A DNA stretch of 64,000 nucleotides from Morchella semilibera (Eukaryota; Ascomycota; Pezizomycetes; Pezizales; Morchellaceae): positions 310,001 through 374,000 of the forward strand of contig WBVU01000011.1 in the NCBI GenBank assembly GCA_009192285.1. Direction: 5' to 3'. The notes under the pieces are model-generated. The model was not told the DNA's origin. It made no database searches and worked only from the letters and a program-made list of their open reading frames with translations. Shown here piece after piece: positions 1 to 64,000 of the stretch; the first letter of the stretch is position 1, and every line of letters begins with the position of its first letter. The translations under genes and the position numbers were made by a program.

Positions 1-2544
1 GCAGCAGAAGCAGCAGCAGCAGAGTATGTACAAAACATCCCCTTCCACGTACCTTCTTTTTCCTTGCCGCCTACCAGCAACACACAGCGCGCACGACGAA
101 ACTGGGACGGGGAGGCCGACGGCCCAGAGACTAAAATCGCCCAGCAAAAGCTTGGGTGTGCGCTAGACAGGGACCCCTTGCTGTGGGGTTGATGTTGGTT
201 TTGACCTATTTTTTCTTTCTTTTTTTTCTTTTTTTTTTCTCTGCAGGGTTTGGGGGCATGTTGGTGGATATATGGAGAGAGGATTAGTATGTAATAAAGC
301 AGTAATCAGCTGCATGACTGCAAGAGATACTGGTAATATGTATGGAGATACATATGTAGTTAGATTCAATTGGTACATACATGTAACGTATGTATGCATT
401 GTGTGGCAGGAGTTATGGTAAACAGAGACAGAGGGGATGCCAGGAATGTGGTCAGTAAAGCAATGCAAGTTAGCAAAACGTGCGGCGTTAATAGGGCGCT
501 AAGCATCATGGGGTGTCACTCGGTCGTGATGTTCGGTCCGGCCGCGGGATGTGTTGAGTCACACTTAATATTCATAATTGATAAGTCGGTATGCACGAAC
601 TTTCAACGGCTTCGATGCTGCCAGATGGCTTTTCTTGATGGATGTGCGGGCCTATTGGATGCACTTCTCCCCAACCTGTGGTCACCTATGGTGAGTGAAG
701 CCGTTGTAGCCGAGTTGCGTGCGTATGTATGGTTGACTGGTGGTGATGAGACGGGGTTTTCTTTAATGAGGCACCTATGACGTATCCTAATGATGGGGTC
801 TAGGGCTTTGGCGGTCCCCATTGTTCCAGAGTGTGGATTTTTAATACACACTCAGTCGTTATCTAACTTATTGGCAAAAGACCTCAAGGTCGTATCGCGC
901 TTAACGGTTGTCGTTCTAATATACGTGTTTAATACTTGCTATATAGAACCATGTAGTGTTTGTGTCGTAGTAAATACTTATGGGGCGGGCACGTATATAC
1001 ATTGGTTTGTTTTAAACCCAAGTCCCGGCGGTCATGCGGAATACGGGAAGTTGTTAGCCTTGTACCTGGGCTATATCAACCGCGGGGGTGCAGTAAGTCT
1101 CTTATTTAATAATAACACTTTTTATAAAAGTATTCGTGCCCATTCTCAGTCAATTTTTGGCTTTACGAGCTCAGGACTCGAGATAGAAGCATGATATCTT
1201 TATAGAGTTGAGGGATATAGCCGTGCTTTAATCTCGATTATGAGATATAATCCGGTGCTTGAAATGGTCCTAATGTGGCCTGTCTCGTAGTGCAACGGTG
1301 CCACCGCTTAGTCTATGCTTGACTTTGGAGGCTCTTGCACTTTGTATAGATCCGCGGGATTCCGCCACCTTCACCTCTAGTAAATCCCGAACTATAAGGC
1401 TGACTGCGGAAGTCCCAAGGCAGGTAGCCCTTCGACGCGGGGTGAGCTCCGTTGTAGAAATAATACGTAGCCACTAAGTAGCCCCGATTGTTTATGGGGG
1501 ACTCCCCATGATAGCTGTTTTAATATCCTGACTGCAAGCTCAACAGCTGTTGGATCATTATTGTAGGACGGGTAGCGTAGCTAAATTTATTCTAGACCTA
1601 GCCTACACAGAGTAGCCTTTTAATGTCCGGGGGTAGCTAGGTACTGGGTGGGCGGCCTTCACATGATGATATAGTTATGGAGCCCCTTCTTGATTGCGAT
1701 AGTGCCTAACGACTTTATATTCCTCTGCTTCCCTCATAGCTTTTGGATTGGGCCTAATACAGGTTTCTGGGCCAGACACATAATCTGTCCAGAATCCTGA
1801 TACTGAACGAATGCCGCAATAAGCACACCATCTCGGAGGGACTCAATACAGAACCGGTTTAATGAGCCAGCGATTCTTCTACGGTTCTCTTCGTCTCGAT
1901 CACGCCATTAGGCCGCTCTAGAGAGCTCTATATTCCACTCTATTTCCGAAAAAAAAACCATTGGGATCGGGGGGAGGGCTTATAATTAGCTTAGCCTAAG
2001 GGCTGTAGTTCTCCGGTTCCGTGGGCTTTCTAGTGTACCGAAAATGGGTGTAGCTCCTAGCTATTGGTGGCTGTGCTACGGGCCGAGCACTCGGAATGCT
2101 GTACTACTACGTATACACGTTAGCACACTCCCAATATACCTGTGGATATCTACGTACATAACGGCTGAAATGTACCACTAAGTAACCATCATGGCTACGA
2201 GAACACTTTCCACAGGCCAGCAAGCGAGGACCCACAACCGGTACCTCCTTGGACGCCTCATCGACCAGTGTGGGTGTGCGCCAATATAGGTCTTGGCTCA
2301 CGGGGTATCACTCGTATACCGTGCCGGATAGGACTAAGAGCTTTTTATCGGTACCTTGAGCTTCCCAAGAGAACAGCAACGAGAGGGCTATGGAAAGCGG
2401 CTGACCTATAGCCCAAATAGGGTCCTGAAAGCAAGAAGATAGCTTGCGCACGGGAGCTTGGTACGGACTGCCCGCGGGAAAAGAACTAGAGGAGCCTATG
2501 CTGTGTTTAACACTCGAAACATTCGTGAAGACCCTAGCCCTGGC

Positions 2545-2667
2545 TCTGTTCGGTTGACGTTGAGTTGGTTGCAATCCATAGAAAAAACACCTCTGGAGGT
2601 GATTATTTTATTAGGCCCAATCCATAGATTGCAACCAATCTATGGATTTTTGTGTCAACCGAACAGA
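2545..2667. mobile_element. MITE-like inverted-repeat element with internal hairpin
   Basis: The element is bounded by perfect 14-bp terminal inverted repeats: TCTGTTCGGTTGAC at 2545-2558 and its reverse complement at 2654-2667. Just inside the right end is a perfect 13-bp stem with a 4-nt loop (arms 2619-2631 and 2636-2648, left arm AATCCATAGATTG). The left arm also contains a related TTGCAATCCATAG segment. There is no coding capacity in 123 bp. This architecture fits a non-autonomous DNA transposon. I could not see a clear target-site duplication, so the superfamily is left open. Confidence 0.6.
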
Positions 2668-2859
2668 CCCATAAGTTGGGTGTAGGGAGGGGATACCTGG
2701 GGGGCCTCCTGGAAGAGAGGTAAGTAGAAGAAGTAGGCGCGGACTACAAGGGAAGAGGAGAGAGGAAAGACTTCAAAAAAGGGCGGATACAATACCATCA
2801 TGTGCGCAGATGTTAGGGCTGATGACCTTGCGTTGGGGAGTAATGTGGGGTGTGGGGAT

Positions 2860-2993
2860 TACCGCAAATCGAAAAATTGGCTATCTCCGGCCAGGGATTA
2901 CCTCCTTCACGATTGGTTGAAGGGCGTAGATCAGGTCTGCTTATAGCAATTTTAATCTCATATGCATAGCCAATTTTTCGAGTAATGGCGGTA
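2860..2993. mobile_element. MITE-like element, Tc1/mariner-type ends with TA duplication
   Basis: Imperfect terminal inverted repeats face each other. The left end reads TA CCGCAAAT then CGAAAAATTGGCTAT. The right end, read on the other strand, is TA CCGCCATTACT then CGAAAAATTGGCTAT. The inner 15 bases match exactly. Both ends are flanked by TA (2860-2861 and 2992-2993), the target-site duplication typical of Tc1/mariner elements. The 130-bp body has no reading frame of note, so this would be a non-autonomous copy. The superfamily assignment is inference from TA and the short ends. Confidence 0.6.
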
Positions 2994-3981
2994 TATAGTA
3001 GTGGATTATCTACGTACTAGGACTTTCTTTAGGTAACACCTCGGAGCGTATGCCGGGCCCCTCCCCGTTTTATTTCTTTTGAAATAGCTTGCAATTGTAT
3101 TGCTGAGGATTGAGTAGAAGGCAGGGTTTAGTCCGGATCAGATCATCTTATATCTCCCAAACATAGGGATGAGATTAAAAGGGGCAAAGGGTTACCACTA
3201 TCATGCATTTAGAGGCTATGGATTAGTGGTTGTATGGGATGGGATGGGTATAAAATGGCCGTGCCCTATAGCCCTAGCCGCGCGTGGGCGCTTGGGTTTG
3301 ACCTCCTCACCTTGGTTGACTACATGTAAGTAACTCTTTCTCCTACTTTTTTTTCTTAAATCCAATTAAGTGTACATTTTGGACGGGGCCAGCTCATGGG
3401 TACATGTACAGTATACCCTAGGTCAGCTCAGCGATTTCGAACAAATATTCTAAGTATAACGTACATGTATGCAGGATACATACATGTAGCTAGATGGACT
3501 AAACAAACCAATCGATCAATAGATCAAGGTGTAGATCAGTTGAGTGATTCAACAATAACAATTAACAAAAACAAGATGCAAAGTGGTAGCCAATAGCCTA
3601 AGGGCTGCATGCAGTATGAAGTATAAATAGATAAATAAATGAGTGGCAGCTAAAATCGTCGATCGAGTGATAACTCATGCACCGCCACCATCACCCCCAT
3701 ATACTCATGTCGGGTCTCCTTACCCATTTCAAAACACACGTCAAATCTCCCCTACATTCGAGCCTACACACTCCATACCCCCAAACACTAAGCTAGCCCC
3801 TCCACCCACCCAAGTCCTTGGAGTCAGGCTGCTCGATCCTTTAAGATTAATTAGCCCCGCCTTATAAGAGCTCACCATCGCATCTAAACTACCACTATGA
3901 TGCCGGTCGTACCTACACCATCCGTGTTTAAAACCTCCCTTACGCCAAACATATCATACCCCCAAATATAAGATAGAGAAA

Positions 3982-4035
3982 AAATCGAAATGACCAATCC
4001 ATACACGTAGGGCTACAGAATGGTCATTTTGATTT
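3982..4035. repeat. 15-bp inverted repeat (potential hairpin)
   Basis: AAATCGAAATGACCA at 3982-3996 is matched in inverted orientation by TGGTCATTTTGATTT at 4021-4035, with a single mismatch and a 24-nt spacer. It may be a decayed MITE or a cruciform-forming site. No gene adjoins it. Confidence 0.5.
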
Positions 4036-4508
4036 CTCACTCTTCCGAAATCCTGAGGCACTGATAGGTTTACAAATTTGGGTGTGCTGGGTCTGATGGC
4101 GGATCCCAAAACCACACCCAAAACCACGGTTTTGGTAATGAAAACACATATATTGTATGTAAAAAAGATGTTTTTGTTCAGAAAACCACCTTAGATGTCC
4201 AAATAAATTCGTTTTTTGACCTGATCTAAGTAGGTTTATCGCGACCGGCGCCATACAAGCCCAGATATATAAACCACCAGCCACACCAACCTCTCCGCTG
4301 TCTCAAGACGCAATGCGGCTGCTCCTGCGCTCGTTCCGAGGCATGAGTCTCGATCTATGCGCAAAAGCCCGCCAGCAAATAACCTACGCAGCCAAATACA
4401 CCTCGTCCAAGAGCCCTTGCCGCCCACCATCTCTTTTCTGTCTACCGGCTGAGAGGCCACTAGTCCCCACACCATGCAGCGTTCGCGCAGGATCACCACT
4501 CATCACTC

Positions 4509-4529
4509 GGTCGGGTTTGAAACCCGACC
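4509..4529. repeat. near-perfect palindrome GGTCGGGTTT/AAACCCGACC
   Basis: A 10-bp inverted repeat has a single central base (GGTCGGGTTT at 4509-4518, AAACCCGACC at 4520-4529). It directly overlaps a TCACTCGG sequence at 4503-4510. It could be the terminus of a decayed transposon or a dimeric DNA-binding site. Confidence 0.45.
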
Positions 4530-5298
4530 AGGTCCGAGACTCAGTTTTTTTGTGGGGATCGCCTAGCTAGAGTGGTACGTAATAATACCTCTTAGCTGTG
4601 CCTACTAATGGCCTACTTTTTTTTGCTGTTCCCTCTCTGCTACATGAATCATCGCACGCATTTCTTTGTCTACATAGTTAAATTCACCTCTTCTCGTTCG
4701 CGATGACGTCGATCTTTGCGACCCAATCAAAAGATCAGACTGTCCGCCCCAATGAAGAGGGACAGACATGGTTAGATTCTCGGAACCCATGGACACACTG
4801 CCTGCATTAAATTCACGCGCGCGACACGCAGCAATCATACACCTCAAAGGGAAAAAGGAGAAGAGGAAAAAAACACCGGCTCGAAGTAGCCAGAAAACAT
4901 CAATAATAAGAAGAGTAGTGGTTGGGGCGGGCAAACGCACACATCTTGGTCTAAGCAGCTGGCAATATGGGATGGTGGTGAAATGGAGGATGGGGGCAGC
5001 ACTTTTACAAGAAGAGATTATGAGAAGGGGGAATGAATCATGGTGATGGTGATAGTAGTAAGAAATAGTAGAAACCGGTCCCACGCCCTCCAAATATTTT
5101 TGTTTTCACGATTAACGTATGAGAAGAGAAATATGGAAAGTGAAAAAAAGAGGAAGCAGATCTCCCATATAAAAAAGCGCCCTTCAAAGGTTCAGAAGAG
5201 ACGCCCAAAAGAGAAGCAGGACCAAACAACGGATATCAAAACATACTGTAAAAAACGAAGGAAAAAAAAAAACGCCGATCCCCCCTTCCGTAGATAAA

Positions 5299-5896
5299 TC
5301 AGTTCCTCGACCTCTTGACGAGCTGCCCGTCCCTCTCACTCTCTGCGTCTTCCTCCTCATCCTTCCCCACGATCCTCCCCGCAACCCTCTTCCTGCCACT
5401 CCCGTTCCCGTTGGTAATTGCCTTATGGTTCCCGTTGACGATGCTACCTCCATTCACGATGCGCCGCTCCTCAACGACCTCAACTTCGGGCTCCTCCTCA
5501 CTCGGATTCCGCAGGTTATGAAAAGACGCGTGGTGACCGCAACCGTCGCACAGGAACGACGACGCGGCCTGTAGCGGGTTGAGCATGAACCGCAGGCATG
5601 GGCAGCACGCCGACACAATCGAAGCCTAAGAATCATTCATTACTAGTTAGCAACCTGACGCTAGATTGCCACCTCAAATCTCGAACTAGATATCCATACT
5701 TTGTTGACACATTTCCTGCAGAACAACAGTTTGGTTAGCAAGGTGCTTGAGTCAACCATGAACGCAACCGGCGCAGTGGATGAGAGGAGGTTACATACCC
5801 TCTGGGAACCGGATAGTTCATCACCTGCCAGATATTCGTAGCGGCCCGGCCTTGGTTGTTGTTGTTGTTCCCGTTCATCTTTGTCATGGTGCTCAT
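5299..5896 (-). CDS. small Cys-rich, probably zinc-binding fungal protein
   Basis: Model on minus: exons 5896-5799, 5715-5700 and 5625-5299, giving 146 aa. Residues 1-38 hold a poly-Asn run and the segment IWQVMNYPVPRGKCVNK. The last exon holds a Cys/His cluster (SACCPCLRFML, then FLCDGCGHHASFHNL) and ends in an acidic and basic low-complexity tail (EEEPEVEVVEE; KRSRN). The CxC, CxxC and HH arrangement suggests zinc binding, but I recognise it only as a conserved fungal hypothetical protein and give no function. The middle exon is just 16 nt. Its flanking introns (83 and 74 nt) both have good donors (GTATGT, GTATGG) and CTAAC branch points near the acceptor, and the phase closes exactly. The start was chosen at the first ATG in frame with the Asn run. 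Confidence 0.72.
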
Positions 5897-7698
5897 TTTC
5901 TCTTGGTCTTCTCGCGATGGAGGAAGGGGGGTGGAGACAATGGGAAGTGTTAGGTGGTGATAGTGGTGTGAGGGAAGCAAGGAGGAAGGTAAAAGAAGCA
6001 GCAGCAGCAGTGTGGATAAGGACGGACGGCAACCGCGTAATGTGCGATGAGCTGGCTACCTAGCTGGCTGAACAAGGCGCAAAGATCTTTAGATGACTCG
6101 CGCGTCGAAGGAAAAGAAGGAAACGAAGTCTTTATTTCTCTCTCTCTCTGCCTGTCTTGTTTGTCTGGTAAAGGGGTCCCCGTATGTAGGCGGTAGTCTC
6201 GGACAAACAAGCAACTTCCTGGGAACGGGACTGTTTGTAGAAAAGGTTTCAGGACGCCCGTGTGTGTGGAGTAAATCAATCGCGCAACTCCGTCTTTGGC
6301 CGGGGAAGAAAAAAAAAAAGTCTCTCGCGCGGCGTTTGTTGATGGGATGGATGGGCTCTTTTGATTCTCCGTTCTTCTAGCCCTCAATCCTTACATACAA
6401 CAACCCACCCCCCGCCAAGAAAGATTTTTCCAAGCCTCTGGTCTGGGCGGGAGCCTCAACACTGGCCAACGCCCGCCACAGGGGAGAGGGGCGCGTAAAG
6501 TTCTCGTTCACTGATGCGCTCGCTGCTCGGCATCGAGGGTGACACAGGGACATTGGCTGGAATCGTAAATGGGGGGGCCTGTAATGTGTGATATCTATTG
6601 GGCGAGTTGTATGGAGTATTTATTATATGAGTATTACATCCAATGCGGCCCTATTCTTGTCGAGCTCTCTATTAACAACTCATAGTAATATATATACATG
6701 TATGTGGGGGTATTCCGGATATATTAATCATTGCAACACTCTATTCGAGCTCTCTCGAGTCATAATCAAGTCCCTTGAGATCAGTGAATTATTCTGATTA
6801 TATTGGAGACATTTATGGCTAAATACGTAGAATTAAATATAGCCTCCCTCTCCCCCTCCCCCGGCCCCACCACTAGCCATATATATTGTAAAGGAAAACA
6901 AAAAATAAATATGTATATCGAAAGAAAGTCTGTTAGAGGTTGAACAAAGCTCGGTAGCACCGGTGAAGATGTCATAACTGGCAAGTACTATTCGAGGATG
7001 GTCCGGGCGTTAGAGTAATGGACAGTATAAAGGAAAAATTCAAGATATTCAGTTAGAGCATGGTCAATATGATAGAGAACCCCGGGCATGATCATGATAA
7101 AAAACCAATCACTGACTTGTAAAAAGTACTAGAAACAAACTGGCTGAGGCATGTGTGCAAAAAAAAAAGGGGAGGGCAGATGCATGAAGATTAAAGGAAA
7201 CCAGCAAAAAGGAGATTACGTAGATTTATAAACGGCAATTGAAGCAAATGGAAACAAGAGGCAAACACAGAAATACAGATAAAAAATCAAAAATCACAAC
7301 GCCGGTTATTTTTTTGTTTATTCAGCTCAGCAAGTCCCCTTCACACCAAGTCGGAAAAAGACACACACAATCACACACAGATACACGGATACACACAAAA
7401 AGCACACAGCACGCAAACACATCACAATACTGCCCGTCCTCACTCTCAGCTCTGTTCTCAGTTCTGAATTGTTATCGTCCTTTCGTTGGGGTTGACATAA
7501 GATAAAATATAATATTGAATAGAAAAACGATTGTCCTGATACTACTCTTCTTCTGGAACAGTAAAGAGAGCTACTCTCATACGATGGCTCTGTATTAAAG
7601 ATATATCATTAGTAACACATACTTAAGTGGGTTTGGTCTGGACTTCAATCTTAGTGGCACGTGTGGTGGAGCACGTGATATCGCTTCCGGGAGCGGGT
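5897..7698. other. intergenic spacer upstream of the Cys-rich gene
   Basis: This 1.8-kb stretch lies between the start of the Cys-rich gene and the 3' end of ORM1. It carries purine/pyrimidine-rich tracts, AT-rich sequence near 6600-7250, CA-rich sequence near 7360-7420 and one TACATGTA (6695). No coding sequence is supported. Confidence 0.6.
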
Positions 7699-8525
7699 TC
7701 AGGAAATAGCCGAAACACGAAAGGACAGATATGGCTGATTACACCAAAGGACAAGAGGAGGATTTTAATGGTACGTACCGAAGGTAGCTTGGGAATGACG
7801 ACAGCTAGTACGGCGAGGCAGTTAATTGTGAAATAAGTGAGGTCGTAATGTGTGTAATGCGTGCTCATGAGAAACCTTAAAAAACGTCAGTAGGTTTTTT
7901 TTTAAGGAGTTTAAGATAAGCTTGACAGGCTGGGTGAACATACAGTACTACTGGTACTGTCAATAGAAATTTCTTCGTAGGTGTGTATTGGTCCCCGTTG
8001 TCGATCTGCTCCCACATATTCAGGTTGTCATAAGCCCCTGCGTTGAACTCGAATGGTATTCCCTGGACCCAATGGAACATGAGATAAGAGCCCTACACCC
8101 CCGAGGTTCTTCCCGTTAGCATTTCTACCTCACATATGAGGGCTTCACCACCGCCTCCTATCAGTAGAGCAAAGTGAAGGGCGGATTAATCTTGTAGAGA
8201 CGTACAAACATGTAAGAAATGTTCGTTAGTGTCCAGCTAGTCTCCTGAGACACTCCCGGCATTGTATCGTAAAATATCTTAAGCCCGATAATGAGCACAA
8301 CGTGGATTCCCCAAGCACCTAAACAGCATCAACACGAATCGTCAGTCTCCGAGCCACCAAGGCACATTCAATATCAGTAATATTCTCACCTTTGCTGTTA
8401 ACCCAGCTCGCGTTCAAGTTCGGCAGTGCAGCCTGGTCGGAGCGCTGCTCGATTGTCTCTGGAGGCTCTTTGTATATCAGGGAGCTGGAGCGGCGCCTTC
8501 GGCCAGCATGATTGGCGTCCGCCAT
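7699..8525 (-). CDS. ORM1: ORM1/ORMDL family ER protein, sphingolipid synthesis regulator
   Basis: Model on minus: exons 8525-8390, 8318-8206, 8092-7944, 7875-7779 and 7734-7699, giving 176 aa with all phases closing. ORM/ORMDL proteins are small ER membrane proteins that bind and restrain serine palmitoyltransferase. Family hallmarks are plain: NASWVNSKGAWGIHVVLIIGLKIFYDTMPG, a WTLTNISYMFGSYLMFHWVQGIPFEF segment, then GAYDNLNMWEQIDNG, QYTPTKKFLL, and STHYTHYDLTYFTIN followed by PKLP. Four hydrophobic stretches are visible. The N-terminus has RRRRSSSL, resembling the Ser-rich segment whose phosphorylation relieves inhibition in yeast Orm proteins; this is inferred by position. The start is the only ATG before the conserved core. 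The last 12-residue exon is the least certain part: without its 44-nt intron the frame would run on to 7623. Confidence 0.9.
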
Positions 8526-10089
8526 GGGGCCGCCGGAAGGGGGGGTTATGCGGGGGAGGATAAGGGAATGAATTTTGAAGGTTGTGGGGTAGTTGCCCGA
8601 GAAGGCGACTGGTTATCGAATAAGTCGGGTTGAGAGCAAGGCTGAGGCTTGGGAAAGAGAGAGGCGGATGGAATGGGTGTGAGTGAGGTAGGGTTGGGTT
8701 AGGTTAAGTTTTGGGTTGGGTTGACTGGTTGGCCTGACAAGAGCGGTAAGGTGTACGCGGGTAGGATTCACAGAGGAGGTGGGTATGAAAAATATGTAGA
8801 CAAGTACAGGAGCTACACAGTGAGGTGCTTGAGGTGTATGATATACGTGCGAATAAGACGAATTGAGCTAAGGGGAGAAAGGAGAACAAGCGAGCAAGAA
8901 GTTTAAGGACGAGTGAGAGAAGAGGAAGAAGGGTGTCTATTCCAAGATCGAGAAACGAGAGACAGAAGAAGATAAGGAGCGAGCGAGTGACTGGGCCGAC
9001 ACGGACAGAGTGAGCCGAGAATTAGAACAGGGAATATGGAACAAGAGCAAGAATCCGTGCTTAGTCTAGTCACCTCTGTAAAGTTTAAAGGAGAGAGAAG
9101 GTACTAGGACTTTAGTGTCTGAGGGGGAACTCAAGGGGAGGGGGGGGTGGATGTGGAGAGTGAGCGTGTGTGTGTGTGTATGCGCGACGGTCTAGTGTTA
9201 TGCGTGTGTGCCTACTGCACGTATGGAGCTGTCTTTCTTCGAGAAGCCTTCCTACGATCCGTCCGACTTTCTCGAAAGAGCAACAGGCGATGATTGCTGA
9301 TGAGCGCAGTAGGTACTGGGAGGGATGCGTGGGATGAAGCAGACGCCAGATTGTTCCTACCTAAAAGTATTCCTTGGCGATTGAAACGACCGTGCATCAA
9401 AAGAGTAGGACACGCGAGATTTGTCTCCTTTTCTTGGGTCAAAGAGTCAGGACGAGATAATGTGAGTACTTCGACACCTGTCTACTTGTCTACTCTCTAC
9501 AGTATGCCCTACAACTTAATAATATTCAGCTTTACCTAGGCCTGGCATGTGAAGGAGCGACTCCAACTTCCACTCAGGCAAGGGGATTGAGCTCTGGAAG
9601 ACAGCTGTGCTAGCTATGGAAGGAACGAAGGAAGTAAAAGAACGATTGGAATTGATTAATCTGCCCAAGCGACGGGATTTCGGGACCCACCCATGCATAT
9701 TAACAAGCACCACAGAAATATAATATAGAAAAAGCAAAAAATAAACCAATTAGAAAGAAAGAGGGGGAAAAAAAAGAACACATCGTCTTACCCGGCCGGC
9801 CTGATTCATACCCCCAAGCCTTAGCATCGATCTCCTCTTAACGATAACTAGAAGGAACGGATTCTCAACTGCCCCGGACTCGTTTTTAATATAAGACGGG
9901 TAACTGCTTCTTCGTAACAACCGAGTATCGTAAGTTCGCCCCCGCGTTTAAGATTTCACATCACCTTACTACAACTACTCGCTGATACTTTCCAGCACCG
10001 CCCCTTTTGCATCGCACCAATTCTCTTAATTACGCACGTGATATAATCTTCTTTAGGTTAATTTATTGCCCGCTTCTTCTCTCCCCATC
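8526..10089. other. divergent intergenic region between ORM1 and the AIR1-like gene
   Basis: This spacer should hold the promoters and leaders of two divergently transcribed genes. It is purine-rich next to ORM1 (about 8540-9130), has a short TG/CG run near 9165-9180, and is pyrimidine-rich just upstream of 10090. No additional gene is supported. Confidence 0.55.
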
Positions 10090-12420
10090 ATGGAGGGGGC
10101 CAGCGCAGCGCCGGAAAAGCGCGACCCTACGATTACGACCCCTAAAAATCCCTCCAGGCCATCCTCAAGAGGCTCAAATCATAAGCGCCAACGCACCGAC
10201 CCTAAGAAAGCAATGGAGCCTTCAGCTGATTTTATATCACTGGATTTTTCAGATGGTGCTGACGATGAACCAGTCGAGGTGGAGTACATCGGTACTAAGC
10301 GCTCTAAGCGTACACCTTTGACTTCTGGAAACACCACTCCGGTAACTCCAAAGAGTTCTGGTACACAGGACGAAGACGACCAGGAAGGTGGTGTGGAGGA
10401 AAAGACGGCCACAAAGAAAAAGAGAAAGGGAAAGCCACTCATGAGGCCTAAGGAGGAGGAAGATGGTGCAAAACAGGAAGCCAATAGGTCCAGACAGCCT
10501 ACAACTCCTAGCTTACATAGCAGAGGCGATTCATCAGATGAGGATGGTGGTATCAGCATCAAAACGCCGTTAAATGGTATTCATACCTTGAAAGACGACG
10601 AGTCCGAGATTGAAGATGAGGATAAGGATTCCTCTACTCGGCGTGTTTTAAGTGCCAAAAAACTGAGTGGTGCACGAACCCCTGGGCAGGAAGACAACCC
10701 AACGCCTGAATCTGTGGAGATTGCAATTGCGACAACTTCTAATCCAGAGGCTTCTAGTGTTGTAGCACCCGCCAGCGAGGAATTTGAGAAAGATTCCGCA
10801 GTTGTGAACGGGAAGGCCAAGAAGCGGAAGCCAAGGAAGAGGAAAAAGTCAGTGGCAGAGGCAGAAAGAAATGCACAAATTGACCTACCCAGGGGAGGAG
10901 GGTTTAAAAACATTTCTGACAGAAAAGATGACGATGACACGTCAGCATCGTCATTAGGTGATGAAGATGATGACGAAGGACTAGAAATCCACGTTGATCT
11001 CGACATGGTTGACATTGGCGATAATGTGAAGACTAAAAGTAACCACATTAGCGACGAGGAAGGAGAGGTTGTAGAAACTCTAGCTAAAAAGGCCGATATA
11101 GTTGTGATCGACGAGAACGAAAGTGGTGATGGTGGTGATTCTCCTCTCGTTGACCAGGCTGTAGCCATGAGGCAGCGGAAGTACTATTCTGCATATGTAC
11201 CACCTCCGTTTAGGCTTGAAGAAGCGCGTCCGTTCTTCGGCTCAACTTCAGGTGTAGACTTTACAGCAGATGTGATACAGGAACGAGAGCTTGGCGCTGT
11301 AATGGCGACACCTTTTTCTGAGAGTAAAAGGATATGTTCTGTTTGTACCAAAACAGGGCACTCAGAGGATAATTGTCAGGAGCTAAAGGTAGGCTTCTAG
11401 TCACTTTTTGTCGGGTTCCAGGAACCTGATACTGAACAAAGGAACTCTTACTAATTGCAATCTCTGGAACAGTGTAAGCATTGCGGAAGCTGGAATAAGC
11501 ACTTTTCACACACCTGCCCAGATGCCAAGAAGGATGACGAGGAAGAGTCACGCATAAAAGACGTAAGCAAACCTCTGAAACACATCCTCACAGGCCGTTA
11601 TACTAATCACCCTCCAAAACAGCACTGGCGTCGCATCCCCACTCACCGACACAAACCAACCCAACAAAAAAAATCTCTTCCCATTCATTGCTACATGTGT
11701 GCTGGAAGCGACCACTATGGTGATGACTGTCCCGGTTGCTCGCCGCCTAGGATTAGTGGCTCTTTCTCGTTGTCTGAAATCAATGTAAACTCTTATGCCA
11801 CCCAGGAATGGTTATTGGAATCTGGGGACATACTCCAAGCCCTTGGGCTAGGTAAAGGAAATCCTAAATTTGGGGTTGCGGGTACTAAAATGACGATAAA
11901 ACCAACACTGGACCCCTTCAGAGACCTGCGAAATTTCGACAGGGAAGATCCATTCCCGAAGCGTGCACCCCCTACTGGGCCATCTAAGGGCAGAGACTCC
12001 TATAAGTCAAGGAACGCCCAGAGAGATGGTAATGGTGCGTCGTACCGTCAGCGAAGCCGGAGCCCTCACAGAGACCCTATATTTGATAGATACCGTCAAC
12101 ATTTACCGGCCAGGCCGACCCACGGACTACCCCCAAGACCTCGCTCACGCTCACGAAGCCCGCTACGTATTAGGGGTAATAGTAGCCGAGGTGGTGGAAG
12201 CATAGGTAGGGGCGGGGGTGGGAGCGGAGGTAGAGGTGGGGCCCGTATGTATGGACCTCCGGGGGATATTCACAACCGCCCTGCAGCTCGCGAATCTAGG
12301 GGAGGCTATGAATCGCGTTCACAGCCCCCGCTGCCAAGAGAACCAGTGCCCAGACGTACAGAAGCGTTTAGACCAATGCCATCGAGTGCTAGAGGGAACT
12401 GGCAGAAGTACAAAACCTAG
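10090..12420 (+). CDS. AIR1: AIR1/AIR2-like zinc-knuckle RNA-binding protein (TRAMP complex)
   Basis: Exons 10090-11388 and 11473-12420 give 748 aa. Air proteins present RNA to the Trf4/5 poly(A) polymerase in the nuclear TRAMP complex, which feeds the exosome. The first 400 residues are acidic, Ser/Thr-rich and disordered-looking with Lys-rich patches (KKRKPRKRKK). Zinc knuckles follow: CSVCTKTGHSEDNC (about residue 417, canonical C-x2-C-x4-H-x4-C), CKHCGSWNKHFSHTC (variant spacing) and CYMCAGSDHYGDDC (canonical). The C-terminus is RS-rich (RSRSPHRD, RPRSRSRSP) and ends in an RGG box. The 84-nt intron 11389-11472 splits knuckles one and two, in phase 0. A further 60 nt (11563-11622) between knuckles two and three looks like an in-frame intron; removing it leaves 728 aa. 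Yeast Air proteins have five knuckles, so three is few. The start is the first ATG of the frame. Confidence 0.82.
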
Positions 12421-12995
12421 AAAGGCCAGGTAGTTGTTTTAGCGGTATATGCTCTCTTTTCTAGTTTAATCCATGGTTTATTTTACTCTTTTCGGCGGTC
12501 TCTTATAGGCTGGCCACTTTTGTGTATCAATACTTAGGCAAGGTTGTGTGGGTTCCGGAAACTCATTGCTGGCGCGATGGAGGGGAGCCACCAAGGACCT
12601 TCGCTGCCTTAACTTAACGTAAGATATGGGATGTTTTGTGCCTATTAATAAAAGTAAATGATTTGGCGCTCCATGATTCGATCATTGGCCTTTCGAAGCG
12701 ACTCGCTAGCGTCATATATGATCACTCGGTGCATAGGGGCAGACTACAAGACTGATAAGGTTAGTTATTAATCAAGTAGTGTACCTCCTCGGTTAAGGAA
12801 TTCTTCTCTATAATCAGTTAAACCCTTTACATTAGGCGTAACTTTTACTGCGATCCTCATCTAGTTTCTTGGTTATGCACATGCGTAATAGCCACGAATC
12901 CTCGTGTAACATGGCATATTGAGAGGTGATGAGGGCCATCGTAACTTTGGGCGCGTAGAAAAACCTCTTCTCCTTACTAACTGATACTTGCAACA
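12421..12995. other. intergenic region between AIR1-like gene and MSH5
   Basis: This stretch holds the presumed 3' end of the AIR1-like gene and the promoter of MSH5. An exact CATR-N4-RTCACTCGG site lies at 12713-12729, 267 bp before the MSH5 start codon. No gene is seen. Confidence 0.6.
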
Positions 12996-15900
12996 ATGCC
13001 CCGAACTCGTCGAGCGTCTGTGGCATTCGCCTCTGAACCCCTCTTCCGCCCACCTTCTCGCTCTTCCTCTCAGACAACTCGAAGCTCCCTCACCGCCACT
13101 CCTGGTACCTCAAAATCACGTAAACTGAACCCATATAACAGGACTGTCGAAAGTCAAGATGAAGATGAAGATGAGGAAATCTCTGAGGAGGAGGAAGACG
13201 ACTCTGAGGATATCATCATGGCCGTTGATCGGAGGGGAAGAAAGATAGGGTGTGCATTTTACTCGATGGCAGAGCAGAGATTAAGTTTAATGGAGGATAT
13301 CGAGTTTCCTACTTCGGACTGCTTAGATGCTTGTGAGTGCTCTTGCGCGGGGTTGGATTGGCCTACTAATGTAGTTGCGTGGGGGGTAGTAAAATTCCAT
13401 ATAAAACCTACAGTCCTGTTACTGCCGTCAAGGTTTGATGAAACCATTGATAAATCGCTTAATCCTGATTCTAAAGGCAAATGATCCAATCTGCTTCTGT
13501 AGGTATGTTTGTGACTCTTGCTCACACGTTTACCAGATGAATTTGCGACGCCTTATCACATTTCCATCCGCCCTACTGCCGAGTTCTCCTATGACTCGGC
13601 AAGAAACAAACTCATCTCAACCCGTATTGGTGAATCCAACGGACCATCAATCACAATCCAGACTCCTGGCGACATGCATGACATATCCGGCGAGTCACGG
13701 AGACGTGGAAATCTACTGAGACTTGCAGGGTGGATCAACGTGGAAAGCAAGGTTACTGTAGGGTGTGCTGGTGCCGTATTGACGTATCTGCAGAGGAAGG
13801 CAAGTATTGACGGAGGTCCTGGAGATGTCGATGGAGGGGGAATATTAGTGGCAGAGATTGAGATGTGGAGTATGGCTGATGTTATGTATGTGCTAAGAGG
13901 GTGTGTGTTTGTCTGGTGAGAAAAAGTGACTGACGGGGAGCAGGTTTGTAAATGCAGATACGATATGCTCGCTGCAGATCTTTGAGGATGAGTCGCACCC
14001 GAATTTTCATATGCAAGGCCCCAAGGGCCGCGGTAAAGAAGGTCTATCTTTATTCGGAATTATGAATGGGACTAGATCTCCGCTTGGGCATGTTATGCTT
14101 AAACAATGGTTTCTGCGCCCAACCCTTTCGCTCTCAATACTGACCTCCCGTCATGATACACTGACCGCGTTCCTCAATCCTGCCAACTCTCATGTCCTCG
14201 CTACACTCGGGAAGTCACTGCGATATATCAAAAATATCCCAAAAGTCCTTTCAGGATTACGGCGAGGCTTAGGTAGTGGTGGCCGAGGGGGCGAATGGGT
14301 TTCGTTAGCAAAATTCTCGTTCTACGCACTGAGGATCAGGTCCTCTCTGCAAGAGATGAGTGGAGTTCGAGGGCTAGTGATCTATAAGAAACTGATGGAC
14401 ACAATTGATGTCAAGGCCATTCAGGCCGTGGGACAGCTTATCCACGACACAATAGACTTTGATGAGAGTGCACTGCAGCACAGGGTAGTCGTTATGAGGA
14501 ACGTAGATGATGAGCTAGACCGGATGAAGCAGATGTATAATGGCATGGATAGTATGCTCTCGCAGGTCGCTCGACAAGTCGCAGCAGACATACCGGCCGG
14601 TGTGGCGATCAACTTGAACGTTATTTATTTCCCGCAGCTCGGGTATCTGATCGTTGTACCCACACTCGAAGGTAGTAGCAATGATGGTGGAGAGGAGGAT
14701 GCAGTGGGGAGGCCTGTGTATGCGGGCCAAGACTGGGAATTTCAGTTCTGTACAGGAACGAGTTGGTATTACAAGAACCCGCAGATGAGAGAGATGGACG
14801 GGTACTTTGGGGATATGTACGGGCTTATCTGTGGTAAGTTTGTGTGGATGGATGGAACGAGTGATTACTAATGACGCAGTGAAGATAGGGAGATTGAGCT
14901 AGTGCATGAGCTGCAGGTAAGGGTGCTGAAGTATGATGAGATACTTATAGACTGTGCTATGATAATCGCGGAGCTTGATTGGTATGGTCTTGGGATCCTT
15001 TTTTCTTCTCTTCTTTTCACGATATCACAATTGGACTATAGCTAAGGGTTGTTAGTCTTCTGGCCCTGGCCCTGGCGGCGGAGAAATACAAGTACTCCCG
15101 GCCTATAATCACCGAGGAAAACATCATCAAGATTACTAAGGGCCGGTAAGCGAGTTCTTGTCTTCCTAGAAGACGCAGAAACTATCATTGACAATAACAG
15201 GCACCCGCTCCAAGAACTCTGCGTGTCCTCCTATGTGGAGAACGATACAAATATCCTTGGAGGTAAAGGTTCAGATGAAAAATTAAGTAGCATAGATATC
15301 GAAACTGCCCCAGACGCAAATGAGGCTAATCTGGCTACACCACCGATGGCGGTAAGAGGTGTTGAGAACGCCCCCACTGAGCCAAGTATGGTGCTTATCA
15401 CTGGGCCTAATTACTCCGGGAAAAGCATTTACTTAAAACAAGTCGCACTCATAGTTTATATGGCTCACATTGGATCGTTTGTTCCAGCCGAGAGTGCAGT
15501 GATAGGATTGACAGATAAAATACTTACCAGGATTCAAACCCGAGAGAGTGTTTCAAAAGTACAAAGTGCGTTTATGATAGACCTTCAACAGATCGCTATC
15601 AGCCTTAGGCTTGCCACACGTCAGTCTCTTCTAATAATCGACGAGTTCGGTAAGGGTACCGACTCAAGTGATGGTGCAGGGCTAGCCTGTGGTGTATTCG
15701 AACACCTCCTGAACCGCTGTGACGATAGGCCAAAGGTTTTGGCAGCTACTCATTACCATGAGATATTTGAAAACGGCTTCCTTACTGAGCACAAATATCT
15801 ACAATTTGCTCACATGAAAGTTCTCCTTGATCATGATGCAGAGCAAACAGAAGATCAAATCACGTATCTATACCGAATGGAGATCGGCCGGAGTACTAGT

Positions 15901-16188
15901 AGCTTTGGGACTTGCTGTGCGGCCCTTAATGGTATCGATCCAGCAATTGTTGCAAGAGCTGAAGATCTAATCCTGCTGGCTGCAAGGGGTGAAGATTTAG
16001 TTGCTGCATGTGGGAGGTTGACCGGCGGAGAGACTAAGGAGTTGGAGGAGGCCGAAGAGGTTGCAAGGGAGTTTTTAAAGCAGGATTTTGACTTTGAAGG
16101 TAGTGATGGGGATGAGAGCGCGGGAGAGGCCAGAAGAAAGCTAGAAAAGATCTTGGAAGGCGTTAGAAGGGCTGAAGAATGGATATAG
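12996..16188 (+). CDS. MSH5: MSH5, meiotic MutS homologue (MutS-gamma subunit)
   Basis: Seven exons: 12996-13332, 13390-13476, 13537-13885, 13944-14833, 14885-14981, 15047-15145 and 15201-16188, giving 948 aa in a closed frame. With Msh4, Msh5 forms a clamp that stabilises recombination intermediates and promotes crossovers in meiosis. Seen in order: a low-complexity acidic N-terminus; [20 protein letters not shown]; the core domain with [15 protein letters not shown]; the clamp/lever helices; [23 protein letters not shown]; Walker A GPNYSGKS (about residues 688-695); the STxxS-like FMIDLQQIA segment; and Walker [17 protein letters not shown] (about 763-778). The mismatch-binding N-terminal domain of MutS is missing, as expected for Msh5. 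Intron 13477-13536 needs a GC donor. Intron 14834-14884 uses an AAG acceptor 12 nt after another AG, because only it restores the [13 protein letters not shown] reading. Co-orientation with AIR1 is probably incidental. Confidence 0.93.
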
Positions 16189-16680
16189 TAGGAATAGCTG
16201 CTAATATGGGGCTAGGTGGAATGCAAACAGGGGAGCTATATTGAGCGTGTACTACTATCCTCTTGTGCTATATATATATGCAGTGGCTATATATTTACGG
16301 TGATAGGTGCAACTTAAGTGAAAAGAAGAGATTTAGGATCCTAAATATAAATATACTGGATCGAATTGCACTTACCTAAATTAAGATCGTATTCCTCATA
16401 ACTACATCGTACATGTAGTTAAAAGCAATGGCTTTTTATTCAGCATAAAACCCCTCCCTAATTCTATGTTTATTCGAGGCCGCAGAGGATCGCTCGCCCC
16501 ACGGGGACCCCAGCCTTGGCATTTCAGCAGCCCCAACCCCACCTTTTCAGCCGCATCAGCTCACCTGCAGCCTTGTCCATCGCACCCAACATCAATTCAT
16601 CATTCCATAACCCGATCAATTATTAGTTCCCGAGAACAGAGAGAAAACACACCCAAAACCACAACAACTACATATATTGT
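16189..16680. other. intergenic region and presumed leader of the F-box-like gene
   Basis: AT-rich sequence follows the MSH5 stop, with one TACATGTA at 16410. A C-rich, leader-like stretch from about 16450 to 16680 comes before the next start. A 72-codon frame at 16466-16684 is not supported as a gene. Confidence 0.5.
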
Positions 16681-17960
16681 ATGACTGCCATCTTAACTGC
16701 CCTCCAACATCAGGGACCGTCTAGAGCTACATACTACATCATGTTACCCCCCTCATACTCGGATCATGATCCTTTACCACCCCCGTCTTTCGACCCTTTA
16801 TCGATGATATTGAGTCAGTACCCAATTGTGACGCAGTTTGTAAAGTTCATAACTACCGGTGACTGTACGATTCTTCTCCTGCAAGCTATCACTACAATCA
16901 TGTGTGTTTACTGATGAATGATATACGTATACATTGTGAGCAGTAATCCAGCTTTCTCGCACGTCAAGCACAATCCGTGAAACTCTCCTGCAATCACCGG
17001 AATACTGGCACGAACTTCTCTCCCGGACAACTCTCGTATGTTCCGAGACCACTCACATCAAAGGTGACAACGTCAAGAGCTGCGTAATATGCTCCATGCC
17101 CGTCTGTGAGGTAAGCCCCGCAATCCCAGTCCGCGGCCCCCACACGCACTGTCACCCCCACTAACCAACACTCTTAGACCTGCATCGTCAAATCCGACTT
17201 CCACGGTACCTCAGGCACCTTCTCCAACCGTATCCGCACCTTTTGCGAATCCTGCTGGTCCGCCACGGACTTCTCTCACCCCCCAAACTCCCCGCACTCC
17301 TCTGCTCCGCCGCTCTGCGTCTGCGTCGCAAAAGACGGCTGGCTCTGCTCCCACTGCCGTGCTACGGAGCGCGATGAGCTCCTGGAGAACAAATATACAT
17401 GTGCAACCGACGGGTGCTCTCAGCCCCACAACACCTCCGAGAAGCAGCGCGTATGCACCTGGTGCCGCCTTCCACTGCCGCCGGCTTGGCGCCCCGTCAC
17501 CGCAGAGCAAATACCGATCTCGGAATCGCTGGGAGCCAACGGAAACAATGTACCAGAGGATGATGCACCGGGGTATGAAGAAGACGGTGGGAGTATAGGT
17601 GGAAGGAGAACATCCGATGTGTTGGACTCCCCCGTGGATAAACCGAGGATCGCCGGTTGGGACCAGATGACCGAGGATGAAAGGCAAAATTACCAGACGG
17701 CGTGGCTGGCGAAGGGTGTAAGGGAGAGGGCACGCGGAGCGGTTGTGAGGAAGTCGGAGCCTGGCATGTCTGATGGAGCCGCCCCGGGCTTTGAGGATAT
17801 CGGGAATGAGGAGACGGGTGAGGCCAGTGGCAGTGCTAACGTCGGGGAAACTGGCGAGGCCAGTGGTAGTGGTGGGATAACAAACAGTGCTAATGGTACT
17901 GGCGTCGAGGAAGCAGCGGGTAAATTGAAGGACGTTGACCTTAGTGGAGGCAGTAGTTAA
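16681..17960 (+). CDS. F-box-like protein with Cys-rich putative zinc region
   Basis: Exons 16681-16864, 16944-17110 and 17178-17960 give 377 aa (357 if the ATG at 16741 is used). The first junction restores an F-box-like stretch: ILSQYPIVTQFVKFITTGD followed by LIQLSRTSSTIRETLLQSP and EYWHELL. This suggests an SCF-type adaptor, though the match is to the pattern only. A Cys-rich region follows: CVICSMPVCETC, CESCW, CVCV, CSHC, CATDGC and CTWC. These paired cysteines probably bind zinc. The C-terminal third is acidic and Gly/Ser-rich with TGEASGS repeated twice. Introns are 79 and 67 nt with consensus ends. No partner or substrate can be named. The start codon is uncertain because both candidates precede the F-box. 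Confidence 0.7.
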
Positions 17961-18994
17961 TTACTTATTCTTCCTTTCCTGATCCTTTCTCTTTTTCTTC
18001 TATTAGAAATAAGGAGTCCGGTCTAACTGGCTGAATTTGTGATCTTTTTCTTTTATTCCTTGTTTGAACCCCCCCCTTTTTTTTGCGCTGCTTTTTGCAG
18101 ATTGATGATATGATGAATGTGTTTTTATGAGAACATGGAAACTGGAGTTTTGCTTTTTATCTTTTTCCTCTTTTTTCTTTGCACGCAGTGATGGGGCGGA
18201 TAAAGTTTTTATATAGGATATCGCTACCATACTTAATACATACATTGTATTAAGGATTTTTGGGCGGTGTTTGTCTTTGCGTGTACCTAACTACATGTAA
18301 GTAGGTGGCGGCAAGCCTCCCAAACCCTAGCCTGACATTATGTGTGGAATATCCCGCCGGCTTTTAGACAGTACAAACCCACTTATATAGGAAAATTAGA
18401 AAGAGTTGAGATCTGACTACTTAGTACCGTATGATGGCACCTTGAAGATCATACCCTTTAATACCGTCATGGTTCTCTTCAAATGTTAAAAGTTATTGTT
18501 AACTCTCATATTCGGCGGGGGTTCTAGACTTCCTGCGAGGATTGTTATAGCATGATGACAGAAAGTCGGTCCCTTCGGCCTATTTTCTTCATGATGGGCG
18601 TTGTTCACATCATGGGCTATCACTCGGAATAACGTGTTTGGTGAATGACAAACTACTCGGGGTACCCTACTCTACCTTTTATAGGCGTTTCTCAATGCTT
18701 GTGTATGTCCACCTTTTTTTTACTTTCTCATCTTGTGTTTGTGTCAAACCTATTGCTCGAGAGGTGTGCATGGAAGTTTTGGCACTGTCGGTCTAGGTAT
18801 GGGTTGTAGAGTTTGATATAAAGTCAATAGATGTTTGCCAAAATAAGATATATAATCTGCCAACATAGAAAATAACCCAGAAATACAAATAGCTACACCA
18901 ATACGAAACAAAACAACTTGCCCCCAACCAAAAACCAACAAAATAAACAAAATGCTCTTCACCGGAGACAACCAAGAAAATGACAGATCATCAG
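17961..18994. other. convergent intergenic region
   Basis: Two genes end toward each other here. There are T-rich tracts near 17990-18180 and 18710-18720, one TACATGTA (18292) and an exact CATR-N4-RTCACTCGG site at 18611-18627. No gene is seen. Confidence 0.55.
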
Positions 18995-21546
18995 CTACCA
19001 ATACTCATTCGAAATTCCCTGTGCACCCTCCAGTCTCTCCAGCTTTGCCTCTAGAATTCTCCTCTTCTCAACGACAGTCTGGTCCTCGCCTCCAACAGCG
19101 TTCAACTCCTCCTCAGTTAGCCCTCCAATATACTCGGGCGAGAACACCCTAACAGGTCCTTTGCGACCCAGGTAATGTCTCTCAATGACCTGAAGCGCCA
19201 CGCAGTCTACATAGCGCTGTCTTGCAACTTCATAGTAGGACCGTAGCACGTTGTATATCTCGGCCACTCTCTGAGCCTCATTAATAAGATGTGGGTCTCC
19301 CGGGGCTTCGGAAGCACTGGGTTCCTCCTCATGGCCGTCGCCGGCCTTCACATATCGCGTTTTGGATTTATCTAGGTTTTGGGTATAGTAGTGATTGTAG
19401 GTTATCAATATACCCTCCCTCTCATCACTCAATATCTTTAGCAGTTCGTTTTCGGCCCTCTTATAGAGCGCGGCAAACAAGGGGCGGAGCTTCATCGAGA
19501 TCTTGTGGCGTAGGCTGTCGTCGGGACATTTGAGACGGAGCAAATCAACGAAGAAGCGCTCAACCTGCGTCCTAACGCTGAGGATGTGCTGTCGGGCGAT
19601 AGTCCCCCATTTCTCTGTTTGCATTCTGAACAGTAGCTGCACGACACCCGGGTTCACCATGCCCGGCAGCTCGGGGCCCCGGGATAGTTGATATGCTTTT
19701 TTGATCCATTCGTAGATTGGGGTACTATTCACGGCCATAAGATATTTTGTATAGTCACTTTTAAGAGCTCCAGTAGGCCCAAAATTTGCTGCATCTCCAA
19801 AGTCTTTCGTATGGCCCTCTAGCTTCATCCTGTCCGAGAACTCTTCGTTTAGGTTCTGGATGTGCATCCGTATCCGCAGAGACTCCCGATCTAGGGAATC
19901 CATCTCATAGAGCCCCATCAGTGCGTTCCGCGCAGAAACCTGGAAATTATTCGAAATCTTGATCAGGATGCTTCTCTGCTCATCACTCGATTCCCTCTTT
20001 GGTCCCATAGCCTCCAGCTCCGACCGAGAATCTTCTATCAATGCGTTAATCTCCATAACCATCTTTGGGAACTCTTTCTTAACATGGTCGAAGAGGAGCC
20101 TCTGGAGGAACCTCTCCAGTGCTGGGACCCCAACCCTGTCGCGAGGGAGCACTCTCCAGGGATCTTTCTTGAAAAAGTTCTTCTCATTCTCAAGTCTCTC
20201 GCCGCTACTAATGTCCCTTTTGACCTCATCAGTGGAACGGTTACGAACGGTGAACCATCCGTGGTTGAGGACAGTAATTTTGTTCTGAGCTGTTTCTATG
20301 ACGCGGGTTTCGTCTCCGGGTTGAATAGCATCAGGCTTTGTGAGGACACCGACAGTACGGATACCGTTAGGGTCTGCTTCGTTGGCAAGACGGAAGACCT
20401 TCTGATTGGCGGTCTCGTTAAGGGAGGAGGCCACAGCCCTAGTAGTATTGTTAGCAGTGCACTATTTGGTAAGACCGAGCCTTAAGTTCGAGCATACAGA
20501 ATGATGGTTCTCTGATCCTCGATATAGCTTTTTACAAGATTCTCGACCATCTCCAAGTCCGCTTCATTCTGGTAACGAGTAGCACCTGGGATCCATTAGT
20601 ACTCTTGCAGCAAAAGAGGAGTGAAGAGGAAGTAGGAGCAGCCCTACTTTGAAAAAGTCCCGGGACATCAACAACGCTAAAATGCGAACGTGACGGTCCG
20701 CATAGCTCGATTTTCAGTACGTCATCACTGAATCTCTCATTCTTCTCTGAATCTGTAGTCTCATCTGCACTCTTTGACAGCCCCATCAATTCACTCGCCT
20801 AAGTTTTTCCAGCCGTCAGTAACCACCATCAATAATAGGTAGCGGTATCATTCAATACCTTATCCATAATTTCGCGGAATCTCTCTGGAGTCAGCTCTAC
20901 CACCGTGTCTAAGAAACGACGCAGCTTTGCCTTTCTCTCATCGTCACTTCTTTTCGCGGGGATAATCGACACGGTGATCTTTTCCTCAATGCTCTTGCGA
21001 AAACTGATGTGTGTTGCAAAGCGGGTACAGAGTGTTGAGGCAGTGGGGAAACGGATTCCCGTGAGGGCCTCCAAGAGGGAAGATTTCCCAGAGGACTGGT
21101 CACCCACAACTACTAGCTATTAAGGCGGGGGAGGTGGTAAGAAATATTTCTCTGCAATTATTGGTGGGGTTATGAGGAAATCATACTTGAGGGAGTGAGA
21201 TGTCTTCACTTGCACCAGACTCACGAAGCTTATCAATTATCTCGAGCAGCTTTGCAAGTTCAGGACTTTCGAGCTTGTCAGCTAGAGCGCCTGGAGATTT
21301 TTTCGCTGATGACATGATGTTTGGCTGAGGAAGACGAGGAGGGTTGGTAGTAGCAGGAGAAGAAGGACCTGGAAAGGAACAAGGTATAAAGGTGCGCGCG
21401 TCGGGGTTTGGCTTATGTTTGAGAGATGAGGAGGCGGGAGAAGCGGGAGAAGAAGAAGAGGAAGAAGGAGACGAGGCAGATGGTGTCGCAATTGGTGTTG
21501 ATGCAGGACTGAATGAAGATATAAACCCCGTGAATGCTTTAGTCAT
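18995..21546 (-). CDS. dynamin-like large GTPase (fungal Mx/dynamin-related type)
   Basis: Model on minus: exons 21546-21187, 21116-20859, 20798-20648, 20585-20498 and 20438-18995, giving 766 aa in a closed frame. Dynamin-family proteins polymerise on membranes and use GTP to remodel them. After a Ser/Pro-rich N-terminus (about 1-100) come LVVVGDQSSGKSSLLEALTG (G1, residues 121-140), the G2 threonine region around TRFATHISF, VVDVPGLF (G3, 249-255) and VGVLTKPD (G4, 315-322). A helical middle and effector-like region with RVFSPEYIGGLTEEEL near the end follows. I see no PH or Pro/Arg-rich domain, and it is not obviously Vps1 or Dnm1. It resembles the expanded set of Mx-like dynamin-related GTPases of filamentous fungi, whose roles are mostly unknown. 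Stops at 20455-20480 fall within a 59-nt intron with a CTAAC branch point, so the gene is intact. Confidence 0.88.
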
Positions 21547-22914
21547 TGCAAGAGGGAATGTTAGGGATTTATATGTGAGAAGCCTAGAGCATTGAAAGCA
21601 GAGGTTGTGGGGATTATATGAGGAAGGGTTCTAATCATCTTTTTAAGGCCTCACTCAGATAGTGTTTCTTAGGCCTCCAATTACCGTAGATGCTCGAGGA
21701 ATTCGCTAGCGCCGTTTGCACCAAAAAGTACTCAAAGTGCCGTTTTTGGTACTCTATGTATGATATGCGGGTAGGTGATGTTTCACTCGCATTAGACCAA
21801 CCATCAATCCTGGATTACGGTGGCCTTACAAAAGGGCAAATACGTTTTTGGGGGTGCAGCACAGCGCAACACAACGGACCACCACCGCAACTATAAAGTA
21901 CATGTATGTAACTTATACTTTGAGCGCCTTATTGACACTGACTTAACTACACATGTTGAGTAATAATCAAGTAGTTTTTGTATCATCTGAATATGCCCTA
22001 ATTATCTGTAGTGAAAATCTTTTCTTAGAATGCAATATAGACCTCTTGATGTAACGCTTCGAATAAAGATACTACCACTATGACACTATGAGGGAGCCCA
22101 TATACAAGAATTTCCTTAATTCTCTTGTGGTTATGGAGTATATTTACATGAACGCCTGTCCACACTGGGGCTACTATCATATGCGATCATGACTCTTACT
22201 CGACAGCTTTTACCATCACTCATCACAATCACTCTTATTTACTATTAGCTAGGTTTGATTGTTTTGATTGTTTCAGTTGTAATTATAGGCTGCCGTAAGG
22301 GATCGTTTTGCTAGGCGGCAGACAGCATTTCTCAAAGTTGATGGTTGGCCTGAAATCTCTATCCCTATTTCATGCACCGCACTCCTAGATTGGATAACAG
22401 AATACGGTGGCCTAGCGCGCGTATGTTTGCTTGAAAAATTTCTCTCATGCGCGGCAAGGCTCGGATCGGCACTGGTTGATGCGTCCCCAACCTCTTTTTT
22501 TTTTTAAGCGCTGGTGATTTGGCAGTAGGCCATAATGCAGCTTACGAGGAGAAGGGGGGGGGCAGTTGTTACATTGCCTGGTATCTTACCTCTCTGAGTG
22601 ATGTCTTTTATTTTTAGTAGACTGGCTGCCTAAACTCCTGTATTTGCACAAACTGTTGGTACTCGGCTTTCCAGTAGTTTATTACGCCCCGGGGTTCTCT
22701 GGAGCGAGATTACATGTAGATTAGTTATCAAAAATACCGCGCAGACCGTGCGGAGTAGGTACATGTAGGCGAGTGATCTCATATGAATAACCGAACGACT
22801 GACGACGTAAATCCTCTTGGCACCAACTGGGGGTACTAGTCCACGTTAACCAATAGTATTACTACGCCCCCCTCCACATACAATCCCATTCATTCACTAA
22901 AGTGCCCTCCCGTG
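21547..22914. other. divergent intergenic region between dynamin-like and HAD genes
   Basis: This spacer carries TACATGTA at 21899, 22711 and 22760. A minus-strand CATR-N4-RTCACTCG site lies at 22769-22785, about 130 bp before the HAD gene start. A short inverted repeat (ACCAAAAA/TTTTTGGT) lies near 21719-21750, and TACGGTGGCCT occurs near both 21817 and 22404. No gene is supported. Confidence 0.5.
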
Positions 22915-23818
22915 ATGATCTCCCGCAGGCTACTGACCCGGTTTACATCCACGATGACTACCCCACCTATACGCCGGCGCTTCGCGCCCCTCAACCCCTC
23001 CCTTAGCGCCAGCTCTACAGCGCCGAAACTCGCAGGTGTAGTTTTCGACGTTGATGGCACTTTGTGGTTCGTGCATATGTACTCGACTTTTACCCCCATT
23101 AATCTGATGGGAAGAATGTAGTGAGCCACAGACATGGATGTTCGCAAAGATGCGTGCCGCCCTCGGGATCGCAAAGACCGTGGATATACTAGATCATGTA
23201 TACACGCTCGCCCCTGGCATCCAGAACGCCGCGATGGAATCAATTCGTGACGTGGAGCGCGATGCGATGACGAAAATGATACCGCAGAGGGGTCTGCTGC
23301 CGCTCATGGAGTATTTGGAGAAGCGGGGGGTGCAGAAGGGAATCTGCACCCGGAACTTTGAGTCCGTTTCCATAGAATCCATCCTCATAGCTGGGCTAGC
23401 TGACACATGTGTAAATGTATAGAACACCGGTCAACTTCCTGATCGAGAATTTCTGCCAGGGAAAAATTTTTGCACCTATCGTGACACGAGAGTTTAGGCC
23501 GCCGAAGCCGGATCCGGCGGGGATCTTGCATATTGCAGGACAGTGGGGGCTGGGGGACGGTGGGAGGCTGATTATGGTTGGGGATAGTATCGATGATATG
23601 GCGGCTGGGAGAAGAGCTGGCGCGGCGACAGTTCTGTTGAAGAATGATGTTAACGGGGAACTAGCGGAAAGTGAGATGACTGACTGTGTGATTGAGAGGT
23701 AAGTTCGTAGTTCATATTCTGAGAGTGGCGCGCAAGTAAATTAACAGTGTGTAGACTCGATGAGCTGATTGAGATACTGGATAATGGGTTTGTTGAAAGA
23801 GATAGAAGTAATCCCTGA
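22915..23818 (+). CDS. HAD-superfamily hydrolase (subfamily IA-like)
   Basis: Exons 22915-23066, 23122-23361, 23423-23698 and 23755-23818 give 243 aa in a closed frame. HAD enzymes usually cleave phosphate esters through an aspartyl-phosphate intermediate. All four motifs are visible: motif I VVFDVDGTLC (nucleophile Asp and general acid Asp), motif II GICTRN, motif III Lys in RPPKPDP, and motif IV MVGDSIDDMAAGRRAGA. The cap lies between motifs I and II. The N-terminus (ISRRLLTRFTSTMTTPPIRRRF) is basic and hydroxylated, suggestive of a mitochondrial presequence, though an internal ATG at codon 14 could give a cytosolic form. The length fits small fungal phosphatases of this class (compare yeast YOR131C type). 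The substrate cannot be told from sequence. Confidence 0.88.
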
Positions 23819-25222
23819 CTTCGTGAAGACCAAGGTTTGCTTGCGAGGTGAAATCCTCTAACTTGCTGCCAAACCCCCCGGAGTCCATGTTTCGTAGCTA
23901 TGGCCCGGTAATCAATAAAATAGATTTTGCTTCAATAACATTCTATATAAGCTCATTAGTCCAGTATCGGCAAAAGAAAAAAAAAAGTCTAGTATCAGAT
24001 TTTTCTATATTCACCAATTTCTTGCATTATTAGTATCAACCCAATTGAGAAACCCACTAATATTAATACCCCTGCTACTAACCTAAGCCGTATGTTGATA
24101 ATGGCGGCCCGTACTCATCCCCTCCGGTGTACTTAGCATATAGAGTAGTGTGTAGGCTCAACGTTGTTTAATATCTAAGCGCGCTATTAGACTTCAATAT
24201 GACATATTCCTAGTGCTTAAGGCCTACATGTAGTTAACCCTCTGACAGCCATTCTTCAAAAATGTCAGTTGACTGCATGTACCCAGAGTGTCGGAAAGTG
24301 ATGCACATTCGGTGGTTTCATGGCCCCACGGAAATTAATTTCTACACAAGGCTATTTCAAGGTAAATATGAGTATGTTCTTCATCAAGTATATGCTTAGT
24401 GCTTAGGTATGGTAGAGAGGTTCTGTACAATTGTATTGTATATTGTGATAAAGCATTTGGGCGTTGTCTGTGTAGTCAAACATGCATCACTTTCCGTAGG
24501 AACGACATGTAAACATAGGGACAAGTCTATGCCAAGCCCGCTACACTTCCGGCCTCACCTCATCTTCTCTTCCCCTCCTCGCTCCCAATCTTCTCTTCCC
24601 TTCTATGCTCGGGCTCGTAATTCTCTATACAAGCAACTATAGGCTCCCATCATCGGATCTGGGCTAACAAACGCCTTTTGGTTGAGGGAAGTCTCAAACC
24701 CATTAACACCTAGGAGTCTCTGATTGTTCCGAAGAATTTAGGGGGTCGAAGAGCGACTAGAGAGGCTCCAGGATTGGTGAGCGGCTCTTTGGACGCTATT
24801 CAGGGAAATACATGAGATATTCAACGGGCAAGTTGTGAGTTAATCCTGGTCTCTCTCGTGCTGTGTTCTGTGGGATCATCATACATGTCCATCTCCCCTA
24901 ACTTTGGTGTTAAAGGAACTCAATAGAGGGTGCTCTTAAGGGCTTTATCAGCCGTCACGCTCCGGAACGCATGAATTATAATCCCACTCTCAGGCTACTC
25001 TCAGGCTACTCCACAATTACAGAAACCAGCAGACAGATGCATTTTAGTCACAGTATATCACTCGGGTACCTTGATTTTTTCCTTTTGTTTAATTATACTT
25101 CATACATGCATGACACCCGTAGGTTATGGCAACTGATTAGAGATTTAGATTCAACTAAAGATCTATCATTTCTAGTACATTCATATGACCAACGCCCCCC
25201 CTGCCCCACAGCCCCCACACCC
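23819..25222. other. convergent intergenic region
   Basis: AT-rich spacer between the 3' ends of the HAD and aldo/keto reductase genes. One TACATGTA lies at 24225, and an 11-bp tandem duplication (CTCTCAGGCTA-type) lies near 24989-25010. A TATCACTCGG sequence is present at 25056-25065 but its CAT half has a mismatch. No gene is seen. Confidence 0.55.
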
Positions 25223-26466
25223 TTAGTTTAGCGGGGCTGAGTCTCCATAGTCCATATTGTTCATCACCCCAGCTGCCCTGTCACCGGCGGGCTCGCAGTT
25301 TTCGCAGTACTCTCTGATCTTCTTGGACTCCTCGAGTGTCAACTTCACATCAATGGCATCGATGTTCTCCTGGAGGTATTTTGCCTTCTTTGTTCTATCC
25401 AAAGTGTTAGCTAACAAGCAAAACAAACCCTCAAATGACACTCAAGGACCTACCCTGGCAATGGAATGAAATCGGGCCCCTGTGCTAAGATCCACGCTAA
25501 AGTCGCTTGCCCCGGCGTGATCCCCTTCTTCTCTGCAATTTCCGTCACTTTGTCTACCAGCTCCAAATTCTTGCCAAAGTTCTCTTCGCTAAACCTAGGG
25601 TAAAACTGCCTGCAATCCATTGGTTCGAACTGGTCTCTACTCCTGATTTGCCCCGTCATCATACCCCTTCCCAGGGGACTATAGCATACCACTGCCACAC
25701 CAAGCTCACGGCAAGCCCTCAGGAGGTCCACATCTGGCCTCTCGATATCGAGCGCGAAGGGGCTATACTCGACCTGTACGCATGAAATGGGGTGCACGGC
25801 GTAGGCACGGCGGAGAGTATCAGCGGAACACTCGGATAGTCCGAGATACTTTATTTTTCCGGCATCAACGAGCTCAGCCATTGCGCCGACGGTGTGCTCA
25901 ATTGGGGTGGAGGAGTCGATGCGGTGGACGTAGTAGAGATCCACGTAGGGTACGCCGAGTTTGGACAATGAAGCGTTGATAGCCTCGTGAACGTATTCAG
26001 GCTTTCCGTTAGCAGACATGGAAAAGGTTCCTGGGGCTAGTTGGATCTATATATCCAATTCGCACTATAAGTAAGAATACAGAGATACAGGTGTAAGGCA
26101 GGGTGACATACGCCAAATTTGGTGGCGAGAAAGATGTCGTCTCGTTTTCCGGGACGAGTCGCAAACCATTTGCCGATGAGGGCTTCGTTGTCGCCATAAA
26201 TGTCGGAGGTGTCCCAGAAAGTCTCGCCTTTTTCATAGGCATAATCGAGGAACTTGAGGCGCTCCTCTTCGCTATCGACTGATCCGTATGCAATGGAGAG
26301 ACCCTGGATTTCGAGGTAGTATCAGCAACAATACTGTTGTATGTTTAGGGAGTTCTAGTGTTTAGGGAGTTCTAGTCCGGCTACGAACCATGAGACCCAA
26401 ACCAATTGCAGTGACCTGGGGCCCGTTCTTTCCTAGCTGGCGGGTGGGAAGCTTTGCTGGTGCCAT
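25223..26466 (-). CDS. aldo/keto reductase (YakC/AKR13-like)
   Basis: Model on minus: exons 26466-26389, 26303-26112, 26046-25454 and 25394-25223, giving 344 aa. AKRs are cytosolic (beta/alpha)8-barrel, NADPH-dependent carbonyl reductases. The catalytic tetrad is visible: Asp57 (FWDTSD), Tyr62 (DIYGDNE), Lys88 (LATKFG) and His131 (LYYVHRID). YSPFALDIER, CYSPLGRG and the C-terminal FIPLPGTKKAKYLQENI segment (NADP-phosphate contact region) also fit the family. The fold-family length (about 340 aa) is normal. Intron 2 (26047-26111) was placed to end at TATATAG, which gives KFGIQLAPGTFSMSANGKPEYV; a shorter product would need a GC donor. Intron 1 holds a 17-bp tandem duplication. Physiological substrate unknown. 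Confidence 0.92.
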
Positions 26467-26573
26467 TTTGAACTGGTGTTGATAAAGGGTAGTAGGGTAC
26501 TGATGTGATAGTAGTATAGTAATTTAATGTGAGTTTGTTTGATATTCCGTCTCACTGCGCTCCCTTCGCCTCC

Positions 26574-26580
26574 CTTTATA
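26574..26580 (-). promoter_or_regulatory. TATA-like element upstream of aldo/keto reductase
   Basis: TATAAAG on the minus strand lies about 110 bp upstream of the aldo/keto reductase start codon, a plausible distance for a core promoter. Confidence 0.35.
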
Positions 26581-29036
26581 CTTTTAAGTTTTCTGATCTC
26601 TAGTTTCTATTTAACTTTCGGAGTCTTCTTTTCTCTTCTCTAGAGATAAATCCGGCCATTAAATCCGAGCTTCTAACTCCATACCTACCGGTGGAATTCT
26701 CATACGAGTATTAGCCCACAAGAATGTTTACCTCATCCACCCCCTTGTCGATTGGACAAGTCCAGTTTAGCCCACACGGAATTCCGTATTAGCAGCATCA
26801 CTATCAATCACTCGCTCCACGGATAAGATTATGTAGTTGGATCTGCCGAAGGATAAGGTTAGAGGAGAGGTGAGACAACGGAGCACGGATGATAGCTGAG
26901 CCGACGGAGGGTAGTTTGTCCACCCTGAGCCTGTAGGCGGCTCGGCATGCCATGGGTATGCTTTCGGATAAGATTGGCCGACAGTCACGTGAGATTGTCA
27001 TGAGTTATCACTCGGTTGAGAACTACCAAATAACTCCCCCAGCATATACGATATACCTGACTGACAATGCAATGTGAGACATTCCGGGCTTGCCTTTCCC
27101 TGCGAACTGAGGCATTGTCATACATCTGCCAGCGAATGTATGCTTAGCCCGCCTTAGAGCCATCCAAGACGGCTTGAAGCCCCGCTCTGGTGGAACTCTG
27201 TTCTGAGAAAATGTGTTGTGTTTGGTGACCCATTTTGCGGGCCAGAAAACGACGTTAGCTCCATGAAAATGGAGGTTTCCAATAAACAACTTGGATCTAC
27301 TTTTTTGCTTAAAACTCCGCCCCGAAATTTCTCCGTTCCCCACCCACTAACGGAGGATTATCGAGACGCTGTTTTCTACGAGGCCAGCTCCCAAACGGCC
27401 CTTACTTAATTTAATTATTGCCATGCGCCTCTAGAGCTACAGCTTGTAGCCCGCGGGAGACCAGCACCCAGATTTTAGGTTATGCCATCAGCTCGCCTCT
27501 GAGTTTAAGGCTGCATGGATAAGCTAGCTAGTAGATGGAATGGATATTTTATGAACTGGGCTCGATATTAGTGCTTATAATATCCGGGTTAGCCTTGGCT
27601 TAGAGAGGGCCAAATATACCATGGTTCTCTGCAACATTAAGGAATATTCCCATCATAATCGGACTCAGACACTATTCTATCCCACGTATCTGGTGTCGTT
27701 GATTATTTTTATGACTCTTATATATATGTGCTGTATCCCCGTCGGTATATGTCTTGGCGAATATATAACCGATTCCTGAATGGTATAGTAATGTTCCTTG
27801 TTGTGGCCGAGAGAGCCCCTACCCCCTAAGATATGCTATATAGCATAAAGTTGTGTAGACTACTTCCTACAAGGGTAATCGCTTTGTAAGGGTAACACTT
27901 TTTCACCCTTTTGCTTTTGGTTTTTACGACTCAGTAGTACTCCTGACACAAGGGTCGGGAGGCGGCCCCCGTGCAACTATTAACAACCTTCCGCTGCATT
28001 GGCATTAACGTAGTAGTCGAAATTCGGTCTTGGTGCCTGACCTGCCCCATCATATCCCACTGTTTGTTTCGCCCATGAAGAAACTGGAAATGAGCACTGC
28101 ACAGCTAGCTATGAGCTTCTCCTTCTCCTAGTCTACCCCCACTTTTGCTTCTACCCGGGCGAGCAAAAACGGAGGCACCCCTCCCCCCCCCCCCACTTCG
28201 CCTTGCTACTTTCCTAGGGCAGAGCGAGTGAGTCTTTCCTTCGTAGGAAGCTAGCTCACATCAGCACTGCGCGCCTCTTACCTCTCCTTTGCGGGAGTTC
28301 CGGGCTGTGTTGGACCTCTAAGGCTTCTTCTAGGGGTTCTACGCAGGAAGACCCGAAATTCTCTCTTAGTCTCTGAGCTTATCCCAAAAGACTGATCGAG
28401 ATCTCAATATTCAATTCTCCCTTAGGCCCCGCTCAACTTCTGGAACCGGTCCGATGGGCTGAATGGAATATTGAAGTACAGACCCCCCCCTCCCCCCCAA
28501 TTCCCCAGTTATCCTGGGGATTCAATGTGGTATTTTGCCCTCCCTCTCTCTAAAGAAAGTAACTGACAGTTGTAGGGGTTGAATTGAACCTGGTACGCCT
28601 CCTCGGCCAAGAAAACTCTTCTGCACAACGGCTAAGTATTTTTGTCGCAGATCAATATCCAGCTTTGATTGCAAAATAACTTCTTTGTGGAGATTCTCTG
28701 AGGGTTAGAGGAGGCCATTAGATATAGATATCCATAAGGGTGAGTATTAGGGAGGAAGAAACGTAGGTTGATGCATGGGGTTGGACGGAGAGGTAGCGTA
28801 AGAAACCCTAACCCTGTATGACTCAGCTGGAGCTTCCCCATACGATCAGTTAGAGTTCGGGGGGTTAACATTAATTCGATTGGCATATTTGGGGCTCCTG
28901 GCGTAAATAAATCCGACGTTTAGCATAAATATCCTCAAACACACCGCAATCACCTCACAATCCGTGGTCTTACCTTGTAGGTCAATGACCGAAATGCTGC
29001 CTCTTGGCAGTGGTCCTAGAATTACCTTTAGTGCCC

Positions 29037-29128
29037 GTTTGGCAACTAGAAAAAAATCAAGGCCTACCAAAAAGATCGTTGAAACGGGGTCTGCAGTGGT
29101 GAAAACCCCGTTTGGCCTGTTGCCAAAC
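29037..29128. mobile_element. possible MITE remnant with GTTTGGCAAC inverted repeats
   Basis: GTTTGGCAAC (29037-29046) faces GTTGCCAAAC (29119-29128), and outside each arm is a G/C-rich extension (GTGCCC on the left, GGGGGCCA on the complementary right). Inside are a second CCCGTTTGGCC and its partial complement. The layout suggests a short non-autonomous DNA transposon of about 100 bp, but no target-site duplication is clear. Confidence 0.4.
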
Positions 29129-31796
29129 TGGCCCCCTTAACCGTTCCCACTCCGAAATGTTATTTTGGGGAATCCACTACGTTTGTTGTGGGCAGCTAGG
29201 CTTCAAAACTGCGCCGCATGCGCAGCTTAATTAACCCGGTTGTAGCCCCATGCCCAGACTACTTGTGATTTTTTTTTTTTTCATAACTACATAAGTGTGT
29301 AGAAGAGGGGCTTGTTTCTTTATTGATTTCGATCGTCAGGGTTCATACACAATTAATGGGCACTTTTTTTGTGGTTCTCCTCTAGACAAAATTGCAACAC
29401 CCCTGTGCACGTGTAGAGTAGGTACTCCTTGGCAAGTAAAATGCCTGGGCTGATCTTATAGTGAAGAAACGCGGGTTGGACTGGTGGTCTAGCGCACAAA
29501 AATTCGGTCCTGAGGGATATATGGACTCCTAGGGCTTGAACCATAACCTATATCATTTTTATAGTAGATGGGCGACTTCCCCTCACCACCAGCACCTACC
29601 AACCACACCACGTACATATGTACTTCAAGACCGTATCTGCGTCTACTTTATCAGCTGTCAACACGGCGCAGCGGGCACTAGCTTGCAATTGACATACATA
29701 CATACACCCCCGGCCTACTTCCCGGCCAACAATTACATACACGCGTCTCAGCAAGGTAAGTAATTGGTTTAAACACTCGAGAATAGCAACGGTTCATAAA
29801 TCTCATCACGATCCAACGTCACTGCCCCTCCCTCTGGCCTACACTCCATCCACGAGACCGCAACAGGCACTCCAAACGTACCACGCACCCCCTCCCCGCC
29901 AGACATATATACTACATGTAAGTACCTACAGATTCGAGCCAGAACGTGGTGCCCATCTCTTCATCTCATTGGCTACATGTACTAGCTTACCAACAGACCA
30001 AATGTAATATTGCAACTCTCAACCCTAACCTTGTGTCACCCTTTCCTAGGACCAATGATTTCTCCGCCTGGTCCATGTGGTAGTACAAGAATAGTATCCA
30101 CGACTTTAGAGCTACATGTAGGCAGTTACCACTTTTTTACTATCCAGTTCCATTCAAGGCCGCGCCAACCGGGCATTGACGAAGTAACATATCCGTTGTC
30201 TGTGGCCCATCATTCTGGGAAATGGTTAATAGTACTAGCCCTAGCCCAAGGACTAGTATTTACCCACCAAAGCTACTCCCCTCGGGCCATATATAGATGT
30301 TTCTGGACTGTCCTGGAAACATCCGACGTTTATATGTAGGTCCCCCGTATACCTGTCTACTAGTAGCCCACTCTAAAGGCCTCCAAGGCCTTTTAATTAA
30401 CTGGGGCACATAAAGAAAAGAGAGTACCTACATACCCAGAGAGCTACACCAATTGCACCAGGCCCCATCAGCCACGCGCCTACAAACAAAACAAGTCAAA
30501 ATCTACTCTAGCCCCTCGAGTAAGATGAAAAAGCACACAGGCCCAGCTGGCCACCCAAGCAGGCCAATGAACCCCCAATTTAAGGCCTCCAACTAGTCCG
30601 TACCGACTTAGCTCCCTATTTCCAGAGTTCGAGAGTTCCTGTTACGTGATATAGACAAGGACCCCTGCTCTTGGTCCGCGGGCCCTAACCACATGAGCCT
30701 ACCGGGCATGAAGTACGAGTGCCCTTACATGTTTAGCTTCTGGACGACTGGAACTTGAGTCAATGTTGACAGGGCCGTAGTACATACCAGGCGCACAGTG
30801 GCGGGAGGCACTCCGGGGACTGTGCTGTGGTGCCGAAACCCTAGCCCTGATTGGAATTTGGGAACTAATCAACCCCCTTCTTTTGTTGGAAGAACCGCGG
30901 TAGCGGATTTAGGTGGTAACGGGTCGAGCGGCCCAAGTGGCTTTCTAGACGATATGATCGTACGGCCGGGTTGAATCCGCCTCTGGGAAGTACGGTGACT
31001 GGTTTAGGGGGGGGTTGTTGCTGTTCAGACACTACAATAAAAGAGTATATATGCGGTCAAAGACCGCCGCGCCAGTCGGCCGCTATTACCGTTACCCAGC
31101 ATGCAATGCCCAAGATACTGGTACACTGAATATTGTAGTAGACCCACTTTAGTAAGTTCTGTCCTATAAAGCCCTCCCTGAGATATCCTCAGTTATCCAT
31201 ATATTACGAGCGGCCTAGCCTAGGCTTTGTACGTGACCTGAGTATATCAGGCCCAAACAATTAGAAGGATGTGCCCCACGCGGCCGGAACCAGTTTAAAG
31301 CGCAGCCCAGTATCTTGGTAGGTCACCGCTGAAAGGACCGGAACCAGCACGACCTCTCCCCCCATCCTACCCAATCAAAACACTCCCCAATACCTGTCGG
31401 TGACCACGAGTGATCTGCTATGACCATGTTTCCACCAGTAACGGGTGTGTCATGTGACGGCATGCGGACCGGACCAGAGTGCCAAAAGCGATCAGTTTCT
31501 ACTATCAGAAGCCAGCCAGCAAGCAAGCAACCCAAAGTGCTGAACTCTCGAACCCTCTAACTGACCCACTGGCCGTGATCGGCGTGGCAGAGCACGAAGC
31601 AAGGGGTTCATTTTTGGTTTCTGCCCCACAATGCATCCATCGTCAGTCATTGTCATCACCCAAATAACCACCCCGCGATCCAGAGATGATGAGTCCATCC
31701 GTCACCATCCCCAAACCTTCGCGATCTCGAAAACGGCCGAATCCCATGACTACTTACCTATCTGGCCACCCTCCATCTTTCTGCCCTGTCCCACTC

Positions 31797-31840
31797 CTTG
31801 CCTTGCCTGCCTTGCCTTGCCTTGCCTTGCCTTGCCTCTC
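31797..31840. repeat. CCTTG pentanucleotide microsatellite
   Basis: About eight imperfect CCTTG/CCTG units in a row (CCTTGCCTTGCCTGCCTTG and onward). A simple sequence repeat with no coding context. Confidence 0.8.
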
Positions 31841-33063
31841 GCTAGCTAGAGGAAGCTCATGAGTGGGAACATAACATAGGGAAGGAAACACACATCTTCC
31901 AGCCTCTTAATTGACGATGTGAGCCTAAAATGATTTGTCGCATAAACGGATTCCAAACCGCGTTTTGGCGGATCCGATACGCTGGGCAGGGTCTCATATT
32001 ATCAATGGAATCGGACCCCATACTGGCTCTCGCTCGTTCGTTCGTCCGTATGTATCCGGCCGCCCCAATAGTATACTACCGCTACCGGCTCGGTTGACAG
32101 TGTGTGCGACATAATGTGAAGTTCTTTCGTAACAAGTGCAAAAACGACAACGACCTGTAGCTATGTGCGTCTTGAGTAGGTACTCTATATCAACGGAATC
32201 ACCAAAGTAATTATGCATATTGCCTGATATCTTCGACTCATCGGTTTCCCTATTGCGCGCAAATCATTACTGATCATTGACCCCGCACTGACTGCACGCT
32301 CTCTAAGGGGACCAGACGCGGCCCATCAAGAATCCTATCGATTCGCCGCATCAAGGGGTCACGCCAGCATTATTCTCATCTAAAGATTATTTGTTTTTTT
32401 TGTCCGCTCCCCCTTCACTTCATGGCCGCGGGTGTACCCAACACTCCATTCCAAAGTACCTATACTTTTGACTCTGTTCTGTTCCAGTACGTCAAATCTC
32501 CCTCACTTGCGGCAGCACAGAACCCAAAACCCAAAACCCCGCCTGTAGGCACTCTAAACCACGCCATGCTCTCTAGCTCAGCAGTACCACCATTTCACAC
32601 CTTGCAAGCCTCTCGTCCCGCAGTTTCAAACCTCGCCAATTCCCGCCCTTCCGCTGCTCAGCAGGCTGCAGGCGCATTTAAGCTTTTTTTCCCCCGGCCT
32701 TCGGGTCGAATCGGAAGCCCAACCCAAACCCAAACCGGGCTGCTGGGACACCTGCAGGCTTGCCCTCGTCTGATTGGCAGTGCGGAATCCCTGGGCTGCC
32801 TCGGTAACACGACGTTACAAGAAAGTGTGGCGTATTGAGAGGCCACACAACCCACCACAACAAACACATGCGGCTGCCCTGAAACGAGAAAGAGGCAGAT
32901 CTGTGATCTTAACCTACCCTGTCGTAAAGGTCGGTCTTCCGGATACCGTTGTCTCTTACCGAAAGACCTCAAATAACCTGCTAATAGTTACATCTACAAC
33001 CTCCTCACAAAAACCACCTTACGCATATACCCAATCCCCCTCCCAACCCACCAAATCACCAAT

Positions 33064-36047
33064 ATGGCAACCTTCACCCCAACCCCTGTGGACACGATCG
33101 TGCCCACGGTCGCCCACCTCGACGCCTCCTTCCGCACCCTGAGGTCTCACCCGCTCGAGTTCCGCCTGGAGCAGCTCGGCCGCCTTTACTGGGGGCTACG
33201 GGACAACGAGCAGGCGCTCTATAATGCGCTGGCGGCGGACATCGGGAAGCCGGCGTTCGAGGCATTCATGACCGAGTTCTCATGGCCGTTGACCGACATT
33301 GTGAACGTGATGAACAATCTCAAGGCCTGGGCGGCAGATGAACCGATCACCGATGTGCCGTGGAGTACAAGGCTTGTAAATAGGCCGGTTATGAGAAAAG
33401 AACCTTTGGGGACAGTTTTAATCATTGGGTAGAGACCTTTTTTTTTTTTTTTTTTTTTTACTTTTTCTTGTAGTCATTTTTTTTCTCTTAATTATTTTCT
33501 CGCATTTTCCCCCTCTCCCCCATCCCGAGTAGGCATTCATTTGCCTTCGCCGCATGGAGCATGTCCATGCATGGCAATCAATTGCAAGTAAGAATAGTTG
33601 GTGGTGGGCCCAGTACAAAACAATATTGTCATCACTTGAGAAGTGTTGAAACCAATTTGACCTACCTATGAAATTACATAACGGACCCGAGCAGAAGACT
33701 GACTTGCATAACTCTCCGGTTCCGAACAGAGCTTCAAACTACCCCGTTCAATTGACCATCAGTCCGCTGGTGGGCGCGATCGCTGGAGGCAATGCAGCCA
33801 TTGTGAAACCCAGTGAACTGACCCCAAGATCTTCTGCACTTATTGCGAAAATCGTCGCGGGCGTTCTGGACAATGACCTCTACACCGTCATCAATGGCGG
33901 GGTCGATGTGACCACGAAGCTGCTGGAACAGAAATTCGACAAGATTGTCTACACGGGGAGCACTCATGTGGGGAAGATTGTCGCTGCTGCCGCAGCTAAA
34001 CATTTAACGCCTTGTATATTGGAACTGTGGGTTCCCCCCCCCCCCCTTCGTTGCAAATAGAGTCCCCTAGAGGTGGTGCCCTTTTGACCAAGAGTACCTT
34101 TCAAGTGTGGGATTGGTACTTTGGGGAGCATGAGCCGTAGTTCCGTGCTCTGAAGTGGCTCGGAAAAGCTTACGATCAAGCTTTTGGAGAGTTCGGGAGG
34201 GCTTTGCCGGGCTGGTATTCTGAATTCTCCAAAACCATCAGCTGCACTCCTTAATAGCGTTATACTATAGTATAATGCCTTAATATAGTTGATTGTACCG
34301 CATGTAAAGTACTACAGAAAATCCCGCTGACAATCCATCCATCCTGCAGAGGCGGTTTAAACCCCGTATTCGTCACCAAAACTGCCGACGCAAAAATTGC
34401 TGCCAAAAGGGTCGCCTGGGGGAAGGTACACAATGCTGGCCAAATCTGTCTAGGACCTGATTACGTTCTCATCCACCCCAGCCTTGAGCACGAATTTGTC
34501 GAGAGTTTCAAAAATGCGCTCAAAACATACCTCCCGAACGGTGCGCAGAACTCCTCGGATTACGGCAAAATTGTCAATGATAGAAATTTCAACCGCATCA
34601 AGAAGCTGTTAGACAGCACCGGTGGAACGGTGCTGTGTGGCGGCAGCGTCGACGAGGCAGCAAGGTTCATCGAGCCAACCCTCGTGAAGGTGACAAATTC
34701 GAGTGATAGTTTGCTGAGTGAAGAAATTTTCGGCCCTGTGATGCCCATGATGGTTGTGGAAAAAGTTGATGAGATGGTGTTATTGGCGAGGAGGCTGGGG
34801 GATACGCCGCTGGCGATGTATGTCTTCTCTGCGGATAAGTTGGAGCAAGAAAAGAGTAAGTCCACCCTCGCGCACCTCGGTTGGCCGCCCCAGTAGGCGG
34901 CCATTTTATGCTGGCCGACGGCGAGCTTCTCTTTGTCAACGCGATGAATAACCTAACCGAATAACCGCGGTTGTAGTACTCAAGAGTGTGAGGTCTGGAG
35001 GTGTCTCCATTAATGAGTAAGTTTCACAGCCCCTTGCGTTTCCCATTCAATGAAGTGGAGCATGATCAAGTTTTCTGCCTTATTCGCTTCTGCCTATGGG
35101 GCTGCTGTTCTCCCATGGAGCTGTCGCCTTAATGAATTAGTGATGCGCTTGGGTTCCACTGCAAACAATGTTCGAATTGCTGACAATAAAATGAAACGTA
35201 GTGTCATGCTTCATGCCTCAAACAGCTACATTCCCTTCGGCGGGGTTGGTGAATCCGGACATGGAAAGTACAGAGGTGAGTTTGAGCTGGTGTTTCGTTG
35301 TCACGATCCTTGGCGACGGTCCCGTGGTCTCCCCCCTTTCGATTCCCCTTCCCTTCTATGGACGTACAGAGGGGAGCACTGGCGAGCATTAATTACTTTT
35401 GCGGGGAAATACCAACTAGCGGGTATGCAAGCCTCGCTTTCGTGCTAAATAATCTGGGGTGCTTCTAGGCCGTGATACTTTTGATTCATTCGTACACAGA
35501 CGACCGATCCTCAGTCAGCCACTTTGGGTTGAGGGGCAGCTCAGCGTAAGTTTGGTCTATATTTTGCTTTTTTACAAGAAAACGCATTTTCTCCTCTCCC
35601 ATGAACCCATGAAGGATGCTCGCGTGCGAATGTCACGATGGGACATTTACCGGCAGAGAAGAGTCTGTGTGGTCATTATTTTGCTTCTTCCCATAAACGC
35701 TCGCTTGATTGCGGCTTCCTTTTTCAGTGCCGTTGTGTTGTGTTCACTTTCTAGACTCATCGAGGGAACGATGGAATAACGAACTAATGTTTTGGTGGTT
35801 CTTTTTTGGCCCATCACAGATTCGATACCCACCATACACGCCCAAGAAGCTTGCAGCCCTCAAGAGATTTGTGGCTCACCCAGCTGTGAAATTTGGTAGA
35901 GATGGAAAGTATTTGCCACAGTCCTTCTGGCTCCGGGCTTTACTACTGGGCTCTTCCAGCAAGAAAGGGGGCGTGTTCAGATATTTGCTTGTTTTGATTG
36001 GTAAGTTGAACATTTCAACACTTCTCCGCTTAGACAGTTTGCAGTAG
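33064..36047 (+). CDS. ALDH3-like (fatty) aldehyde dehydrogenase
   Basis: Seven exons: 33064-33428, 33730-34026, 34350-34855, 34977-35016, 35202-35275, 35469-35545 and 35820-36047, giving 528 aa. ALDHs oxidise aldehydes to acids with NAD(P)+; this branch resembles class 3 and yeast Hfd1 enzymes. Seen: [32 protein letters not shown], the cofactor loop [14 protein letters not shown], the general base Glu220 in ILELGGLNP, the catalytic Cys254 in [21 protein letters not shown], and [18 protein letters not shown]. The C-terminal exon carries [16 protein letters not shown] and then FRYLLVLIG, a short hydrophobic tail that could dip into a membrane. Introns are unusually long for this window (up to 323 nt), and intron 1 has a T-run of about 23. 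A GTAAGT at 36001 could be one more donor, so the last 16 residues are uncertain. Confidence 0.87.
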
Positions 36048-39000
36048 AAGGTACCTCATGACAAGTCTCAAACGTCATATGGCTCCGTGCAAATCTCACG
36101 ATCCTCGTTGCGCGTGTGCTGACTCGGAGTTGCATCTATGTTCGTTGTGTTCCTGCTCTAGCTGGAGCATTGTTGGCGAGAAAATTTCTTCCAGGCGCCA
36201 AGGCCTAACTATGGCCCAGCATCCACTCTTCTCACTTTTTTTTTCACGATGCTCAGAAGGTGCTTTCGATCAGAGGTTGATTTGTTTGCTTTTTTTTCAA
36301 ATAAAAAAAAAAAGGCGGTCACGCATACCGGTTGCTAAGGCAATTTTCTTGTTGTGCCAGTGAAGTAGCAGTACTTGCATGTATGTACCTTAGCGGCCGA
36401 GGGGAGGAAAGGCCAGTGAACTTCCTAACTTTAAGACAGTAAAGGGTTGACGCTTATATGACGCCAACCTGGTCTTGGAGCGTTGTGAATTTGCTTTTTG
36501 CATTGCAGTTTCGCCTTCCCAGGTTTGGTTCAGATTCTGAGGCAGAAAAGGGGGGGGTATGTATGCTCCCCCAGATTTCATATAACCTTTTTCCCTTAAG
36601 CCGCAGAAGCGCACGGTGCCTTGGTTATGGGAGAAGGGAGTTTGAGATTTGCAGTGTCAAGTGATCTGCCCGAGCAAGACGAGCGCATCATGTAACCAGG
36701 GGTGTGGTTGAGCGTTGTGTCGTCGGCCTTGGGCACCGAGCTTCCTCAAGCTGTCCATATTGCCGAAACCCACGATTGAGGTGAGGAGGGGGCTATTCTC
36801 GGCACTCTCGGCCAACCGTTCCAAGCAACTCGCACAGACGCCACTTTCCACCAGCGTTCTTCGCGTTGGGCTGCCGCTAGAGGGCAAAGAGCAGCATGTG
36901 CGGTCTTGGGAAGCCACGAGGGCTGTTTCTCAGGCTTCATCTACAGGCTACAGCCGTTCACAGGGTTTTACTCATAGTTGAGGCGCTGCTACTTTACAGA
37001 GAGATTCGCCAGAACCAGTGAACGGCTATACTCTACTTGAAGATGTTTGCGGGGGAGGAAGAGAAAAAAAAAAGCCAGGGATTCAGACTGCAAAATTGTA
37101 GGCTATGCTCTAGTACACGTGTGTCCGCCGTGAATTAGAATTGGAATGGCGAGATCTTGGGGATGTACCTGCAGCTTGGGGCCAACGCCCAGCGGCGAGG
37201 CGGCGAGCTTGCTTCCACCGTAGACCGAACCCACATCATGTACCTACTGTATGTACTCAACCCAGATGGTGGACTGAGCTTAGGCTGGGACAGTTTTTGT
37301 GGGGATCATTTGAACCTATTGTTAGAAAGAAGAAGTTAGATGCCCTGTTTAGAACGCATGGAAAAAAATTTTCCTCATCGCTTATGTGTTTCTTTTTTCC
37401 CAATTTTGTTTTTCCCTCTGATTCTGTCTGCCTCGAGCATCCTTCCTTCCATTCGACTCAGGCTGTGGGTACATGTATGTATGTAGGGTTAATCTCTCGT
37501 ACATACGTTTGATGACGTCTCAGAGGGAGATCAGATCGAGTTTGGACGACAACAAGAAGAAACGTTAACGTTGTGATCCTCTGATCAATTCCCCCTCCAG
37601 CCTCGATTTAGTTTTTTTTTTTCAACAGGTAACGCCACACCTGGACATGCCCGGGCGGAATAACGTATTCTTGTGCAAGAAAGAAATAATTCTTTGACAG
37701 CACCCACACACCAGGGGCAAACAAGCAAGCATGCCACTCTAGAGTAGTTCAGTATGTCTACGGCAAGCATGCCATAACCCAAAACTCCATTTCCCCTACA
37801 TACATACATAGAATAGAGTACCTACATACCCTCCTACCTAGAGTAAATTCCCTTGTAACCAACAAAGGTCAGATGGTCCAACCCGTGCTCCACAATTACC
37901 TAACAGCCATACCCCCAAACGGAAAGGCGCCAGTCTCCCATGCCCCCATCTGGTTGGTCGCGCAGTTTCGCTCTCGTAATGAAAGCGCCTGGAACAGGAA
38001 TGGAGAGCCACTGCTACCTGTAGCACTCGCCTCGCTGCTAAAAAAAATTTCACTCGTCATCATTTCTCACGATATTTTTTTTTTCCCACTCAACCTTTCG
38101 CAGGGCAGAAAGAAGCAATATAACCGCGAGGCCCTGTGCTCATCCCCTATCCGCAGCCCTAACCGAACCAGCGACAGAAGGTGCTGCGGTAGCATGTATG
38201 TAGTGGATGCAAATCGTTGTCCAGGATGGAGCTTTTTTTTCCCTCCTATGCCGTGAGCTCTGGGTTGTTTGAACATTGACCTGCAGTTGCAGTAGTAGTA
38301 GTAGTAGGAGCAGTAGGACTCATAGTCAATCATAGTTGCTCACTCAGTTTTCCAGTCAATGAAAAGTTTGTGTGTGTGGTGGCCATCAATGGGCATGAAC
38401 AAAGCTGACCCATTCACTCACTCGTTCACTCTGTCCTATTGTTCTCTGCATCCGGTTGATAAACTGTGATTTGATTTATTGACCAAAACCAGGAGGTGGC
38501 CGTGCCATGGATTTTATTGATTGATGGGATATGATGGTATTATGGTGTGTGTGTGCGTATGTACTGGATCACACATAGAGTACCGACATGTAGGTATTCT
38601 ACTGGGTATGGCAAGGAATGGTACAATAACAAATTTAATGGTGAAATTAGGTCATGATGGTCCAAGTGCGGTAACAATCCCCTCGTGATGGTTGTGGTGG
38701 TGGTGGTGGTGGTGGACTGGCTAATATTCAATCAACTACCAAGATGGTGGTGCATGCGTTACAACTTACGAGGAGTCAGTGATCAGTTACACTACGAGTC
38801 TACTGGGGCGTTAGCCAAGGGTTGCATGGGTTGGGAGTGCATGGATGCATGGCAATGACCGCCAACGCCCCAAAATTTATTATTTTTGCCTTAACAAGTC
38901 CCACGATCTTCAGGGCACTGATTTATTTTCCTGAAATATAAAGGCTCTTTGGCTTCCCACTAGAATTGACCTCCCATCCACACACACTCACACACAGCAA

Positions 39001-39231
39001 AGCATAGCAACTCCGTACTATTGCACCAACAGCAACCATAAATCAATAAACCAATACAAGCTCATCATATAAACTCAAGTCGAAATATATATAACACCCT
39101 CATCTTCCTCCCACTACAACTACCAATATCAAACGGCACCCCTCGAACATAGAAGTCAATTAGCTTCCAACATCTTCACCATACCTTCAAACAAACAACC
39201 AAACCCACAACCACAACCCCCCACATACAAA
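36048..39231. other. 3.2-kb spacer upstream of the DUF3602 gene
   Basis: No gene is supported. Homopolymer A/T tracts, one TACATGTA (37470), a GGT trinucleotide run (about 38690-38715) and CA-rich sequence near 38980-39000 are present. The last 300 bases look like a promoter and leader. Confidence 0.5.
38937..38943 (+). promoter_or_regulatory. TATA-like element upstream of DUF3602 gene
   Basis: TATAAAG lies 289 bp upstream of the start codon. The intervening sequence is CA/AT-rich with few G residues and no ATG before the start apart from scattered AT-rich sites, as in a long fungal 5' leader. Confidence 0.35.
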
Positions 39232-39726
39232 ATGACCATCCAAATCACCGAGGGTTCCCCAGTTCACGACAGCGGTGCCTACTACCACGCCGGCCGCGGC
39301 GGCGCAGGCAACTACCGCCGCCTCACCAGCAGCTTCTTTAGCTCGACTCCCCCTGCAGCCAGCATCCCCGCCGCTACCCCCGAGCACGCCACCTCCCCCC
39401 ACAACCAGGTCTTCTTCGGTGGCCGCGGCGGTGCAGGAAACATCAAGCCCAAGACTGAGCGGGCCATGTTCTCGTTCGACGAGGAGCTCGAGAGGGACCG
39501 TCTTTTCCACCAGCACCATGCTCCAGTCTACTCCATTGGCCGCGGGGGTGCCGGAAACGTCGTCCCTGCACACAGCAACACCCTCTCCACTTCTCCAGAC
39601 TCACCGAGGAGCTCAACTAGCTCAACTTGCTCAATCAGGTCGGCACCTAGATTCTCAACATCAAGCTTAAGGTCCGGTGCAGACAAGGTGTGGGATACCT
39701 TGACCCGTGTCAACTCGAGATCATAG
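39232..39726 (+). CDS. DUF3602 (GRGGAGN-repeat) protein, Par32-like
   Basis: Single-exon gene of 164 aa. It has three exact GRGGAGN repeats at residues 21-27, 64-70 and 103-109, each preceded by an aromatic or small-residue context (YYHA, VFFG, VYSI). This spacing defines the fungal DUF3602 family. The best-known member, yeast Par32, is a phosphoprotein controlled by TORC1 that tempers ammonium transporters. The C-terminal third is Ser/Thr-rich (SPDSPRSSTSSTCSIRS), a likely phosphorylation target. No membrane segment or enzyme motif is present. The start lies just upstream of TIQITEGS, with an A at -3 (AAAATGA). Function here is inferred from the family only. Confidence 0.88.
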   Translation: MTIQITEGSPVHDSGAYYHAGRGGAGNYRRLTSSFFSSTPPAASIPAATPEHATSPHNQVFFGGRGGAGNIKPKTERAMFSFDEELERDRLFHQHHAPVYSIGRGGAGNVVPAHSNTLSTSPDSPRSSTSSTCSIRSAPRFSTSSLRSGADKVWDTLTRVNSRS

Positions 39727-41599
39727 AGATCTATTACAATTTCAACATTGCTATTTCCTTGCATCTCTTTTTTTTGGTCTCGGAGTTCAACCTCGGTCGG
39801 TTAATCGGTTCGGCGAATTGTCATTCAAGAGCCTAGTGCTTCAGTCATCAAGAGCAAAAAGCTAGAAAGGAAAAAAAGCTTGTATATTACTCTGCTTTTT
39901 TCTCTTCTCTCTCCTACCGGCTCTTTTCGACAATGCAACTTGGACGGGATAATACTTTTGCTTTGATCTTGTTTTTGCTTTCTTTTGCTTTCTTTTGCAG
40001 GCGGGGGGAAACTTGTTTTTTTTTATCTGGAAATCGTCGATTTTGAATCTTCGTGGCGTCTTACAATTTCTTTCTTTCTTTCCTTTGTTTTTTTAAACTT
40101 GTATTTTTTTTTTCAACAACCTGTATTTTTGATTATTTGTTTTGTTTGATGAGAGGGGGAAAGCTGTTCGATCCCTCCCTCCCCTACCTACAACAAAAAA
40201 AAACCACTTCTTCAACAAACAGAACAGAACAGAACAAAAAAAAAAAGGAAAAGCAAACATCGCGGATTTTTCGGGGCACAGGGACAATTGGGACATTGGC
40301 TATTTCTTTCGTTTGTTTTTTGTTTTTTTACTATCAGAAACCGGTGTTTAAGCGTTTTTTTTTTCTTGAACGAATCTCCTACTACACTCCTCCGTATGTA
40401 CGATATAATTAAAGGTGGCGCGGCCAGGAAGGGTATTAAACTACATTATGGTTATACTCGGGAATCAATCTCCTTCATATCATCATTGTGGCGTGACTAA
40501 GTACTTTGAAACAATTGATGTTGATGGTATGACTCAACACTCTAGAGTCTTCGGGCTTCATTGTGGGCGAAGATCGATCCCCGCCTCTCTAGAGTAGGCC
40601 GCATTCCGCGTCTATCCATGCCATTCCATATACTAGCCCAACAGAAACCAGAGTAAATTAGGAAAAAAACCTGCCCACCTCAAATGACGCCCAGGTGCCC
40701 TCCTCCAGCCCACGGTGATGGCTGCTGCTGACTGTCCATGCTTGGATGGCGAATACCACAACAAAGAAAGAAGAAAGCCACGATGGGAATAGATTGGTTG
40801 GCCGGGTAGCCTAGCCAGACAGACTGGCTGGCCGCAACCACCTGACTCCTACGGATGCAGCAACCGCAAGAAACAAAAAAGGAAAACAAAAAAACATCAT
40901 TTCTCACGATGTTCACCGTTCCTGATGATGATGGGTTGGTTTGGTAAGCCAGCCAACCAGCCGGCAGCAGCATGGCAGCAGCCTTGCAAAAACTACCCCC
41001 CTTACCTTTGTGGTGAGATTGGCGGCCTACCGAGCCGAGAAATAGTAACAAAGCAAGGGGAGAGGGGTGTTCTAGGCTTACCTGACAATGTAGTTTACAG
41101 AATGCGAGGAAAAAAATCAAAACGTGGGAACTAAGCAAAACAAAAAAGAAGGAAAAACTGAACTGTGGCATGCATGGTTTTCAGCCGGTGATCCGTGGAG
41201 TTAGGTGAACAGACGCCAAACGCAAGGCATGAGAAACTCCACCGGTTCGGAGATTTCGGTAGTACGCGAGTCAATTCTTTACCTAAACTCACCACCCTTC
41301 CCCGCAATTAATCGTCGTACGTACATGTAGCATAAGCAAATTATATGGCCAAAGCGCGCAATTATTTTAATAGATCGAAGAGAGGATAGGGTATTCGGCC
41401 TTCTTTGAACCAAGCCAGTGAAAAACAACTCCGTATAAAAAAAACGCACATTATGAATGTGATTATTCCTCTAATCTAAGCACGAATACCTTAGCAGCAC
41501 AACTAATCTCATTAAATTGTGATGGCTCTGGCTCGTTTTCCCTGGGTGTAGAGAGTATATTATTGCCAGCAGTGAGTCCTTTACTTGCACTGCACAAGG
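39727..41599. other. intergenic region between DUF3602 gene and ARP1 3' end
   Basis: T-rich sequence follows the DUF3602 stop (about 39760-40380), consistent with a 3' untranslated region. TACATGTA lies at 41322. No further gene is seen; frames such as 40680-41171 lack coding character. Confidence 0.55.
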
Positions 41600-43426
41600 C
41601 TAAGAGCTAAATTTTGTGTGGATAATCTCCGGGTTCTCATGCCAGTCATCGATGCTCACCCACATCTAATACAGAGGTACACCAAGGTGTATGTTAGCCT
41701 AATATATTCAGATGATGATGTGACGCTAGGTTCTCTACGAGTCTTGTTGGTTGCGGAAATAGTAGTACCCCACACGTGTCAAGTGTGGTTTGCTACAAAG
41801 GATCCACATGCCAAGCTACAGGGGTAGTATATTTTCAACACGTAAAAAGAATGCAGAAGTTGCAACATGAAACGTAAGAGAACGGTTAGAATCTACCGTC
41901 CGCCGGAGATCACGTATAACCGAATGGGAATATATTAAGGAATTGTGGGAGAATGGCATAAGACTGACCTTTCTAAACGTGCTCAACCCCGCTAGAATTG
42001 AACCTCCAATCCATGTGCTATACTTACGCTCCGGCGGCGCAAATATTTTAATTTTCATATCCTTGACCGCCAGGCGCTTCACTTCCGAAAGCAGTCGGTC
42101 ACCAAACCCTGTACAATCATTTTTGAGACACGGTCAGCTGCTTGAACATAAGATGTGCGCTCAATTTGTAGTTAATAAACACCACAGACTCTGCCACGAG
42201 GTTGCCAACAACGGTGCCTCGTACAGGCCAAAGACGCACCTCTAGTCAGGGTAGAACCACCCGATAGAACAATATTGCCGAATAGAGCCTTTCTCAAGTC
42301 CATATCCGTCCTATTGATAGCGTCTACAACAATCTGGTGGATCCCTGGATACTCAAGGCCAATTATTTCTGGGTCGAACAATATTTCTGGGGCCCTGAAA
42401 CGCTCTGAGCCGAGCTATCCGCATATATGATGTTAACTTCAAGCTTCCACTGTATATAATAGTGCGCGGGTCCCTTACCCGCAAAACGTGGCCATCCGGT
42501 AATCTATATTCCTCGACTCTACCTGACCCGCCGCCTGCCCACTCTTTCTCTTCCTTCTTTGGGTCAGAAGCAATGTAGCAAGCCTTTTCCTTCATCAACC
42601 GTACGACCTCCTTCTCGGCAGATGTGTGGAACACAGCTCCGGCTTTTCGTAAAAGGACCTGCAGATGCTCGGTCACATCACGACCAGCTACATCGATGCG
42701 GCGGATAGCTGAGGGCATTGCGAATCCCTCATATACAGGAACGGCATGAGATACACCATCTCCAGAATCAAGAACTATGCCTGTTGTCCGACCGGAAGCG
42801 TATCTAATATCGAGTGCGACCAAATATTAGCTAATTAATGTTCGACTTGTGTTTCAAAACGTAATAGATGGAACCGGGCAGCAAACAGTGATAAAACAGC
42901 TTGTATAGAAGTGAATAAAGCAGGCACATTAAATGTTTCGAAAAATATTTGAGCAGCTGTATCTCTATTCGTTCTAGGATTCAGCGGTGCTTCTGTCAAA
43001 AGCACTGGATGCTAATCCATAACCCAATTAGCTTCCCCCCCGCTCGTCACTGCTAGACCTCCGGAGGTCGCTTCCAAAAAAGAAGAAAAGGAATAAATAT
43101 CAATTCACAAGGCTCACCTCTTCCGATAGTGTTTTTAGCTCTTCGCTATAGATATATTGCCAGATTCTCTCCATATCATCCCAATCTGTAACTATGCCAT
43201 GCTCTAGTGGATACTTGATTTTGAGCAAACCACGTAGCTCCTGTGCCCGAGATCCTATAAACACATCTCCCTCTAATGCTCCTGCAAGTACTCTGGTATG
43301 TTTTGGTCGCCCTACAAAGGAAGGAAAGAAGCATTTTGGTAGATCTTCTCCAGCGAATCCAGCTTTGATAGTTCCTGATCCATTGTCGATAACGACGGGC
43401 TGATTGTGGAGTGAGTCGAGAGCCAT
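41600..43426 (-). CDS. ARP1: ARP1 (centractin), actin-related protein of dynactin
   Basis: Model on minus: exons 43426-43118, 43011-42887, 42803-42479, 42414-42240, 42108-41969 and 41665-41600, giving 379 aa, the usual Arp1 length. Arp1 polymerises into the short filament at the core of dynactin, the activator of cytoplasmic dynein needed for nuclear and vesicle movement in hyphae. Seen: [22 protein letters not shown] (phosphate loop 1), [21 protein letters not shown] (centractin signature rather than actin), [55 protein letters not shown] (phosphate loop 2), [18 protein letters not shown], and [18 protein letters not shown]. The last 22-residue exon ([19 protein letters not shown]) lies beyond a 303-nt intron and is easily missed. 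The start at 43426 gives the normal Arp1 N-terminus. It is divergent from dihydroorotase, 425 bp away. Confidence 0.95.
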
Positions 43427-43851
43427 TGTGGGGGCGAGGTAGCTTACTGGCTGTCCACAACGCAATTGGAAGCGCCCTGACAGATATTATCGCTGGGAGA
43501 AATACGGAGACGCCTGGTCACAAGATGGGATTTGAAAATAGGTAAAACAGCTGGTGGTGATGTTCCTAGGTCGATTGACAATTCCCCTGTGTTGGCAAGA
43601 AGAGCCTCTTGGTTACCCTGCATGCCAAGACGTGAATTTCCCCACATTGGAGGTTTTCCTCACCTGTCAAGTGTTTCGAAACGTTAGCTCAAATTTGTTG
43701 GGACATCTCTAGTTGACTAATTCAGTAAGATATTACTACCTTTTAAGAGGAGATCAAACATCGAATCACTAATATATAGGATCTAAAAAGACTCTAGAGG
43801 CAATCTTTAAACCTTCGATCATTCCGTTCCCCCGAAACATCTACTATCACC
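43427..43851. promoter_or_regulatory. divergent promoter region between ARP1 and dihydroorotase
   Basis: A 425-bp gap separates two start codons pointing away from each other, so both promoters must lie here or in overlapping leaders. No shared palindrome or TATA box stands out. Confidence 0.5.
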
Positions 43852-44970
43852 ATGACTTCAATCGAATTGCCCGCAGCTGCAGACTTCCACGTCCATCTTC
43901 GTGATGGCAGCATGATGGAAACTGTTGTACCCACTATTAAGAAGGGTGGTGTTTCTCTGGTCTACGTTATGGTAATCTATAGCCCATGGTGAAATTATCA
44001 ATATTAAATTGAAGTCAGTATTCTTATTTTGAGATAGCCAAACCTCGTCCCTCCAATTACTACGGTTGAACAAGCTTTATCTTATCACTCAAGGCTTCAG
44101 GCTATCGATAACTCCGTGACTTACATGATGACACTATACCTGTCCCCCGATATTACCCCCGAGGTCATTGCGGAAGCCGCTAAAACAAATGTAATTTTTG
44201 GTGTTAAATCCTACCCTAAGGGACTCACCACCAATTCCGAAAGCGGAGTTGTCTCTTACACACAGTATTATCCTGTATTCGCCGCAATGGAGGAACATGA
44301 CTTAGTTCTCAATCTCCATGGCGAATCTCCATCCTCGGAGACCACAACAGTCCTCAATGCCGAAGAAACCTTCCTCCCAACCCTGTTCGATATCCATGAA
44401 AAGTTCCCTAAACTCCGCATAGTCCTTGAGCACTGCACTACCGCTGCAGCAGTCGAGGCCGTCAAAAAGTGTGGCCCCACAGTTGCAGCAACTATCACTG
44501 CTCACCACCTGTACTTGACCATCGATCAATGGGCTGACAACCCGCACTGCTTCTGCAAACCTGTTGCAAAACTTCCTTCAGACCGTGCAGCACTTGTTGA
44601 AGCTGCCACATCAGGAAACCCGAAGTTTTTCCTGGGAACCGATTCCGCCCCGCACCCCAAATCTGCAAAGGTAGGTACCGCAACAGGAAAAACTGCAGCG
44701 GGAGTGTTTACTCAGCCGTATGCAGTGCAATATGTTGCCAGTGCGTTTGACAGAGCGGGGAAAGTCAACATGCTGAAGGGGTTTGTGTGTGACTTTGGGA
44801 GATCGTTCTACAAGATCGCGGAGAAGGGCTTGGATAGCAAGGATGGTGGGATCATTGTGCTCAGCAAGGAGCCCGGAGTAGTTGTGGTGGAGACGATCGG
44901 AGCAGGTGAGGGGGTAGTTGTGCCGTTCCATGCGGGGGAGAAAATTTGGGGTTTGGAGTGGAAGGCATAG
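43852..44970 (+). CDS. URA4: dihydroorotase, pyrimidine biosynthesis
   Basis: Exons 43852-43971 and 44038-44970 give 350 aa. The enzyme closes carbamoyl-aspartate to dihydroorotate, the third step of de novo UMP synthesis. The binuclear metal ligands are all visible: FHVHLRDG (His13, His15), the carbamylated Lys97 in GVKSYPKG, His134 (LNLHGE), His172 (LEHCTT) and the catalytic Asp242 in LGTDSAPH. The length and motif wording fit the monofunctional class II enzyme of yeast (Ura4) and E. coli PyrC, not the CAD domain. The 66-nt intron ends in GATAG and splits VYVM from PNLVPPITT, in phase 0. The start has a good CACCATG context. Confidence 0.95.
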
Positions 44971-47282
44971 TTAGGGTTCCCGAGTGACCGGTTTCTGGTC
45001 CGTGTGGCATATGCGAGTGGATTGTTGAATTTTCTGGCACTTGAGAGGAGTCTGGGGGAGTTTGGATTTGTTGGGTATTTAGAAAGGGGGGGAAAAAAAC
45101 CGTGAATGAATCCCGAAGTTACATGGTTGGTTAGACTGACATTGAGTGATACTACACGATGTGAACGGTGAAAAAAACTAATAAATATTACCCTAACAGT
45201 AGCAGAATTGATTGTTTACTCAACGGGCATGATAATCCAACAACATAATAGTCTAGCACGAGGCACAAATCAAGCGCAGGCACAGGTACAAGGATCCGTG
45301 GGGGAAGCTTTATCAGATACCCTCCGATAAATCTAGATCGGATCATGCAAGCCATGACATCTCAAGTGTGTTAATCCGCCCATCTCCCGTCGGCCTACAT
45401 ATTTTGTATCAAATACTTTTTGACAAACTTCGGGTGCCTCCGAAAAAAGGAAAGAATGGGCAGCGTGGGGGGGATACGTCACACTTTATAAACCTTCTCG
45501 ATCCCATCCCAAAGTTCGATTTCTGCTTAAAAAACAAGCATCTTCACTGACAAAGCCAATCATCTAGCCCCGCAATGATTAACAACAGGGGCTAGCTGGT
45601 GGGTTAATTATAAGCTTATTTCCACGTATGCAGGGGGCACAGCCGCTACGAAGGAAACAATACGCAGCTCCTGCAGGAAAATTGTGCAGCCAAAGAAATT
45701 TTTCGATATCTTGATATCAGCATGGTATCGGCGATCATTGATCCTGTTGCATTGAGTGATAGTTGGTGACTCGTGAGTGGAAACAAGTATTCGGTTGTGG
45801 CCCGCTCGGGCTTAGTGATGCGTGCAGGGGTGCAAATACCTGCCAAGATATTTCGAGGAAAGCCCAATCGGAGATGAGTTCAAGACTCTGCGCCTCGATT
45901 TTGGTCTCAACTGCGCATGTCATGGCTGAGTTTTAAGCTCAAGAAACTAGTGGTGGATCCCCTGAGGCTCGAGCTCAGAGACGTCAGATTTCACAGACCG
46001 ACTCAGTGGTCGCTCGTAGAATATTGCGTTGTCTCAATTGAACACAGAAAGTTCGAGAACTACACAGCCTACCTGTTGAATTAAGGTTGTAAGAGTCAGC
46101 CGTAAGAGTCACCTACAGGTCGATTGGTAGTTACGGGCATCTTGCTCTATGTTGTCCTGTGACCGGCAAAAATTGGAATTGCAGTCTCACTTGGACATAG
46201 GTCACAGAAAAGGCTATGCCTGCGAGCGAGGTTTTGAAACATGAGGAAAAATTAGAGGCGCAGCATCTACATTAAAGTGCCACGAGAGCCGAGTGAGGTC
46301 ATCTCCTAACCCCTATTGCCTGTCTCCACCTCCTGGGTTAAGGGTTCATAAAGAACATCATCTACCTGCAGCAAATCAAGGGCAACATCTATCTACAGTT
46401 ACCTAAGGCGTCTTTCAATATTAATGATCTATTGGAAATAGATTCAAATAAAAGATTATTGGTTGAGTAAAACCTATGCCTGGGTGGTAAAATAACATGG
46501 AAAAATTCTTTCTAGGTTTGGGGCCTGGTTTGCCGGGTTTAGGTTCAATTGCAATTACATTGTTAGAAAGAGACTAAAATCGATATATGTACTAAGTAAA
46601 GAGTGTCCAGAAAATCATGCCGTATAACTGTAACCGGATTTTTGTTAATATTTGGTGCCATCCAATTTATCTATAGTGAGATCGAATAATGATAGTGCAG
46701 GTCTATAAAACATTCTATCATGTCACATGAGGGTTAAAATATTATTTGCATAATTTATCACTCGGTCGACGGTATTGCAAAGTAGAGAATTTATTAATCG
46801 TATGCAAGTAGAGAGTTGGGTATCCCATATTTGTCGATCTTGGTTTTTTTTCGTGGGGCGGAACCCATTGGTAGATTAGTTTAAAAACAGTACCGAGACT
46901 CACTGCCTCTTAGGCCCATGACTAAACTTGGTGTGTACTCGCTGGTTAAGACCTTTTACAAACATTCAGGGGATATTTCGGGGCGTGGCAAATCCGTGAA
47001 AACAGTGGAAGGGATAAGAAAAATAGGAACCTTGTCCAAAATTCCTGGTCTTCAAATTACGGAAAGAGAACCTACATAGGCCATCCTTGGGTCTCAAGTT
47101 CTGATGGGGTGGGCCGCTGGGAACCCAATACGAGGGGATCTTCTTGGTCTGTGCATATCTCAGTATAACTTCATGTTTAGCGCTTGCTAGTAGCTGTGAC
47201 CGTCAGAAGAATGCACTAGTGGGTCAACTAGCGCCTATAATCAAGCTAGTATACAGGGTTGCCTTTTCAGCAACCTCAACAA

Positions 47283-47364
47283 GCGCCGTTGGTGCAGGGG
47301 TAGCATAGTTGCCTTCCATTATCAATGTTAGCAACTGGGAAGGGTTCGAGTCCCTTACGGCGCA
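47283..47364 (+). tRNA. tRNA-Gly (anticodon UCC), intron-containing
   Basis: A full cloverleaf can be drawn: acceptor GCGCCGT paired with ACGGCGC plus discriminator A, D-arm GTGCAGGGGTAGCAT, anticodon stem GTTGC/GCAAC, and T-arm AAGGGTTCGAGTCCCTT with a perfect B box. The anticodon loop reads C-T-TCC-A and is enlarged by about 11 nt, placed at the standard position after base 37, i.e. a nuclear tRNA intron. An identical 82-nt copy lies in inverse orientation at 55543-55624. Confidence 0.9.
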
Positions 47365-50300
47365 TCCTTGCAGCTGCCCATTATTCTCTACTTCGTTGAA
47401 CGAGTTTATGGTCAGCAATCACTTTTAGCTTTCATTCAAGCTGTGTCCGTTTGTTTCCGCAGATGATCCTTTTAGGAATCCAGAAGGTCCTGAGAGCTCA
47501 ACAAGAAATCAATATTCAATTACATGTGAGTGTGTTTTGACTGTAAAGTAGCTAGCAACAGTATATAGAGAATAGTTCAAACTAAATTAGGAATTCCCTA
47601 CCCTTTCCAGGGGGGCCTGGGAGGCAGAAGTCAAAAAGGGAATTTTCGATAGGGTCACACTATGCAGATACATACCAAACAACATTAAAGTGTACCAAAA
47701 ACCAACGTTTACAGTCTCAACACAGCAGAAGATTTAGTTAGTACCTAATTCCAAATTTCCAGAGCCGCTGTCTTAGACATTTGATAAAGAGTTATGAAAA
47801 CAGGCCAGCCAGCCATACAAAGAACACGTTCCGGTTCACAACTAATATAAAAGCCCGAAACCAAAACCACAACGAATTAGTCCACAGGCTATAGACTGCA
47901 GGCAGACCTTAGATATATACCTACCTATATACCGCTTCGAACTAAGTGAGGTCATGTTTTTTCCTCGTTACTCCCCTTTGCCGAACCGCTAATTATATAG
48001 GTACATCCAGAGAAATAATATATAAGGCATAACCCAACATATGGGCGGAGAGACATGTACAAACCCATGACGAATCGACGACACAAAATCAGTTAGCCGT
48101 ACGACCTTGCTACAGAGCTGTTAACGCATAGTGGTAGTCATGGAGCAAAGACATAAAATGGCTCCTCTGTTGATCCGATTGTGAGGGCTGGCTCTTGCAG
48201 TGAATTTACAACAAGGGACATGACCGATATATCTATGTAATGATTACTAGGGGAGAATCAAACAAACAAAGGCTACTTGATGTCATTCAATTGGCCGTAG
48301 CTGACTATGTATTTACATGTGTACGAGCAAGAGAAATCGGTTAGTATTGGATGGCTGCATGCACCACCGTACAGTCACCTAAAAATTCCATTTCGTCTAT
48401 CCCACGTAGGTTAATCAGGTATTTGACACAGACATAACCAACACCCAGAACCTGGTCCTTTACAGAACCCAACCCCCCAACCACTGTCACGTCATTTAGA
48501 TTGAGGTGAAGTTTGTATATAAGAATTTATACCAAAGAAAGCCCATGGCAGACACCACCTATAGATCAAAAGTGGTGGATCTATATCAATTCTGGTTATG
48601 AGTATAAGAAGGCTAGTTAAAACCTGATTTGCTGTTCGATTGTAATCAGGATCGGCCCTTGCCCAAGATCTTGGATACATGTACTCTCAGCCGTGATACG
48701 TATGTTACACTGTGCTGCCTCTATGTGGATTACTGAACAAACACCCGCCTCGCTATATATTACCCACATTATATTCCGATCTAACCAATCCCATGGGTAC
48801 TAGATCTGCGCCGCGTTACCGATTACGCATTCCCTGTAGACCACTTAGATTTATCGATTGATTATTTATCTATATCACGCATATATACATGTATGCATGC
48901 GCGTATAAAGACTCACAGCTCCCCAATAACAAGAAAATTTGGGGCACCCCGGAAAATGGGTTATAATGTTAGTTAAAATCCATTGGCTACATAAGCGTGG
49001 GCCCTCCAGCGCATCCACTGCGAATAGTGAGAGACACAAGGCATGATCGCTCTGTGCGAGTTCGTCAATCTTATTCGCCCATGTATCTACAAATGGTACG
49101 GGATGGCTTTATATGTAGGATGGGGGGGGGGGGTTCAGTCTCGTTCTTTCCGTCTCTTCCTGATCGATAGTCGCCAGGTGCTATCCCATAAGCTCTGGAT
49201 ATAGGTTGATCATGGTAGAACCATCATAATCCAGCAAGCAATCATTTGATCACCGTAGTTAATTAGCAACTAATATCTCTCATCGGCGGGGATACATATG
49301 TAATGGTTGGTACAGGGGGTTCAATGGATCCTGGATATACCTATGGTAAGTCGAGCATTAAGCGGGCCTTGTGAAAAGCCTGAATAGGTGCGCATGCAGA
49401 TTCAGTAGATTATGGGTGATCCTTATAAACCGCTCGCTTAATAACAAATACAATATGGTCAATTGGAAATGACGACTTCATTTTCCAGCTGGTTTGCGTT
49501 AATTGCACCAAGTATCGAGTGATAATCAATGATCCTTATTCTGGAAGTTGCACCTCCGGAGCCTTCTCAACCTACATGTAAATCACCGGTAAAACAGTAA
49601 AGGTTAATGAGTTGATGGGGCCTATTTGTTTTAGGTACTAGGTAGGAGCTTATGAAATGCCTGGTGAGGTAGTATGGTCTAAAACCTGCGTGAAACCAGA
49701 GATAAAGGCCTTGAAGTATAAATAAAGTGTATAAACTAGAAAGGTAGGGTGGGTCGCTTAAGTATTCCATATCGATGTTTGGCCAATCAACTAGAGCTGT
49801 GCTTGTACTTACTCGAGGCACCCCGAGTACATCCATGTATATGCATGACCTATTCATGGCAACTCATCAGCAAGTGAACAAAAGATATTAGCGATTGAAC
49901 TACAGCTGCAAATTGTAGTTTGTAAGATGGGAGAGGCTGCCTTTAAGCAAAATCGGGGCTTGAAACAACGAGCCGAGGTTAAACCTGGATTATGTACGAG
50001 TATACGCAGAGCCAGGCTGTGTAGGTACTCATAAGTTCATGACGTTTCCGAACCCCCGACCACTATTACATGCCATACAAAAAAGGTAGCCTTGGCGGGT
50101 TTTTTTCTGTGTATGCAATAGCAGCTGGGTCCGAAAAGGCTATGAAATTGCGAGTATGTACCTACATGGAGCCGCCCGGGGAATATATGATCGGGGCGCG
50201 GGGTGATCCGGGATAGATACTTAATCTGCCTAGATCTAGATGTGTCCCTGAATGAGGTTCCCCATCCACCGAAGCATGGAAAGTGGGGATTAAGACACCC

Positions 50301-51416
50301 ATGGCCATCTTTTATGCCATATGAGCAAGTTTCCCGTGCCATGCATGCAAAGCAGTAAAAATCTTCGGACCAAAACTCAGCTGAAAACCCCGGTTAGCCA
50401 ATGGGCGAACCCATGGAATGTAATAGTGGTTAGTAGATTCCCAAGATACATAGCCGACTTCACCCAGATCCAGCTCAAGGAACAAATGCCGTGAAACAAT
50501 GATCAGCGTTGCAGAAAATAGCCGGGGATCTGTCGTACAAGACAACAATTAAGGTTAGTACATGTATCTACTTAACTTAGCCAGGCTAACCCAATTAGTG
50601 ATCCAACTAATAAATCGAGAAACAACATCCCTCCCAAAGAAACTTAAATATAAAGACGACACCTCAATCTAGAGCCGAAAAATAGCTGGTGACCAGTTAG
50701 AATCGAGAGCAATCCTGAGAGAAAATAAAGAAATTATCGAGACGAGGCCTTGTTCAGGCATAATTGTATGTACCAGCGGAAGCTTATTAAAGACAATTAA
50801 TTGCACATGATCAATCAGCGCAGGAGAGTATGTATGTATGTCTCAGTTACCGAACTTCCGGGTCTTGTCACCAATGACAAAGTGGGCAATGGATAATAAG
50901 ATCTAGGGACTTAGAATCTGTATTATGCCGATCTAGATTAAATGTAGAATGGTCGGGTTTTGTGCCTGGAACCTTTTCAGGAAGGGACTGATCGGGAGTA
51001 TGGGAGAGATCATCTTTCTTCAGCTCTTTGATACCCTAAATATTTACTTGAATGGATTGAAAATGGCAATTGAGGCCCCCCCGCCCTCCGTGTCTCAATA
51101 CCAGTGCAGTTAGCCTCTATTATGTTCGGTAAGGTTGTATAGGAGTGGAATTGTTGGCTGTGCCTGCATTTAGGAGCTCTGGGGCGATAAACTTTAATGC
51201 ACTCAATTGCATCTATGTTGGGCTACATGGTCCTTACTCTATTGCGTACGCGCCCCGGGTATGATATACGCATGGCCGAGGCCGGATTTTCCCCAGCCAT
51301 ATGCGGAAATAGAACCCCATGATCTTCAGCTAGTGAGATAATGCTATTCGGTTATCCAGAGGTGGGGTAGATAGTTCGTAGGAAGATATCAGTTTGATAA
51401 TCATTCACTTACCTCT

Positions 51417-51424
51417 ATAAAAAC
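51417..51424 (+). promoter_or_regulatory. TATA box of the carboxylesterase gene
   Basis: TATAAAAA lies 60 bp upstream of the start codon and is followed by a C/A-rich leader (CATCTCCAGTCTTCACAACTC). The position implies a short 5' leader. Confidence 0.5.
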
Positions 51425-51483
51425 CCCACAAGATCCTCCCTTTTTTCACACTACCAAACCATCTCCAGTCTTCACAACTCAGG

Positions 51484-53661
51484 ATGAAGGCACTTCACGC
51501 TATCTGTCTCCTCGCTCTCAGCAAGGGCACTCTCTCCTCGCTGATTCAAAATCCCTTGGGATTTGAACCAACCTTTGACCAAGTTGTCAAGCAGGAAAGC
51601 TCCAGCTCCCCGCCCCCCAAGCAGAAAACCCCCGCGTTCCAGGACCCGTTCAAGGAGCCAGAAACAAAGAATGAAGGGCCTAATCCTTGGATCCTCGAAC
51701 TTCTTCAGTTGACTGGTGAGGGTGATGAGGAAGAGAATGAGGTTACCGATGTAGATGAGGATTCGGGATTCCCGGTTGTACACTTGGACTACGTCTCGCA
51801 CAGAGCCACCAAGTACCACGTTAGCATCCATTGATATCCCCACTGATCGAAATCTGCTGACAAGTTTATAGAGGTTAGGCGATTACTACACCTACAAGAA
51901 TATTCGCTACGCCGCCCCTCCTACTGGAAAGCTTCGATTTGCCGCCCCACAGCCTCCGCTTGTACAGGAAGGTATCCAGACCGGCCAAAAGGGTCATTCA
52001 TGTATTCAAGAAATACCTGACTGGATATCGAACGCAACATTTTCCCGGTGGATGATCAAGAACGCAATCTTCGGTGGGATAAATGACAATGAGGACTGCT
52101 TGTTCCTGGATGTTTCTGCCCCCAAGGCTGCAACGAAGGAATCAAAGTTGCCTGTTATTGTATGGATTTATGGAGGCGGTTACGTCTTTGGAAGAAAGGA
52201 CTGGTACCCTTACAACCCTACGGGAATGATGAGGAGGACCGAGGGAGGCGTGGTATATGTCGCTATGAACTACAGGGTAAGTGCTAAATCTTAGCGTTAT
52301 TCTATAGAAAACTAACAGTAGGTAGATGGGGGCATATGGTTTCATGGCAGGACCTCTTTTTTCTCAAGAAAGAAAAGAGGGTGTCCTCGACGCCGTTTCT
52401 AACGCCGCTCTCCACGATCAAAGATTTGCACTACACTGGGTCCAGAAATATATTGCGGAGTTCGGCGGTGATCCTGACAATGTCACCATTATGGGCGAGA
52501 GTGCAGGTGGCGGGTCAGTCTTCCACCAGATGCTTTGGCAGGACAAAGAAGAGCAGAAGGCACCCTTCCAGAGGGCTATTCCACAAAGTCCAGGCTGGGT
52601 TCCGAACGCTGGAGGATTTAAGGCAGCAGATGATCTCCAGGACGATGTCTATAAGAGGTTTTTGAGTATGTTTTATTATTATTTCTTTGAGATTGCAAAT
52701 TGGTGGGTTTGTGGACTGAGCTAATGGGAGTATAGGGGAAACTGCGTGTTTAACTCTTGCATGTTTGAGAGTTGCGCCTTCCTGGCTTATTAAGAGGGCG
52801 AACATGAGGCTGATTAGAGATTCACCGCATGGTATGTATTTATTCTGTCCCGTTTCGCATTAATATCTAATTTAGTGACCAATTAGGAACTTTCACCTTC
52901 GGACCGGCCGTCGATGGAAAGTATATCCCCGACCTTCCCGGCAGGATGCTCCTTGATGGGAAATTCAACAAGGACCTTGAGGTGATGGTCGGTGGTGTCG
53001 GAATGGAGGTACTTACAATCCCAAATCGTCCATTAGTTTAAATCCTTGTCATCTAACATAAGAGCAGGGTGCTGCCTTTGCAGATCGCACAGTGTCTAGC
53101 GAGGACAAACTGGAAGCCTATCTCAGTAAAAATCTGCCTCTTTCAACGCAGGCAACCCGTGACACTATTAAAGAAATGTACCCTCTCTCCAGGTTCAACG
53201 GCAACTGGACTGCCCGTGTTATCAGCCTTGCCGGTGAAGCTTTCATCGATTGCAATGCCTATGCGCTCGGCAAGGCATATAGCGGAAACACATATCATTA
53301 TGTGCTGAACCGAACCTTTGTCGACGAATTAGAACCCGCAGGTCACGGTGGCGATGTTAAGTACACATTCTACAACAACTGGCCATTGGTTGGGAAGGCG
53401 AATATGTACCTGGCGATGGGGATGCAGGCGTTTCAGATGTCTTTCTGGTCAACTGGTGATCCGAATGAGAAAAAGCCCGGTTGGGCGGACCCGATGCCAA
53501 AGTGGGGTGATAAGAATGAAATCCTGCGGTTTGATGGAAATACTTGGGTTACCAAAGGAGTGGTCGACGAAGAGACCATCAAGAGATGTGAATGGTGGTC
53601 AAAAGGATACTATGCTAACCCGGATGAACATGAATCATCGAACGAACGGGAGCTGAAATAA
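51484..53661 (+). CDS. secreted type-B carboxylesterase/lipase
   Basis: Six exons: 51484-51819, 51872-52276, 52326-52665, 52736-52831, 52887-53008 and 53068-53661, giving 630 aa. The N-terminus ([19 protein letters not shown]) is a signal peptide, so the product is probably secreted or in the secretory path. After an acidic Pro/Ser-rich pro-region come [21 protein letters not shown], the disulfide-linked EDCLFLDV motif, the oxyanion loop IYGGGYVFG, the nucleophile elbow GESAGGGS (Ser306), a probable acid Glu433 in GMEGAAF, and His526 in [11 protein letters not shown]. This order is that of alpha/beta-hydrolase type-B carboxylesterases and fungal lipases. The pro-region of about 90 residues before the catalytic fold is longer than usual. 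The fatty-acid or aryl-ester substrate cannot be told from sequence. Confidence 0.92.
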
Positions 53662-54298
53662 GCAAAGGGGGCTTTCAAAGAATTTTCTATGTCTGTTATG
53701 AGAATGATTGTTATTTATCCAAAGAAATAAATTGAACATGATGTTAATGACCTAGTTGTGCATCTTCATATAAAATTCATGTCACATTGATCTTAGTTTG
53801 TTGGCTGGCTGTGTTCCTTTGGAGGAAAAGAGGGGGCGGGTGTATCATGTGATATCACTCGGTATGCGAAAAAACGGCGGGGGAGATGCATTTTTTTTTG
53901 TTTACATCATTAATTGTATCCAGCCCGGAGGCTATGACAATCGGGGGAGATGCATTCACATTATGTTGACCCTCTCCTCCCCTCCAGTTCGACATTGAGA
54001 AACCAATACCGAGAAAGTAATATGATTTATCATTTCTGTTGAGTAGTTGGTGATTTGGGTTCTTAGTCAACCGTATAATCGCCTGATGAGGTATAATCCG
54101 TATGTTTGCTATTCCAACCCACAAAAAATCGAGTTGTGGAGGTGTCGGCTGCATACTACGGGTTGAGTTTTTTTTTCCCAGCACTGAAGAAAAAAGTGAA
54201 AAGAAAGAAAAGGGAATTACAGTAAATCTATTTACAAAGCACCGGTACAACCCAAAGGAAACTTTTTTTCCATCTAATTATAACTAGCCAAGGGGTAT
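53662..54298. other. convergent intergenic region
   Basis: Two 3' ends face each other. An exact CATR-N4-RTCACTCGG site lies at 53846-53862, and GGGGGAGATGCATT-like sequence occurs twice (about 53880 and 53944). No gene is seen. Confidence 0.6.
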
Positions 54299-55078
54299 CT
54301 ACCTTCTCCTGACTCTGGCCCACTTATTCTTCGCTACCATCCCACCTTTCTTCATCCTCTCCCGTTGCATCGCCAGCTCCCTCTCGGCAGTTGCCAATTC
54401 CCCAGCTCTCTTCATCCTCGCTTCCAATTCCTTGTATTTCGACTCTCTTTGTTTTCTGATTTTCCTTTCCTCGCCATCCGCGTCCCTAGCCTTCACCTCC
54501 ACCTCTGCCAATGTTTCTAACCTCGGCCGGTTAAACTTCCGTCCCACGAGGTCTTTATGTGTGCCGAAATACTCCTCGGCCTTAAACTCCCTAGCCTCCT
54601 TCTCACTGTCCACGAAAACCATATGCTTCCCGCCGATGCCCTCAGCAGTATCCATAAACCCGAGCTCCTTCTCGAGCCTCTCGATCTTGTTCCTCTCCAC
54701 CGCAACCTGCGTGCGAATATAGCCCGCATCCTGTGTCTTGAGCAGCTTCACCACATCATTACTCATCGCCTCCGAGTCTGGGCGTTCCGTAACCTTGATA
54801 CCATTGACGGTAGTTGACGAGGTCATGGCGAAGTAGAACTCGTCCGGGTTTCTCGCGGAGGCCTTGGAGCGGAGAGACTTGAGCGCCTTCTTTTTAGCGT
54901 TGTAGTCGCGCGCACGGAGAACATAGTCCTTCTTCTTCTCGAGGAGACCCCATTTTGCACGTTCTTGGGGCTGCGAACGTTCTTTGTGGTTTCGCCGCTG
55001 TAGGGTGCGTTAGTATTTTGCAGGCTTGGGATGGCAGGGGAGGGGACGGACTTGAACGGCATTGCGCATGGACGACAT
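54299..55078 (-). CDS. UTP11: UTP11, U3 snoRNP / SSU processome protein
   Basis: Exons 55078-55052 and 54997-54299 on minus give 241 aa. Utp11 is a nucleolar component of the small-subunit processome needed for 18S rRNA maturation. The N-terminus MSSMRNAVQRRNHKERSQP, then ERAKWGLLEKKKDYVLRARDYN and ARNPDEFYFAM, match the family closely; the rest is charged coiled-coil with a basic end (ARVRRR). Exon 1 is only nine codons. The 54-nt intron has a TACTAAC branch point and restores the QRRNHKER junction. The length is normal for fungal Utp11. An exact CATR-N4-RTCACTCGG site lies 156 bp upstream. Confidence 0.93.
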
Positions 55079-56083
55079 GGTGATGTGGGATTGGGGTTGG
55101 GGTTGGGGTTTAAAGGTGGGTGTGCTGAGAGGTTGTGGGTTGCTAGTTCTGTACCTCTTGGAGGTGGAGGCTCTGGAGCTTAGTTCCACTTTTTTTTTTT
55201 TCGAGGTTGGTCCAGGTTACCCTGAAATGGCTTCATACATGATCACTCGGCCAGCGCAGGTCCAAATCGGGTTTTCTTATATAAAGGGTGTAAAAAAGAC
55301 TAGTAAGACTACCTCGATAATTGACCAATCAGCATGATTAATCCACTTAAGATCTGAATTCATTAAGATGATTGAGTAATACCTCCTGAAGTTTCAAAAA
55401 CGCCCTCCTTTTGTCGCGGCCGAACGAGCTAGCAGGGGGTGCACTTAGCCGTCGATTAGTAAAGATGTAAACTCACGGGTAAATCTTTCAAAAGAAAAGA
55501 CCATCTCCTTCAACCGAAACAGTCAAAACACAGACCACGTAATGCGCCGTAAGGGACTCGAACCCTTCCCAGTTGCTAACATTGATAATGGAAGGCAACT
55601 ATGCTACCCCTGCACCAACGGCGCTTAAAGCTTTGATAAAATTTAAGGGATGTATTGTAGTGGTATCACGCTAGTGATAATGATCCTAGTCCTTGCATTA
55701 GTGCGGAATAGCGCTGAATACATGTACTAAACGCACATCACCAGGCACAAAAAAGGTGGCTACATGTAGATCTGATAATAAAGCTTCATGTGCATGTAAG
55801 TTTGAACTCCCAAACGTCAAAACCGTCCTTATAAAATTCAACCTAAAGAAGATTATCCTTGTAAGTACTTTTTAGCGTTCACCAAACCAGTCATCAAGTA
55901 GTAAGACGTCGATCAGAACCTCTAAAGGCAAATAACACTCTACGGGAGCCATTGTCCCCAGATACCTATTCCTACGCCCATAAAAATAACAACCCAAACA
56001 CCCATGCATTCATCATACCTCATAGACCCTATTAAACGTATACAAAGACGGTATAGAAAAATTCATACAAATAAGAAAGAAAT
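55079..56083. other. spacer between UTP11 and MRC1 with a tRNA gene
   Basis: This 1-kb stretch contains the UTP11 promoter side (CATR-N4-RTCACTCGG at 55234-55250), a tRNA-Gly gene at 55543-55624, and TACATGTA at 55729 and 55761. No protein gene is seen. Confidence 0.6.
55543..55624 (-). tRNA. tRNA-Gly (anticodon UCC), intron-containing, second copy
   Basis: It reads, on the minus strand, identically over all 82 nt to the tRNA at 47283-47364, including the roughly 11-nt intron after anticodon UCC. The discriminator A is at 55543. Flanks are unrelated beyond a few bases, so the identity is confined to the gene itself. Confidence 0.9.
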
Positions 56084-59000
56084 TCAACTAAAGCTACCTT
56101 TCGCCAAAACACCCAATACACTCTGCCTCTTCAATCCCTCCTTCTTCCTCTCAATCTTTTTCTTTGCCTCTCTCTCGTGTACAACTTTACTCCTGAGCTG
56201 CTCTCTAGTGTGGAAGTTGATTGAAGAGCTTGCCTTGCCACCCATCTTCACACCGGCACCCTCGCTCTGTTGACCGAGGGACCTTTCAGTCCCCGCAGAA
56301 GACTCTGAAAGACTACTTGAGGTTGTACGCCGAAGAAGAGTTGGTACTTTGAAGGCGGAGGAACTGCTAGAGGCTTGAAATGCAAGCTTGGTGGTATTGC
56401 TTGTGGCGCTACTGGAGCGCATGACAGCGACACGGTCGATGACGGTGCAGATACGTTCCCGTCGGAGAGCAGCAGTTGTGTCTTCCTCTTCATCGTTATC
56501 CGAGAAGTCAATTTGGGAGTCATTTTCCTCGACGAGGAAGGATAATTGCTACGAGGGAAGTCAGTCATGATCTGTCACTCGGCCATAAACAAAGGAGGGG
56601 TAAATCACCTCTCGGATTTGGGCCAGTGATGAGACCTTAGTTTTGGCGGGCCTTCTGCTTTGTGGTATTGAAAATTGTGCGACCCCCTCACTAGCCTCTC
56701 TGCTGGGATCCTTACTCCCTTCACCAAGCTGTTCATCCCCTCCCATCGGGGCCGGACTCGCCTCCTCACTTCCCCCAACTGTCTGATTTTGTGAGACACA
56801 GTCCGTCTGCGATACCATGCCCAGCTCGATAAACAAATCCTCCTCCCCTCTATCCAAGAAGTCCATCTCTTCATCCCTATCACGATCCTCAATTGCCGCT
56901 AAGAACGCCGCTCTCTTAGGGTTAGCAGCGATCCTTTCGATCTTATCATCCTTGAGAAGCTCTTTCCTCATCTTCGCCATCTGCCTTCGCTTTGCGGCCC
57001 TACGCCGTGCCTCTGCGTCATCTTCGTCTTCAGAGTCATCGAGGTCGAAATTGGCACCGCGCTTCTTACGTAGGAACCCGGATTGCATGTCTTTGAGCAA
57101 CTTGGTAACGTCCTTGGCGTCTTGTGCCATTTCACGCTCGGCGTAGAAGGCGGCCATGGCATTCTCATCAACAGTCTCAGCGTTGGTGTCGTCAACCATG
57201 TCTTCCATCTCGCTGTCATGGCCGTCGTCGGCTTCGTCGTCGGAGGCGCCACCAATGCCGGCGTATTCATCCTCCGACTCTTCTGCTTGCTCTTGGACCA
57301 TCCCTTTGGCCTCACTCTTGGATTTATCAAAGTCAGTTGGTTGCTTTAGTTTCTTCGTCTTCTCGCTCTGCTTCTTTGACGACTTCTTCATCAACTCAAA
57401 GACATTGGCAATATCCACCAGCTCTTCCTCCTCCTCTTCGGCAGAGTCCAACACTCGTTCCTCGTCTTCCTCTACTTCTTCGTCAGAGAAACCCATCCTC
57501 CCCCTTACCAGCCGCCCCCTCTTCTTTCTCTGTACACCTAATTGTTCATCTAATACCTGTGTCGGGAGGGTACCAGGTACTTCTGGCTCCGGTGTAAACC
57601 TCGGGGGTGCCGGAGTGTTCGTAACCGCAAAGCCCTGATCTTGTGTCGGGTCTGGCATATCCTCTTCGTCCGGCTCATATTGCAGCAATACCTTTGGTAG
57701 TGGCTGTGAGTCTGGCTCTACAGGCCACTTCTGACTTTGTGAGTAGTCCAGCCTGAGCCTTGCACTCTCATCTTGACTCTGGCTCTGGCTTTGTGTTCCG
57801 CCGCCAAAGTTGAGCACCTGAGTGTTAGGCATCACCTCATCCACATCGCGCCGGAGAATATCGATACGTTCTTCGGGGTTGATGGCCTGGGAAGTAGCAA
57901 CCTGCACGCCCTCAGGGTTCCCCATAGTACTTTCGAAAAGCTGGGTCATCCCAATCCCCATCATCATCGGTGGCTGGGCGTTAGGTTTGCGGAAGATGGA
58001 GGGAATCTTTGATTCAGCTGGTTTAGGAGCCGGGGCGGGAGCGGAAGTCTCCTCGTCTTCATCGTCGGAGACAACTCGCATCTTCTTGCGTTGCTGTTTC
58101 TTCTTTTTCTTGAGGGGTGCGAACTCACCATTATCGCTGTCGTCGGAGGCTTCATCGTCAATATAGGCCGACGGCATTTCAGAGAGGCGTGGTGTTGTAT
58201 TTTCGGGAGGACGCATAGAGGATAAACTAAAAACGGGGGTCCTATTCGGGTCCTCGAGTTCCTCATCCTCTTTCTCCTCGTCCGAGAAATCGTTGGCATC
58301 GGGTTTCTCGCCCTCTTCTGCATCTGCGTCCTCCATCTCCTCTTCACCACCAACATCCTCATCAGACCCTGACAAGTACTCAAAGATTGGGTCTTCTTCA
58401 GGACCACCCGCCCAATCCTCATCTTGCTCGTCATCATCATCATCGTTCTCTAGCCCTTTCTCTAGTTTCTCCTGCCTCTTCTCGGCCCTCTTGATCTTGA
58501 GTGCCTCCAGCCTAGCTTTCTCTAGGAGATCTTCCACCTCAGCCTTCTCCTTCTCCCTCTCCTCCGCGGTAGGAACAACAATTCCCTTCGCTCTTAGTTC
58601 CTGAATATGTTCCTCTCGCTCCTGCACTGCTTGCTGCCGCCCCTTCTTTACCAGCTCCATCTGCAGCTCTTTAGCACTCAACTGCCCTGCCTTCTTAACC
58701 CGCGGTGGCGATGACCGCCGCACTTTCCGCAGCTCCTGAATCATCTTCTGGCGCTCAGTGAACGCGGCAAAAGACCGGCCTTGCGCCGTGGAAACTACTC
58801 GGTCTGGTAGGATCTCAAGGTCTGAATCAGAGTCATCGGCGGCAGTAGTAGGGCGGGATGGGAGGATTACACGGACGGGCGGAAGGGAAAGTCGTTTTTT
58901 AGTGTCAGGGGGAGGCGCTTTGCCTTTTCCCTTGTCAAGGCGAGGTGGACTAAAGACTATTTCTTTACCCTTACCTTTGTCGAGGAGGGACGGGCTGGAG

Positions 59001-60199
59001 GCTATTCCTTTACCCTTACCTTTATTAAGAACGATTGGAGGGCCGTTGTATACTGCTTTGCCTTTGCCCTTATCGAGTTTCTTTGCGGGCGTCCCATCTA
59101 GAACCATGGCTTCCAGCTGTGAGTTTGGTACTGGGATCTCTGCATCATCCATTGCTGTGTCTTCAATCACTTCCACTATCTCCTGCTCTACAGATGGGGT
59201 TACAGGCGATGGCTTCTCTGTAATTTTCTCGGCAGAGCTGTCGGCTGTCGCGGTAGTGCGGAAATTGAACCTCTCGAATAAGCTCTCCTTCGTGATCTTT
59301 TTCCGCGTAGTCGCCTGATGCGTCAATTGCATGCTCCGCGCCATACGCTGTGTCTCCTTATGTATCTCCTCCATTGCCTTTTTCCCCGCACGTCGTCGAG
59401 TTGGCGCCTTTTGAGAGTTGACATAGTGGTTTGTATCTGAATAACTGTCTTCACCATCTTGTTCTGCTAGCTTTTTCGAGCGCTCAGCTTTAGCAGCAGC
59501 TTCTCGAGCTTTTTGAGCTTCACGCTCTGCCCTCTTGCGCGCAATTAGGGCAACAAATGCGGGAGTTCCACGCACTGCGGCAATTGTTGCTGCACCTTGC
59601 GGCCCTTCCTCTTCATCATTGCTACAATCGTCCTCTTCTCTTGCAAGAGGTGTAACGGTGGCAATGGGGGTAGGTGAGGTACGTTTCTGCTTAGGAGCGC
59701 TCTCTGGGGCTGGTGTATCATCTTCTTCTTGGTCTTCTTGGTCTTCCATTTCTGCATCGCTATGTTCGTCGCCTCCGCCGAATATACTACGGCGCGCGCG
59801 TGGTGGGGCTGGGACCGGGGCTTTTTTTGTCTTTTCTTGTACCTCATGTGCGGCTATCATTCGCGCAGCGAGCCTCCCGCGGGGCCTTATTTCCTCTTCG
59901 TCTAGATCACTGTCTGGGTTAAATAACGACCTCCCTTTCTCGGGCCTCTTTGTACCCAACTCTTCATCATCTGAACCCAATGACGGCGCCCTGTTTCTCC
60001 TCCTGTCTGTAACACCAGGTGGAGGCTCCAAGGCCCTTTTCAGGAGAACACTAATATCCTCTTCTACTGCATCCTCATCTTCAGAGTCACTGGCCATTAG
60101 CCTCGCAGTCTTTGTTCGCGGTGTCACAATCGGTGATGCGCTCATGCTGCTGTCCCGGGATGGTGTGCCCGGGGGGGAGGGGGTCGTTGGTGATTCCAT
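56084..60199 (-). CDS. MRC1: MRC1/claspin-like replication checkpoint mediator
   Basis: Exons 60199-56609 and 56548-56084 on minus give 1351 aa. Mrc1 travels with the replisome and passes Mec1/ATR signals to the Rad53 kinase. The protein is highly acidic and mostly disordered. A cluster of about twelve SQ/TQ sites (including TQSQSQSQ and SQSQKW) lies at about residues 750-885 and is the expected ATR-target region. The conserved Mrc1-like segment follows at about 960-1120 (EESEDEYAGIGGASDDE, LLKDMQSGFLRKKRGANFDLDDSEDE). A Lys-rich repeat, KGKGK four times at roughly 17-residue spacing, lies at about 370-430. The 60-nt intron 56549-56608 gives REQLSFLVEENDSQIDFSDND across the junction and holds a CATR-N4-RTCACTCGG copy. 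The start is the first in-frame ATG. Confidence 0.9.
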
Positions 60200-61950
60200 G
60201 ATGAAGATGTGTATATGGGAGATTCAATTCACCAGAATGTGAATGGTGAAGTAATTCTCGAAACGGCAATGTTGAATGCAACGCGTCTAGGGAAACGCGC
60301 CAAGAAGGGGTGACTTTACTTTACGCGTGAAGAATGACTAAGGGGGGTTCAAATATTTATAGCACGTGATCTTGCGGGATGGGTTAGGGTTGTATAGGAA
60401 TGAATAACACGTGATAGTAAACGCGGGGTCTTGAGCAGCAGCAGGCGCAGCAGCAGGCGCAGTATCTGGGAGAAAAGGGTCTTTAGAGGGGTTTTTCCCA
60501 TTTGACGGGCTGAATGGTAACGATAGGAAGCAATAGGCAGAAAGGACATGGACCATATAATGATCGATCATTCTGTATCGAGGATCTTTCTTAATTACTC
60601 TCGCCGCCGCTGCCAGTGCTGGTAAACAACAAAGTGTTTCTGCGAGATTTCTTTCACCGACATACTTTTTTTGGGGGGAGGGGGGCGAGTTTTTTTTTCT
60701 TCTCCTTTTTTCCCCTCTTGTCCTATTGTTTTTTGTTGTTTCCTTTTGCCCCACTCCCCATGGCCGTACATACATGTAGGCGTAGCGCGGTCGTCGTGGT
60801 AGGCCATGCTAAGAATAGAAAACCACTTGTGGGCCATGTTCCCCTTTCTCTATATCGGGCGCTTGTAGTGATTTGATGGGCCCCAGTTGTGGATTTTTGG
60901 TTTGTTAATGGGCGTTTACGGATGGTCATGAAGAAGATCTAGAGGCCATGAAAACATGAAAAGGTATCCACCGTTGCAATGTCTGAGTAATTTGTATACG
61001 TAGATCTAGAGCCGTAGCAAGTGGTGGTGATGATCGAGGATACAAAGCTCGCGTATATAACGACCTCCTACTTAAACCTTCTCCTCCCAGCTCATCCATA
61101 GGAATATACCTCCCCCTTCCCCAATTGACGTTCAGGAGAGTATTACTCAGTGTGTGCCTTGGGGTATCTACCTAATTGACTTATTGGGCCGGTAATAATT
61201 TCTCTCGTCCTCTCTTTAGAAGAATCAGTCAGCATATACTGCTCTCGAGCTGCTACTTATTTAGTAGGGTGTTTTTCTCTTCTCTCCTTCCTTTTACCAC
61301 TGCTCTTGCTGCATCCCTCAATCTTTTATTATTATTATTATTATTTATTATTCTTTTGCTTGGACGTCTCCATCTATCCAAAACAAACCCCTTCTATAGT
61401 TCTCCGGGTTTCACGATCTCTCTTTGGTGTTTCCCAAACCCAGGCCATCTTCGGACCAGGGGACATAAAGCATTCCCCTGCCTGTCCTGTCTGTCGCCTA
61501 CCTGCCTGCCTACCTACCTGCCTGCTGCCTGTAGACTGCCCCGCCCCACCACCAACCACCATTCACTTCAACCGCTATCTTGTATTTCATACATACAACC
61601 ACTGCCCCCCCCCCCGTAATCCTTCTGATTTCTGGCTTTTGGGCCTTTATCTGCAACTCCGCGCGTCTTGTCTTGTCGCATCCTGTGATTGTGGGCCAAT
61701 AACCACAAAAGCACAGCACAGACAGCACAACAGAAAAGAAAGAACGGACCGCCGCCCCCCCCCCCCTCCTCTAATCATACTCATACCCCCCCCTCCTCTC
61801 TTCTTCACCGTTCATCACCCACCATCTCTCCCTCTTCTACTCCTATCTCTCCTACCCATCTCTCTCGTCCCCATCCTCTTTCTCTTCCTTTCATCCAAAC
61901 TGCCCCCCATTCTGATCAACTCGCCCACCCCCCCATCTACAACATCAACA
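60200..61950. other. divergent intergenic region between MRC1 and the MAPKK gene
   Basis: This region holds the promoters of both genes. There is a TACATGTA at 60771. The MAPKK side looks like a long leader: a TTA microsatellite (about 61327-61352), CCTG/CCTA runs (61495-61530), C-runs (about 61604-61614 and 61755-61767) and CT-rich sequence up to the start. The MAPKK frame is open back to about 61306, but that part is low-complexity and resembles no kinase N-terminus. Confidence 0.55.
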
Positions 61951-63874
61951 ATGACCGAAGAATCAGGCTTCAAAGCCAAGTCGCTCAAGCGCAAGAACTT
62001 GAAGGGTTTGAAGCTTTCAGAAACCCCCAAACCGGCGGCCCCGGCGATAGAAGATCCTGCGGCCAAAATCAACGACATTGGCGACCAGCTCAGCACGCTC
62101 GAGATAGGGGTGGAGTTTAAGCTAGACCTGAGAGCGGAGGATCTAAAGGTTGTGAACGAGCTTGGAGCCGGTAATGGCGGGACGGTTAGTAAAGTGGTGC
62201 ATGCGCCGACAAAGACAATCATGGCGAAGAAGGTACGTTTTTTTCTTCTCTCTATATTCTATCTATTCTTCGGTTCGGGTTCAAGAGGGGTAGGAGGGGG
62301 TTGGTATGCTCCGGGTATTTGGCAGTTGTTGGGGAGTGGGGTCACGGGAGTGCAGATACGAGGTGAATGGAAACGGATTGGAAACGGAAGACTAACTTCG
62401 AGTCAAGGTTATACATATAGATGCGAAACCTTCAGTCCGGAAACAGATAGTGCGCGAGTTGCACATCATGTACGAATGTCACTCTCCCTATATTGTCTCC
62501 TTCTACGGTTCCTTCCTCAATGAAGGGGATGTAGTCATGTGCATGGAATACATGGACTGCGGGTAAGTAACCAAGCTCTCGTTTGATTTCAAAAAACTGT
62601 ACGCTTTCATTCGAACTTCAATTTATTAACAGCTCCGCAGTTCGCTAGACTCAATCGCCAAAAAGGTAGGGCCAATTCGAATCGACGTTCTCGGGAAAAT
62701 TTCAGAAGCCGTAGTGGAAGGTCTCAACTACCTCTACAACGTTCACCGAATCCTTCACAGAGATGTCAAGCCCTCCAATATCTTAGTCAACTCCCGCGGT
62801 TCAATCAAGCTTTGCGATTTTGGTGTTTCCGGTGAACTTATCAACTCCATTGCCGACACCTTCGTCGGCACATCAACCTACATGTCCCCCGAGCGTATAA
62901 AGGGAGCCAAGTACTCTGTCAAATCTGATGTCTGGTCGCTCGGTCTCTCACTCCTCGAGTTGGCCATCGGGCGCTTCCCCTTTGACGCTGACGGCACCAG
63001 CGCCGGAACCCGTGCTTCCGCTGGTCCAATGGGAATTCTCGATCTCCTCCAGAAGATTGTCAACGAGCCAGCGCCGCGCCTTCCCAAGAACAAGGCCTTC
63101 CCGCCGAGCTTGGAGAAGATGATTGAACACTGCCTCATCAAGGACCCCGAGAAGCGACCTTCTCCCCAGGAGCTTCTCGAGGAGTCATTCATGCGCGCCG
63201 CGAAATCAACTAACGTAGATCTTGAAGCATGGGCGCACGGCATCCTCGACAAACCCCTCAACCGCCCATCGCGCCAGTCACAAATGATGTCACCTCCACC
63301 CGCCGCGCATCGTGAGTCCCCTGCCCCACCAAGGCAATCAATACATGAGCCTCCACAGGCCCCGCGCCGCCCTTCATCCGGATCGGACCGTGTAGATCGC
63401 GAGCGGGACCGCCCAGACAGGGGCCACAATTCCCCGCTTGGACACCACCCAGCCCGGACCAGCTCGCACACGGGCCTCCGCGAGGAGGGTAGCAGCCACT
63501 CGCGCTCCGGCTCCGGCTCACGATCAGGATCACGACACCAGCTCCACAAGAGCCACACTGAGCCATCGAACCCCCCGACGGTGGACCGGGAGGCCCGGGA
63601 GGCCCGGGAGAGGGCCCGGGAGCAGTACATTAGAGAACAGCACGAGGTTGAGCGACTACGGCAGAAAGATCTGGAGCGCGAGAGAGAACGCGAGAGGGAC
63701 TATCTCCAGGGCACGATCGGCATCGGGTTCGAGGGCATGCAGATTGGTGCACCACCCGGAGCACAGCCGGAGATGAGGGAGAAGAAGAGGTTGCCCCCGA
63801 TGGGCGTCATGAGCAGTGGCAGCGGAACGGGGATGAATAGCAGGCCGGTGGAGGAGTGGAATGGACGTCGTTAG
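61951..63874 (+). CDS. MAP kinase kinase of the Ste7/MEK-2 (Fus3-type) pathway
   Basis: Exons 61951-62232, 62408-62562 and 62641-63874 give 556 aa. MAPKKs phosphorylate Thr and Tyr of a MAPK; this class drives mating, hyphal fusion and invasive growth. After SLKRKNLKGLKL come the glycine loop GAGNGGTV (72-79), the ATP-binding lysine in MAKKVIHIDAK, HRDVKPSN (185-192) and DFG (205-207). The activation loop NSIADTFVGTSTYMSPERI has Ser215 and Thr219 at the phospho-sites; the ADTFVGTS wording marks the Ste7 branch rather than the Pbs2 or Mkk1 branches. The kinase ends near residue 375. A further 175 residues or so are Pro/Ser/Arg/Glu-rich, with HRESPAPPRQ and a charged coiled-coil-like run of REARERARE and ERERERD. 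Exon 3 starts at 62641, giving CGSLDSIAKK. The start was set where family similarity begins. Confidence 0.92.
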
Positions 63875-64000
63875 GGTCAACGGAGTGATGGATTCTTTTT
63901 TTTTGCCTGTTTTGTTCTCTGTCTTTTTTTTGTCCATTTTGTCCTTTTTTGTGGTCCTTTTGGACAATTTCTCCCTTCTATAGTGTGTAGTTTTTTTTTT
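63875..64000. other. 3' flank of the MAPKK gene
   Basis: T-rich sequence with runs of T after the stop codon, consistent with a 3' untranslated region. The window ends here. Confidence 0.5.

Follow-up and report, generated by a model that had tools for sequence, protein, structure and literature searches.

Motif copies in the 64-kb window

The window analyzed here, a 64,000-nucleotide stretch of Morchella semilibera DNA, contains predicted genes for which Pfam supports Utp11, MRC1, MutS domain V (in an MSH5-like gene) and Aldo_ket_red (AKR). One exon of the gene earlier called HAD was scanned and gave no Pfam match. Dispersed among these genes is a bipartite motif that the earlier note had written as CATR-N4-RTCACTCGG. 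All eight exact plus-strand matches and all three minus-strand copies that it listed were recovered, and a fourth one-mismatch copy of the same pattern was found at 25049-25065. The expectation of less than one match by chance was borne out by dinucleotide shuffling (0.32 matches; 100 shuffles, largest count 2). With a weight matrix, 19 sites in the window score above 13 (Table 1), and these include the relaxed copies suspected near 2299 and 49514. Our own gene models agree with the placement of copies relative to MSH5, HAD, AKR and UTP11, in both of the convergent spacers first named, and in the MRC1 intron. A 38-base piece of the window gave no match in a plasmid collection, a result of little weight.

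Table 1. Motif copies identified in the 64-kb window
Position	Strand	Form of copy	Location
506..523	+	exact earlier form	
2298..2315	+	ends CGT	
3663..3680	-	left half GCAT, ends CGA	
4493..4510	+	TCAC-N5-ATCACTCGG	
12712..12729	+		207 bp upstream of MSH5-like ATG
14857..14874	-		within predicted 336-bp intron of MSH5-like gene
18610..18627	+		convergent spacer 17961-18994
22769..22786	-		361 bp upstream of gene earlier called HAD
25048..25065	+	TCAC-N5-ATCACTCGG	convergent spacer 23819-25222
26798..26815	+	ends CGC	104 bp upstream of AKR ATG
26998..27015	+		304 bp upstream of AKR ATG
31406..31423	-	ends CGT	
38330..38347	+	weaker copy, score 18.9	
45752..45769	-	weaker copy, score 19.7	
46748..46765	+	left half GCAT	
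49515..49532	-	ends CGA	
53845..53862	+		convergent spacer 53662-54298
55233..55250	+		173 bp upstream of UTP11 ATG
56565..56582	+		within 60-bp MRC1 intron (56549-56608)

Motif architecture and genome-wide abundance

The consensus of the motif is (R)TCAY-N5-RTCACTCG, 18 bases in length and polar. It consists of two RTCAY halves arranged as a direct repeat with a 10-bp pitch, or one helical turn, of which the right half is longer; base preferences within RTCAY are alike in the left and right halves, and the T preceding CAY is part of the motif. The repeated bipartite word of the original pattern stands, while the R after CAT and the last G in it are preferences, with the final G present in only 2,476 of the 7,438 TCAY-N5-RTCACTCG sites in the M. 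semilibera genome. Spacing between the halves was measured in a 264-kb sample that includes a 200-kb C1 sample. TCAY was found at exactly -9 in 52 of 78 RTCACTCG cores, where 0.6 would be expected, compared to one occurrence at -10 and none at -11, -8 or -7. The weight matrix has a content of 20.5 bits, and ~13.9 bits would be enough for 7,438 sites.

The M. semilibera genome searched comprises 56.76 Mb, in which some contigs are near-duplicates; C9 and C10, at first taken for diverged homologues, proved 100% identical across the 39.9 kb compared. The strict form TCAY-N5-RTCACTCG occurs 7,438 times genome-wide versus 16 for the reversed control, with nearly equal numbers on the two strands (3,758 and 3,680) and a density of ~1 per 7.6 kb. 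Replacing the spacer of 5 with one of 4 or 6 reduced the count to 84 and 61 matches, respectively. The genome-wide count had been set beforehand as a refutation test, and the earlier exact pattern occurred 1,660 times versus once when reversed. The motif is far stronger across the genome than a 64-kb window could show.

Two 10-kb pieces, L034 and L035, contain no strict sites, with one weaker site in L034. Both contain long open frames, some of them gene-like; one frame in L034 looks like a transposase by inspection, and L035 also contains diverged repeats. Their TpA/ApT ratios (0.91 and 0.90) are like those of the rest (0.87 and 0.92). The idea that these pieces are dead repeats was dropped, as no clear picture emerged.

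Position relative to genes

In the 264-kb sample, 91 sites score above 15, compared to 0.6 per shuffle. Because the 200-kb C1 sample was picked for its richness in sites, this overstates local site density. Filtering and merging left 77 sites for position tests; the gene models used in these were home-made and may be incomplete. None of the 77 sites falls within predicted coding sequence, where 18.0 would be expected (p=2.1e-9). Of 65 intergenic sites, only 6 are farther than 2 kb from any gene edge (20.6 expected, p=2.6e-5), and sites are present in 33 of the 45 intergenic gaps, versus 27.9 at random (p=0.021). Every kind of intergenic gap contains sites, close to genes. Sites occur at both start sites and convergent ends, the two places to which the earlier note had pointed. 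Neither divergent gaps, with 13 of 65 sites (15.7 expected), nor convergent gaps, with 14 (10.5 expected), are significantly preferred. The strongest position signal lies 500-1000 bp downstream of the stop codon (18 of 65 sites versus 6.2 expected, p=2.5e-5), one of 19 distance bins tested against the home-made models. A GC dip around sites was looked for in the same 264 kb and none was found.

Rfam identified 11 tRNAs in 8 of the 20 C1 sample loci, these being the loci with ARAGORN calls. Read off by eye, 6 of the 11 have a matrix site no more than 600 bp away.

The motif could be bound by an ordinary transcription factor that controls a large regulon, such as a stress or developmental one, acting at promoters as an activator or repressor. 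Sites do occur 100-400 bp ahead of some start codons (MSH5-like, AKR and UTP11), and the bin 250-500 bp upstream holds 8 of 65 sites versus 4.1 expected. However, this promoter preference is not significant (p=0.068), and sites are at least as well represented in convergent gaps and downstream regions. The number of strict sites would also exceed a normal regulon, and the motif carries information above that needed to find its sites, which is unusual for regulon factors. We consider a regulon factor unlikely.

Pairing and orientation of sites

Close same-direction core pairs number 246 in the genome versus 2 in the control, and facing core pairs were found at 76 places versus none. Both types of core pair indicate same-kind clustering, and paired cores are present on at least 15 of 23 contigs. 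Among the matches listed for C1 (100 sites), neighbors tend, over short distances, to point the same way (38 runs, p=0.013). This correlation persists in the same 100 sites after thinning to >3 kb (p=0.044) but fades after thinning to >10 kb (p=0.27); long orientation domains were therefore dropped from consideration.

Polarity, paired cores and short-range shared orientation would also suit a chromosome-maintenance element read directionally, such as an origin-recognition, replication-fork-barrier or loop-anchor site. Such a role appears improbable, given that shared orientation is lost beyond 10 kb and that the density of strict sites would be high for origins. It is very improbable that the motif acts in RNA, as a terminator, processing or decay signal, rather than in DNA: the excess downstream of stop codons would fit, but sites face either way with respect to genes, both upstream and downstream of them, genome strand counts are near-equal, and an Rfam scan of the window returned no match.

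Sequences flanking the motif

Flank information drops to near background immediately outside the motif. Among 93 sites, 28 flank pairs were found, 11 of which are overlapping windows of neighboring sites; among the matches listed (25 of the 28 pairs), there is no flank block common to most sites. In the C1 sample, the weaker sites at 13390, 20631 and 30918 have ~224-227 bp in common at 92-100%; flanks are similar in part within a local cluster at C1:1438-1442 kb, and the double site 100485/100512 takes part in six other pairs, which share 29-73 bp at 78-93%. The claim that flanks are unrelated thus holds for most sites, with the exception of this one three-copy family, the one cluster and the six short matches. 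Since most flanks are unrelated, the sites are very unlikely to be transposon ends, and the reading of the copies as termini or relics of a short transposon or of a dispersed repeat was dropped as largely refuted: those few flank matches speak for it, while the near-background flanks, the lack of a common block, the coding exons free of sites and the rigid internal spacing speak against it.

A putative long-footprint DNA-binding protein

Thousands of copies across the genome, together with the intergenic location and avoidance of coding exons seen in the 264-kb sample, are traits of a general regulatory or boundary factor site. Taken together, the data suggest that the copies are putative sites of one long-footprint DNA-binding protein of this general type rather than of one regulon, to which we assign a probability of about 0.65. 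A DNA-binding factor is favored because of the strict genome-wide spacing, the absence from coding exons with spread through intergenic regions in the 264-kb sample, the mostly unrelated flanks there and the same-kind clustering. Of the two options offered earlier, a long-footprint factor (an Abf1/Reb1-like regulator or insulator protein) and a conserved transposon end, the factor is the more likely; the motif is not that of Abf1 or Reb1.

In the proposed model, one sequence-specific protein with a long, rigid footprint would bind each copy. The model has two equivalent DNA-reading modules, one per RTCAY half-site, which would make contact on the same helix face at a distance of 10 bp, with the right module also reading CTCG. 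The bound protein may exclude nucleosomes and mark borders between neighboring transcription units, at promoters, convergent ends and terminators, and would act like general regulatory or insulator-type factors rather than controlling a single regulon. A zinc-finger search gave at least 22 zf-C2H2 matches, among which there was no means of singling out an owner.

To our knowledge, the agents of chromatin opening and gene separation in filamentous fungi are poorly known. The motif copies provide a map of where to look for such a factor, and, given its length, rigidity and abundance, the motif could be used directly as bait to isolate that protein. Among the matches listed from openly licensed literature, titles and abstract openings did not describe the motif, which may be known elsewhere; a search there for CGAGTGA with MEME and fungus had as its sole match, judging by the excerpt returned, a PCR primer (PMC4046813).

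Comparison with known factors

The motif differs from the consensus sites of Abf1, Reb1, Cbf1, Rap1 and CTCF. Reb1, Cbf1 and Rap1 are genome-wide intergenic factors that open chromatin or act as roadblocks, and it is in this way of working that they resemble the proposed protein. Their sites, such as the Reb1 core TTACCCG, are not part of the Morchella motif. In the 264-kb sample, Reb1 sites are not enriched (24 versus 25.8 in shuffles), Cbf1 sites number 30 versus 23.8, and Rap1 sites 1 versus 0.2.

Abf1 of budding yeasts separates neighboring genes and, like the putative Morchella protein, has an RTCAY half-site within a long bipartite motif. The halves of the Abf1 site, RTCAYTNNNNACG (RTCAYT-N4-ACG), are unlike each other, whereas the Morchella motif repeats its half directly at a 10-bp pitch and then continues with CTCG. 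The two Abf1 forms searched are not enriched in the 264 kb (8 versus 5.8 and 18 versus 16.6 in shuffles). A search of the M. semilibera genome with Pfam BAF1_ABF1 gave no match, but controls were equally silent. Regulatory regions are held nucleosome-free by Abf1 and Reb1, according to an excerpt of one report (PMC12305957).

The core CCASYAGRKGGC of CTCF, the insulator protein of animals, was found 0 times in the 264 kb versus 0.5 in shuffles. CTCF is absent in yeasts, as stated in an excerpt of a Penicillium oxalicum Hi-C paper (PMC9241887). It is possible, and we propose it tentatively, that the Morchella protein is a lineage-evolved fungal architectural or insulator factor that would read two RTCAY half-sites one helical turn apart, mark the borders of most transcription units and resemble CTCF in the number of its sites and in the length and polarity of its motif. 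The likeness lies in the motif itself, which in both cases is long, information-rich and polar and has thousands of copies.

Abundance and anatomy of the motif

The earlier note had described a pattern in the window, CATR-N4-RTCACTCGG, of which shuffled sequence predicts 0.32 copies; its eight exact copies and three minus-strand copies with one mismatch were all recovered, together with a further one-mismatch copy (Table). The excess over chance that it had claimed holds across the assembly of origin (56,756,124 bases, 23 contigs), where the pattern occurs 1,660 times (873 + 787) and its reversal, the control, once. TCAY-N5-RTCACTCG was found 7,438 times compared with 16 controls, RTCACTCGG 3,584 times (control 448) and TCAY-N5-RTCACTCGG 2,476 times (control 0). 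The contig pairs C9/C10, C12/C13 and C21/C22 repeat the same places at similar coordinates, so that distinct sites are fewer than the raw counts; some chromosomes may be present in the assembly as two near-identical copies. The encoded proteins suggest a filamentous ascomycete as the source.

A weight matrix was refined on a 264-kb sample, the window plus 200 kb of contig C1 (C1:1430001-1630000), yielding the consensus rTCAYRRnntRTCACTCGgt with flanking columns close to background. The first matrix found 95 sites scoring above 14 (5 in one shuffle), and a 24-column matrix 91 above 15 (0.6 per shuffle, ten shuffles). The matrix holds 20.5 bits, while 13.9 are enough to locate 7,438 sites. The final G is present in 31 of 52 sample sites compared with 2,476 of 7,438 genome-wide, probably because the C1 stretch was picked for richness in the earlier note's pattern, a choice that also raises local site density.

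Spacing between the halves is rigid. Among 78 RTCACTCG cores in the sample, TCAY lies at -9 in 52 (0.6 expected per offset), at -10 in one and at -11, -8 or -7 in none. Genome-wide, spacers of 4 and 6 bases gave 84 (control 22) and 61 (control 16) matches, a loss of about 99% of sites for a one-base change; nine of the 84 look like contig-pair duplicates. Since both halves prefer RTCAY, the site is a direct repeat whose units are offset by 10 bp, or one turn of the helix, and whose right half is the longer.

Cores lie in the same direction with 1-30 bases between them in 246 pairs genome-wide (control 2) and face each other in 76 places (control 0). Among 98 same-direction pairs listed, at least 22 are spaced at 18 bp and at least eight at 19 bp, indicating that sites can sit end to end; none lies at 11 or 13-17 bp, a gap partly forced by sequence overlap.

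Flanking sequence and position relative to genes

A transposon end, one of two explanations proposed in the earlier note, was rejected on the flanks. The ±150 bp surrounding each of 93 sites were compared all against all, which gave 28 similar pairs (25 listed): at least 11 are overlapping windows of neighbouring sites, at least six short matches (29-73 bp) involving one double site, at least five from the cluster at C1:1438-1442 kb and at least three from one repeat family. The cluster's flanks are partly similar. When its six copies were aligned with two nearby, all eight selected for their match, ATCACTCGG was kept in 8/8 and the flanks differed.

Gene models came from a simple gene finder trained on this DNA (47 genes in 264 kb). 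Of 93 sites scoring above 13, one (14.4) lies in a coding exon. For the position test, a cut of 15 left 91 sites; dropping eight local-cluster and repeat-family sites (a ninth was already under the cut) left 83, and merging those <60 bp apart left 77. None falls in predicted CDS (18.0 expected, p=2.1e-9); three lie in introns (2.3 expected), 65 in intergenic gaps (51.7) and nine at sequence ends (4.9).

The 65 intergenic sites showed no significant bias among convergent (14; 10.5 expected), divergent (13; 15.7) and tandem (38; 38.7) gaps. Only six lie >2 kb from any gene edge (20.6 expected, p=2.6e-5), and sites occur in 33 of the 45 gaps (27.9 with random placement, p=0.021). Eight sites lie 250-500 bp upstream of an ATG (4.1 expected, p=0.068) and 18 lie 500-1000 bp past a stop, an excess in one of the 19 distance bins tested (6.2 expected, p=2.5e-5). 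These distances and gaps tie the sites to gene neighbourhoods, not to promoters specifically, within the sample. No GC dip surrounds them there.

Features located in the window and assembly
Location	Feature	Observation
window 25049-25065	motif copy	one mismatch
C1:1438214-1442216 (L009, L010)	motif cluster	six same-direction copies within 4 kb, one with imperfect left half; no predicted gene
C9 (window 1-39900)	match to C10	39.9 kb, 100% identical
L012:2306-5801 (C1:1462306-1465801)	run of 3,496 N	could be an assembly gap
L029:1501-1672	weak 5.8S rRNA match	39.5 bits (family cut-off 42)
window 47283-47364	tRNA-Trp (ARAGORN)	unsupported by Rfam at gathering score
window 55543-55624	tRNA-Trp (ARAGORN)	unsupported by Rfam at gathering score

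The 5.8S match was the only one reported among 39 of 1,209 candidates scored in this genome; intact rDNA may be absent from the assembly.

Interpretation and comparison with known motifs

One abundant DNA-binding protein with a long footprint would be expected to leave this picture: halves at a fixed spacing, more information than is needed to locate the sites, no sites in coding exons, and sites in every class of intergenic gap. The number of sites and the lack of promoter preference suggest that such a protein would act as a general regulatory or boundary factor rather than on a regulon.

Literature searches with motif pieces found no description of the motif among the openly licensed papers listed, in one search 30 of 185. 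When 8-mers in the noncoding part of the sample were ranked by over-representation, only simple repeats and TACATGTA stood ahead of CGAGTGAT. The palindrome TACATGTA has 184 strand-counts in the sample compared with 9.8 in shuffles; tetranucleotide repeats or another dispersed motif may account for this. Abf1, Reb1 and CTCF consensus sequences were not enriched in the sample; the Cbf1 and Rap1 consensus sequences occur 30 times (23.8 in shuffles) and once (0.2). ARCCCTAA, which we take to be telobox/Tbf1-like, is about twofold over-represented in the same DNA (47 compared with 20.7 in shuffles).
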